From Rhodocyclaceae bacterium (GTDB lineage: Bacteria > Pseudomonadota > Gammaproteobacteria > Burkholderiales > Rhodocyclaceae), in assembly GCA_013426785.1 (NCBI GenBank), contig JACDZI010000012.1, forward strand, positions 1 through 54,226: a DNA stretch of 54,226 nucleotides. The letters run 5' to 3'. Below the pieces are notes generated by a model. The model worked only from the letters and a program-made list of their open reading frames with translations. It made no database searches and was not told where the DNA came from. Position numbers and translations under genes: made by a program. Below are positions 1-54,226 of this stretch, one piece after another. The first letter of the stretch is position 1. The number at the start of each line of letters is the position of its first letter.

Positions 1-495
1 CTGCTGGCCGGCGTGCGCATACCGGAAATGGCGCAGACCACCCTTACCATCCCCACCCTCGCCGCGTCGCTCTTCTTCATCGCCCTGGCGCTGGCGGTCC
101 TCGAACTGCGGCAGCGTACCACCCCCCTCGCGACCACCCTCCATCTCGCGGTGGGCGGAACGCTGTTGATCGGTTTTTTCAGCGTTGCCGTGCTGCCCAC
201 GGTCATGAAGGTCCTCGACGTGCGGCCGATCGCCCATCATCTCGCCAGGCTTGAGGCAACCGGTACCGACCTTGCCTTTGTCGGCGAATATCCGGGCATT
301 TTCGATTTCCTGGGTCGCCTGCGGCGACCGATCACCGTCATCGACAACTATGCCGACACGGCCACATGGTGCCGGCAACATCCCGCCGGCAGGCTGATCC
401 TCAACGTCAAACCCAAGCTGCTGCCTGCCGAGGCCGAATTCGTGCAGGACTACTTCGATCGCAAGCTGGCTGTCACAAGTTGTCCGACGTCATGA
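1..495 (+). CDS. Membrane glycosyltransferase-like protein, C-terminal part (5' end outside window)
   Basis: The reading frame is open from base 1, so the gene begins upstream and only about the last 164 residues are present. What remains has two hydrophobic stretches (around residues 16-33 and 48-66 of the visible part), followed by a soluble domain of about 90 residues that includes LAFVGEYPGIFDFLGR. Two late membrane helices followed by a soluble C-terminal domain is the layout of ArnT/PMT-like inner-membrane glycosyltransferases that use polyprenyl-phosphate sugars. That assignment is an inference from architecture, since no catalytic region is visible. The stop overlaps the start of the next gene (ATGA at 492-495), so the two are probably translationally coupled. 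Confidence 0.55.
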   Translation: MLAGVRIPEMAQTTLTIPTLAASLFFIALALAVLELRQRTTPLATTLHLAVGGTLLIGFFSVAVLPTVMKVLDVRPIAHHLARLEATGTDLAFVGEYPGIFDFLGRLRRPITVIDNYADTATWCRQHPAGRLILNVKPKLLPAEAEFVQDYFDRKLAVTSCPTS

Positions 496-974
496 AAACA
501 TGCCTGCTGCTTTGCCTGCTATCACTGTCCATCGGCGCAGGAGCTCAGGTGACAAAATGGGTCGATGCGCAGGGCCGCACCCATTACGGCGACCGGCCGC
601 CGGCCAGCGCGGCCAACGCCATCCAGCTACGTGGCACGGTCTCGGTCGGCGATGGCACCACTCTGGTACCCGACGCGCGCCGCAAGGCGAAAACCGCCTC
701 GGAAGAATTCGCTACCGCGACGATCGCGCCTCCCTTGGGCGAGGTCTGGATCTACACCACGCCCAGTTGCGGCTATTGCAAGCGCGCGAAGGAATACATG
801 CAGCACCGGGGCACACGCTTCACCGAGAAGGACATCACGGCCAACGCCGCCTACCAGTCGGAGTTTCGCGCCCTCGGCGGACAGAGCGTGCCGGTCTCCC
901 TGTCGCACAGCCAGCGCATCAACGGCTACTCGGAAAGCAGCTTCGAATCCTTCCTCAAGTCTTCGGGGCTCTGA
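492..974 (+). CDS. Exported glutaredoxin-like thiol oxidoreductase with DUF4124 domain
   Basis: A 160-residue protein. Residues 1-19 form a signal peptide ending in GAGAQ. Residues about 20-37 (VTKWVDAQGRTHYGDRPP) match the DUF4124 pattern common in periplasmic betaproteobacterial proteins. From about residue 84 there is a glutaredoxin fold with the redox pair C93-G-Y-C96 and the SVPV cis-proline loop. It is therefore expected to act as a thiol-disulfide oxidoreductase in the periplasm; its partner is unknown. The ATG at 492 was chosen because it overlaps the upstream stop and begins the signal peptide. The 3' end overlaps the convergent photolyase gene by 20 bases. Confidence 0.8.
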   Translation: MKTCLLLCLLSLSIGAGAQVTKWVDAQGRTHYGDRPPASAANAIQLRGTVSVGDGTTLVPDARRKAKTASEEFATATIAPPLGEVWIYTTPSCGYCKRAKEYMQHRGTRFTEKDITANAAYQSEFRALGGQSVPVSLSHSQRINGYSESSFESFLKSSGL

Positions 975-2364
975 TCGCGCCGAAGCGCGCCAGCGTCCGT
1001 TTCCGCGCCAGCGCATGGTCGACCACCGGCGGCGGGTACTCTGCCGGCGGAAATGGCATCTGCCACGGTGCGTGGATGAACTTGTCCGGCACGTCCTTGA
1101 GTTCCGGCAGGTAGCGGCGGATGAATTTTCCCTGCGGGTCGAACTTTTCCGACTGCGTCACCGGGTTGAAGATGCGGAAGTAGGGCTGGGCATCGCAGCC
1201 GGTCGAGGCCGCCCATTGCCAGCCGCCGTTATTGGCGGCGAGATCGTAGTCGAGCAGCCAGTCGGCGAAGTGGGCTTCGCCCTGCCGCCAGTCGATGCCG
1301 AGATCCTTGGTCAAAAACGAGGCCGACACCATGCGCAGGCGGTTGTGCATCCAGCCGCTCTGCAACAACTGGCGCTGGGCGGCATCGACCAGCGGATAGC
1401 CGGTATGTCCGGTTTGCCATGCCGCGAACAGTTCGGGTGCCGCATCCCAGGCCAGCGTGTCATGGTCGGGTTTGAAGGCGTGCGCGACGACATCCGGCCG
1501 GTGCCACAGGACCATCTGGTAGAACTCGCGCCAGATGAGTTCGTTGAGCCACACCCCGGCGCCCTTTCCTTGCGGTTGCAGGCTTTCCGCATGGGCCGCA
1601 GCCGCGAGTTGCCGGATCGAGACCGTGCCGAAGCGCAGGTGCGGCGACAGGTAGGAGCAGCCTTTCACGGCGGGAAAATCGCGCGCCGCGTGGTAGCGGT
1701 CGATGCGCGTCAGGAAATCCTCGAACAGTTGCGCGCCGCCCGACATGCCACAAGGGAGCTTCAGGTCGGTCGGCAGAAAACCAAGATCAGACAAGGCCGG
1801 AAAAGTCGGTTCCGGCAGGACGGCAAGTTGCCCGTTCCCTGGTGTGCAGTCGTGTTCGGCCAGATCACCCGGAGACAACTTTGCCCGCCAGGCCCGGCTG
1901 TAAGGCGTAAACACCGAAAACGGCGTGCCGCCTTGGGTCAGCACCTCGTCGCGCTCGAAGATCACCTGGTCCTTGCAATCGATGAAGTCGCGCCCCTCGG
2001 TCGCCAGTTGTCGCGCCACCGCGGCATCGCGTTCGCGCGCAGCAGGTTCGTAGTCGCGGTTGGCATACACCGCGGCGATGCCCAAATCGGCCGCCAGTCG
2101 CGGGATTTCCTCGACCGCCCGGCCGTGACGGACGATCAGCCCGCCCCCCCTGGCCTTGAGCGCGGCAGCGAGTTCTTCTACCGCCCGCAGGATGAAGTCG
2201 ACGCGCCGGTCGGCAAAAAGTCGGCGCTGGCGCAACGGCTCCAGAATGTCGGTATCGAAGACGAAGGCGCAGAAAACCCGTTCATGCTGCCGCAGGGCGC
2301 GCGACAGGGCGGCGTGATCGAAATCACGCAGGTCGCGGCGAAACCAGACGAGGGCGGCAGTCAT
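955..2364 (-). CDS. phrB: Deoxyribodipyrimidine photolyase (cryptochrome/photolyase family)
   Basis: A 469-residue protein of normal family length. The N-terminal Rossmann-like antenna domain begins TAALVWFRRDLRDFDH, and the C-terminal FAD domain carries the family signature NNGGWQWAASTGCDAQPYF followed by RIFNPVTQSEKFDPQG. It repairs cyclobutane pyrimidine dimers with blue light using reduced FAD plus an antenna cofactor. The start at 2364 has a GGAAACAGG stretch a few bases upstream. Two copies of the dispersed 24-bp element touch this gene: a degenerate one inside codons about 42-49 (LRQRRLF) and an exact one in the 5' leader, 15 bases before the start codon. It converges on the glutaredoxin gene. 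Confidence 0.95.
   Translation of the reverse strand: MTAALVWFRRDLRDFDHAALSRALRQHERVFCAFVFDTDILEPLRQRRLFADRRVDFILRAVEELAAALKARGGGLIVRHGRAVEEIPRLAADLGIAAVYANRDYEPAARERDAAVARQLATEGRDFIDCKDQVIFERDEVLTQGGTPFSVFTPYSRAWRAKLSPGDLAEHDCTPGNGQLAVLPEPTFPALSDLGFLPTDLKLPCGMSGGAQLFEDFLTRIDRYHAARDFPAVKGCSYLSPHLRFGTVSIRQLAAAAHAESLQPQGKGAGVWLNELIWREFYQMVLWHRPDVVAHAFKPDHDTLAWDAAPELFAAWQTGHTGYPLVDAAQRQLLQSGWMHNRLRMVSASFLTKDLGIDWRQGEAHFADWLLDYDLAANNGGWQWAASTGCDAQPYFRIFNPVTQSEKFDPQGKFIRRYLPELKDVPDKFIHAPWQMPFPPAEYPPPVVDHALARKRTLARFGAIRAPKT
2216..2239 (+). repeat. Dispersed 24-bp element, degenerate copy (2 mismatches) inside phrB
   Basis: An A-tract, then GTCGGCGCTGGCGCAACGGC. It differs from the window consensus GTCGGCGCTGGCGGGACGGC at two positions. 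On the phrB strand it is read as part of LRQRRLF near residues 44-50. Confidence 0.6.
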
Positions 2365-2378
2365 AACCTGTTTCCATC

Positions 2379-2402
2379 AAAAGTCGGCGCTGGCGGGACG
2401 GC
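2379..2402 (+). repeat. Dispersed 24-bp element, exact copy in the phrB 5' leader
   Basis: AAAA followed by an exact match to the core GTCGGCGCTGGCGGGACGGC. It lies between phrB (start 2364) and the divergent HNH nuclease gene (start 2516), just at the edge of the AT-richer restriction-modification island. Confidence 0.9.
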
Positions 2403-2515
2403 GGGTAGCGACCCTGAGCTGCCGGACAATTGGATCATAACTAATGGCTACCTCCTGATGAGCAGTTGTCGTACCATTACAGGCAAACACAATCTTGCTG
2501 ATACGGTGGTGATGG

Positions 2516-3694
2516 ATGCGAATCGCACTGAGAACAAGTGGGGGCAGAGGTGAGTACGAAGTGGCAGGGAGCCATGAGGCCATACGTGTTCATGACGTAA
2601 TCGACCGTGAGATTGTTTTAGAACTGCTTCCAGGGTTCAAATTCCCAACCAATAACTTTGTTCGTCATACGCAAGGCAAGCCTCGTATCAGACTTTTTGA
2701 TCCGCACTCCGATCACCATATCTACCTGGTCTTGGCTGCAATTCTTTTGCTGCCCAAGCCCAAGAGAGAAATCGGTGCAACACCAGGAGGTAAACTCCAA
2801 GTATATAAAGACAACTTCTCCGTGATGTCTATTCCATTTGATGTGGTGGAACTATCAAATACCGAGATAGTTGTTTCGCCAACCCAGATGGTGCTTTCTA
2901 ACTCAACGTTCGATTCTGTTCGGCTGGATGTAATTGAACGCCTACGCATTGTTATGGCTTGTTGGGATGCTGCTTCTAAGCAGAGTTCTGCTATTGCCAA
3001 TGCGGTTCTTCAGTTCAGGAATGCTTTTAACAGTGGCGATGTTAGAGCAGTGATTGGTGCTGCTGAATCGATTCGGCTGGCAAATATTGAACCTGATGAT
3101 CCCCTTCGTCACATTACCAAAGATCTCAACCTACCTAACCTTGATGAGCTAATGTGGCTTGGGGTTCACGCTACTGAAACCGAAGAAGCGATGGCCCTTG
3201 GGGAAGAGAACCTTGAAGAGTTGAAGGAAGCCGCAAGAAACAGAGTTAAGGTTTGGCAACAGGTAGTGCTGCGTGGTGCAGCGGGGGCCAAGTTTAGTAA
3301 CGATGTTCGTCAGGCATACGACCACACCTGCCTTTTCACTGGAATGCGGTTACCCAAAACCCCAGCGACTGGAAGTTCAGGCGTAGATGCTGCCCATATT
3401 CTTCCGTGGGCAGAGTACGACTTGAACGCCGTCAGCAACGGACTTTGCTTAAGCAAGCTCTGTCATTGGGCATTTGACGCTGGCATTTTGCAGTTGAGCT
3501 ATAACACGCCAACATCAACCTACGGGATTGCCATATCGGCTGGAGCCTTGGCTGCCGAGTCCGTCGGTCTTCTCAAACTGAACGGACTCAAAGATATTCA
3601 AGGCGTAGTTTCAACCTCTGTATTACCGAAGGACAGTTCCAACTGGCCCAACCCCTTGTTCCTCAAGGCGTACAACAGGGCATTGAACTTCTGA
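2516..3694 (+). CDS. HNH-family restriction endonuclease
   Basis: A 392-residue protein. Roughly the last 120 residues form an HNH nuclease: RQAYDHTCLFTGMRLP, then DAAHILPWAEYDLNAVSNGLCLSKLCHWAFDAGIL, with the A-H-I catalytic histidine, the central N and the final H of the fold. The long N-terminal part (from RIALRTSGGRGEYEV) probably recognises DNA. The gene converges on and overlaps by 97 bases a cytosine-5 DNA methyltransferase, so the pair is read as a type II restriction-modification system with this as the cutter. Base composition is clearly AT-richer than the flanking genes, suggesting horizontal acquisition. The recognition site cannot be read from the sequence. An ATG at 2512 in another frame is ignored. 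Confidence 0.82.
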   Translation: MRIALRTSGGRGEYEVAGSHEAIRVHDVIDREIVLELLPGFKFPTNNFVRHTQGKPRIRLFDPHSDHHIYLVLAAILLLPKPKREIGATPGGKLQVYKDNFSVMSIPFDVVELSNTEIVVSPTQMVLSNSTFDSVRLDVIERLRIVMACWDAASKQSSAIANAVLQFRNAFNSGDVRAVIGAAESIRLANIEPDDPLRHITKDLNLPNLDELMWLGVHATETEEAMALGEENLEELKEAARNRVKVWQQVVLRGAAGAKFSNDVRQAYDHTCLFTGMRLPKTPATGSSGVDAAHILPWAEYDLNAVSNGLCLSKLCHWAFDAGILQLSYNTPTSTYGIAISAGALAAESVGLLKLNGLKDIQGVVSTSVLPKDSSNWPNPLFLKAYNRALNF

Positions 3695-4842
3695 TCTGCT
3701 TCAGGGAAGTCACGAGATTCCAGATGTTGCCTGATTCGCAGAGCAAGCCACTCCGCAACGGGCGGAGTGACTGCGTTTCCAAGGGCGTGGTACCTAGCTG
3801 AATCCAAGTCGTCAGCACTCAGGGTTGTTTGCGCGGGAATCGTCCAGCCCTTAGGGAAGGCCATAACCCCTTCGCATTCAGCAGGTATCAGCCGACGAAC
3901 CTTGCCAATCTTGGGATAGCAAACATAGTTGCGGCTCCAGTCTGTCCCCGTATGCCGCGCAGAGGTCGCGTAGAGACAATAGGCGAGGGCCTGAATTACA
4001 GGGCCTTCGCCGCCAGGATCTCCAATGACATCCTGAAATGAGGCCGCAGATTCCTTCCCATGCGGTCCGCCCTTCGAATGATGCCCTTTGCTGCATTCGG
4101 ACTCAAAAAGTATTTCTCCTGGACCTCGCCCGTCTCCACGACATCCGACAACGTAGACCCTTTGCCGTGATTGGGGAACTCCGAAGTGTTTGCTGTTAAA
4201 AGTACGCCATCCGACAGAATACCCGAGCTCGGCCAGCGTTGAGAGCACGATCCCAAAATCCTTTCCTCCGTGGGAGCTGAGTAGGCCTGCAACGTTTTCG
4301 AGAAGAATAACTCTGGGCTTGCCTGCTCCAACCAATCTAGCAAACTCATAAAACAGGCCGGACTTGCTCCCTCTAAGTCCATCTCTTTTACCCATTCGAG
4401 CAAGAGAGAGGTCTTGACACGGGAAGCCTCCGACCCAAACGTCGGATTTTGGGATGTCGTCATTTTTTAATTTCGTAATGTCAGGGTGGAGGGGAAGACT
4501 AGGCCAGTGCTTTCTAAGAATGGACTGACAGAATGGCTCAACCTCACACTGCATTGAGATCGAGAAACCTGCTGACTCAAAGCCGATGTCAAACCCGCCG
4601 ATCCCGGCGAAGAATGATGCTGCGGAGTAGATCGAACGATTTAGAGGTACAGAACTTGTGCTGGGTGCAGAGTTGTCGGAATTCTTAGATGCATATTGCT
4701 TGATTCGTTTAATGTCGGCAGCGGTGAAAACTCGCCAGTTATTCCTATCGCGGTCAACGTCTTTCACTTTTCCACTGATGAGCCATCTCTTGAGCGTTAC
4801 TGCAGACACTCCAATGGTCTGTGCGGCTTGGTTCAAGTTCAT
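3598..4842 (-). CDS. DNA (cytosine-5) methyltransferase with N-terminal helix-turn-helix
   Basis: The catalytic part holds the C5-methyltransferase motifs in order: FFAGIGGFDIGFESAGF (motif I, AdoMet), GGFPCQDLSLA (motif IV with the nucleophilic Cys), ENVAGLL (motif VI), QSRQRVYVVG (motif VIII) and ALGNAVTPPVAEWLA (motif X). Before it lies about 50 residues, NLNQAAQTIGVSAVTLKRW onward, resembling a MerR/excisionase-type DNA-binding domain, which may let the enzyme regulate its own promoter. I take the ATG at 4842 because it starts directly at that domain; an in-frame ATG at 4899 would add 19 residues. It methylates the site cut by the overlapping HNH enzyme (inferred). The 275 bases upstream to 5117 hold no recognisable gene. 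Confidence 0.9.
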   Translation of the reverse strand: MNLNQAAQTIGVSAVTLKRWLISGKVKDVDRDRNNWRVFTAADIKRIKQYASKNSDNSAPSTSSVPLNRSIYSAASFFAGIGGFDIGFESAGFSISMQCEVEPFCQSILRKHWPSLPLHPDITKLKNDDIPKSDVWVGGFPCQDLSLARMGKRDGLRGSKSGLFYEFARLVGAGKPRVILLENVAGLLSSHGGKDFGIVLSTLAELGYSVGWRTFNSKHFGVPQSRQRVYVVGCRGDGRGPGEILFESECSKGHHSKGGPHGKESAASFQDVIGDPGGEGPVIQALAYCLYATSARHTGTDWSRNYVCYPKIGKVRRLIPAECEGVMAFPKGWTIPAQTTLSADDLDSARYHALGNAVTPPVAEWLALRIRQHLESRDFPEADQKFNALLYALRNKGLGQLELSFGNTEVETTP

Positions 4843-5117
4843 CTGTATTGATCTTCTATTGGCGTGCATTGGGGCTTGAGTCGTATCAACCCGTATCATG
4901 CCACAAAAATGGTCAATTCAAGATTTGTTTGCTGTACATACACCTGACGCCTGCCGATGCGTTGCTGACCGAGACGAACTACAGGTCGAAGGGCTATTGG
5001 ATCGATGAGCTGGAATAGATCTCCGGAAGGTTTCAGAGTGAACCTGCCATTTGACGGTCGGCTATCAGGGAAGGTGGAACTTCCGCTCCTGGCCGAGTGC
5101 GGAAATTTGCTTGATGG

Positions 5118-6014
5118 TCAATCGTCAATCTGCAACTGCTTTGGGTCGAGCAGCAGGAAACGCGCGGCTTGCCCGGCCTCTCGGTCACCGTCGTCGCTGA
5201 CAATGATGATGCGCGGCTGGCCGTTGATGGTGGCGGGAGCGATGCCTTCGGCGTGTTCGAAGCCGGGCAGGCCGGGGACGCTGGCGTGGCGCGGCGCATC
5301 GGCTTCCCGGCCGTTCCAGAACCAGAGGCGGAACTGCGTCTGTTCCCTGGCGATGGGGCCGCTGATGAGCAGATAGCCATCCAGCGCCTGGATGTGGGAC
5401 AGGCCGCGCAGGCCGTGGCCGGCGAGGTCGAGGGTAGTCAGTTGCGCGGCAATGCGCGGTGCGGCGCCGTGGTCGAACATGGCTGCCGGGTTTTCGATGC
5501 GGGCGATCAGTGCGCGACCGGCATGCAGCGGGCTGCGGAAGCCGACCAGCAGGGCTTGCTGGTCCGGCGTGATTTCCAGTGCCTCGATGTTGAGGCCGCC
5601 TTCCGCCTTGACGTCGCGGCGCGCGGCGGCTTCGGCCAGCACGGGGTGCGCGGCGATCAGCGCGGCTTTCAGCCCTGCGACGATGACGGGCGCGACGAGG
5701 CGGTCGCCTGCCACGCGAAAGCGCACCAGCCGTTCGCGGGCTGTTTTCTCTTCGCCCTTGCCGCTGCGCGAATGCGAGGTGATGGCATAGACGTGGCCGG
5801 CCGCATCGGCGGCGAGACCTTCCAGATCGTCGAGTTTGGCGAAATCGCCCCCCGGCGTTGCCGTGTCGAGCGGGACGCTGTGCGTGGTGCCATCCGGACG
5901 GAGCGTGACGAGGCGGAACGGGCGCGACTTCTCGTCCTCCGCGACGAGAAAGCGGCCATCCGGCAAGGGCAGGATGGCGGAGGGTTCGTAGATATCGTGC
6001 AGGGGGGTGAACAT
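5118..6014 (-). CDS. DUF3616-type beta-propeller-like protein
   Basis: A 298-residue protein with no clear signal peptide. It has repeated beta-rich segments of the type [80 protein letters not shown], which is the pattern of DUF3616 and related phytase- or strictosidine-synthase-like propellers. No enzyme activity can be claimed. It is divergent from yqgE with only 51 bases between starts, so promoters for both must overlap there. Base use is like the surrounding core genome. Confidence 0.75.
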
Positions 6015-6065
6015 GGGGAGGCGGTTCGCAATGCGTGGGCCGACAGATTACAATGGTCACCAATC

Positions 6066-6656
6066 ATGAGCCAGACTGAAACCTTCGAATCGATCAGCCT
6101 CGCGAACCATTTTCTGATTGCCATGCCCGCCATGACCGATCCGAATTTTTCGCGCACGCTGACCTTCATCTGCGAGCATAACGCGGAGGGTGCCCTCGGC
6201 GTCATCATCAATCGCCCGCTCGACATCAATCTCGGCACCCTGTTCGAGCGCGTCAATCTGCCGCTGGTACCGGGCGAGAATCAGGAAAAGTATCGCGACC
6301 TACCGGTCTTCTTCGGTGGCCCGGTGCAAACCGATCGCGGCTTCGTGCTGCACCGCCCGGTCGGCAGTTGGCAATCCACGCTGAACGTCAGTCCCGACAT
6401 CGGGTTGACTAGTTCGCGCGACATCCTCCAGGCGATGAACGACGACGGCACGCCGGAAGAAGTGCTGGTGACGCTGGGCTATGCCGGCTGGGCTGCCGGG
6501 CAGATCGAATGGGAACTGTCGCAGAACGCTTGGCTGACGGTGGCCGCCGATCCCGGCATTATCTTCGGCCTGCCGCCCGAGGAACGCCTGCCTGCGGCCA
6601 TGCAGTTGCTCGGTGTCGATTTCGCCAACCTTTCCGAAGTGGCGGGACATGCCTGA
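6066..6656 (+). CDS. yqgE: UPF0301 family protein YqgE/AlgH
   Basis: A 196-residue protein of family length, starting [23 protein letters not shown]. The hallmark segments [34 protein letters not shown] and [18 protein letters not shown] are all present. The family (AlgH in Pseudomonas) is conserved and usually sits directly before yqgF, as here; its biochemical role is unsettled. The ATG at 6066 was chosen over upstream in-frame codons because it gives the family N-terminus. First gene of an operon running yqgE-yqgF-pyrR-pyrB through to DUF1840; its stop overlaps the next start by 8 bases. Confidence 0.93.
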
Positions 6657-7101
6657 CCTGGCCGGCGCCCGATCGGAAACCATCATGGCTTTCGATTTTG
6701 GCGAGCAGCGCATCGGCATCGCCATCGGCGAAACCCTGCTCGGCGAAGCGCGCGCGCTGACCACGGTCGCCGAAGCCGCCAACGAACGTCGCTTTGCCGC
6801 CATCGGCAAGCTTATTGAGGAATGGCAACCGACCCGGCTGGTGGTTGGCCTGCCGCACCAACCCGATGATCGCGAACATCCCTTTGCCGCCCGTTGCGAA
6901 CGTTTTGCCCATCAACTCAACGGCCGTTTCGGTCTGCCGGTGGACCTGGCCGACGAACGCTACTCCTCCTGCGTTGCCGAAACGCGATTGACCGGAGACA
7001 AACTGAAAAACAAGCTGCGCCTCGATGCCGAGGCGGCCGCCGTCATCCTGCAAGCCTGGCTGGACCAACATCATGCCCCCTCTGCCTCCCTCTGCCACTG
7101 A
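6649..7101 (+). CDS. yqgF: Putative pre-16S rRNA nuclease / Holliday junction resolvase-like protein YqgF (RuvX)
   Basis: A 150-residue RNase H-like protein. Motifs: [15 protein letters not shown] (first acidic residue and the G-x-x-R-x-G-x-A loop), [21 protein letters not shown] (second acidic residue) and [14 protein letters not shown] (third acidic residue). The family processes the 5' end of 16S rRNA and was earlier called a Holliday junction resolvase. It overlaps yqgE upstream and pyrR downstream (7073-7101), so expression is coupled to the pyrimidine genes. Confidence 0.93.
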
Positions 7102-7573
7102 ACTGCTGTCGCAGCTTGCAGCCCTGATGCGGCCGCACGTGATGCCAAACGCGGTCCTGGTTGGCATCCATACCGGCGGCGTCTGGGTCGCCGAAGCGCT
7201 CCATACTGCGCTTGGTATGCAAACCCAACTCGCCAGCATCGACGTGTCCTTCCATCGCGACGATCATCACATCGGCAACGGTTTGCGCGCCGGTGGCCGC
7301 GCCTCGCACCTGCCTGATGTCGAGGGCGCCCACCTGATTCTCGTCGATGACGTGCTCTATACCGGCCGGACCATCCGCGCCGCGCTCAACGAGATCTTCG
7401 ATTACGGCCGGCCGGCGCAGGTCGACCTGGCCGTACTGGTTGATCGCGGGGGTCGCCAGTTGCCGGTCGCCGCGACTTACTGTCCGCACCGGATGCCCCT
7501 GCTGCCCGGCCAGAGCCTCGACCTCCACCGCGATGCGGCGGGCCTGCTGACTTTCAGCCTGAGCGAACAATGA
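7073..7573 (+). CDS. pyrR: PyrR-type phosphoribosyltransferase
   Basis: A 166-residue protein with the PRPP-binding loop [18 protein letters not shown] and the type I PRTase fold ([22 protein letters not shown]). PyrR proteins have uracil phosphoribosyltransferase activity and in Gram-positives regulate pyr mRNA. In betaproteobacteria the gene commonly precedes pyrB, as here, but an RNA-regulatory role is not shown by this sequence. The start at 7073 lies inside yqgF; the stop overlaps the pyrB start (ATGA, 7570-7573). Confidence 0.92.
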
Positions 7574-8556
7574 CCCCTGACACCCAACTGAGCCCCCAAC
7601 TCAACAGCCACGGCGAACTGATCCACCTGCTCTCGCTAGAAGGTTTGTCGCGCGAGATCCTGCACGACATCCTCGATCGTGCCGAGCCTTTCACCGCCGT
7701 CGCCGAGCGCGAAGTGAAGAAAGTGCCTCTGCTCCGTGGCAAGAGCGTGTTCAACCTGTTCTTCGAGAACTCGACCCGCACGCGCACCACCTTCGAGATC
7801 GCCGCCAAGCGCCTGTCGGCCGACGTGATCAACCTCAACATCAACACCTCCTCGGCGGCCAAGGGCGAAAGCCTGCTCGACACGGTGGACAACCTTGCCG
7901 CCATGCAGGCCGACATGTTCGTGGTGCGCCACGCGTCGAGCGGCGCACCCTACCTGATCGCGCAACATCTCGCCGCCATCGGCAGCAAGCACATCCATGT
8001 CGTGAATGCCGGCGACGGGCGCCATTCGCACCCGACGCAGGGCCTGCTCGATATGTTCACCATCCGCCATTACAAGCAGGATTTCACCAAGCTGACCGTG
8101 GCAGTGGTCGGCGACATCCTGCACTCGCGCGTCGCGCGCAGCCAGTTGCACGCGCTGGCGACACTGGGCGTACCGGACATCCGCCTGGTCGGGCCGAAAA
8201 CGCTGCTGCCCTCCGCCGCCGAACGGATGATCGAGGGTGCGCCGCTGCGTGTCTGCCACGACCTGGCCGAGGGCCTGCGCGGCGCCGACGTGGTGATGAT
8301 GCTGCGGCTGCAGAACGAACGCATGGCCGGCGCCCTGCTGCCCAGCCCGCAGGAATACTTCAAGTCCTTCGGCCTGACGCCCGAAAAACTGGCACTTGCC
8401 AAGCCCGACGCGATCGTCATGCACCCCGGCCCGATGAATCGCGGCATCGAGATCGATTCGGCCGTCGCCGACGGTCGTCAGGCAGTGATCCTGCCGCAGG
8501 TGACCTTCGGCATCGCGGTGCGCATGGCGGTGATGAGCATGCTGGCGGGGGGGTGA
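7570..8556 (+). CDS. pyrB: Aspartate carbamoyltransferase catalytic subunit
   Basis: A 328-residue protein. The carbamoyl-phosphate motif [18 protein letters not shown], the RHASSG loop and [12 protein letters not shown] of aspartate transcarbamoylases are intact, as is [12 protein letters not shown] near the C-terminus. It condenses carbamoyl phosphate with aspartate in pyrimidine synthesis. In this class the catalytic chain works in a complex with an inactive dihydroorotase-like partner, here encoded by the gene at 10363. In this genome the two are separated by a three-gene restriction-modification cassette whose first ATG directly follows the pyrB stop (TGAATG). A G-run just before the stop provides the ribosome binding site for that cassette. 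Confidence 0.96.
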
Positions 8557-9198
8557 ATGCACAATCCCATTACCCAATTCATTCCAGCCTCGATTTTTGA
8601 CCGTTTCGAGGTTCATAACATTCGCCATGCCGCTGAACTCCTTGCAACAGCTTGGCCGACCGAATACAGAGAATTAATCGGCGCACTGGATGAATTTCAG
8701 CTAACCCTTGCAGACATATCGAAGCCAGGCGGGAATGAATCTGATATCCATAAGATGCTCGACTCCACTCTTTATCGTTTGGACTGGCGGGAAGCGCGTA
8801 TCCGCGGAGATTTACATATCTCTATTGAAACGTATGCTGGAAAGAGAAAGATCGGGAATGAAAAGATCAGGCGCGAGAATTTTTTGGATGGTCATAAAGT
8901 CGATTTCGTCAAGAACGGCGTAGCCTTTGATTTCGAATGGAACAGCAAAGATCAAACATTCGACCGAGATTTGTATGCGCTGCGCGCATTTCACGAGTGT
9001 GGACTAATCGGTGCCGGCGTAATCCTGACTCGAAGCGCGGAGTTGAATCCCATATTCGATCAACTTGGGAAAGTCCGTTCAAGCAGCACGACATGGATGG
9101 GGAAACTCCTGTATCGGCTGCATGCCGGACGGGCGGGTAGTTGTCCCGTACTTGCGTTGGGCATTACGCCGCGTACCGTTTCCGACTGGAGATTGTAA
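8557..9198 (+). CDS. BglII-family type II restriction endonuclease
   Basis: A 213-residue protein. The central segment KVDFVKNGVAFDFEWN, followed by SKDQTFDRDL, A-x-RAFHECG and GVILTRS, resembles the BglII/BstYI nuclease core. In that core an aspartate (here in VDF), a glutamate and a polar residue (here E-W-N) bind the metal. There is a two-residue insertion between D and E compared with BglII as I remember it. A lower-GC composition than pyrB and the position beside a DNA methyltransferase support a restriction role. The ATG abuts the pyrB stop with a strong G-rich ribosome binding site. The recognition sequence is not known; BglII and BstYI cut AGATCT and RGATCY, but transfer of that specificity would be speculation. 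Confidence 0.75.
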   Translation: MHNPITQFIPASIFDRFEVHNIRHAAELLATAWPTEYRELIGALDEFQLTLADISKPGGNESDIHKMLDSTLYRLDWREARIRGDLHISIETYAGKRKIGNEKIRRENFLDGHKVDFVKNGVAFDFEWNSKDQTFDRDLYALRAFHECGLIGAGVILTRSAELNPIFDQLGKVRSSSTTWMGKLLYRLHAGRAGSCPVLALGITPRTVSDWRL

Positions 9199-9200
9199 CG

Positions 9201-9884
9201 ATGACAGAAAACCGCATTGAATCCTCCCCATCGTCGGATTTACTGGCAAGCTGCGGAAAAACGAAATTCGGTACCGTTCTGGCTGATCCCCCGTGGCAGT
9301 TTATAAACCGAACAGGGAAAGTGGCCCCGGAACATAAACGGCTTTCTCGCTATGGCACGATGGGTGTCGCCGACATTTGCAGGCTACCGGTATCCGAACT
9401 CGTCGCTGAAACTTCCCACCTTTACCTCTGGGTACCCAATGCCCTGCTGCCAGAGGGATTGCAAGTTTTATCGGCATGGGGGTTCGCATACAAGACAAAC
9501 ATTGTTTGGCACAAAGTCCGCAGGGACGGCGAACCGGACGGCAGGGGTGTCGGATTCTATTTTCGAAACACCACAGAATTGTTGTTGTTCGGAACACGAG
9601 GAAAGAACGCTCGCACCCTCTCGCCAGGCAGGCGTCAGGTCAATGTTCTCCGAACCAGAAAGCGCGAACACTCTAGAAAACCGGACGAAACCTACGGCAT
9701 CATTGAATCCTGTAGCTTTGGTCCATTTCTCGAACTTTTCGCACGCGGTTCGCGGCTGGGCTGGACTGCATGGGGAAATCAGGCGGATGAATATGTACCT
9801 ACCTGGCCGACATATGCAAATCATTCTGCCGCAGATCGCCTTCGACTTCTGCACGGCCTATCCTTCGCCGGAGATGTCTTATGA
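9201..9884 (+). CDS. MT-A70 family DNA N6-adenine methyltransferase
   Basis: A 227-residue protein. FGTVLADPPWQF carries the DPPW catalytic motif of the MT-A70 class, followed by SHLYLWVPNALLPEGLQVLSAWGF and the late FLELFARGSRLGWTAWGN motif that helps bind AdoMet. MT-A70 enzymes in restriction systems methylate adenine N6. Start at 9201, two bases after the stop of the nuclease gene. Its stop overlaps the next start (ATGA, 9881-9884). This is the protecting enzyme of the cassette inserted between pyrB and pyrC'. Confidence 0.88.
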   Translation: MTENRIESSPSSDLLASCGKTKFGTVLADPPWQFINRTGKVAPEHKRLSRYGTMGVADICRLPVSELVAETSHLYLWVPNALLPEGLQVLSAWGFAYKTNIVWHKVRRDGEPDGRGVGFYFRNTTELLLFGTRGKNARTLSPGRRQVNVLRTRKREHSRKPDETYGIIESCSFGPFLELFARGSRLGWTAWGNQADEYVPTWPTYANHSAADRLRLLHGLSFAGDVL

Positions 9885-10366
9885 AAGTATCGGAGATGTT
9901 TTCTTATGTGAATGGACTGGAGTATTTGACTGTTCGGCAAGCTGCGCTTTGGGCAGAAATTCACGAAGCTGTTTCGATAACCCAATGGCACTGTTCGACA
10001 AATTTGCGGCCCTTCGAGATTTCACCAACCCACGAATTCGATATAGCGGCACTGAGGAACATGTTTGTTGATAAGTTGATGGAGTCTGGTTGGGGTCATT
10101 TCGGCAATGATTGGTTTGAGAAGCGCAGGGTGGCGGTTCATTTTTTTCCGCAACAGATTTCCTCTCATGCTCTCGATACGGCTTCCGAGGGAGTAGCAAT
10201 CTATCTGAGCGACGACATAGATGTTGGCATTGAAATACTCCCTGTTAGCTCGTTGCAAAGCCGTATGGGCGGAGGTGCATATTTCGAACATGCGCGAGCG
10301 AACCTTAGCTGCGGTCGAGGAAGGCTACCTGCCATTCCGTTGGTGCTAGTCGGAGTTTCAGCATGA
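9881..10366 (+). CDS. Unidentified third gene of the restriction-modification cassette, possible PD-(D/E)XK nuclease
   Basis: A 161-residue protein that I do not recognise with certainty. The C-terminal third, DIDVGIEILPVSSLQSRMGGGAYFEHA followed by GRGRLPAIPLVLVGV, has the acidic strand and following helix typical of type II nucleases of the PD-(D/E)XK fold. It could be a second restriction enzyme, a second nuclease subunit, or a specificity factor for the gene at 8557. Its ATG overlaps the methyltransferase stop and its own stop overlaps the pyrC' start (ATGA, 10363-10366). Composition is AT-richer than the pyr genes, like its two neighbours. Confidence 0.6.
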   Translation: MKVSEMFSYVNGLEYLTVRQAALWAEIHEAVSITQWHCSTNLRPFEISPTHEFDIAALRNMFVDKLMESGWGHFGNDWFEKRRVAVHFFPQQISSHALDTASEGVAIYLSDDIDVGIEILPVSSLQSRMGGGAYFEHARANLSCGRGRLPAIPLVLVGVSA

Positions 10367-11652
10367 AAATTTCCATCCAGAACGGTCGCGTCATCGACCC
10401 GGCCAGCGGTCTGGACCGGCCCGCCAGTGTCTTCATCGCCGACGGCAAAATAGTCGGCGCTGGCGAGACGGCACCCGGCGGTTTCCGCGCCGAGGGTGTC
10501 ATCGATGCGGGCGGCTGCATCGTCTGCCCCGGCCTGATCGACCTGTCGGCGCGCCTGCGCGAGCCCGGCTTCGAATACAAGGCCACGCTGGAATCCGAGA
10601 TGGCGGCGGCCGCCGCCGGCGGAGTGACGCGCCTGGTCTGCCCGCCCGACACCGATCCGCCGCTCGACGAGCCGGGCCTGGTCGAAATGCTCAAATACCG
10701 CGCACGCCAGCCCGGCTTCGCCCATGTGCATCCGCTCGGTGCACTGACGATGGGGCTGGCCGGCCAGCGCCTCACCGAGATGGCCGAACTGGCCGAGGCC
10801 GGCTGCATCGCCTTCGGCCAGGCCAATGCCAGCATCGTCGATACCCAGGTGTTGTTGCGCGCGATGCAGTACGCCGCCACCTTCGGCTTTTCCGTCTGGC
10901 TGCATCCGCAGGATGCCCATCTGGGCAGGAACGGTGTCGCACATGACGGTGCGGTCGCCGCGCGACTCGGTCTGGCGGGAATTCCCGTCATCGCCGAAAC
11001 CGTCGCCCTGGCGACCTATCTGCAACTGACGCGCGAAACCGGCGTGCGGCTGCACATTCGCCGTCTTTCGTCCGCGGCCGGGCTTGAACTGATCCGCGCC
11101 GCACGGGCCAGCGGTCTCCCGGTGACTTGCGACATCACGGTGAACCACTTGCATCTGTGCGATGACGATATCGGCTACTTCGATGCCCATGCCCGTCTCG
11201 ACCCGCCCCTGCGCAGCACTGCCGACCGCGCCGCGCTTGCCGCCGGCCTGGCCGATGGCAGCATCGACGTGCTCTGCTCCGATCACACCCCCGTCGATGA
11301 CGACGCCAAGCAGGTGCCGTTTGCGGAGGCTGAAGCCGGCGCCACCGGACTCGAATTGCTGCTGCCGCTTACACTGAAATGGGCCAACGAAAACCAGTTG
11401 CCGCTCACCACGGCACTGGCCAAGATCACCAGCGACCCGGCGCGCATCCTCGGGCTGGAATGCGGCCGCATCGCCGTAGACAGCCCCGCCGACCTGTGCA
11501 TCTTCGATCCGGCCACGGCCGTCACGGTCAGCCGCGAGCGGCTGAAGAGCCAGGGCAAGAATACACCCTTCCTCGGCCACGGCCTCGCCGGCGAGGTGCG
11601 CTACACCTTGATCGGCGGGCATCTCGCCTACGCGGCCGATCGGCTGCTGTGA
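10363..11652 (+). CDS. pyrC': Dihydroorotase-like non-catalytic subunit of aspartate transcarbamoylase (PyrC')
   Basis: A 429-residue amidohydrolase-fold protein of dihydroorotase length. Active enzymes have H-x-H in the motif D-x-H-x-H-x-R-E-P; here it reads LIDLSARLREPG, so both metal histidines are gone. Later positions are also changed (RRLSSAAGLEL where active enzymes have a histidine), while CSDHTP is retained. This matches the inactive pseudo-dihydroorotases that assemble with PyrB in Pseudomonas-type aspartate transcarbamoylase, so a structural role is inferred and an active PyrC should lie elsewhere. A near-exact copy of the dispersed element encodes KIVGAGETA at residues 29-37. The stop overlaps the next start by one base. 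Confidence 0.93.
   Translation: MKISIQNGRVIDPASGLDRPASVFIADGKIVGAGETAPGGFRAEGVIDAGGCIVCPGLIDLSARLREPGFEYKATLESEMAAAAAGGVTRLVCPPDTDPPLDEPGLVEMLKYRARQPGFAHVHPLGALTMGLAGQRLTEMAELAEAGCIAFGQANASIVDTQVLLRAMQYAATFGFSVWLHPQDAHLGRNGVAHDGAVAARLGLAGIPVIAETVALATYLQLTRETGVRLHIRRLSSAAGLELIRAARASGLPVTCDITVNHLHLCDDDIGYFDAHARLDPPLRSTADRAALAAGLADGSIDVLCSDHTPVDDDAKQVPFAEAEAGATGLELLLPLTLKWANENQLPLTTALAKITSDPARILGLECGRIAVDSPADLCIFDPATAVTVSRERLKSQGKNTPFLGHGLAGEVRYTLIGGHLAYAADRLL
10447..10472 (+). repeat. Dispersed element, 1 mismatch, inside pyrC'
   Basis: An A-rich lead, then GTCGGCGCTGGCGAGACGGC at 10453-10472. Read in frame it gives GAGETA within a surface beta-hairpin region near residue 32. The host protein appears of normal length, so the copy replaces ordinary sequence and is not an extra insertion. 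Confidence 0.75.
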
Positions 11653-11990
11653 TGGGCACGATCGTCACTTTCAAATCCGCCGCCAGCGCGGATGTCATCT
11701 ACTTCGGCGATGTGGCAAAGCGCATGATGGAACTGATGGGCAAGGGCATTGTCGACCAGGGCATCGTCACCGTCGAGCAGTTGCCGGACGCCATCGCCCG
11801 CCTCAAGGCCGCCATTGAGGCCGACAAAGCCCGGCACCGTGAGCAGGTGCTGGCAGAAGAACCCGTCATGGAAGTCGCCGAGGGTGGCAGCAAGCGCCCA
11901 CGCGTCAGCCTGACGCAACGTGCGCTACCACTGCTCTCAATGCTTGAGGAATCGCTGGCTGAGAAGAAACCCGTCGTCTGGGGCGTCTAG
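11652..11990 (+). CDS. DUF1840 family protein
   Basis: A 112-residue protein beginning MGTIVTFKSAASADVIYFGDVAKRMMELMGK and containing the conserved G-I-V-T-V-E-Q-L-P-D-A-I-x-x-L segment of DUF1840, a small betaproteobacterial family of unknown function. The ATG shares its A with the pyrC' stop (TGATG at 11650-11654), so it is the last gene of the pyr operon. It ends four bases inside the convergent downstream gene. Confidence 0.85.
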   Translation: MGTIVTFKSAASADVIYFGDVAKRMMELMGKGIVDQGIVTVEQLPDAIARLKAAIEADKARHREQVLAEEPVMEVAEGGSKRPRVSLTQRALPLLSMLEESLAEKKPVVWGV

Positions 11991-12562
11991 AAAAACTCGA
12001 TCTCGCCGCCGGAATCCTGCATTTCCTGCATACGCGCTTCTTTGTAGGTATTCAGGGCTTCCTCGACGGTTGCGCCGTTGAGCACCGATTCGAACATCGC
12101 GCGCTCTTCTTCCATGGTGTATTTGGCAATGATCTGGTCCTGCAGGCCCTTCCACTCCTGCGGGTTGTAGAGCCGCCGCTGGTCGGACACCAGCCGGGAC
12201 AGGTTCGCGAGGCCATGGCACACATGGTCGAGGCGCTGCGCCAACTTGTCGTAAAACTGGAAGGCGACGATGGCCTGATGTACCTTGCTGGCCACCAACC
12301 GGGTGTTGTCCTGGATTTCGGCCTTGACCAGCCCGTTGCCGACGGTATCGGGCAGGGTGCCGATGGCAGCATCAATCACTTGCAGGGTTTCGGCGAGGGA
12401 GGTGAAGGTATCCGTCAGTACATCCACCGAACTGGTCGAATCACGCATGGCCGCCTCGACCTGGCCGGCGGCCAGTTCGAGCATCAGCACAGTCTCGCGG
12501 ACCTGGCTCCAGTCGAGGTCGGGGGCATGGGCACGCGTGCCGCGCAGGGCGTCTTCACTCAT
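11987..12562 (-). CDS. Conserved hypothetical helical protein, CheZ-like in appearance
   Basis: A 191-residue, strongly helical protein. The segment IVAFQFYDKLAQRLDHVCHGLANLSRLV resembles the helical bundle of CheZ-type phosphatases, but the diagnostic CheZ catalytic region is not convincingly present. The later QEWKGLQDQIIAKYTMEEERAMFESVL is, from memory, typical of a family annotated only as hypothetical in betaproteobacteria. No chemotaxis genes adjoin it, apart from a receptor remnant 30 kb away. Function left open. Confidence 0.65.
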   Translation of the reverse strand: MSEDALRGTRAHAPDLDWSQVRETVLMLELAAGQVEAAMRDSTSSVDVLTDTFTSLAETLQVIDAAIGTLPDTVGNGLVKAEIQDNTRLVASKVHQAIVAFQFYDKLAQRLDHVCHGLANLSRLVSDQRRLYNPQEWKGLQDQIIAKYTMEEERAMFESVLNGATVEEALNTYKEARMQEMQDSGGEIEFF

Positions 12563-12597
12563 CTGATTACCCTTCCAAAAGTTAGGGCGATATTACC

Positions 12598-13059
12598 TCA
12601 GTGCGCCTTGCCGATGAAGGAGATGGGGAAGACTGCCTCCGGCCCGGCGGCCTGGCTCGGCGCGTGCTCGTAATCGGGCAGTTGTGCCTCGATACCGCTG
12701 GCGCGCACCAGCTTCTGGATCAGGATCTGCACCTGCTCGTCGAGCCAGTTCGGCTCGTAGTGGGTGGGCATGAAACGCAACTCGCGCACGCTGTCCGGCA
12801 GTTCCTCGGGCACGATCACTTCGTTGGCGGCGTAGGCATTGGAGAAGAACGGGCCAGCGATGAAGCGCACCTGCCAGTCACCTTCCCCGTCCGGTTCGAT
12901 GATGAAGATGCGCGCACCTTCGGCAGTCTGTTGCTCGTCGTCGGTCCGCTCGCCGAAAACCGGCATGGCGACAAAGACCGGCTGGCCTTTCTGCATCACG
13001 TGGGCCACGGCTTCCCTGAAGGACAGGCGACCATCGCCAACTTTATCTGTTTCGCTCAT
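12598..13059 (-). CDS. Conserved hypothetical protein
   Basis: A 153-residue soluble protein that I do not recognise. It contains no obvious signal peptide, membrane segment or cofactor motif. Recognisable landmarks are GQPVFVAMPVFGERTDDEQ, RFIAGPFFSNAYAANEVIVPEELPD and MPTHYEPNWLDEQVQ. The start at 13059 (MSETDK) is chosen for the GAGGAG ribosome binding site a few bases upstream; an in-frame extension to 13143 overlaps metH and looks spurious. It lies just downstream of metH on the same strand. Confidence 0.7.
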   Translation of the reverse strand: MSETDKVGDGRLSFREAVAHVMQKGQPVFVAMPVFGERTDDEQQTAEGARIFIIEPDGEGDWQVRFIAGPFFSNAYAANEVIVPEELPDSVRELRFMPTHYEPNWLDEQVQILIQKLVRASGIEAQLPDYEHAPSQAAGPEAVFPISFIGKAH

Positions 13060-13079
13060 TTTTTCTCCTCGGTTTGGGG

Positions 13080-16000
13080 TTACAGCAGGGGGGCGAGCCA
13101 TTTTTCGGCTTCTGGAATGCTGATGTTGGCGCGTGCCGACCAATCTTCAAGCTGGTCGCGGCCGATTTTCGTGATGGCGAAATACTTCGCCTGCGGGTGG
13201 GCGAAATAAAAGCCCGCGACTGAAGCAGCCGGCGTCATGGCGAAGTTTTCGGTTAGGCCCATGCCGGCATTGCCCGGCGGGTCGAGCAGGTCGAACAAGG
13301 CCTGTTTGACCATGTGGTCGGGGCAGGCTGGATAACCGGGCGCCGGGCGGATGCCCTGGTATTTTTCGGCAATCAGATCACCAAGGCTGAGACGCGCAGG
13401 ATTTTCCCTCTCTCGTCCATAACCCCAGTCGTCGATGCGCACACGCTCGTGCAGCCATTCGGTAGCGGCTTCGGCCAGCCGATCGGCCAGCGACTTCAGC
13501 ATGATCGCGTGGTAGTCGTCGTGCTGGGCAGCGAATTCTGCCAGCTTCGCCTCGATGCCGATGCCCGCCGTGACGGCGAAGGTGCCGATGTAATCTGCCG
13601 TCCCGCCAGCGCCGACTTTTGGTGCAATGAAATCGGCAAGGCAGAGATTGGGCTGGTCACTGGGCCGCTCGTGCTGCTGGCGCAGGCCGTGCCAAGTCAT
13701 CGCTACGGAGTCGCGCGTCTCATCGTTGTAAATCTCGATATCGTCGCCGACGGAATTCGCCGGGAACAAGCCAAACACTGCATTGGCGGTCAGCCAGTTT
13801 TCATCGACGATCTTCCGCAACATCGCCTGCGCATCGGCAAAAACCGAGCGTGCCTGCTCGCCGACCACGGCGTCGTCCAGCAGGTGCGGATAGCGGCCGT
13901 GCAGGTCCCAGGTCTGGAAGAAGGGCGTCCAGTCGATGTAGCGGGCCAGCGTTTCCAGGTCGATTTTGCACAGCGGGCGAATGCCCGGCCGGCGCGGCTT
14001 GAACGGTGAAAAGTCGAGGGTTTTCTTGTTGGCGCGCGCGGCTGCCAGCGTCAGCAGCTTCACGCCCTGCTTGCCGGCATGCTGTTCGCGCACCTTGGCG
14101 TAGTCGACGGCGATTTCGTCCTTGTAGCCGGCGGCATGGTCGATCGACAGCAACTTGGTAACGACGCCGACCGCGCGCGAGGCATCCGGCACATAGACCA
14201 CCGTACCTTGGTAATTGGGCGCGATCTTGATCGCGGTGTGAGCGCGGCTGGTGGTCGCCCCGCCGATCAGCAGCGGCGCGCTGAAACCCTGGCGCTGCAT
14301 CTCGCTGGCGACATGACTCATCTCTTCCAGCGAGGGCGTGATCAGGCCCGACAGGCCTACCGCATCGGCGTTGTGTTCGCGCGCGGCATGCAGGATCTTG
14401 TCCGGCGCAACCATCACGCCGAGGTCGACAATCTCGTAGCCATTGCAGGCCAGCACCACGCCGACGATATTCTTGCCGATGTCATGCACGTCGCCCTTGA
14501 CGGTGGCGAGCACGATCTTGCCTTTGGTCGCCGCGCCGGTGCGCAGCTTTTCTTCCTCGATGTAGGGCACGAGGTGGGCGACGGCCTGCTTCATGACGCG
14601 TGCCGATTTCACCACCTGCGGCAGGAACATCTTGCCGGCGCCAAACAGGTCACCGACCGCATTCATGCCGGCCATCAGCGGCCCTTCGATCACATGCAGC
14701 GGCGGCTTGCCATTGGCGGCGAGTGCCGCGCGGCATTCCTCGGTGTCGGTGACGACGTATTCGGTGATACCGCGCACCATGGCATGTTCGAGGCGTTTCT
14801 CGACCGGCCACTCGCGCCAGGAGAGATCCTGCACCTGCTCTTTTGCGGAACCCTTTACCGAAGTCGCGAACTCGACCAGCGCATCGCCCGGACTTTGGCC
14901 AGATGAGGGCTTGCGATTGAGCACCACGTCCTCGACCTTCTCGCGCAGCACCGGATCGAGCTGGTCATACACGCCCAGCTGGCCGGCGTTGACGATGCCC
15001 ATGGTGAGGCCGGCCTGGATGGCGTGGTAGAGGAAAACGGTATGGATCGCCTCGCGCACCGGCTCGTTGCCGCGGAACGAAAAGCTCACATTAGAGATGC
15101 CGCCGGAGATATTGGCGTGCGGCAGATTGGCGCGAATCCAGCGGCAGGCTTCGATGAAATCGACCGCGTAGTTGTCGTGCTCGGCGATGCCGGTGGCAAT
15201 CGCAAACACGTTCGGGTCGAAGATGATGTCCTCGGCCGGGAAGCCGTCGGCAACCAACAGATCGTAGGCACGCTTGCAGATGTCGATCTTGCGTTGGTAG
15301 GTATCGGCCTGACCGGCTTCGTCGAAGGCCATGACGATGACGGCGGCACCGAGCCGGCGGGCCTTGCGCGCCTGTTCGAGAAACTTGGCTTCGCCTTCCT
15401 TCATCGAGATGGAGTTGACGATGCCCTTGCCCTGCGCGCACTTCAGGCCGGCCTCGATCACTTCCCATTTCGAAGAGTCGAACATCAGCGGCACGCGCGA
15501 AATGTCGGGCTCGCTGGCAACGAGGTTGGTGAAGCGCACCATGGCGGCTCGGCCATCGAGCATTGCCTCGTCCATGTTGATATCGACGATTTGGGCACCA
15601 CCCTCGACCTGCTGGCGTGCGACGGTCAGCGCGTCGTCGAGACGGCCTTCGAGGATCATCTTCGCGAAGGCGCGCGAGCCAGTGACATTGGTACGCTCGC
15701 CGACGTTCACGAACAGCGAGTTAGCACCGATGTTGCAGGGCTCCAGCCCGGATAGTCTTAATGAAAGGTCGGCGCTGGCAGGACGGCGGGGGGGAATGTT
15801 TTTCAGTGTCTCGGCGATGGCCTTGATATGGTCGGGCGAAGTACCGCAGCAGCCACCAGCGATGTTGAGCAGGCCGTCGCGCGCCCAGCCTGCCAGTTCG
15901 TCGGCCAGCATCTGCGGCGTCTCGTCGTAGCTGCCGAAGGCGTTAGGCAGGCCGGCATTGGGGTGCGCAGAGACGAAGCAATCGGCGACCCGGCCGATTT

Positions 16001-16775
16001 CCTCGACGTACTGGCGCAGTTCTTTCGCACCAAGGGCGCAGTTGAGGCCGAAGGACAGCGGCCGGGCGTGGCGCAGCGAATTCCAGAAAGCTTCCGCCGT
16101 CTGGCCCGAGAGCGTGCGACCCGAAGCGTCGGTGATGGTGCCGGAGATCATTACCGGCCAGCGGCGGCCGGCATTGTCGAAAAACTGCTCGATGGCGTAG
16201 AGCGCCGCCTTGGCGTTGAGCGTGTCGAAGATCGTTTCGACCAGCAGGATGTCGGCGCCGCCTTCGACCAGTCCACGCACCGATTCCGTGTAGTCGGCCA
16301 CCAGTGCGTCGAAGCTGACATTGCGGAAACCAGGATCGTTGACGTCCGGCGACAGCGAGCAGGTACGCGAGGTCGGGCCGAGCACGCCGGCGACGAAGCG
16401 TGGCTTGTCGGGCGTCGAAAACTGGTCCGCCACTTCGCGGGCCAGTCGTGCTCCGGCGACATTCAACTCATAAGCCAGTTCTTCCAGGCCATATTCGGCC
16501 TGCGAAACGCGCGTGGCATTGAAAGTATTCGTTTCGAGGATGTCGGCGCCGGCTGCCAAGTATTCGGCATGGATACCACCGATCACGTCCGGCCGCGTCA
16601 GGCACAGCAGGTCGTTGTTGCCCTTGAGGTCCTTGGCATGGGCTGCAAACCGTTCGCCGCGATAGTCGGCCTCAACCAGATTGTGCCGCTGCACCATGGT
16701 GCCCATGGCGCCGTCGAGGATGAGGATGCGCTGCGCGAGCAGGTCGCGCAATGCGCCGGAGCGGTCTGGTTGCAT
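13080..16775 (-). CDS. metH: Cobalamin-dependent methionine synthase
   Basis: A 1231-residue, full-length MetH. The homocysteine domain comes first ([11 protein letters not shown]; zinc cysteines in FGLNCALG and [11 protein letters not shown]). The methyltetrahydrofolate domain follows ([14 protein letters not shown]). The cobalamin cap and binding domain has D-V-H-D-I-G-K-N at about residues 750-760, and the reactivation domain is C-terminal (PGYPACPDH). It methylates homocysteine with methyl-B12. The dispersed element occurs twice: near residues 330-336 in the linker after the homocysteine domain, and exactly at residues 1052-1059 (KVGAGGTA) in a loop before [11 protein letters not shown]. 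The 80 bases upstream leave no room for a cobalamin riboswitch. Confidence 0.97.
13597..13620 (-). repeat. Dispersed 24-bp element, exact copy inside metH
   Basis: The reverse complement is AAAA plus the exact core. In the metH frame it encodes KVGAGGTA at residues 1052-1059, in the loop between LADFIAP and DYIGTFAV, a place where MetH proteins vary in length and sequence. Confidence 0.9.
15764..15787 (+). repeat. Dispersed element, 1 mismatch, inside metH
   Basis: AAAG then GTCGGCGCTGGCAGGACGGC. On the metH strand it encodes RPASADL at residues about 330-336, in the linker between the homocysteine and folate domains. Confidence 0.8.
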
Positions 16776-16855
16776 GGGAATGGTGACAGAGGGATTGACT
16801 GGGGGAAAATTCTAGCTTGAAATGCTTTTCCCTAAGCCCTACCACGGAGACCACC

Positions 16856-17248
16856 ATGGACCACCTGACGCCGAAGGAAGCTGCCCAGTTTTTGCAGGAC
16901 AACCCGAAAGCACTGTTCGTGGATTGCCGCAGCGAGATGGAATTCCTGTTCGTCGGCCATCCCGCCGGGGCGCTGCATGTGGCCTGGAACGACGGCCCGG
17001 ACTGGGACATCAACCCCCATTTCGTCGGCGAAGTGAAGAAGTTCGCCGGCAGCACGCACGACCGCCCGGTGGTGCTGATCTGCCGTTCCGGCAACCGCTC
17101 GGTGGATGCCGGCCTGGCCTTGGAGGCAGCCGGCTTCACGCGCATCTACAACGTGCTGCACGGCTTCGAGGGTGAGTTGGATGACCACCATCATCGCGGT
17201 TCGCAGAACGGCTGGCGCTACGACAGCCTGCCTTGGGAACAGTGCTGA
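16856..17248 (+). CDS. Rhodanese-like sulfurtransferase
   Basis: A 130-residue single rhodanese domain. The active-site loop VLICRSGNRS carries the catalytic cysteine C76, and the N-terminal FVDCRSEMEF and late LHGFEGELDDHHHRG are typical of small cytoplasmic rhodaneses. It probably moves sulfane sulfur; the acceptor is unknown. The ATG at 16856 has ACGGAG upstream. It is divergent from metH with 80 bases between starts. Confidence 0.88.
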   Translation: MDHLTPKEAAQFLQDNPKALFVDCRSEMEFLFVGHPAGALHVAWNDGPDWDINPHFVGEVKKFAGSTHDRPVVLICRSGNRSVDAGLALEAAGFTRIYNVLHGFEGELDDHHHRGSQNGWRYDSLPWEQC

Positions 17249-17318
17249 GCTGGTTGAGCTGTCCCGGCTTTACCACGGCACTCCGCAGCGGGTGACGAAT
17301 TCCCCTATGGCGTGGTTC

Positions 17319-17335
17319 TGCATCACATTGGTGCA
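17319..17335 (+). promoter_or_regulatory. NtrC-binding box
   Basis: TGCATCACATTGGTGCA, an imperfect palindrome matching the NtrC pattern TGCAC-N7-GTGCA closely. It begins 112 bases upstream of the sigma-54 promoter at 17431, a normal enhancer distance. Confidence 0.72.
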
Positions 17336-17430
17336 ACCCGCACCAGCTTAGCGCAGCCGGGCGGCAGCCGGAAATGTGTGGGAAATCGATTTAATTCATA
17401 TTAATCATTTGGTTGAGGTCGTCATGTTGA

Positions 17431-17447
17431 TTGGCACCAATTCTGCT
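17431..17447 (+). promoter_or_regulatory. Sigma-54 promoter of the guanidine/urea operon
   Basis: TTGGCACCAATTCTGCT. The invariant GG and GC are separated by exactly 10 bases, as sigma-54 requires, and the -24 half (TTGGCAC) is perfect. It lies 61 bases before the start codon of the ABC binding-protein gene. With the NtrC box upstream it implies nitrogen-limitation control. Confidence 0.75.
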
Positions 17448-17508
17448 ATTGCTTTGACGCAGACAGTATTACGCCCGATCAATTCAGTAACACTAACAGG
17501 AGTCGACC

Positions 17509-18510
17509 ATGACCAAAAGCAAGACCTCTTCTGCAATGAAACGTTGGCTGGCCCGCGCGCTGCTTCCGATCGCTGCTGCAGCCTGCTCTTTCGCCGCGCA
17601 AGCGGCGCAGCCGCTCAAGATCGGCTATAGCGACTGGCCGGGTTGGGTGGCCTGGCAGGTGGCGATCGAAAAGGACTGGTTCAAGGCTGCCGGGGTCGAT
17701 GTCAAATTCGAGTGGTTTGACTATTCCGCTTCGATGGATGCATTCGCAGCAGGCAAGATTGATGCAGTCACCATGACCAACGGCGATGCGCTGGTCACCG
17801 GCTCCGGCGGTGCCAAGAGCGTGATGTTGATGTTGACCGATTATTCCAACGGCAACGACATGATCGTGGCCAAGCCGGGCATCAAGAGTCTGGCAGAGCT
17901 GAAAGGCAAAAAAGTGGCCCTGGAGCAGGGTCTGGTTGAACACCTGTTGCTGTTGAACGGGCTCAAGAAGGCCGGACTCAAGGAAAGCGATGTCAAACTG
18001 GTGAACGTCAAGACCAACGAGACGCCCCAGACGTTGACCGCAGCGGATATTTCGGCCATTGGCGCCTGGCAGCCGGTTTCCGGCGAGGCAATGAAGGCAG
18101 TACCCGGTTCCAAACCGATCTACACCTCCGCCGATGAGCCAGGCCTGATCTATGACGTGCTGGCCGCCAATCCTGCCAGCGTCAAGGCGCGTCGCGACGA
18201 GTGGATCAAGGTGTTGAAGGTTTGGGACAAGGTGGTTGCCTATATCAACGATCCGAAGACCCAGCCGGATGCCGTCAAAATCATGGCAGGCAAGTCGGGT
18301 GTCAGCCCCGCCGAGTACTTGCCGCTGCTCAAGGGCACCAAGCTGTTGAGCCTTGAAGAGGGCAAGAAGGTCTATGTAAAGGGGTCAGGCTTCGACTCGC
18401 TCTACGGCTCGACCAAGACTGTAAATGAATTCAACGTGGCTGCCGGCGTGTACAAGAAGGCGGAAAACGTCGACGCCTACCTCGACCCATCCTTCACCAA
18501 CGCCAAGTAA
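17509..18510 (+). CDS. ABC transporter periplasmic binding protein (NitT/TauT type) of guanidine/urea cluster
   Basis: A 333-residue protein. It has an N-terminal signal peptide (a basic start, then a hydrophobic stretch ending in AAQAAQ near residue 32), followed by the SsuA/TauA-like fold starting [24 protein letters not shown]. Such proteins bind small nitrogen or sulfur compounds in the periplasm and deliver them to the permease. The next two genes supply permease and ATPase. AGGAG lies 7 bases before the ATG. First gene of the operon behind the sigma-54 promoter. The substrate is inferred to be a guanidino or ureido compound from the downstream enzymes. Confidence 0.88.
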
Positions 18511-18543
18511 TTTGCGCGAGTCACCGCTCCGGGCGCAGTCGAG

Positions 18544-19509
18544 ATGAGTCTGGGTTTCCCCGCTGCCATCGCACACCTGCCGGAATCCCGGCAGCGCGCC
18601 TTGCTCGCGGTGGGCTCATTTCTGCTGCCGATCCTGGTCTGGTGCATGATCAGTTACCTCCCCTTCCTCTGGCATCCGAAGGTGATGGTAGAGGAGCCGG
18701 GGGGGGTCGGTTATTTTCAGGCTGGCATGCTGATTGATCATGCCGATTTCGCCGAACAAGCGCGGCAAATGCGCGAACAAGGCCTGGCCCTGCCCAGCGG
18801 AATACCGGCCAATCCGATTTACCTGCCGGCACCTCATCTGGTGGCCAAGGCGTTCTACACCGGCTTCACCACGCCGCCCCAAGGGCGTGATGGCGTCTGG
18901 CTTCACGAGAGTTTGTGGCACAGCATCCAGATCATCTTCTGGGGGTTTGTGATCTCATCGTTGTTCGGCGTACCGCTGGGTATCCTGGGGGGTACCTACA
19001 CGGTGCTTGGCCGGCTGCAAGAGCCCTTCATCGAATTTTTCCGCTATCTGCCGGCACCGGCTTTCGGTGCGTTGGCCGTGGCGGTACTGGGTATCTATGA
19101 CGGGCCGAAGATAGCCATCATCGTCATCGGCACCTTCTTCCAGCAGGTGCTGGTGATCGCTAACACGACGCGCAAGCTGGAGATCACCCTGATCGAAGCG
19201 GCGCGCACCCTCGGCACACGGGGGGCGCGCCTGATCACCAAGGTGGTGCTGCCGGGTATCCTGCCCGACCTGTATCGCGACCAGCGCATCCTGCTGGGCT
19301 GGGCCTGGACCTACCTGATCGTCGCCGAGTTGATCGGCACGAGTTCGGGCATCACCTGGTACATCACCCAGCAGGCACGCTACCAGCACTTCGAAAACGT
19401 CTATGCTGCCATCATCATCATCGGCATCATTGGTTTTGGCAGCGATCTGCTGCTGGCGCGCCTCGGACGTCGGCTGTTTCCCTGGGACCGCACGCAGGAG
19501 CGCAAGTGA
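18544..19509 (+). CDS. ABC transporter permease (NitT/TauT type)
   Basis: A 321-residue membrane protein. TM1 lies near residues 20-40, then comes an unusually long external segment of about 70 residues. The rest is the standard permease core, with helices from [28 protein letters not shown] onward and the [26 protein letters not shown] coupling loop that contacts the ATPase. It forms the inner-membrane channel for the binding protein upstream. Its stop overlaps the start of the ATPase gene. Confidence 0.9.
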
Positions 19510-20429
19510 TGGATGCCTTGCCCAGCTACCTCGATCAGTCGGAAGCCGTTCGAGCACGCTTTGCGCGTATCCGCCAGCGCGAAGTGATTCTCGAGGTGCG
19601 CGGCCTGCACAAGCGCTATCAGTCCGCACAGGGAGAGACCGAGGCGCTGCGCGACATCAACTTCAAAGTGCGGCGGCGTGAGTTCGTCTGCGTCATCGGC
19701 CCCTCCGGCTGCGGGAAATCGACACTGATCCGTATCCTGGCCGGGCTGGAAAGCCATAGCGCCGGAGATGTCCTGCTGGACGACAAGCCGGTCAGTGGTC
19801 CGGGACGCGACCGTGGCATGGTGTTCCAGGGTTATTCACTGTTTCCCTGGCTGACGGTGAAAAAAAACGTCATGTTCGGTCCCGAAATCAGCGGCTTCAG
19901 CCACGACAGCGCCGAACGCGAGGCGCGCCTGTGGCTCGATGTGGTCGGGCTAAGCAAGTTTGCCGACGCCTACCCGCATGAGCTTTCCGGCGGCATGCGG
20001 CAGCGGGTGGCGATTGCCCGCGCCCTGGTCAATCAACCGCGCATCCTGCTGATGGACGAACCTTTCGGTGCGCTAGATGCGCAGACGCGTGCCAAGATGC
20101 AAACACACCTGCTGGAGATTTGGCGCAACCTCGATATCACCATACTTTTCATCACTCACGATCTTGACGAAGCGATCTATCTTGCTGACCGGGTTCTGGT
20201 GCTCAAGGCGCACCCAGGCGAGGTACAGGAAGTGATCGAGGTGCCGGTGCCCCGACCGCGCCTGCCGGGTCAGTTCAGCTCGCCCGAGTTTCGCGCCACC
20301 AAGGACAGGCTGGAAGCCCTGATTCATCCGGCCGAGGAAGACGGCGATCTGTCGCCCGCGTTGGCAGAGGACAGTGCGCTACAGCAGCACATGATCCGCT
20401 TTACCGATGTTGCCGACAACGTCGAATAA
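19509..20429 (+). CDS. ABC transporter ATP-binding protein (NitT/TauT type)
   Basis: A 306-residue protein with Walker [10 protein letters not shown], signature [15 protein letters not shown], Walker [13 protein letters not shown] and the switch histidine in ITHD. The N-terminal 30 residues before VRGLHKRY and a C-terminal tail of about 60 residues are longer than in minimal members. ATG at 19509 overlaps the permease stop; a GTG one codon earlier is also possible. It powers the importer. Confidence 0.92.
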
Positions 20430-20445
20430 CGCTCAAGGACACGCC

Positions 20446-21210
20446 ATGCGCTGGTCGGACCTCACCTGGGAAGAATTGCCGGAAGTGCTGGCCAAGGTCG
20501 GCCATGCCGCGCTGCTGCCGGTCGGGGCCACCGAGCAGCATGGGCCGCAACTGGGCTGCGGCGTCGATACGATCATTGCCGAGCAACTCTGTGATGCCGT
20601 CGCAGACTTGACTGGCGTCCCGATGCTGCCGACTCTGCCCTATGGCTGTTCTTCCGGGCATAGCCGGCGTTGGCCCGGTACCATCGCCGTCACGCCGACC
20701 GCACTGATCGAGTTTGTTAGGCAGATCGGCGACTGGGCCTACCACAGCGGCGTGCGCCGGCTGATCATCGTCAACGCGCATGTCACCAATGCGGCCCCCC
20801 TGCGTTGCGCCCTCGAACTGCTGCGCGCCGCGCACGACGACCTGATGGTGGCGGTCATCAACACCGCCACCCTGAGCCGGCGCGTGCGGGAGTTCCATGC
20901 CGCCGACGGCGATGACTGGCACGCCAATGACGCGGAGACGTCGATCATGCTGCATATCGCCCCGCAGGGGGTTCGCGGTGACAAACTGGCCAGTGCCGAC
21001 GATCCGGACCGGACCGCCGGCTGTATCTTCGCCCACCCGGTCAACCGCACCAGCCGGAACGGCGTGACCGGTCGTCCGAGCCAGGCCACGACAGAGAAAG
21101 GCGAACAGTGGTTCGCGTGGCTGGTCGAAGATTTGACGGGTCTGGTGCGTGCCGGTTGTGTCGAAACGCCGCCGCTGAACCATGCCTATTTCGACACGCT
21201 TTCTCCCTGA
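20446..21210 (+). CDS. Creatininase-family amidohydrolase
   Basis: A 254-residue protein. The creatininase metal ligands are present: E30 and H32 in TEQHGP, D41 in GCGVD, H112 in VNAHVTN (usually NGHGGN, so the loop is altered) and an acidic residue in HANDAET. The family includes creatininase and several hydrolases that open cyclic amides or cleave formamides. Its place between an importer and a guanidine-degrading enzyme set suggests it converts a larger guanidino or cyclic compound into a pathway substrate, but this is inference. AAGGA precedes the ATG at 20446. Confidence 0.82.
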   Translation: MRWSDLTWEELPEVLAKVGHAALLPVGATEQHGPQLGCGVDTIIAEQLCDAVADLTGVPMLPTLPYGCSSGHSRRWPGTIAVTPTALIEFVRQIGDWAYHSGVRRLIIVNAHVTNAAPLRCALELLRAAHDDLMVAVINTATLSRRVREFHAADGDDWHANDAETSIMLHIAPQGVRGDKLASADDPDRTAGCIFAHPVNRTSRNGVTGRPSQATTEKGEQWFAWLVEDLTGLVRAGCVETPPLNHAYFDTLSP

Positions 21211-21237
21211 CCCCATTCCTTTACGTGAAAGCCCATC

Positions 21238-22599
21238 ATGACGCAGACCCCCGACATTACCCAACTCCAGACTGACCTCGCAGCCAGGGGTGTCAAATAC
21301 TGCATTGGTGCCTATGTCGACATCCATGGCGTACCCAAGGCGAAGGTGGTGCCGATCCACCATCTCAAGCACATGGCCAAGGGTTCGGAGCGCTACACCG
21401 GCTATGCCCTTGATGGCCTTGGCCAGGCCCCCAATGACGACGAACTGACCTCGGTACCGGATTTCAGCCGCCTGATCCAGTTGCCCTGGGAGCCGAAGAT
21501 TGCCTGGATTCCCGCCGACAACCATTTCCAGGGAAACCCCTATCCCCTCAATACACGCGTCGCATTGCAGAACCAGTTAGCCGAGGCGGCGAAGATGGGC
21601 TTTGGCATGAACCTCGGCATCGAATGCGAGATTTACCTGCTCAAGCAGGACGCCGACGGCCATCTCAGTGTCCCTGATGCCGAGGACAAGTTGACTAAGC
21701 CTTGCTACGACGTGCGCGGCTTTACCAACAGCTTCGGCTGGCTCGACAAAATGGCGACTGCCATCAACGACCTCGGTTGGGATCTTTACTCGTTTGACCA
21801 CGAGGATGCCAACGGCCAGTTCGAATTCGACTTCCAGTATGCCGATGCACTGACGACTTGCGATCGCCTGACTTTCTTCCGCTTCATGGCCAAACATTAC
21901 GCCCGCGAGGAGGGCCTGCTCGCCACCATGATGCCCAAGCCCTTCGCCGACAAGACCGGCAATGGCGCGCACTTCAACATGTCGCTCTACGCCCTGGGGA
22001 ACGGTACCAACCTGTTTGCCTGCGACCCCAAGGACGACCCGCATGGTATCGGGCTGACCCAGCTCGGCTATCAGTTCGTTGCCGGCATCCTCAAGCATGG
22101 TCGTGCGCTGTGCGCTGTATTTGCTCCCACCGTCAACAGCTACAAGCGCCTGGTGCGACGCGGCGCCATGAGTTATTTTTCCTGGGCACCGGTGTTCAAT
22201 GCCTATGGCTCCAACAACCGGACCAACTCGGTGCGCATCCCGGCCGGTGGTGGCCGCTGCGAATCGCGCAATGCCGACGGAGCGTTGAATCCCTACCTGG
22301 CGGCAACCCTGGTGCTGGCCGCCGGGCTGGAAGGTATCCGCGAAGGGCTAGACCCCGGCAATCCCAACGAGGACAACCTCTACACCATCAGCGAGGCCGA
22401 ACGTCACGCGCGCGGCATCGAGTTTCTGCCGCAGACCCTTCAGGAGGCCGTCGCCGCCTTTGCTGCCGACCCGCTCACCGAAAGCGTACTGGGCAAGGAA
22501 CTGCGTAACGAGTTCATCCGCTACAAGGGCGAAGAGTGGGAAGCCTACCATCTGGCCGTGAGTTCGTGGGAAACCGAACGCTACAGCTACATGTTCTGA
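21238..22599 (+). CDS. glnT: Type III glutamine synthetase-like ligase (GlnT family)
   Basis: A 453-residue glutamine synthetase-fold protein. It has an N-terminal beta-grasp domain ([14 protein letters not shown]), metal-binding GIECEIYL, the glutamate/ATP motif [12 protein letters not shown] and the late [26 protein letters not shown]. This is the glnT group, some members of which make gamma-glutamylmethylamide or related products in place of glutamine. Here it may trap ammonia, or an amine released from the imported compound, as a glutamyl amide. It lies in the operon between the creatininase-like gene and the NikR-like gene. Confidence 0.87.
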
Positions 22600-22620
22600 T
22601 CGCGCCCGCCCAATTTCGCC

Positions 22621-23082
22621 ATGCCTGCCAAAACCGCCAAAGCCACCAGTGTCAGTCGCATCAGCATTTCGCTGCCGCCGGCACTGCTCGACCAGCTCGA
22701 TGCCATGGTGGCCAAGCGCGGTTATGAAAGCCGCTCGCAGGCCATTGGCGAGATGGTCAATTACCAACTGGCCGAACACAAGCGCCAGCTGGGCGACGAA
22801 GTCATGGTCGGTACAGTCACCCTGCTTTACGATCGCTCGACACGCGATGTCCAGAAGCGCCTGGCCGATCTGCAATACCAGCATATCGACGAGGTGGTGA
22901 GTTCACTGCATGTCCATCTCGACCACAACCAGATCATGGAAGTCGTGCTGGTGCAGGGCCACGCACGGCGATTGCGCACCATCGCCAATGCCATGATTTC
23001 CCTGCGTGGCGTCATTACCGGCCGGCTGCAATTGATGGCCGCCCTGATGCCTCCGCTACAGGCACCCGCCGCGACCGATTGA
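22621..23082 (+). CDS. NikR-fold transcriptional regulator lacking two canonical nickel ligands
   Basis: A 153-residue protein. Residues 13-50 form a ribbon-helix-helix (RISISLPPALLDQLDAMV... SRSQAIGEMV), followed by an ACT-like NikR domain. The nickel site of NikR uses His76, His87, His89 and Cys95 (E. coli numbering). Here the H-V-H pair is kept (SLHVHLDH), but the Cys95 position is Ile (HNQIMEV) and the His76 position appears to be Tyr (LQYQH). It is therefore unlikely to sense nickel in the usual way. Embedded in the operon, it may be a local regulator tuned to a pathway metabolite or another metal. Confidence 0.8.
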   Translation: MPAKTAKATSVSRISISLPPALLDQLDAMVAKRGYESRSQAIGEMVNYQLAEHKRQLGDEVMVGTVTLLYDRSTRDVQKRLADLQYQHIDEVVSSLHVHLDHNQIMEVVLVQGHARRLRTIANAMISLRGVITGRLQLMAALMPPLQAPAATD

Positions 23083-23092
23083 AAGGCTCCCC

Positions 23093-23899
23093 ATGGAATC
23101 TGCCACCGCGAATATTCCCAACCCCCCGGCTGAACATCCCGTGGATGCACCTGAACACTGGCGTGACTTTGCTCCCAACCTCGCGGGCAAGACAGTGCTG
23201 TTTTCGGAAATCGTCCCCGGGGGGGCGCACTGGTCCTATGTCCTGTCACGCGGGACCACGCTGCGCATGACCGCGCTGGAAACCGGCGCCAACCTCAGCA
23301 TGGTGCTCTATGCAGCCCAGGAGAAACTTGAGCGCTACAACATGCCCGACTCGCTCAAGGCCCAGCACACTGCCCACTACACCCGCGGCCATGTCCTGAT
23401 GAGCGATATGGGCCGTGCCATGGCTTCCATCACTGCCGATAGTGTGGGCTGGCACGATCCACTGGGTCTGCTCCTGAACGACCAGTGGATGAACGACAAG
23501 TATGGCGGGCACCGCTATCAGGAATTTCGCAACGATATGCATCGATCCGGTCGCAGCGGACTACTGGTCGAGATCGGCAAATATGGTCTGGCCCGGCGCG
23601 ACCTGATCGCCCCGGTGAATTTCTTCTCCAAGGTGGTCGTGGATGAGGAAGGACGCTTCAGCTTTGTATCCGGTCACGCCAGGGCCGGCGATTGCGTAGA
23701 CCTGCGGCTCGACATGAACGTGATCCTGGCTTTCTCGACCGCCCCGCATCCGCTCGATCCCTGCCCGCACTTCAACGGCAAGTCCGTCGGCCTGGCGCTG
23801 TGGCGTTCCGGTCCCGCCCCCGCGGACGATTTCTGCCGGCGCTTCCGCCCCGAAAACGCCCGTGCCCTGCATAACACTGACATGCTCTATCTTGCCTGA
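23093..23899 (+). CDS. cgdA: Carboxyguanidine deiminase subunit (urea-amidolyase-associated protein 1, DUF1989)
   Basis: A 268-residue DUF1989 protein of the group formerly called urea amidolyase-associated protein 1 (SYVLSRGTTLRMTALETGANLSMVLYAA, SDMGRAMASITADSVGWHDPL, CVDLRLDMNVILAFSTAPHPLDP). Members of this pair are known to form carboxyguanidine deiminase, which turns carboxyguanidine into allophanate with release of ammonia. It lies 10 bases after the NikR-like gene and directly before its partner subunit. The pairing with a biotin carboxylase and allophanate hydrolase in the same operon supports the function. Confidence 0.85.
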   Translation: MESATANIPNPPAEHPVDAPEHWRDFAPNLAGKTVLFSEIVPGGAHWSYVLSRGTTLRMTALETGANLSMVLYAAQEKLERYNMPDSLKAQHTAHYTRGHVLMSDMGRAMASITADSVGWHDPLGLLLNDQWMNDKYGGHRYQEFRNDMHRSGRSGLLVEIGKYGLARRDLIAPVNFFSKVVVDEEGRFSFVSGHARAGDCVDLRLDMNVILAFSTAPHPLDPCPHFNGKSVGLALWRSGPAPADDFCRRFRPENARALHNTDMLYLA

Positions 23900-23909
23900 G
23901 AGCGCCACC

Positions 23910-24572
23910 ATGACTGCCACTGCCATCCGTATCCAGGAAAGCCTGCTGCGCCCCGAGGATGCCGTCCTCGACCAGACCATCCCCGCCGGCGAGCCTTACT
24001 TGCTCAAGTTCAGGCGGGGACAAACCTTGCGTATCGTCGACCTTGAAGGCAACCAGGCCGTCGACGTGATTTTCTATAACGCCAACGATCCGGCCGAGCA
24101 CTACAGCACGACCGAAACCCTGCTGTACCAGGGTGGCATCTACCTGACCACCGGTTCGGTCCTGTATAGCGACGAGGGGAACCCCATGCTGACCATCGTC
24201 GCCGATACTTGCGGTCGCCATGACACGCTTGGCGGAGCCTGTGCCGCCGAGAGCAATACCGTGCGCTATGCCCTGCAAAAGAAATTCATGCACAGTTGCC
24301 GTGACAACTACCTCATCGCCCTGCAAGAAGCGGATTGTGGCCTGGGCAAACGTGATCTGGTGCCAAACATCAACTTCTTCATGAACGTACCGGTGACTGC
24401 CAGCGGGCAGCTGACCTTCGCCGATGGCGTATCCGGTCCCGGTAAATATGTGGAGTTGCGTGCCGAGATGGACATCCTCATGCTGGTGTCGAATTGTCCG
24501 CAACTCAATAATCCGTGCAACGCCTACAACCCCACCCCCGCGCGTTTTTTGCTGTGGGACGCAGCCGCCTAG
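23910..24572 (+). CDS. cgdB: Carboxyguanidine deiminase subunit (urea-amidolyase-associated protein 2, DUF1989)
   Basis: A 220-residue DUF1989 protein, the second subunit of the pair. Landmarks are RGQTLRIVDLEGNQAVDVIFYNANDP, TTGSVLYSDEGNPMLTIVADTCGRHDTLGGACAAESN and PNINFFMNVPV. The cysteine- and histidine-containing loop TCGRHD is the region where metal or substrate contacts are expected. The start at 23910 follows the upstream stop by 10 bases and gives the family N-terminus. It acts with the preceding gene product. Confidence 0.85.
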   Translation: MTATAIRIQESLLRPEDAVLDQTIPAGEPYLLKFRRGQTLRIVDLEGNQAVDVIFYNANDPAEHYSTTETLLYQGGIYLTTGSVLYSDEGNPMLTIVADTCGRHDTLGGACAAESNTVRYALQKKFMHSCRDNYLIALQEADCGLGKRDLVPNINFFMNVPVTASGQLTFADGVSGPGKYVELRAEMDILMLVSNCPQLNNPCNAYNPTPARFLLWDAAA

Positions 24573-24610
24573 ATAAATCCCGTTCCGGGACGACCCGGGA
24601 CGCATGCCAA

Positions 24611-24622
24611 TGGCGGGACGGC
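24611..24622 (+). repeat. Possible half copy of the dispersed element
   Basis: TGGCGGGACGGC matches the last 12 bases of the core exactly, in the 74-base gap between cgdB and the carboxylase gene. The A-tract and first half are absent. It could be a decayed copy or chance. Confidence 0.35.
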
Positions 24623-24646
24623 CCGCCTCGGAGTATTGGGTAAGCC

Positions 24647-28273
<3,627 letters not shown>

Positions 28274-28276
28274 TTC

Positions 28277-30088
28277 ATGCTGAGTTTTGATTTCACCACC
28301 CTGCGCGCCGCCTATACCGCCGGCACCCTGACCCCGACTGCGCTGGTCGAGGAAATCTTGCGGCGCACTGCGGATGACCCCCACCAGGTCTGGATCCAGC
28401 GCCTGCCGGAAGCCAGGCTGCGGCAGTATGCGCAAGCGCTCGCAGGCAAGGATGCGGCGAACTTGCCGCTATACGGTATTCCCTTTGCCATCAAGGACAA
28501 CATTGACCTGGCCGGGGTACAAACCACGGCGGGCTGTCCTGCCTATGCGTTCACGCCGGACCGCAGCGCGTTCGTCGTGCAACAGCTGATCGATGCCGGC
28601 GCGATCCCGGTGGGCAAGACCAATCTCGACCAGTTCGCCACCGGCCTCAACGGTACGCGCTCGCCCTTCGGCGCCTGCCGCAATGCCTTCGATCCGGACT
28701 ACGTTTCGGGAGGATCAAGTTCGGGTTCGGCGGTCGCCGTGGCCAAGGGCTACGCCAGCTTTTCGCTCGGCACCGATACCGCCGGGTCGGGTCGGGTGCC
28801 GGCGGCGTTCAACAACCTCGTGGGTCACAAGCCGACTTGCGGCTGGTTGTCCACGACCGGGGTGGTCCCCGCCTGTCGCTCGCTCGATGCCGTCTCGATT
28901 TTTGCCCTGACGGCGGCGGATGCCGCAGCGGTGCTGGCGGTGGCGGCTTGCTTTGATGCGGCTGATCCGTATGCGCGTCCGGTCGAAGGCCATGGCTTCG
29001 ATTTTGGCCGGGCCGCCCATTTCAAATTCGGCGTACCGCGCACCGCTGACCTGGAATTCTTTGGTGATACGGCCAGTGAAGCGCTTTTCCGCGCTGCCGT
29101 CGCGCGCTTGCAGGCGCTGGGCGGCACGGCCGTCGAGGTCGACCTTAGCCCCTTCATCGCCACGGCCAAACTCCTTTACGAGGGGCCGTGGGTGGCCGAG
29201 CGCTATCAGGCCATCCGCGACTTCTTCGATACCCAGTCCGAGGCGCTTTTCCCGGTTACGCGCTCGATTACCGCCAGCGGCCAGAAGTTCTCGGCCGCCG
29301 ACACGTTCGCCTATCTTTACAAGCTGAAGGCAGCCAGGCGTACCTGCGATGCCGTCTGGGCCAGCGTGGATTGCATCATCACGCCGACCGCGCCGACGAT
29401 CTACACCATCGCGCAAATGGAAGCCGATCCGATTCGCCTCAACTCGAATCTGGGCACCTACACCAATTTCATGAACCTGCTCGACTACGCCGCCACCGCC
29501 CTGCCGGCGGGCTTTCGCGGCGACGGCCTGCCGCTGGGCGTAACGCTGTTTACCCCGGCGGCGCAGGACCTGCCCCTGCTGCATCTGGCCGCTCAACTGC
29601 ACGCAGCGTTGCCGGGGGCGACGCTGGGCGCGACCGGCTTGTCGCTCGCGCAGGCTAGCGCCGTGCCGCCGGCGCCGACTTTTCCAAGCCTGCCCTCGGG
29701 GCAGGTGCGGGTGGCCGTGTGCGGTGCCCACCTCTCGGGATTACCGCTGAACGGGCAACTGACTTCGCGCGGTGCCCGCCTGATCGCCACGACAACCTCC
29801 TCGCCGGAGTATCGGCTCTATGCGTTGCCCGGCGGTCCGCCATTACGACCCGGCATGCTGCGGGTCGCCGCTGGCGGCGCGGCCATCGCTGTCGAGGTGT
29901 GGGAGATGCCGGCACGCGCGTTCGGTTCCTTCGTCGCCGGCATTCCGGCGCCGCTGGGCATCGGTACCATAACCCTGGCCGATGGCAGTGCCGTGCAGGG
30001 TTTCGTCTGTGAGGCGCTAGCAACCACAGTCGCCGAAGACATTACGGAGTATGGTGGCTGGCGGGCCTGGCTCAACCGCCAAATTTGA
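28277..30088 (+). CDS. atzF: Allophanate hydrolase
   Basis: A 603-residue protein. The N-terminal amidase-signature domain (residues about 1-455) carries the Ser-cisSer-Lys triad: K in FAIKDNIDLAG, and the serines in GGSSSGSAV and TDTAGSGRVP. The C-terminal domain (GQVRVAVCGAHLSGLPLN to the end) is the extra domain that sets allophanate hydrolases apart from plain amidases. It releases two ammonia and CO2 from allophanate, the last step of the pathway. It starts three bases after the carboxylase stop. The dispersed element (AVPPAPTF, residues 462-469) lies exactly in the linker between the two domains. Confidence 0.94.
   Translation: MLSFDFTTLRAAYTAGTLTPTALVEEILRRTADDPHQVWIQRLPEARLRQYAQALAGKDAANLPLYGIPFAIKDNIDLAGVQTTAGCPAYAFTPDRSAFVVQQLIDAGAIPVGKTNLDQFATGLNGTRSPFGACRNAFDPDYVSGGSSSGSAVAVAKGYASFSLGTDTAGSGRVPAAFNNLVGHKPTCGWLSTTGVVPACRSLDAVSIFALTAADAAAVLAVAACFDAADPYARPVEGHGFDFGRAAHFKFGVPRTADLEFFGDTASEALFRAAVARLQALGGTAVEVDLSPFIATAKLLYEGPWVAERYQAIRDFFDTQSEALFPVTRSITASGQKFSAADTFAYLYKLKAARRTCDAVWASVDCIITPTAPTIYTIAQMEADPIRLNSNLGTYTNFMNLLDYAATALPAGFRGDGLPLGVTLFTPAAQDLPLLHLAAQLHAALPGATLGATGLSLAQASAVPPAPTFPSLPSGQVRVAVCGAHLSGLPLNGQLTSRGARLIATTTSSPEYRLYALPGGPPLRPGMLRVAAGGAAIAVEVWEMPARAFGSFVAGIPAPLGIGTITLADGSAVQGFVCEALATTVAEDITEYGGWRAWLNRQI
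29660..29683 (-). repeat. Dispersed element, 2 mismatches, inside allophanate hydrolase
   Basis: The reverse complement is AAAA plus GTCGGCGCCGGCGGCACGGC. On the gene strand it encodes AVPPAPTF in the interdomain linker. The same peptide arises from the copy in comM. Confidence 0.75.
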
Positions 30089-30211
30089 ACGGCTTGCCGC
30101 CGGACGGGAGGCCTCATCGCGGTAACATCGCCGCATGGCCTTCCTCGCAACTGCTGCCCCTCTTGCTGCCCTCGCGGCCACACGGCCGTGATGCGCGGCG
30201 ACGGCCAAGGC

Positions 30212-31483
30212 ATGTACCCTCCCCCGTTGAGGCTGGCCTGGACCATCTGGGGTCTGGGCGCGCTGCTCTACCTGTTCGCCTTCTACCAGCGCGTCGCGCC
30301 GGCCGTGATGACCGATGCGCTGATGGCGGAATTCGCCATCGGTGCGGCGGCACTCGGCAACCTGTCGGCCTTCTATTTCTACGCTTACGTGGCGATGCAG
30401 ATTCCCACCGGCGTGATGGCCGATCGCTACGGCCCGCGCCGCGTGCTGGCCGGTGGGGCGGGAATCGCCGCCATCGGCAGCCTGCTGTTCGCCTACGCGC
30501 CGGATTTTGGCTGGGCCGGGGCCGGCCGGTTGTTGGTGGGCGCTTCGGTGGCCGTTGCCTTCGTCTCGACATTGAAGCTCGCCAGCCACTGGTTTCTCCC
30601 GCAGCAATATGCGCTGGCTTCCGGCATGGCACTGTTCTTCGGCGTCGTGGGTGGCGTGCTGGCGGGTGTGCCGTTACGGTTTCTGGTCGAACAATTCGGC
30701 TGGCGCGGCGTGATGGGCAGCGCGGGTGTATTCGCCGCGCTGCTGTGCGTGGCGATCTGGCTGCTGGTGCGCGACGATCCGACCGAACGAGGCTATACGA
30801 GTCATCACCAAAACGCAGATAAACCGCACGGCCATGCGCCGGTTCTCGCCGGGCTGGTCGAGGTGCTGTCCTACCGCAACATCTGGCTGCTGATGTTGGC
30901 GCCGATCGGCTTTTCCGGTGCGGTGCTGACCTTCGGCGGCCTGTGGGGCGTGCCCTGGCTCAAGCAGGTGCATGGCCTGGAACCGAAGGCCGCCGCAGCC
31001 GTGACCTCGGTGCTGCTGGTCGCCTGGGCGCTTGGCGGGCCGCTGCTGGGCAGTTGGTCGCAACGCCTCGGGCGGCGCAAGCCGCTCTATTTCGCCAGCG
31101 GAGTGGTGGCGCTGGCCGGGTGGGCCGGGGTGATCTTTCTGGCGCCGCCGCTGTGGCTGATGGTCGTGCTGCTGGCGATCACGGGCTTCGCTTCAGGCAA
31201 CATCATCATCGGCTTCGCCTGGGCCAAGGAATCGCTGCCGATGCGGCTGATGGGCACGGCATCGGGCGTGGTCAACATGGGGCCGCTGCTGGGCGGGGTG
31301 TTCCTGCAGCCGGGCGTCGGCTGGATGCTGGATCACGGCTGGAGCGGCGAGATGGCCGGCGGCGTTCGGCTCTACGACGCGGCCACCTGGCAGGCAGGGT
31401 TCGGCCTGCTGTTCGCTACCGTCGCCGCAGCCGTGCTGGTGGTCCCCTTCGTCCGCGAAACCTATTGCCGACAGACAGGTTGA
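30212..31483 (+). CDS. Major facilitator superfamily transporter
   Basis: About 423 residues with 12 predicted membrane helices. The MFS motif A GVMADRYGPRR follows the second helix and a second half-motif is GSWSQRLGRRKP. Repeated glycine-rich helices (SAFYFYAYVAMQIPTG, GFASGNIIIGFAWAKESLP) match a bacterial D-galactonate/nitrate-like MFS clade without a firm substrate. It begins about 120 bases after allophanate hydrolase, on the same strand, and could be co-transcribed. The start is uncertain: ATG codons at 30191 and 30212 and a GTG at 30188 are in frame, and none has a strong ribosome binding site. Confidence 0.85.
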   Translation: MYPPPLRLAWTIWGLGALLYLFAFYQRVAPAVMTDALMAEFAIGAAALGNLSAFYFYAYVAMQIPTGVMADRYGPRRVLAGGAGIAAIGSLLFAYAPDFGWAGAGRLLVGASVAVAFVSTLKLASHWFLPQQYALASGMALFFGVVGGVLAGVPLRFLVEQFGWRGVMGSAGVFAALLCVAIWLLVRDDPTERGYTSHHQNADKPHGHAPVLAGLVEVLSYRNIWLLMLAPIGFSGAVLTFGGLWGVPWLKQVHGLEPKAAAAVTSVLLVAWALGGPLLGSWSQRLGRRKPLYFASGVVALAGWAGVIFLAPPLWLMVVLLAITGFASGNIIIGFAWAKESLPMRLMGTASGVVNMGPLLGGVFLQPGVGWMLDHGWSGEMAGGVRLYDAATWQAGFGLLFATVAAAVLVVPFVRETYCRQTG

Positions 31484-31507
31484 TCAGCCGCCGAGTCAGC
31501 CACTCAG

Positions 31508-33001
31508 TCAGCCATTCAGTCCGCGCCGGTACTGGATCGCCTCGGCCACATGCGGGCCGCGGATGATGTCCACGCCGGCCAGGTCGGCGATGGTACGCGC
31601 CACCTTGAGGATGCGATGATAGGCACGCGCCGAGAGATCGAGGCGCACCATCGCCTGCTTGAGCAGGGCGGCCCCCGCGCAATCGGGCAGGCAGTGCAGG
31701 TCGACCTCGTCCGGGCCGAGTGCGGCGTTGGGTTTGCCCTGCCGGGCGAGTTGGCGTTGGCGCGCGGCAGCCACTCGCGCCTGCACGATGCTTGACGTTT
31801 CACCCGCGCCGCGCGTCGTCAGCTCACTTTCCGTCACGGCGGGCACCTCGACCATCAGGTCGATACGGTCGAGCAGCGGGCCGGACAGTTTTCCACGATA
31901 ACGCACGATCTGGTCGGGGGTGCACCGGCACTTGCCGCTGGCATGGCCGAGCCAGCCGCAGGGACAGGGGTTCATCGCCGCAATCAATTGAAAACGCGCA
32001 GGGAATTCCGCCCGCCGGGCGGCCCGCGAGACGCGGATGTGGCCGGTTTCCAGCGGTTCGCGCAGGGCTTCGAGCACACGCCGCTCGAACTCCGGCAGCT
32101 CGTCAAGAAACAGCACGCCGTGGTGGGCCAGCGAAATCTCGCCGGGACGCGGGACGCCACCGCCCCCCACCAGCGCCGGCGCGGACGCCGAGTGGTGCGG
32201 TGCCTGGAAAGGCCGTTGCCCCCAGCGCGCCGCATCGAAGCTGCCGGCCAGCGAATGCACGGCCGCGCTTTCCAGCGCTTCCTGCTCGGTCATCGGCGGC
32301 AACAGGCCGGGTAGCCGGCAGGCCAGCATCGACTTGCCCGAACCCGGCGGACCACTCATCAACAGGCTGTGATTGCCGGCAGCGGCCACTTCCAGCGCCC
32401 GTTTGGCCGGCAGTTGGCCCTTAATTTCGGCCAGGTCGGGTACAAAAGTCGGCGCTGGCGGGACGGCGGGCAGGTGCGGCGTCAGCGGGGTGTTGCCCGT
32501 CAGGTGGGCGCAGACCTCGAGCAGGCTGCGCGCCGGCAGGATGGTCGCGCGGCCTACCAGCGCCGCTTCGTCAGCGCTGGCAGCCGGGAGGACGAAAGCG
32601 CGTCCGGCACCGGCGGCGGAAAGACACATCGCCAGCGTGCCGCGCACCGGCCGCAATTCGCCGGACAGCGACAGTTCGCCGGCGAACTCATGGGCTTCGA
32701 GGCAGGTAGCCTCGATCTGCTGCGAAGCGAGCAGGATGCCGAGCGCGATCGGCAGGTCAAAGCGGCCCGATTCCTTGGGCAGGTCGGCCGGCGCGAGATT
32801 GACGGTGATGCGCTTGGCAGGAAAATTGAAGCCGCTGTTCTGTAGCGCGGCACGCACGCGATCACGCGCTTCCTTGACTTCGGTCTCGGGCAGTCCGACC
32901 AGGGTGAAACTAGGCAAACCACCGGCCAGATGGACTTCGACCACGACTTCCGGCGCCGTCAGGCCGGCCAGCGCGCGACTGTGCAGTACGGCGAGCGACA
33001 T
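31508..33001 (-). CDS. comM: ComM/YifB-type Mg-chelatase-like AAA+ ATPase
   Basis: A 497-residue protein of family length. The N-terminal Lon-like subdomain (VLHSRALAGLTAPEVVVEVHLAGGLPSFTLVGLPE) is followed by the AAA+ domain with Walker A MSGPPGSGKSML and Walker B VLFLDELPEF, the C-rich loop MNPCPCGWLGHASGKCRCTPDQI, and a C-terminal helicase-like part. ComM is a branch-migration helicase that promotes integration of incoming DNA during natural transformation. The ATG is preceded directly by an exact dispersed element, leaving no room for a normal Shine-Dalgarno sequence. A second exact copy encodes AVPPAPTF at residues 179-186, in the linker before the AAA+ domain. Confidence 0.95.
   Translation of the reverse strand: MSLAVLHSRALAGLTAPEVVVEVHLAGGLPSFTLVGLPETEVKEARDRVRAALQNSGFNFPAKRITVNLAPADLPKESGRFDLPIALGILLASQQIEATCLEAHEFAGELSLSGELRPVRGTLAMCLSAAGAGRAFVLPAASADEAALVGRATILPARSLLEVCAHLTGNTPLTPHLPAVPPAPTFVPDLAEIKGQLPAKRALEVAAAGNHSLLMSGPPGSGKSMLACRLPGLLPPMTEQEALESAAVHSLAGSFDAARWGQRPFQAPHHSASAPALVGGGGVPRPGEISLAHHGVLFLDELPEFERRVLEALREPLETGHIRVSRAARRAEFPARFQLIAAMNPCPCGWLGHASGKCRCTPDQIVRYRGKLSGPLLDRIDLMVEVPAVTESELTTRGAGETSSIVQARVAAARQRQLARQGKPNAALGPDEVDLHCLPDCAGAALLKQAMVRLDLSARAYHRILKVARTIADLAGVDIIRGPHVAEAIQYRRGLNG
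32444..32467 (+). repeat. Dispersed 24-bp element, exact copy inside comM
   Basis: AAAA plus the exact core. On the comM strand it encodes AVPPAPTF, between the N-terminal subdomain and the AAA+ domain (just before VPDLAEIKGQ). Confidence 0.9.
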
Positions 33002-33007
33002 GGCGGG

Positions 33008-33031
33008 AAAAGTCGGCGCTGGCGGGACGGC
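33008..33031 (+). repeat. Dispersed 24-bp element, exact copy filling the ubiK-comM gap
   Basis: AAAA plus the exact core. The gap between the ubiK stop (33035) and the comM start (33001) is 33 bases and 24 of them are this element. Confidence 0.92.
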
Positions 33032-33034
33032 AGG

Positions 33035-33283
33035 CTAGGGCTGGGCGATCTTGCGTTGCGCCTCGAGTTCGGCTAGGCGGGCTTCCAGTGCCGTCAGGCG
33101 AGCCTGTGCCTGGGCCAGCAGGGCTTTCTGCACCTCGAAATCATCGCGGGTGACGAGATCGAGCTTGGCAAGTCCGGCGGTCAGCATTGCGCGCAGGTTC
33201 TTTTCGATGTCGCCAGCCGGCGTCGCGGCCAGGGCGGCCGAAATTCGCGCACTCAATTCTTCAAGTTTTTTGGGGTCGAGCAT
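33035..33283 (-). CDS. ubiK: Ubiquinone biosynthesis accessory factor UbiK (BMFP domain)
   Basis: An 82-residue protein. It starts MLDPKKLEELSARISAALAATPAGDIEKNLRAML, typical of the BMFP/YqiC family, and ends in a coiled coil (VQKALLAQAQARLTALEARLAELEAQ). UbiK assists aerobic ubiquinone synthesis together with UbiJ and binds membranes; the trimeric coiled coil is a family trait. It lies directly upstream of comM on the same strand and is divergent from the torF-glnK-amtB locus. Confidence 0.9.
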   Translation of the reverse strand: MLDPKKLEELSARISAALAATPAGDIEKNLRAMLTAGLAKLDLVTRDDFEVQKALLAQAQARLTALEARLAELEAQRKIAQP

Positions 33284-33363
33284 GATGACCTCTCAGTGAA
33301 CGGAAAAACCAGTGTAGCACCGGGTCTCGGTACTGCCGGCACTTGCTGCATTGCGAGAATCTT

Positions 33364-33380
33364 TGCACCGCTCCGGTGCA
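33364..33380 (+). promoter_or_regulatory. NtrC-binding box, perfect palindrome
   Basis: TGCACCGCTCCGGTGCA: the halves TGCACC and GGTGCA are perfectly symmetric around five bases. A second, weaker site with one good half (GGTGCA at 33406-33411) follows. It begins 122 bases upstream of the sigma-54 promoter at 33486, the same arrangement as at the guanidine operon. Confidence 0.85.
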
Positions 33381-33485
33381 TGCTGACACAGGAATGAAAC
33401 AAAGCGGTGCATGGGGAGTAACCAATACATTGAGTAGCTTATTGGAAAATAAATTATCTTATTGAATTCGTTAGACTATTATGAG

Positions 33486-33502
33486 CTGGCACACAATGTG
33501 CA
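33486..33502 (+). promoter_or_regulatory. Sigma-54 promoter of torF-glnK-amtB
   Basis: CTGGCACACAATGTGCA, with GG and GC 10 bases apart and a perfect CTGGCAC -24 half. It lies 50 bases before the porin start codon. Confidence 0.78.
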
Positions 33503-33551
33503 GAATGTTGCCGCAGGTTATTTCTTTCTTGCAACCACTTTGGAGATATTC

Positions 33552-34771
<1,220 letters not shown>

Positions 34772-34787
34772 GACAAGGAGTCACATC

Positions 34788-36260
34788 ATGAAGAAACTGC
34801 TCGCAATCTTGCTGATGGCCATCAACCTCGGCATGTCGGGCGTCGCGTTGGCGGCCGATACGCCGGCTGATGCAGCACCCGTAGCGGCCGCTGCCGCACC
34901 GGCAGCCGATGCTGCGGCGGTTCCCGCCGAAGCAGCTCCGGCCGCCGCGCCCGTGCCCAACAAGGGCGACACGGCGTGGATGCTGATGGCCACCGTCCTC
35001 GTCATCCTGATGACCATTCCCGGTCTGGCCCTGTTCTACGGCGGCCTGGTCCGCTCCAAGAACATGCTGTCGGTGTTGATGCAGGTGTTTGTCATCTTCT
35101 CGCTGATCAGTGTGCTCTGGGCGGTCTATGGCTATAGCGTGGCGTTTACCGGTGGGGGGGCCTTCTTCGGGGGCTTCGACAAACTGTTCCTGATGGGGGT
35201 CACGCCTGAATCGGTCGGTGCCACTTTCAGCAAGGGCGTCTATATTCCCGAACTGGTCTTTGTCGCCTTCCAGGCCACCTTCGCCGCCATCACCACGGCC
35301 CTGATCGTCGGCGCCTTCGCCGAGCGCATCAAGTTCTCCGCCGTGCTGTTGTTCTCGGTGCTGTGGTTCACCTTCTCCTACCTGCCGATGGCGCACATGG
35401 TCTGGTATTGGGATGGTCCGGACGCGATCACCGATGCCGCCTCGCTGGATAAGGTCGTGGCCGGTGCCGGTTTCCTCTGGGCCAAGGGCGCACTGGACTT
35501 TGCTGGTGGTACGGTGGTGCACATCAACGCCGCCATGGCCGGCATCGTCGGCGCTTTCCTGATCGGCAAGCGCGTCGGTTACGGCAAGGAATCGATGACG
35601 CCGCACTCGCTGACCATGACCATGGTCGGTTCTGCGCTGCTGTGGGTGGGCTGGTTCGGTTTCAACGCCGGTTCCAACCTTGAAGCGACCGGCCTCGCCG
35701 CCTTGGCGATGGTCAACACGCTGATCGCCACCGCTGCGGCAACGATGTCCTGGATGATGGCCGAATGGCTGTTCAAGGGCAAGCCCTCGATGCTGGGTGC
35801 CGCTTCGGGTGCCGTCGCCGGCCTCGTGGCGATCACCCCGGCCTGCGGCTTCGTCGGTCCGATGGGTGCGATCTTCATCGGCCTCTTGGCCGGCGTGGTC
35901 TGCCTGTGGGGTGTGAATGGCCTGAAGAAGATGCTCGGTGCCGATGACGCACTCGACGTGTTCGGCGTGCATGGCGTCGGTGGCATCCTCGGTTCGATCC
36001 TGACCGGCGTGTTCGTCTCGCCCAGTCTTGGCGGCACCGGCGTGTATGACTACGTCGCCAACGCTGTCGGTGAGTTCAACATGGTGGCACAGGTCACCAG
36101 CCAGCTCTGGGGTGTCGGCATGGTCGTCATCTGGTCCGGCGCCGTCGCCTTCATCTGCTACAAGATCGTCGATATGACGGTTGGCCTGCGGGTACCGGAA
36201 GACGAAGAGCGCGAAGGCCTCGACATCACGTCCCACGGCGAATCGGCTTACCACTACTGA
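34788..36260 (+). CDS. amtB: Ammonium transporter
   Basis: A 490-residue protein. Signal peptide (residues 1-22), then an Ala/Pro-rich segment of about 40 residues, then 11 membrane helices from GDTAWMLMATVLVILMTIPGLALFYGGLVRSKN. The conserved pore histidines fall in GGTVVHINA and FGVHGVGGILGSI. The C-terminus (VGLRVPEDEEREGLDITSHGESAYHY) is the cytoplasmic tail that GlnK contacts. It conducts ammonium under nitrogen limitation. The long Ala/Pro-rich external segment before helix 1 is longer than in E. coli AmtB. Confidence 0.96.
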   Translation: MKKLLAILLMAINLGMSGVALAADTPADAAPVAAAAAPAADAAAVPAEAAPAAAPVPNKGDTAWMLMATVLVILMTIPGLALFYGGLVRSKNMLSVLMQVFVIFSLISVLWAVYGYSVAFTGGGAFFGGFDKLFLMGVTPESVGATFSKGVYIPELVFVAFQATFAAITTALIVGAFAERIKFSAVLLFSVLWFTFSYLPMAHMVWYWDGPDAITDAASLDKVVAGAGFLWAKGALDFAGGTVVHINAAMAGIVGAFLIGKRVGYGKESMTPHSLTMTMVGSALLWVGWFGFNAGSNLEATGLAALAMVNTLIATAAATMSWMMAEWLFKGKPSMLGAASGAVAGLVAITPACGFVGPMGAIFIGLLAGVVCLWGVNGLKKMLGADDALDVFGVHGVGGILGSILTGVFVSPSLGGTGVYDYVANAVGEFNMVAQVTSQLWGVGMVVIWSGAVAFICYKIVDMTVGLRVPEDEEREGLDITSHGESAYHY

Positions 36261-36285
36261 TCTCCCTCCGCTCACAAAGTGGATT

Positions 36286-36315
36286 CGGGCGCCCCTGTGG
36301 CGCCCGTTTTTTTTT
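36286..36315 (+). terminator. Rho-independent terminator after amtB
   Basis: Perfect stem GGGCGCC / GGCGCCC around the loop CCTGT, extended by a C-G pair, followed by nine T. It ends the torF-glnK-amtB operon. Confidence 0.92.
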
Positions 36316-36326
36316 GCTGGTCGGGA

Positions 36327-36350
36327 AAAAGTCGGCGCTGGCGGGACGGC
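36327..36350 (+). repeat. Dispersed 24-bp element, exact copy after the amtB terminator
   Basis: An A-tract plus the exact core, lying 12 bases after the terminator T-run and 6 bases before the stop codon of the convergent membrane-protein gene. Confidence 0.92.
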
Positions 36351-36355
36351 GTTTT

Positions 36356-36793
36356 TCAGCAGGCCCAGAGCATGAAGAAGATGCCGCCAATGCCGAAGAA
36401 CAGCATCAGCAAAGTCGAGATGATCAGGTCGCGCGGTTCGCGGGCTTGGCCTTCCTTCACGCGGCGCATCATGTTGAACACGTTGCCGAACATGACCACC
36501 ATCAGGAAAAAAAGCAGGATCATGTCGATGAACATGATGACGCCGCTGAAGTTGTCCACGGGCTTGCACGGGCGCAGACCGAATTTGTAGACGAAGGCGG
36601 TCACATGGTCGTTGGGCGGGTTAAAACCAAGGCTCACGATTGACCAGGCCGTCGCCACCAATAGTGCGGCAACGATCAAACCCAGCACCATCCAGCCCTC
36701 GACACTCTTCAGCCCGTCGCGGATGTCGCGCAGGTCGGCCAGATAGCCGCGGGCTTCCTCCGCGAGCTGCTGCCGGAGTTTTTCCCAATTCAT
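36356..36793 (-). CDS. Small inner-membrane protein of unknown function
   Basis: A 145-residue protein. It has an amphipathic, charged N-terminus (NWEKLRQQLAEEARGYLADLRD), then hydrophobic helices around residues 35-57 and 83-105 and a last one near the C-terminus (LIISTLLMLFFGIGGIFFMLWAC). I recognise no family or motif. The product is probably embedded in the inner membrane with its N-terminus in the cytoplasm. Its start is directly next to the purU remnant. Confidence 0.65.
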   Translation of the reverse strand: MNWEKLRQQLAEEARGYLADLRDIRDGLKSVEGWMVLGLIVAALLVATAWSIVSLGFNPPNDHVTAFVYKFGLRPCKPVDNFSGVIMFIDMILLFFLMVVMFGNVFNMMRRVKEGQAREPRDLIISTLLMLFFGIGGIFFMLWAC

Positions 36794-36925
36794 CTAGCGG
36801 AACACGACCGTCTTGTTGCCGTGGACCAGTACGCGGTCTTCCAGGTGGTAACGCAGGCCGCGCGCCAGAACGGCCGTCACGTAATGGCAGGTCGCGCCGA
36901 TCAACTTGACGCCGCTCTTCTTCAC
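36794..36925 (-). pseudogene. purU: Remnant of purU (formyltetrahydrofolate deformylase), C-terminal pieces
   Basis: Read on the minus strand, the segment [14 protein letters not shown] runs straight into [25 protein letters not shown]. In PurU these two blocks are separated by about 30 residues (the D-E-G-P-I-I-x-Q region), and everything before the first block is missing here. What is left is the extreme 3' end of purU with an internal deletion. PurU hydrolyses 10-formyltetrahydrofolate to formate; this fragment cannot. The upstream border near 36925 is approximate. It lies between the membrane-protein gene and thrH. Confidence 0.8.
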
Positions 36926-37013
36926 CGTGCTGTCGGTAATCTTCAAGTCCATCTGGAGTTCTGCGGCGGTCGGGGCAGGAAGCGGCGAGGGTGTAAAAAC
37001 CGGTCCAGATGCA

Positions 37014-37622
37014 TCAGATTCTTGCGCAAGCCTTGTCGATCTCGGCGCGCAGTTCGGCATAGTTCATCGTCACCGGGAACTGCGGGAACTCGTCGATCAC
37101 ATTCTGCGGCGGGTGGAACAGGATGCCGGCATGCGCCTCGGCCAACATCGCCGTGTCGTTATAGCTGTCGCCGGCGGCGATCACCTTGAAGTTGATTTCC
37201 TTGAAACGCTTGACCGATTCCATTTTCTGGTTCGGCATGCGCAGGTGGTAATTGACCACCCAGCCGTCGACATCCGCCTCCATCTTGTGGCAAAACAGCG
37301 TCGGCATGCCCAGTTGCGCCATCAGCGGCATGGCGAATTCGTAGAAGGTGTCGGACAGGATGATCACTTGGAAATCGCGGCGCAAGGCGTCGAGGAAATC
37401 CTTCGCGCCGGCCATCGGCCCCATGTCGGCGATCACTTTCTGGATGTCGGGCAACCCGAGCTGGTGCTGCTTCAGCAGCGCCAGCCGGTATTTCATCAGG
37501 GTGTCGTAATTGGGCTCGTCACGCGTGGTGCGCCGCAATTCGGGAATGCCGGTGCGCTCGGCGAATTCGATCCAGATTTCGGGAACCAGCACCCCTTCGA
37601 GGTCGAGACATACCAGCTGCAC
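37014..37622 (-). CDS. thrH: Phosphoserine phosphatase / homoserine phosphotransferase ThrH
   Basis: A 202-residue HAD-family enzyme. It has motif [12 protein letters not shown] (the nucleophilic first Asp, here in D-L-E), motif [12 protein letters not shown], motif III with the lysine in PNQKMESVK, and motif [15 protein letters not shown]. The DLEGVL form and length match ThrH of Pseudomonas, which dephosphorylates phosphoserine and can transfer phosphate to homoserine. I set the start at the GTG at 37622, which follows AGGGAG by six bases and gives the family N-terminus. Upstream in-frame codons run into the ABC-F gene. Confidence 0.9.
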
Positions 37623-37628
37623 GGCAAA

Positions 37629-37634
37629 CTCCCT
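37629..37634 (-). promoter_or_regulatory. Ribosome binding site deciding the GTG start of thrH
   Basis: AGGGAG on the minus strand, six bases upstream of GTG at 37622; no in-frame ATG gives the expected N-terminus. Confidence 0.7.
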
Positions 37635-37653
37635 GATTTGAAAGGGCGGAATT

Positions 37654-39534
<1,881 letters not shown>

Positions 39535-39576
39535 TAGAATAGGCGGGTGAATGTGTGGGGCATTCTAGGAGATGTG

Positions 39577-40017
39577 ATGAAACACTGGCTGTGGTTGTTG
39601 TTCCTTGCATTACCGGCCTTCGCGCAGGAGGCCACGCCGCCGCCGGGCGAGGACTGGGAACGATTGCGTGCCGAAGTCAGGGGGCTGCGCGGCCAAGCCG
39701 ATCAGATGCGCAGCGCGGCCCAGCAGAAGGTGGAAGCGGCGAACGTCAGTTGCTGGGAAAAGTTCCTGGTTTCGGCCTGCATGGACGATGCCAAGAAAGG
39801 GAAGCAACAGACCGAGCGCGACGCTCACAAGATCGATCTGGAGGCGCTGGCGATCGAACGACGCGTCGAGGCGCACGACCGTCAGGTCAAGCAGGAAAAA
39901 CGCGCCGCCAAATTCGCGGAAAAGGACGCCAAAGCCGCCAGGCGCGCCGAGGCGACCCAGCTGGAGGATGAGGCACGCCAGCGCAAGCTGGCAGAAAAAG
40001 CTGCCAAGGATGAGTAG
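39577..40017 (+). CDS. Exported coiled-coil protein of unknown function
   Basis: A 146-residue protein. Signal peptide MKHWLWLLFLALPAFAQE, then almost entirely charged helix (RLRAEVRGLRGQADQMRSAAQQ, and KQEKRAAKFAEKDAKAARRAE toward the end). Two cysteines in VSCWEKFLVSACMDDAKK could form a disulfide in the periplasm. No family recognised. GGAG upstream supports the ATG at 39577 over one ten codons earlier. It is divergent from the ABC-F gene. Confidence 0.72.
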   Translation: MKHWLWLLFLALPAFAQEATPPPGEDWERLRAEVRGLRGQADQMRSAAQQKVEAANVSCWEKFLVSACMDDAKKGKQQTERDAHKIDLEALAIERRVEAHDRQVKQEKRAAKFAEKDAKAARRAEATQLEDEARQRKLAEKAAKDE

Positions 40018-40101
40018 TGCCGGCAGAAGGCGCAGAAGTAGCACACCGACGCCGATTGTTGGGCGGTGTAACATCGCCCCGTATTTTCTGCATAGACAAT
40101 C

Positions 40102-41403
40102 ATGGTTCCCCATCTCACCACCGCGCTCACCGGCCCACTGCTGGCGCTGGAAAGATCATTTCTCGACGCCGAAACGACCATCGAACACCGGCTGCGCGGC
40201 CAGTGGCTCCAGCACACGCCCCCCTTCTACTGTTCAGTCGACCTGAGGAACAGCGGCTACAAGCTGGCGCCGGTCGATACCAACCTGTTTCCCGGTGGCT
40301 TCAACAACCTCAATCCGGCCTTCCTGCCCCTGTGCGTGCAGGCCGCCATGGTCGCTGTCGACAAGATCTGCCCCGAAGCGCGGCATCTGCTGATTGTGCC
40401 GGAGAACCACACCCGCAACCAGTTCTACCTGATGAACGTGGCGCGGCTGGCGGTCATCTTGCGCCACACCGGCCTCAATGTGCGTGTTGGCTCGCTGCTG
40501 CCGGAGATCATCGCGCCGACCGACCTGGCCCTGCCCGACGGGCAGACGCTGACGCTGGAACCGCTCAAGCGCTTCGGCAGTACCGGCTCCGACGGCCAGG
40601 GCCGCCGCCTCGGGCTGGACGGTTTCGACCCCTGCGCCATCCTGCTCAATAACGACCTGTCGGTCGGCGTACCGACGATCCTGCAGAACTTGCACGAGCA
40701 GTTCGTCATTCCGCCGCTGCATGCCGGCTGGCACGTACGGCGCAAGTCGCACCACTTCACCGCCTACCGGCAGGTCGCCCGCGAATTTGCCACGCTGCTC
40801 GGCATCGATCCCTGGCTGCTCGATCCCGAATTCGAGGTCTGCGGCGCAGTCAATTTCCAGGAAAAGAGCGGCATGGAATGCCTCGCGGCCAACGTCGATT
40901 CGCTGCTTTACCGCATCCGCGCCAAGTACCGCGAATACGGCATCGAGGACACGCCCTTCGTGGTGGTCAAGGCGGACGCCGGCACCTACGGCATGGGTAT
41001 CATGACGGTGAAAGACGCCAGTGAGGTCAAGGAACTCAACCGCCGCCAGCGCAACAAGATGGCGGTGGTCAAGGAAGGCCTGCAAGTCAGCGAAGTGATC
41101 ATCCAGGAAGGCGTTCCGACCTGCGAACGGGTCGAGGCCGGTGTCGCCGAGCCGGTGGTCTACATGATCGACCGTTATGTGGTTGGCGGCTTCTACCGCG
41201 TGCATGGCGAGCGCGGCATCGACGAGAACCTCAACGCGCCGGGCATGCAGTTCCAACCGCTCGCCTTCGAGACCGGTTGCACCCTGCCCGATTCGGCGCA
41301 GGCGCCCGATGCCGCACCGAACCGCTTCTACGCCTATGGCGTGGTGGCGCGACTGGCGCTGCTGGCGGCTTCCAAAGAATTGGAAATCGATCCCGGCGCA
41401 TGA
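40102..41403 (+). CDS. gshA: Glutamate-cysteine ligase, proteobacterial ATP-grasp type
   Basis: A 433-residue protein of the class found in betaproteobacteria, cyanobacteria-unlike and unrelated in length to E. coli GshA. Landmarks: YCSVDLRNSGYKLAPVDTNLFPGGFNNL, HLLIVPENHTRNQFYL, ILLNNDLSVG, and VVVKADAGTYGMGIMTV in the ATP-grasp region. It makes gamma-glutamylcysteine, the first step to glutathione. The stop overlaps the start of apbE (ATGA at 41400-41403). The ribosome binding site is weak. Confidence 0.93.
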   Translation: MVPHLTTALTGPLLALERSFLDAETTIEHRLRGQWLQHTPPFYCSVDLRNSGYKLAPVDTNLFPGGFNNLNPAFLPLCVQAAMVAVDKICPEARHLLIVPENHTRNQFYLMNVARLAVILRHTGLNVRVGSLLPEIIAPTDLALPDGQTLTLEPLKRFGSTGSDGQGRRLGLDGFDPCAILLNNDLSVGVPTILQNLHEQFVIPPLHAGWHVRRKSHHFTAYRQVAREFATLLGIDPWLLDPEFEVCGAVNFQEKSGMECLAANVDSLLYRIRAKYREYGIEDTPFVVVKADAGTYGMGIMTVKDASEVKELNRRQRNKMAVVKEGLQVSEVIIQEGVPTCERVEAGVAEPVVYMIDRYVVGGFYRVHGERGIDENLNAPGMQFQPLAFETGCTLPDSAQAPDAAPNRFYAYGVVARLALLAASKELEIDPGA

Positions 41404-42434
41404 GATGGCTGGCGCTGCTCCTGCTGGCTTTCCTTGCCGCCTGCGGCAAGCCCGCACCCGTCGGCCAGGAAGCCTACGTGTTTGGCACACGCGTCGAAGT
41501 CCTCGTCTGGGGCGCGCCCGAAGCCAGGGCGCATGCTGCGATGGGCGCAGTCCTGCGCGAATTCGACCGCCTGCACCGGACCTACCACGCCTGGCAGCCC
41601 TCGGAACTGACGGCCCTGAACGAGGCCATCGCCGCCGGCCGGCCGCACGAAGTCTCCGAGGAGCTTGCCGGGTTGATTGCCAGCGCGCAGGAACTGTCGG
41701 CTCAGGGCGAACACCTGTTCGATCCCGGCATTGGCCGGCTGATTGCCCTGTGGGGCTTCCAGGCGGACGAGTTCAAGGCGGTACTGCCCGATCCGGGCGA
41801 ACTCGCCAGGCTCGCCGCCGCAAAACCCTCGATTGCGAAACTCAAGCTGGAGAATCGCCGTGTTGCCAGCGCCGACTTTTCAGTGGCGCTCGATTTCGGC
41901 GGCTACCTGAAGGGCGTTGCGCTCGATCGCGCGGCAGCCATCCTCAAAACGCACGGTATCGCCAACGCGCTGATCAACATCGGCGGTAACGTGCTGGCCA
42001 TCGGCAGCAAAGGCGAAACGCCCTGGCGCGTCGGCATCCAGCATCCGCGCGCGGCCCAGTCAGGCGGAGTGCCGCTGGCCACTCTGGAATTGCGCGATGG
42101 CGAGGCGATCGGCACCTCTGGCGACTACCAGCGCTTTTTCGAGCTGGACGGCCGGCGCTACTGCCACCTGATCGACCCGCGCAGTAGCGCGCCGGCCACC
42201 GGCACCCAGGCCCTCACCGTGCTGATCCCGCCGGGCCCCGCTGCGGGCATGGGTTCGGATGTGCTGTCGAAGCCGCTGTTCGTCGCCGGTGAGGACTGGC
42301 CGCGCCTCGCCCGCAAGCTCGACGTCGCCCAGGTGCTGCGCGTCACCGCGGACGGCAGCCTGTCGGCCACCGCAGCCATGAAGGCGCGGCTGAAGTTCGA
42401 GGCCGGGAATCGGGACATTCGCGTTGCGGACTAA
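41400..42434 (+). CDS. apbE: FAD:protein FMN transferase (lipoprotein)
   Basis: A 344-residue ApbE protein. The N-terminus MRWLALLLLAFLAACGKP is a lipoprotein signal with lipobox LAAC. The core has LDFGGYLKGVALDRAA, ALINIGGNVLAIG, GTSGDYQRFFELDGRRYCHLIDP and the acidic metal-binding residues of the family. ApbE attaches FMN to periplasmic or membrane flavoproteins such as RnfG/NqrC. The target is not in the window. A degenerate dispersed element encodes RRVASADF at residues about 153-160, just ahead of LDFGGYLKG. Confidence 0.92.
   Translation: MRWLALLLLAFLAACGKPAPVGQEAYVFGTRVEVLVWGAPEARAHAAMGAVLREFDRLHRTYHAWQPSELTALNEAIAAGRPHEVSEELAGLIASAQELSAQGEHLFDPGIGRLIALWGFQADEFKAVLPDPGELARLAAAKPSIAKLKLENRRVASADFSVALDFGGYLKGVALDRAAAILKTHGIANALINIGGNVLAIGSKGETPWRVGIQHPRAAQSGGVPLATLELRDGEAIGTSGDYQRFFELDGRRYCHLIDPRSSAPATGTQALTVLIPPGPAAGMGSDVLSKPLFVAGEDWPRLARKLDVAQVLRVTADGSLSATAAMKARLKFEAGNRDIRVAD
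41857..41880 (-). repeat. Dispersed element, 3 mismatches, inside apbE
   Basis: The reverse complement is AAAA plus GTCGGCGCTGGCAACACGGC. The gene reads VASADF where ApbE proteins have a variable strand before LDFGG. Confidence 0.6.
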
Positions 42435-42448
42435 CTGAACGGGCTGTC

Positions 42449-43054
42449 TCAATCGCGGCCTCGATCGGGTGCGATAACATTCACTCCGCGCCGGTTCAGA
42501 CCTTGAACCGGGCGACCGTCCCGACGTTCTAGGCAATCAGCGTGTTTGCCGCCGCCGCTGACGACCAGCAGGATGATGCCCAGCAGGATATTCCGGCCTA
42601 ACAAATAGCGCTCCTTGCCATCGGCGACCTGATGGCCCAAATGCTCCATTTCTTCTTTTTCGATCTTGCCAACCAGCGCCTTCATGCCCTGCGCGGTGGC
42701 ACGATCCATGCCCTTGACCGCCTGCTCGCCATCGACACGAAAATTGTCTGACGTGCTTTTCAGCAACTGCTGGACCTTCGTCTCTTCCTCGCCGAATTGC
42801 TTGAGATATTTGTGGAAATCTTCCTGACGGTTGCCGCGGATCAGGATGTTCTTCCACTGCTGCGCCTGGGCCTTGAAGGCGCCATAGGCCGATTTAAGGT
42901 TAACGACAACACGCAGGTCGCCACCCACCTCCGCCAGATCGTCGGGGACATGGCCGTTGAAACTGGACAGTTGATAGAGCCCGATGCCACCCATCGGCAG
43001 CATCGCGAACATTTCGCCGATGGCGAACAGGTACAAGCGGCGGGCAATTGTCAT
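42449..43054 (-). pseudogene. Truncated methyl-accepting chemotaxis receptor remnant
   Basis: The first about 170 residues look like the sensor half of a four-helix-bundle chemoreceptor: TM1 near residues 8-28, a helical periplasmic segment (VNLKSAYGAFKAQAQQWKNILIRGNRQEDFHKYLKQF), then TM2 (LLGRNILLGIILLVVSG). The expected HAMP and signalling domains are absent. After TM2 the frame continues into about 30 unrelated residues and stops, consistent with a deletion or frameshift. It could at most insert in the membrane. It lies between apbE and the amidotransferase gene, convergent with apbE. Confidence 0.72.
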
Positions 43055-43065
43055 TTCAGTCGCCG

Positions 43066-44871
43066 TTACGATGTTTGGCCATTATTCCCTGATGACAGCA
43101 AAGAATCGATGTTGCGCTGCAGCCATAATTCAAGCAGTGCCAGGTGCCACAGCTTGCTGCCCTGGATGCGCGTCAAATGCTGTTCGGGTTCTGCCAGCAG
43201 CTTCTCGACGTATTCGCGCCGGTAGAGGCCGCGCTGGCGGCAGGCGGGCGCATCGAGAATGCCGCGCATGAAATCGAGGAACTCGCCGCGCACGAACTTG
43301 AGCGCCGGCATGGGGAAATAGCCTTTCGGCCGGTCGATCACCAAAGCGGGCAGCAGTCCGCGCGAGATGGTTTTGAGGACGTGTTTGCCGCCCGAGCCCA
43401 GCTTCAGTTCTGGCGGCAGCTGTGCGGCCAGTTCGACGAGGTGGTGGTCGAGGAAGGGCACGCGCGCCTCCAGCCCCCAGGCCATGGTCATGCTATCGAC
43501 GCGCTTGACCGGGTCGTCGGTGATCAGCAGGGTCGCCTCGGCGCGCAAGAGTTGGTCGATGAATTCATCGGCGTAGGGTTCGGCGAGTTTAGCCGCCAGC
43601 AATTCGCCGGTCACGTCGCCTACCTGAAAAGTCGGCGCCGCCAGGACGGCAAATTCGTCATGGTCGCGGTCGAAATAATGGCGACGCAGGCGATCGACAT
43701 AGGGGCCACCATCCTTACCCTCGGTAGTCATCTTCGCGTGCCAGGAATAGCCGGCGAACACCTCGTCGGCCCCTTGCCCGCTCTGCACCACCTTCACGGT
43801 CTTGCTGACCTGCTCGGACAGCAGGTAGAACGAGACAACATCCTGGCTGACCATCGGCTCGGCCATGCAGTCGATCGCCTCGGGCAGGCGGCGCAGTACC
43901 TCGGCGTTGGGGATGGCGATCTGGTGGTGGCGCGTGCCGAAATGTTCCGCCACGGCGGACGAGTACTCGAACTCGTTGCCGCGCTCCTCCGGATGATCCT
44001 CGAAGCCAATGGAAAAAGTCAGCAGGTCGGGCACGCCCTGTTCGGCCAGCAGCGCCACCAGCAGCGAGGAATCCAGCCCACCAGACAGCAGCACGCCCAC
44101 CTTGACGTCGGCGATCTCCAGCCGTTTCTTCACCGCCAGGCGCAGGGCGGCATGGATCGCCTCGGTCCATTCGCCTTCGCTCTTCGGCAATGCTGGGCGC
44201 TGCGCCTTGAGCGACCAGTAGCGGCGGGAAGTCGTCCTGCCAGTGGCATCGAGTGACAACGTCGTGCCCTGCTCCAGCTTGCGGATGCCCTTGAGGATCG
44301 TGTGCGGCGGCGGCACGACGGAATGCAGCGTGAACTGGTGGTGCAGCGCCACCGGATCGATGGATGTTTCCACGTCGCCCGCCGCCAGCAGCGCCTGGGT
44401 GGTCGAGGCGAAGCGGAAGAACTTGTCGGTGCGCGCGACGTAAAGCGGCTTGATGCCGAGCCGGTCGCGCGCGAGAAACAGTTTGCCACCATCCCACAGC
44501 GCGAAGGCGAACATGCCGTTCAGGCGTTCGACGCAGGCCTCGCCCCATTCGGCATAGGCGCGCAGGATGACCTCGGTGTCACCGTCGGAGAAGAAGACGT
44601 GGCCGCGCCCGATCAGTTCATGGCGCAATTCCGGGTAGTTGTAGATGGTGCCGTTGAACACCAGCGCCAAGCCAGCCGCGACCATCGGCTGGCGCGAACG
44701 CTCGGAGAGGTCGATGATCGCCAACCGGCGATGGCCGAATGCCACGGGGCCGTCGGTCCAGAAACCCTCGCCGTCTGGCCCGCGCCGCGCCAGTGTTGCG
44801 CTCATGCGCGCGACGACCCCCGGCTCCGACCGCTGGCCATCGAAGCGTAGTTCGCCGGCTATGCCGCACAT
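43066..44871 (-). CDS. Asparagine-synthase-type amidotransferase, likely N-acetylglutaminylglutamine amidotransferase group
   Basis: A 601-residue protein. N-terminal glutaminase domain with catalytic Cys2 (MCGIAGELRF), RRGPDGEG and FNGTIYNY; C-terminal synthase domain with the PP-loop VGVLLSGGLDSS and VQSGQGADEVFAGY. The segment TLHSVVPPPHTILKGIRKLEQGT matches, from memory, the group that amidates an N-acetylglutaminylglutamine osmolyte. That group is usually encoded beside its synthetase, which is absent here, so plain asparagine synthase remains possible. A degenerate dispersed element encodes LAAPTF near residues 408-415. Confidence 0.85.
   Translation of the reverse strand: MCGIAGELRFDGQRSEPGVVARMSATLARRGPDGEGFWTDGPVAFGHRRLAIIDLSERSRQPMVAAGLALVFNGTIYNYPELRHELIGRGHVFFSDGDTEVILRAYAEWGEACVERLNGMFAFALWDGGKLFLARDRLGIKPLYVARTDKFFRFASTTQALLAAGDVETSIDPVALHHQFTLHSVVPPPHTILKGIRKLEQGTTLSLDATGRTTSRRYWSLKAQRPALPKSEGEWTEAIHAALRLAVKKRLEIADVKVGVLLSGGLDSSLLVALLAEQGVPDLLTFSIGFEDHPEERGNEFEYSSAVAEHFGTRHHQIAIPNAEVLRRLPEAIDCMAEPMVSQDVVSFYLLSEQVSKTVKVVQSGQGADEVFAGYSWHAKMTTEGKDGGPYVDRLRRHYFDRDHDEFAVLAAPTFQVGDVTGELLAAKLAEPYADEFIDQLLRAEATLLITDDPVKRVDSMTMAWGLEARVPFLDHHLVELAAQLPPELKLGSGGKHVLKTISRGLLPALVIDRPKGYFPMPALKFVRGEFLDFMRGILDAPACRQRGLYRREYVEKLLAEPEQHLTRIQGSKLWHLALLELWLQRNIDSLLSSGNNGQTS
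43627..43650 (+). repeat. Dispersed element, 3 mismatches, inside the amidotransferase gene
   Basis: AAAA then GTCGGCGCCGCCAGGACGGC. On the gene strand it is read AVLAAPTF at residues about 408-415, in a variable region of the synthase domain. Confidence 0.6.
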
Positions 44872-44912
44872 GGAATTTGGTCCCCCTGGGTCATGGCTGG
44901 ATTATCCGGCAA

Positions 44913-44936
44913 AAAAGTCGGCGCTGGCGGGACGGC
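44913..44936 (+). repeat. Dispersed 24-bp element, exact copy between divergent genes
   Basis: An A-tract plus the exact core, in the 123-base gap between the amidotransferase (start 44871) and the periplasmic binding protein gene (start 44995). Confidence 0.92.
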
Positions 44937-44994
44937 GCAGCCGCAGGGGCGAGGCTAGAATCCTGCCATCACAACAAGACACAGGAAGATTACG

Positions 44995-46137
44995 ATGAAA
45001 CGTCGCATCCTGCTTGGTCTGGCGCTGGCCTGCCTGAATACCGCTGCATTCGCCGACCTCAACGTCGGCGTCACCCTGTCCGCCACCGGGCCGGCCGCCT
45101 CGCTCGGCATCCCCGAGAAGAACACCTTCGCCTTCCTGCCGACCACCATCGCCGGCCAGAAGGTCAACTACATCATCCTCGACGATGCCTCGGACACCAC
45201 CACCGCCGTCAAGAACGCGCGCAAGCTGATTACCGAGCACAAGGTCGATGTGATCGTCGGCTCGACCACGACGCCCAACTCGCTGGCGATGGTGGACGTA
45301 GTGGCCGAGGCCGAGACGCCGATGATCTCGATGGCCTCGTCGGCGCGCATCGTCGAACCGATCGATGCCAAGCGTCACTGGGTGTTCAAGAACGCCCAGA
45401 GCGACACCCACATGGCGACGGCGCTGGTCGAGCACATGAACAATGCCGGCATCAAAAAGCTGGCCTTCATCGGCTTTGCCGATGCCTACGGAGAAGGTTG
45501 GTGGAACGAGATTGGCAAGCTGGCCGAGGTACGCAAAATCGAGCTGGTCGCCAGCGAACGCTTCAACCGCACCGACACCTCGGTGACCGGCCAGGTGCTC
45601 AAGATCATTGCCGCCAAACCCGATGCCGTGATGATCGCCGGCGCTGGCACCCCCGCCGCGCTGCCGCAGAAGGTGCTACGCGAGAAAGGCTACAAGGGCG
45701 CGATCTACCAGACTCACGGCGTCGCCAACAGCGACTTCCTGCGCGTCGGCGGCAAGGATGTCGAGGGCACGCTGTTGCCGGCCGGACCGGTGCTGGTGGC
45801 CATGCAGCTGCCCGACTCGAACCCGGTGAAGAAAGTCGCGGTCGATTACGTCGCGCGCTACGAAACCGCGCACGGCAAGGGCAGCGCCACGACTTTTGGC
45901 GCCCATTCCTGGGATGCCGGCATCCTGCTGACAACCACGGTGCCGCAGGCGTTGAAGAAGGGCCAGCCGGGCTCGAAGGAATTCCGCGCCGCCCTGCGCG
46001 ACGCCCTCGAAGCCGTACACGATGTCGCCGGTGCTCACGGTATTTACAACATGAGCGCGCAGGATCACGTCGGCCTCGACCAGCGCTCGCGCGTGATGGT
46101 GCGGATCGAGAACGGCGCCTGGAAACTGGAAAAGTAG
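44995..46137 (+). CDS. Periplasmic binding protein, branched-chain amino acid/urea ABC type (orphan)
   Basis: A 380-residue protein. Signal peptide of about 20 residues ending AAFA, then the LivJ-like fold: NVGVTLSATGPAASLGIPEKN, VDVIVGSTTTPNSLAMVDVV, IKKLAFIGFADAYGEGWWNE, PDAVMIAGAGTPAALPQ. It binds an amino acid-like or aromatic ligand in the periplasm. No permease or ATPase genes adjoin it, so it must share a transporter encoded elsewhere. The 3' end meets the convergent oxidoreductase gene with one base between stops. Confidence 0.9.
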   Translation: MKRRILLGLALACLNTAAFADLNVGVTLSATGPAASLGIPEKNTFAFLPTTIAGQKVNYIILDDASDTTTAVKNARKLITEHKVDVIVGSTTTPNSLAMVDVVAEAETPMISMASSARIVEPIDAKRHWVFKNAQSDTHMATALVEHMNNAGIKKLAFIGFADAYGEGWWNEIGKLAEVRKIELVASERFNRTDTSVTGQVLKIIAAKPDAVMIAGAGTPAALPQKVLREKGYKGAIYQTHGVANSDFLRVGGKDVEGTLLPAGPVLVAMQLPDSNPVKKVAVDYVARYETAHGKGSATTFGAHSWDAGILLTTTVPQALKKGQPGSKEFRAALRDALEAVHDVAGAHGIYNMSAQDHVGLDQRSRVMVRIENGAWKLEK

Positions 46138-46138
46138 G

Positions 46139-49100
46139 CTAGAGCAGCACGCGCTCGATGCCGCCGTTGTTGGCGGCAGCGACATACCGGCCCAGCCAGT
46201 CCGCACCGAGGATCTGGCGCGCCAGCTCGACCACGATGTAATCGGCCTCGATCGGGGCGTCTTCGCGATAGCGCGACAGGCCCTGCAGGCAGCTCGGGCA
46301 GCTGGTGAGGATTTTCGTCGCCGCGCTGTCAGCGCCGAGTTTTTCGACGCCGGCGACAATCTCCTGTTGCTTGCGGAAACGTACCTGCGTCGATACGTCG
46401 GGGCGTGTCACCGCCAGCGTGCCAGATTCGCCACAGCAGCGGTCGGACAGCAGCACGTCCTTGCCCAGCAGCGTCTTCGCCACCTTGAGCGGGTTGTGAG
46501 CCTTCATCGGCGTGTGGCAGGGGTCGTGGTAGAGGTACTGGCTACCCTGCAAGCCATCCAGCTTGACGCCTTTCTCCAGCAGGTATTCGTGGATGTCGAG
46601 CAGCCGGCAGCCGGGGAAGATGCGCTCGAATTCGTAAAATTGCAGCTGGTCGATGCAAGTGCCGCAGCTGACCAGCACGGTGCGGATGTCGAGGTAGTTG
46701 AGCGTGTTGGCGACACGATGGAACAGCACGCGGTTCTGCGTGGTGATGGCATGGCCCCTGTCCTCGTCGCCGCCGGCCCGTTGCGGATAGCCGCAGCACA
46801 GGTAGCCGGGCGGCAGCACGGTGGTGGCGCCGACATGCCACAGCATCGCCTGCGTCGCCAGACCGACCTGCGAGAACAGCCGCTCGGAACCGCAGCCGGG
46901 GAAATAGAACACGGCATCCATGTCTTCCATCGCCCCATTGGCCCGCAGCGGGTTGCGGATCACCGGAATCATCGCGGCGTCCTCGACATCCAGCAACGCC
47001 CGCGCGGTGCGCGCCGGCACGCCCGCCGGCAACGGCTTGTTGAGGAAGTGGATCACCTGCGTCTTGAGTTCCGGCTGGCCCAGCGAGGCGGGCGGATGCT
47101 TGACCGTTTCCTGCGTCAGGCCGAACGACTGGGCCAGTCCGTGGCCGAAGCGCTGGGCGCGGTAGCCCCAGTCGATCATGCCGGTCTTGAGGGCGCGGAC
47201 CCTGCCCGGATCGGTGGCGTTGAGGAACGCCATCGCCAGCCGTGTCGCCGGCGCCGACTTTTTCTTGCCGGTCTTGCGCAGGAAGTTGCGCATGGCGATC
47301 GACACGTCACCGAAGTCGATGTCCACCGGGCAGGGCTTGATGCACTTGTGGCAGACCGTGCAGTGGTCGGCGACGTCCGAGAATTCCGCGAAGTGCTTGA
47401 GCGAGATGCCGCGCCGCGTCTGCTCCTCGTAGAGGAAGGCCTCGACCAGCAGGCCGACGCCGAGGATCTTGTTGCGCGGCGAGTAGAGCAGGTTGGCGGG
47501 CGGCACGTGGGTCGAGCACACCGGCTTGCACTTGCCGCAGCGCAGGCAGTCCTTGACCATGTCGGACAACGTGCCGATATCCGACTGCTCCATGATCAGC
47601 GATTCGACGCCGAGCAGGGCGAACGAGGGCGTGTAGGCATTGCGCAGGTCGCCAGGTAAGTCAGGGAGGGCCATCAGCTTGCCCTTGTTGAAGCGACCCT
47701 CGGGGTCGATCTTGCGCTTGTAGTCGCGGAAGGGCGCGATCTCGGCGTCGCTAAGGAATTCCAGCTTGGTGATGCCGATGCCGTGCTCGCCGGAAATCAC
47801 GCCGCCGAGGCGCTTGGCCAACGCCATGATGCGCTCGACGGTATGGTAGGCCGTCTGCAGCATCGCGTAGTTGTCGGAGTTGACCGGGATGTTGGTATGC
47901 ACGTTGCCGTCGCCGGCGTGCATGTGCAGCGCGATGAAGACGCGGCCCTTCAGCACTTCCTGATGGATGGCCAGGATGCGTTCGAGGATCGACCCATAGG
48001 CGACGCCGGCGAAAATCTCCTTGAGTAGCGGCTTGAGTTCGGTTTTCCAGGAGACGCGCAGCGAATAGTCCTGCAACGCCGGGAAGTGCCGGTCGAGGTT
48101 ATCCAGCAATCCCTGCCAGCGCGCGCGCACTTCGGCCACGGTCGCCAGCGCCTGGTCGCGGCGGTCGCCGATCAGTTCGCCCTTGTCCAGCCCCGTATCC
48201 CCCAGGTGCAGGGGCAGGTCGCCGCCGAGGAAATCGGCCAGCGCGTCACACAGGGCCAGCTTGTTGCGGATCGACAGTTCGATGTTGAGCCGCTCGATGC
48301 CGTCGCAGTAGTCGCCCATGCGCGGCAGGGGAATCACCACGTCCTCGTTCACCTTGAAGGCGTTGGTATGGCGCGAGATCGCCGCCGTGCGGGCGCGGTC
48401 GAGCCAGAAACGCTTGCGCGCCTCGGCGCTGACGGCGATGAAACCCTCGCCGCCGCGCGCGTTGGCCATGCGCACCACGTCGGCGGTGGCGCGCATCACG
48501 GCGGTTTCGTTTTCGCCGACGATGTCCCCGATCAGCACCATCTTCGGCCGGCCCGCATTTTTCCCTGTTCGCTTGGCTTTGATCGCATAGCCGACCGCCC
48601 GCACGTAGCGCTCGTCGAGGTGTTCGAGGCCGGCCAATTGGACTCCGGCCGCCAGCCCGGCACCGCCGGGCTTGAAGTAGTCGGTAATCTCGACGATGCT
48701 CGGCACCGCATCGCGCACCTGGCCGAAAAACTCAAGGCAGACGGTGCGCGTCACCGGCGGCATCTTGTGCAAGATCCACACCGCCGAGGTGATGATGCCG
48801 TCGCAGCCTTCCTTCTGCACGCCGGGCAGGCCGGCGAGGAACTTGTCAGTGACGTCCTTGCCCAGCCCGGCCTTGCGGAAGGTCCGGCCGGGAATCGACA
48901 GGAATTCCTCACCTTCGACCTGGCCGTCATCCGTGAGGTGCTTGAGGCGGAAGGTGGCGGTTTCCTGTTCGTGGATCTTGCCCAGGTTATGGCCAATCCT
49001 CTCGACTTCGAGCCACTTGCCCGCGGTATCGACCATTTTCCACGAGGCGAGGTTGTCGAGCGCCGTGCCCCACAGCACGGCCTTTTTGCCGCCGGCATTC

Positions 49101-49933
49101 ATGGCGATGTTGCCGCCGATGCAGGAAGCGTCGGCCGAGGTCGGGTCGCAGGCAAACACGCGGCCGGCCTCCTCGGCGCGCTCCATGACGCGGCGCGTCA
49201 CCACCCCGGCGCCGGTCCGGATGATTGTGTAGGGGGTATTCACGCCCGGCAGATGGGTCTCCGTCGCCGGACCCATCTCGAGCAGCTTTTCGGTATTGAT
49301 CACCACCGAGCGCGGCGAGAGCGGTACGGCGCCGCCGGTATAGCCGGTGCCGCCGCCGCGCGGAATGATGGTGAGGCTCAGCTCGATGCAGCCGCGCACC
49401 AGCGGCGCAATCTCTTCTTCCGTATCCGGCACGAGCACGACGAAGGGATATTCGACGCGCCAGTCGGTCGCGTCGGTGACGTGGGCGACGCGCGACAGGC
49501 CGTCGAAGCAGACGTTGTCCCGGCGGGTATGGCGGGCCAGCCGCTGTTGCACCTGCCGGCGCAGGCTGTGCGTATCGGCGAACCATTGCTCGAATTCGGC
49601 CACGGCCCGCTGCGCCGCCGCCAGCAGTTGCGCCACCGCCGGGTTGCCGCTGCGCCGCTTCTCGATCTCGGCCAGGCGGTGCTTGAGCGCCCCGACCAGC
49701 GCCTGGCGGCGCTCCGGGCTGGCGAGCAGGTCGTCCTCCAGATAGGGGTTGCGGCGCACCACCCAGATGTCGCCCAGCACCTCGTAGAGCATGCGCGCCG
49801 AGCGGCCGGTGACACGCTGGCTGCGCAGGGTATCGAGCACCGCCCACATCTCTTCGCCCAGCAGGCGAATGACGATCTCGCGATCGGAAAACGAGGTGGT
49901 GTTGTAGGGGATTTCCCGGAGGCGGGCGGTCAT
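46139..49933 (-). CDS. Giant FAD-linked oxidoreductase with Fe-S and CCG domains
   Basis: A 1264-residue fusion. The order is a DUF3683-like N-terminal region (residues 1 to about 150), a PCMH-type FAD-binding domain ([34 protein letters not shown]), an FAD-oxidase C-terminal domain ([22 protein letters not shown]), two 4Fe-4S motifs ([11 protein letters not shown] and [13 protein letters not shown]), then two CCG heterodisulfide-reductase-like repeats ([12 protein letters not shown] with CCGYPQ; DPCHTP with CCGESGT). The whole resembles D-lactate or glycolate dehydrogenases fused into one chain. The electron donor is not certain. A degenerate dispersed element encodes KKSAPATR near residues 891-898. 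Confidence 0.9.
47239..47262 (-). repeat. Dispersed element, 3 mismatches, inside the oxidoreductase gene
   Basis: The reverse complement is AAAA plus GTCGGCGCCGGCGACACGGC, read as KSAPATR between the Fe-S domain and the CCG part. Confidence 0.6.
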
Positions 49934-50033
49934 GGGTCTGGAAATGCTGCGGGGCAGCGAATTTTAACCGATCAGGCCGGGACAAAAAAACCGGCCAGAA
50001 GCGGGCAGTGCCGTCACCCGTGCGACCAACTAC

Positions 50034-50057
50034 GCCGTCCCGCCAGCGCCGATTTTT
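50034..50057 (-). repeat. Dispersed element, 1 mismatch, upstream of cas3
   Basis: The reverse complement is an A-tract plus ATCGGCGCTGGCGGGACGGC, in the 201-base gap between the oxidoreductase (start 49933) and cas3 (start 50135). No convincing promoter was seen in that gap. Confidence 0.85.
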
Positions 50058-50134
50058 TTCGAAAAAAACGTACAGCAGGCGCGTCTGGTGAGCCACCAGG
50101 GCCTTAGCATGGCACTATTGTTATCGGGGGGCAG

Positions 50135-52330
50135 ATGGATTACATCGCGCATGTCCGGAAGGATGGAGAAGACTGGCGAGTTCATCCGCTGGATGAACAT
50201 CTGGCCGGAGTATCTGCGCTTGCAGCCTGTTTCGCACATACTCTTGGCGAAGATTGCGCACGACTGGCCGGTCTGTGGCATGACCTGGGCAAGTACGCAC
50301 CCGCTTTTCAATCGATGATTCAGCGTGAGTCCGGCTACGACCCGGAAGCGCACATCGAAAGTGGCCCGCGCAACCATTCCACCGCCGGCGCCCTGTATGC
50401 CGTCAAGAAACTCGGCCCGCCAGGCCGGGTTCTTGCCTATTTGATTGCCGGACATCACGCCGGTCTACCTGATTGGTTCGGAGACCAGAATGCTGGCGCG
50501 TCGCTGTCCGTGCGTTTGACACAGAACGAGCACCTTGATGTCTTGCCGATGGCCGATATTCCTGGCGATATCCTCGCGCCGCCGCCTCCCGCGACGCTGA
50601 AAATACCGGGTAGCCGCGAAGGCGCGCACCTGTGGCTGCGGATGCTGTTTTCCTGCCTGGTGGATGCTGATTTTCTGAATACGGAAGCGTTCATGGCGTC
50701 GGAGAAGACAGAGATTCGCCGGCAGGATGCGCCAGTTACGAAATTGCTGGAATTCCTTGATACGCACATGGCGAAATTCGACGGAGCGCCGGCAACGCCG
50801 GTAAACCGCATCCGATCTGACGTACTGCGCCAATGCCGCGATAAATCGACGTTGCCGCCGGGACTGTTCAGCCTTACCGTACCGACCGGCGGTGGCAAGA
50901 CCTTGGCAAGCATGACCTTCGCGCTTAACCATGCCAAGGCGCACGACAAGCGGCGGGTGATCTATGCGATTCCCTACACCAGCATCATCGAGCAGACCGC
51001 AAAAATCTATCGCGCCATTTTCGGCGAGGCCGTGATCGAACATCACAGCAGCCTCGACCCTGATCGCGAGACCGCCAAGAGCCGGCTGGCAACCGAGAAC
51101 TGGGACGCGCCGGTGATCGTCACCACCAACGTGCAATTGTTCGAGTCTCTGTTCGCCGCAAAGACTTCGCGCTGCCGCAAACTGCACAACCTCATCGACA
51201 GCGTGATCGTGCTTGACGAGGCGCAGACATTGCCACCTGAATTGCTCCAGCCCTGCCTCGACGTACTGAATCTGCTGGCGAAGCACTATGGAGTATCCAT
51301 CGTGCTGTGTACGGCGACCCAACCCGCCTTGACCAATGTCGCCAGTTTTGGTCGCGAATTGCGCGGACTGGAAAGCGTGCGCGAGATCATTGACGAACCG
51401 CAAGTCTTGTTCGATGCGCTCAAGCGTGTGACGGTCGAGATGCCCACCGATTTTCATGCGCACGAAGATTGGGATGCCATCGCCGCAAAAGTCGGCGCTG
51501 GCGGGACGGCGACACTGACCGTCGTCAATACCCGTAACGACTGCCGCGAACTCTGGCAGCGGCTGAATCAGATGGCCGGGGGCGCCATTCATCTTTCCGC
51601 TTCGATGTGTGGCGCGCAACGGGCGCAGTGCATTGTCGAGATTCGTCGCCGGCTCAAGACCAATGAACCGGTGCGGGTGGTCTCCACGCAATTGATAGAG
51701 GCCGGAGTCGACGTGGATTTTCCTGTCGTCTATCGGGCGCTTGCCGGCATCGATTCCATCGCCCAAGCTGCCGGACGCTGCAACCGCGAAGGCCGGCGCG
51801 AATCGGGGCGTGTCGTGGTCTTTGTGCCGCCCAAAGCCGCGCCTCCGGGCCAGTTGCGACGTGCCGCGCAAACTACGATCGGTCTGCTGGCGGGTACCTC
51901 ACTCGATCCACTGGCCCCGACCACCTTCGAGCGCTACTTCCGCCACTTCTATCTCTCCGAAGCGAACTGGGACAAGCACGACATATATGGTCTGCTGGTG
52001 CAAGACGCCAAAGGCATGGAGTTCCAGTTCCGTACCGCCGCCGAAAAATTCCGCTACATCGATGACGCTGATAGCCAGCCAATTTTGGTCTGGTGGAACG
52101 ATAGCCGCAGCCTTATCAGCAAGTTGAAGAATGATGGACCGGAACGCTGGTTGATGCGAAAGCTCCAGCGATACGCGGTCAACCTGCCACGCCGTATGGT
52201 CGAGAAGCTGGTGCTTACCGATGAGGTGCGCGAAGTGTGGCCGGGAATATTCGCCCAAAACGTCGATACGCTATACCATATGCATCTTGGCATTGTCATC
52301 GGCGCTAACAACGAAGCGCTGGTGTATTGA
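50135..52330 (+). CDS. cas3: CRISPR-associated nuclease/helicase Cas3, type I-C
   Basis: A 731-residue protein. N-terminal HD nuclease: the first His in PLDEHLAGV, HD in GLWHDLGKYAPAF, then NHSTAGA and AGHHAGLPDW. The superfamily 2 helicase follows: Walker A VPTGGGKTLASM near residue 250, VLDEAQ near residue 358, CTATQPA, and motif VI QAAGRCNREGRR. It unwinds and degrades target DNA recruited by Cascade. Gene order cas3-cas5c-cas8c identifies type I-C. An exact dispersed element encodes KVGAGGTA at residues 452-459, at the start of the second RecA-like domain before TLTVVNTRNDC. Confidence 0.95.
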   Translation: MDYIAHVRKDGEDWRVHPLDEHLAGVSALAACFAHTLGEDCARLAGLWHDLGKYAPAFQSMIQRESGYDPEAHIESGPRNHSTAGALYAVKKLGPPGRVLAYLIAGHHAGLPDWFGDQNAGASLSVRLTQNEHLDVLPMADIPGDILAPPPPATLKIPGSREGAHLWLRMLFSCLVDADFLNTEAFMASEKTEIRRQDAPVTKLLEFLDTHMAKFDGAPATPVNRIRSDVLRQCRDKSTLPPGLFSLTVPTGGGKTLASMTFALNHAKAHDKRRVIYAIPYTSIIEQTAKIYRAIFGEAVIEHHSSLDPDRETAKSRLATENWDAPVIVTTNVQLFESLFAAKTSRCRKLHNLIDSVIVLDEAQTLPPELLQPCLDVLNLLAKHYGVSIVLCTATQPALTNVASFGRELRGLESVREIIDEPQVLFDALKRVTVEMPTDFHAHEDWDAIAAKVGAGGTATLTVVNTRNDCRELWQRLNQMAGGAIHLSASMCGAQRAQCIVEIRRRLKTNEPVRVVSTQLIEAGVDVDFPVVYRALAGIDSIAQAAGRCNREGRRESGRVVVFVPPKAAPPGQLRRAAQTTIGLLAGTSLDPLAPTTFERYFRHFYLSEANWDKHDIYGLLVQDAKGMEFQFRTAAEKFRYIDDADSQPILVWWNDSRSLISKLKNDGPERWLMRKLQRYAVNLPRRMVEKLVLTDEVREVWPGIFAQNVDTLYHMHLGIVIGANNEALVY
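51487..51510 (+). repeat. Dispersed 24-bp element, exact copy inside cas3
   Basis: AAAA plus the exact core, read as KVGAGGTA, the same peptide as in metH. It is placed at the loop between the two helicase domains. Confidence 0.92.
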
Positions 52331-52336
52331 AGGAGA
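52330..52336 (+). promoter_or_regulatory. Ribosome binding site deciding the TTG start of cas5c
   Basis: AAGGAGA overlapping the cas3 stop, six bases before TTG at 52342. No ATG gives a plausible start. Confidence 0.7.
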
Positions 52337-52341
52337 CTCCC

Positions 52342-53013
52342 TTGCGAACCAACTATTGCCTGGAAGTGCGCGGCGATTTCGCCTGTTTCACCCGCCCCGA
52401 AATGAAGGTCGAGCGTGTTTCCTACGATGTCATTACGCCTTCGGCGGCGCGCGCCGTGTTCGAGGCGATCCTGTGGAAGCCGGCGATCACCTGGCGGGTC
52501 AGCATGATCGAGGTGCTGAATCCCATCCGCTGGATCAACCTGCGGCGCAACGAGGTAGGCAGCATTGCCTCGCCCGGCAAGGAGGGCATCGTGATCGAGG
52601 ACGAGCGCCAGCAACGTGCCGGACTGTTCCTGCGCGATGTCGCCTATCGACTGCATGCCAGCTTCGAGCTGGATCGCAACCCGGCAAAGCACCGTGGCCA
52701 GTTCCCGCACCTGTCCAAGTTCGGCGGCGAGGGCGCCAACACAGCGGAGAAGTTCCACGAAATGTTCCTGCGGCGCGCTACCAAGGGCCAGTGCATCAAC
52801 CAACCCTATCTCGGTTGCCGCGAATTTGCCTGTGATTTTCGCTTGATAGCTGATCCAACCGCTGGCCCCAAACCCATAGCGGAAAGCCGCGACTTGGGCT
52901 GGATGCTCCACGACATGGATTTCACCAACTTGAAAGACCCGCAGCCGAAGTTTTTCCAGGCTGTCATGGAAGATGGTGTGATCGACCTGATCAAGGTGGA
53001 GGTACGGGGATGA
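52342..53013 (+). CDS. cas5c: CRISPR-associated protein Cas5c (Cas5d), pre-crRNA endonuclease
   Basis: A 223-residue protein. The N-terminus CLEVRGDFACFTRPEMKVERVSYDV, followed by TPSAARAVFEAILWKP, is the Cas5d hallmark; later YLGCREFACDF is also typical. In type I-C this protein replaces Cas6: it cuts the CRISPR transcript and stays in the Cascade complex. It uses a rare TTG start at 52342, supported by AAGGAGA; an in-frame TTG at 52327 would lack a binding site. The stop overlaps the cas8c start (ATGA at 53010-53013). Confidence 0.93.
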   Translation: MRTNYCLEVRGDFACFTRPEMKVERVSYDVITPSAARAVFEAILWKPAITWRVSMIEVLNPIRWINLRRNEVGSIASPGKEGIVIEDERQQRAGLFLRDVAYRLHASFELDRNPAKHRGQFPHLSKFGGEGANTAEKFHEMFLRRATKGQCINQPYLGCREFACDFRLIADPTAGPKPIAESRDLGWMLHDMDFTNLKDPQPKFFQAVMEDGVIDLIKVEVRG

Positions 53014-54182
53014 TTCTCCAAACGCTAAACGACTACTATGAAAGAAAACCGGACTTGCCCCGTGAGGGCTTTGAACTGAAGGATATTCCCTTCATCATCG
53101 AGATCGAACCAGATGGTCGGCCGGTGCAGATTGTGGATACTCGCGAGCTTGTTGGAAAAAAGAAACAAGCGCGTGGATTTCTGGTGCCGCAAGGTGTCAA
53201 GAAGTCCGTCAATGTTGCTGCCAATTTGCTTTGGGGCAATGCCGAGTATGTACTGGGCATTGCGGACGCCAAGAAACTCGCCGAGCGGCAGACCAAGGGC
53301 AAGGAAGCGGAATATCGAACCCGCCTGACTGAAATGCGTGCCGCGTTTGTCGAAGAGATTCGGTGCCTGCCGCCGACAGTGCAGGTGGATGAAGGCATTC
53401 AGGCTGTGCTTGCATTTGTGTCGTTACCCAGTGAAGAGATTTTCGCTGGACTCGGCGAGGTAGGCAACGAAATCGCCGCGAGCAATCCCAATCTGACGTT
53501 TCGTCTGCGCGGCGATGTCGATCTGGTCTGCCAGCGTCCGACGGTCAGCAAGCTCATCATGCAAAGCAATAGGTCGCCGTCTGCCCGGCGCTGTCTTGTC
53601 AGCGGTGAGCTAGACGATATAGAGCGGCTTCATCCGCTATTTTCCGGAGTAAAGGGAGCCAACCCCACAGGAGCCACGCTGATCTCGTTCCAGAAGGATT
53701 CCGGATATGACTCCTACGGGAAGACACAAGCAAACAATGCGCCCGTCGGTAAGTGCGCCACCTTCGCTTACTCGACGGCACTAAAGCATTTGCTGCGCCG
53801 CGACAGTCCGCAAAAGATGCCCGTCGGCGATTCCACAACGGTGTTCTGGGCCGACCGCCAGACGCCACTGGAAAACGACTTCGCCGCCATGTTTGATGAG
53901 CCGCGGAAGGAAGACGCCGACCCTGCTCGCGGCACCCGAGCGGTCGCGGCTTTGCTTGACGCCGCGCGCCAGGGCGTCGGCCCGGTGCTCGACGACAAGA
54001 CCCGCTTCTTTGTCCTTGGCCTTACTGCAAATTCCGCCCGCCTCGCCATTCGCTTCTGGCTGACGGGAACGGTGGCTGACATGGCTATTCGGATCGTTAA
54101 GCACTTCAACGATCTGGAGATTGACCACCATCCCGATGCCAAGCCCTATCTGTCGATCAAGACCTTGTTAAGGAAATGCTGA
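53010..54182 (+). CDS. cas8c: CRISPR-associated large subunit Cas8c (Csd1), apparently truncated
   Basis: A 390-residue protein beginning MILQTLNDYYERKPDLPREGFE with the Csd1 landmarks GFLVPQGVKKSVNVAANLLWGNAEYVLGI, SFQKDSGYDSYGKTQANNAPVG, DSTTVFWAD and FFVLGLTANSARLAIRFW. Family members are usually about 570-620 residues; here the frame ends just after HHPDAKPYLSIKTLL. The remaining 44 bases read in other frames (for example MLNKPSRFSMAVSNWDE) do not look like the expected Csd1 continuation, so the cause may be an inserted element or rearrangement, not a simple frameshift. Cas8c recognises the PAM and holds the R-loop, so truncation probably disables interference. Confidence 0.85.
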   Translation: MILQTLNDYYERKPDLPREGFELKDIPFIIEIEPDGRPVQIVDTRELVGKKKQARGFLVPQGVKKSVNVAANLLWGNAEYVLGIADAKKLAERQTKGKEAEYRTRLTEMRAAFVEEIRCLPPTVQVDEGIQAVLAFVSLPSEEIFAGLGEVGNEIAASNPNLTFRLRGDVDLVCQRPTVSKLIMQSNRSPSARRCLVSGELDDIERLHPLFSGVKGANPTGATLISFQKDSGYDSYGKTQANNAPVGKCATFAYSTALKHLLRRDSPQKMPVGDSTTVFWADRQTPLENDFAAMFDEPRKEDADPARGTRAVAALLDAARQGVGPVLDDKTRFFVLGLTANSARLAIRFWLTGTVADMAIRIVKHFNDLEIDHHPDAKPYLSIKTLLRKC

Positions 54183-54226
54183 ACAAGCCGTCGAGATTTT
54201 CGATGGCGGTGTCGAATTGGGACGAA

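Follow-up and report, generated by a model that had tools for sequence, protein, structure and literature searches.

A dispersed 25-bp element with genus-consistent dialects in the Rhodocyclaceae is probably a self-DNA uptake sequence

The window, by which we mean the whole 54,226-nt stretch of DNA analysed, carries genes including metH, cas3 and a YifB-family (ComM-type) ATPase, and a short element was found repeatedly both within these genes and between them (Table 1). The core of the element occurred 20 times with 0–3 mismatches, 13 times forward and 7 times reverse, and a degenerate copy with 4 mismatches was also present. In 100 dinucleotide shuffles of the window the expectation was 0.04 matches and the largest single shuffle held 1. 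A sequence-only reading had described about 18 copies, 12 forward and 6 reverse, and had judged the seven exact ones to be beyond chance; all 18 positions were found with the mismatch counts which it gave, and two further matches with 3 mismatches raise the total to 20.

Table 1 Copies of the element within the 54,226-nt window (mismatches are to the core).
Copy	Position	Strand	Core	Location and remarks
4 mismatches, degenerate	1801..1824	+	1805-1824	in gene 955-2364 (-)
2 mismatches	2216..2239	+	2220-2239	in gene 955-2364 (-)
exact	2379..2402	+	2383-2402	intergenic
1 mismatch	10449..10472	+		in gene 10363-11652 (amidohydrolase family; reads as dihydroorotase-like)
exact	13597..13620	-		in metH 13080-16775 (B12-dependent methionine synthase)
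1 mismatch	15764..15787	+		in metH, reverse to gene
2 mismatches	27036..27059	+		in gene 24647-28273 (biotin carboxylase, carboxyltransferase and biotinyl domains; urea-carboxylase-like)
2 mismatches	28114..28137	+		in gene 24647-28273, biotinyl domain
2 mismatches	29660..29683	-		in gene 28277-30088 (amidase and allophanate hydrolase C-terminal domain)
3 mismatches, no A-tract; weak, perhaps chance	29860..29883	+	starts 29864	in gene 28277-30088
exact	32444..32467	+		within YifB-family (ComM-type) ATPase gene 31508-33001 (-)
exact	33008..33031	+		gap between genes 31508-33001 (-) and 33035-33283 (-)
exact	36327..36350	+		intergenic, convergent flanking genes
1 mismatch	37797..37820	-		in ABC-F-like ATPase gene 37654-39534
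3 mismatches, A-tract present	38558..38581	-		in ABC-F-like ATPase gene 37654-39534; missed by the sequence-only reading
3 mismatches	41857..41880	-		in gene 41400-42434
3 mismatches	43627..43650	+		in asparagine-synthase-like gene 43066-44871
exact	44913..44936	+		intergenic
3 mismatches	47239..47262	-		in FAD-oxidase/CCG-domain protein gene 46139-49933
1 mismatch	50034..50057	-		intergenic
exact	51487..51510	+		in cas3 gene 50135-52330

Across 434,032 bases of the source genome the element was a sharply bounded 25-mer, AAAAGTCGGCGCTGGCRRGACGGCR, with flanks which carried no signal. It consists, in order, of AAAA (each A at 0.90–0.93), GTCGGCGCTGGC, a variable RRG, ACGGC and R; the A residues noted upstream of the core in the 24-bp element first proposed are seen here too. 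This sample contained 126 copies, including 40 which were exact and 41 with one mismatch. The whole 3.24-Mb genome contained 741 core matches with at most 3 mismatches, in near-equal numbers on the two strands (377 forward and 364 reverse), compared to 6 (1 + 5) for a reversed-pattern control. The initial observation is thus real and extends beyond the window: the motif is neither at shuffle level nor restricted to one contig.

Copies were found in genes and gaps on both strands, as had been noted for the window, with 71 of 116 being genic (40 in the same orientation as the gene and 31 opposite). Their density was approximately four times higher in intergenic DNA (0.73 per kb) than in genes (0.19 per kb). 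The largest motif-free stretch in the 434-kb sample, 28.6 kb, was a cluster of ribosomal-protein, rpoBC and elongation-factor genes (named by reading); this gap and the length-variability of occupied sites indicate a permissive placement which avoids the most conserved genes. Convergent gaps were rich in the motif and divergent gaps poor, intergenic copies often lay directly behind stop codons, and 15 of the 20 copies in tandem gaps were reverse to the genes, so that a transcript would read ...GACUUUU. These features would suit a transcription terminator or 3′-end regulatory element which had spread genome-wide, yet most copies are genic and lie in both orientations, and only 1 of 38 intergenic copies had GACTTT within 60 nt downstream, making this explanation extremely improbable. 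No inverted pairs of copies less than 200 bp apart were found in the 434 kb, and one inverted pair was noticed in the genome-wide listing.

We compared occupied sites to orthologous loci lacking the motif to determine how copies arise. In 149 such comparisons the aligned window was of equal length in 61%; the motif-bearing sequence was the longer one in 21% and the shorter one in 18%, which favours substitution. A difference of +8 residues, corresponding to the length of the element, was not among the 12 commonest length differences, and +4 was seen 7 times. A motif-less orthologue of the same length was available for 33 of 49 copies. The copy at 37797 differs from motif-less orthologues by a same-length substitution. 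Among 65 coding copies, 57 lay where at least one other species has a copy too; the aligned site of the metH copy at 15764, for example, is occupied in genera g2, g9, g38 and g64. Motif sites varied in length in 39% of the 149 comparisons vs 4% for random windows of the same genes. These alignments show that most copies came about through substitutions in protein loops which tolerate change, with insertion as the exception.

The exceptions are what a tiny self-copying insert (MITE-, REP- or integron-like) might leave behind. In one MetH loop copies were gained or lost with in-frame length changes, and the same loop in genome G080 holds one partial and one exact copy; the loop with the metH copy at 13597 exceeds that of the nearest orthologues without the motif (G211 and G126) by 4 residues, and for 6 of the 49 copies every motif-less orthologue was shorter by at least 4 residues. 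The consensus is also strong. However, the predominance of equal-length sites, the similar frequencies of longer and shorter ones, the scarcity of +8 differences and the lack of conservation in the flanks mostly refute the tiny proliferating repeat which the sequence-only reading had listed as an alternative, and we regard it as very improbable. At orthologous sites, copies also come and go from one related species to another, indicating that single sites are dispensable.

We counted the motif in 297 genomes sampled from the family and found 37 of them, belonging to six genera, to be motif-rich, with 200–784 copies each; sampled genomes from other families of the order had 0–8 matches. Two further genera share the frame AAAAGTC-N12-ACGGC with a different middle, giving three dialects: dialect 2 was found in 10 of 11 g11 genomes and dialect 3 in the sole g45 genome. 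The word is therefore bipartite, with constant ends (AAAAGTC and ACGGC) and 12 dialect-bearing bases between them. Dialects were consistent within genera and followed phylogeny; all 24 motif-rich dialect-1 genomes placed on a one-gene tree formed one group, a tree which omits g45 and in which G010 (g11) sits on a long branch in an unsure position. Low counts were seen in g23, g66 and g29 and in the motif-poor relatives G231 (2 copies) and G242 (58 copies), and G155 had 0 copies of dialect 2. A k-mer scan for further dialects in small samples of 4–56 kb per genome recovered only that of g11. The scan also returned a few local repeats.

Copies were spaced more evenly than chance, with a coefficient of variation of 0.825 vs 1.08 ± 0.10 in simulation, a value as low being reached in 0.1% of 2,000 simulations. 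All seven contigs sampled held both orientations, and on the complete G080 chromosome (origin and terminus not located) the plus-strand copies among the matches listed extended over the whole length, so the suggestion of a replication signal, in its polar form, fails. An alternative is that the element is a selectively kept, genome-wide site for a cytoplasmic protein involved in nucleoid organisation, chromosome handling or Chi-like recombination. The sharp, long consensus, the many copies and the even spacing would suit such a site, and dialects could follow a changing DNA-binding protein. Chi and KOPS are likewise dispersed, over-represented oligonucleotides, but they are strand-polar and 8 nt long, whereas this element is 25 nt long and shows no polarity. 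To our knowledge no architectural site has such length and number, and the turnover of copies shows that no single site is required. We therefore consider a cytoplasmic binding site unlikely.

The uptake sequences (DUS) of Neisseriaceae are read by the minor pilin ComP and have the word GCCGTCTGAA, with an invariant CTG; for the USS of Pasteurellaceae the proposed receptor is ComN/PpdA, and inverted pairs acting as terminators are common for both. Published passages describe DUS as present in hundreds to thousands of copies, at permissive core-genome sites and in dialects which follow phylogeny (PMC3630211; PMC2397512; PMC12616744). Our element is similar in all three respects. It differs in belonging to another family, in being approximately 25 nt rather than 10–13 nt, G+C-rich with an A-tract, in having no GCCGTCTGAA-type word (CTG occurs in dialect 1 and is absent from dialect 2) and in nearly lacking inverted terminator pairs; as for the cognate ComP of DUS, a PF16732 pilin is present but does not discriminate. 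Passages on USS give an extended motif which can reach about 32 nt when AT tracts are included (PMC12616744) and, in the same kind of gap analysis as ours, gaps in 115 of 474 alignments, or 24% (PMC1626085). The extended motif and substitutional origin are thus shared with USS. Unlike USS, whose core AAGTGCGGT or ACAAGCGGT has downstream AT tracts, our logo contains neither core, nearly all 25 positions are strong, the A-tract is upstream with no downstream AT signal, and sites are more length-variable (39%). The word is about twice as long as the 9–12-nt cores of these two families, which bears out the earlier remark that it is longer than known uptake sequences.

The resemblance to uptake sequences which was first suggested held in most computational tests (abundance, strand balance, lack of polarity, genic copies, mainly substitutional origin, the motif-free stretch at the most conserved genes, even spacing and dialects), and was weakened by the near absence of inverted terminator pairs and by the rarity of ComEA among motif-bearing genomes. 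Taken together, we think it probable that the element serves as an uptake sequence for self-DNA, the third such system, read through type IV pili. From the observations above we infer an uptake step, a receptor, a drive and current competence, as follows. Cells of the clade would be naturally transformable via type IV pili, now or recently, and would have a receptor on their surface, in all likelihood a minor pilin, which prefers double-stranded DNA containing the 25-bp word. Fragments with a good match would be taken up and recombined more often than others, and matches would therefore spread, through substitution and recombination, to all places where neither protein nor promoter function forbids them (molecular drive). 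Changes in the receptor along lineages would produce the dialects, and loss of uptake or specificity would lead to the decay of copies.

Evidence for competence from the predicted machinery was mixed. ComEC was identified in 78 of 80 genomes, and its loss does not account for loss of the motif, as G231, G242 and G155 all retain it. A match over the cut-off to ComEA (TIGR00426) was found in 3 of 37 motif-bearing genomes vs 10 of 43 others. A pilin exceeding the cut-off for PF16732 (ComP_DUS) and a minor-pilin operon with ComP-like (PF16732), FimT/GspH-like, PilV, PilW and PilX members are present. The pilin gene is located outside the window, and the window itself holds the YifB/ComM-type ATPase gene. 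Neither pilin feature marks motif carriers: the PF16732 pilin was found in 75 of 80 genomes, both with and without the motif, and the operon occurs in motif-rich and motif-poor genera alike, so no receptor is discriminated. HHH_3 (PF12836) was of little use alone as a ComEA probe, with strong matches being mostly frames of ~800 aa, which we take to be Tex.

The missing ComEA, not recognisable in 34 of the 37 motif-bearing genomes tested, could also mean that the element is a relic of a once-active uptake-sequence system which most of these genomes have ceased to use, and g23, g66, g29, G231 and G242 resemble stages of decay. However, the large share of exact (40 of 126) and one-mismatch (41 of 126) copies would be hard to keep without continuing drive, and counts are high across six genera; a relic therefore seems quite unlikely. 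Returning to an active uptake sequence, we are inclined, with some reserve, to see an independent third system with a 25-bp bipartite word, a presumed pilus-tip receptor and at least three dialects which may act as transformation barriers between genera, a system which would work in most members without a recognisable ComEA.

A passage in a 2025 paper names Pasteurellaceae and Neisseriaceae as the only families known to have uptake sequences (PMC12616744). In open-licence PMC papers we found no report of an uptake sequence in Rhodocyclales or Accumulibacter and no match to the core letters GTCGGCGCTGGC; among the matches listed for an over-represented uptake-type motif in Rhodocyclaceae none was relevant by title, and matches for Rhodocyclaceae competence or natural transformation included none on such a motif by title. 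If the uptake reading is true, the two worked-out families would be joined by a third, which differs from them in its word, word length and dialects, making several questions testable by comparison: whether receptor and word co-evolve, whether the word is a product of selfish drive or protects against foreign DNA, and what determines its length. The motif may also be useful as a tracer of gene flow, since a lone copy in a motif-poor genus could point to DNA acquired from a motif-rich one.

We found all 18 core positions reported by the sequence-only reading in the window, each with the mismatch count it had given, and two further cores with three mismatches which it did not list, so that 20 core matches were observed vs 0.04 expected. 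A genome-wide count of the core and its strand balance, which that reading had proposed as a check, gave 377 forward and 364 reverse copies at ≤ 3 mismatches across all 241 contigs (3.24 Mb), compared to 6 matches for a control, the reversed pattern of the motif. The shape of the element was examined in 434,032 bases from seven contigs or contig parts of this genome, including the window, which held 126 copies at ≤ 4 mismatches (40 exact, 41 with one mismatch, 21 with two, 14 with three and 10 with four), 70 of them on the plus strand. Among the 116 copies with ≤ 3 mismatches, the four As 5′ of the core were each 90–93% conserved, core positions 13 and 14 held G or A in most copies, and the core was followed 3′ by a single purine-rich base (G 52%, A 37%); no flanking column beyond these 25 positions exceeded ~0.15 bit. 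A decayed larger repeat was rejected, as conserved flanks would be expected and none were seen around the 25-mer.

A count across relatives had also been proposed, and in 297 evenly drawn genomes of the family 37 contained 200–784 copies: 11 of 12 in the genome's own genus (g1), 11 of 12 in g2, the single genomes of g9 and g38, all 4 of g46 and all 9 of g64. Lower counts were found in G023 (g23, 61 copies), G242 (g2, 58) and G045 (g45, 39), G231 (g1) had only 2, and the remaining family genomes had ≤ 30, with reversed-pattern controls of 0–21. In a single-gene MetH tree built by a quick method from 50 sampled genomes and 19 named rows, all 24 rich genomes present fell within one 31-row group (support 99), which also takes in two uncultured named rows along with G231, G242, G023, G114 and G029; within it the rich rows require two changes, and motif-poor rows placed close to Azonexus, Accumulibacter, Thauera and Aromatoleum fall outside. 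The named rows suggest that the family is Rhodocyclaceae. Other families of the order had ≤ 8 matches in each of 386 genomes (399 sampled, 13 from the element's own family), with controls of up to 15.

The word varies between lineages, and we refer to the genome's own version as dialect 1. A k-mer scan revealed AAAAGTCAGTC in G010 (genus g11). A generic dialect pattern (AAAAGTC-N12-ACGGC, zero mismatches), counted across the 297 genomes with controls of 0–5 per genome, was found in 34–300 copies in 10 of 11 g11 genomes, 0 copies in G155 of the same genus and 93 copies in G045, and dialect-1 genera match it too. The logos were AAAAGTCAGTCCCSGCRGSACGGCG for dialect 2 (G010, 277 kb; 50 copies vs 4 control) and AAAAGTCGACGCTGGGRANACGGCR for dialect 3 (G045, 124.5 kb; 23 copies vs 2 control), of which only the middle and borders are informative because the fixed ends belonged to the search pattern. 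One sampled genome from another family, G377 (f38), was alone in having 8 matches, 7 of which resemble dialect 1 or dialect 2 copies. True-looking copies were also seen in some motif-poor genomes (see table), sometimes paired within 2 kb; such isolated copies are possibly DNA traces of motif-rich donors or contamination of fragmented assemblies. Short repeats of other kinds also came out of the k-mer scan: AGCGGGCTTG, present 9 times in 51 kb of G041 (loci L115, L116 and L195), TTCGCGGGAA 7 times in 13 kb of G052 (L124) and a 10-mer 42 times in 37 kb of G057 (L128 and L196), which is probably a CRISPR array. In contig C1 of G158 (g19), the 20-mer GTCGGCGCTGACGGCACGTC was identical at five places, likely within copies of a single repeated element.

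We compared coding copies with their orthologues, using nine congeners (including motif-poor G231), G101 (g46), the window and one further contig of the genome, a set which yielded 512 called genes and 82 coding copies, 65 with a reciprocal orthologue. In 149 comparisons of a copy with a motif-less orthologue (≥ 7 mismatches), the protein window was of equal length in 61%; the motif-bearing protein was the longer one in 21% and the shorter one in 18%. Control windows drawn at random from the same genes agreed in length in 96% of 1,578 cases. At least one same-length motif-less orthologue existed for 33 of 49 copies, and every motif-less orthologue was shorter by at least 4 residues for 6 and longer by at least 4 for 1. 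Copies thus originate chiefly by substitution at tolerant sites of variable length. The tiny proliferating repeat offered as an alternative by the sequence-only reading mostly fails on the same figures, with some loops as exceptions. A USS study using the same kind of test found gaps in 24% of 474 alignments (PMC1626085). The site was also occupied by the word in another species for 57 of the 65 copies, and retention of the word (≤ 3 mismatches) varied with protein identity: 64% at ≥ 85% identity (70 comparisons), 39% at 75–85% (220), 10% at 65–75% (59) and 17% at 50–65% (12). The comparisons are non-independent, as one pair may count from both sides. Some loops bearing copies did change length: the MetH loop (44 of 50 rows parsed) has 8–15 residues in most relatives without the word (18–26 in a few) and 15–21 in most with it, 29 in G114, where the copy has 4 mismatches, and 35 in G080 (L177), where one partial and one exact copy lie close together in a lengthened loop.

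Genes in the 434-kb sample were called with a simple caller of our own (395 genes, 88% coding), which missed some genes, among them that of the comP-like pilin, and some apparent gaps are therefore not real. By these calls, 71 of 116 copies were intragenic, 38 were intergenic and 7 spanned a gene border, a density of 0.73 per kb outside genes vs 0.19 inside. Intragenic copies shared the orientation of the gene in 40 cases and opposed it in 31, and their reading frames were strongly uneven. The intergenic copies comprised 11 in convergent gaps (2.9 kb), 20 in tandem gaps (27.3 kb; 15 reverse to the genes), 4 in divergent gaps (14.4 kb) and 3 at contig ends. The longest stretch without the motif extends 28.6 kb from the end of a contig and encodes ribosomal proteins, the two large subunits of RNA polymerase, EF-Tu and EF-G (identified by reading). 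Copies were scarcest in windows of < 56% G+C (7 of 84 windows; 0.29 per 5 kb), several of these belonging to the ribosomal cluster. Spacing was more even than in simulations preserving the coding/non-coding split (CV 0.825 vs 1.08 ± 0.10; as low in 0.1% of 2,000 runs). All seven sampled contigs carry copies on both strands, and G080, a congener with a complete chromosome, has 116 plus and 119 minus copies at ≤ 1 mismatch; the 100 copies listed, all plus, extend from 82 kb to at least 2,425 kb on a chromosome of 2,737 kb. This strand mix and spread, rather than origin or terminus positions, argue against a polar replication signal, the polar form of another alternative of the sequence-only reading.

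Published passages on the DNA uptake sequence of Neisseriaceae (DUS) and the uptake signal sequence of Pasteurellaceae (USS) describe hundreds of copies, permissive core-genome sites, a substitutional origin, dialects which follow phylogeny, and orientation and frame bias in genes (PMC12616744; PMC2397512; PMC1626085; PMC3630211; PMC2346458). The element shares each of these traits, in keeping with the resemblance to uptake sequences first suggested from the window. The word differs in length and G+C-richness, inverted terminator pairs are nearly missing, ComEA is rare in element-bearing genomes and the host family is different. We file the element as putatively uptake-sequence-like in its working, and as neither DUS nor USS.

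Outside the window, the genome has a minor-pilin operon whose first gene encodes a 140-aa pilin scoring 36.8 bits against PF16732 ComP_DUS (cut-off 27.3). Next come GspH-like, PilV and PilW genes and then a gene with no family match, "PilX" by position only. PF16732 was found in 75 and ComEC in 78 of 80 family genomes. ComEA (TIGR00426 above cut-off) was found in 3 of 37 motif-bearing genomes, all of g64, and in 10 of 43 other family genomes; this rarity is the chief result against a working uptake system, and a ComEA of a diverged kind or a substitute protein is possible. ComM has a role in transformation, and a ComM-type gene lies in the window.

Coordinates of features in the window and of true-looking copies in motif-poor genomes
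Feature	Location	Remark
Core, three mismatches	window 29864
Core, three mismatches	window 38558
YifB-family (ComM-type) ATPase gene	window 31508-33001	one exact copy inside, one right next to the gene
cas3 and cas8c (type I-C) genes	window 50135-54182	right end; a further gene in between
Copies in G022	G022:C12:64177-66032
Copy in G018	G018:C1:4957512
Copy in G254	G254:C2:3855
Copy in G239	G239:C11:7015
Copies in G056	G056, contigs C66 and C104

The cas3 gene in the window harbours an exact copy of the element. In IMG/VR, the strict dialect-1 pattern was found in 103 viral-contig stretches, and among the 80 of these that were listed (L317–L396) 74 carried a single copy and 6 carried two.
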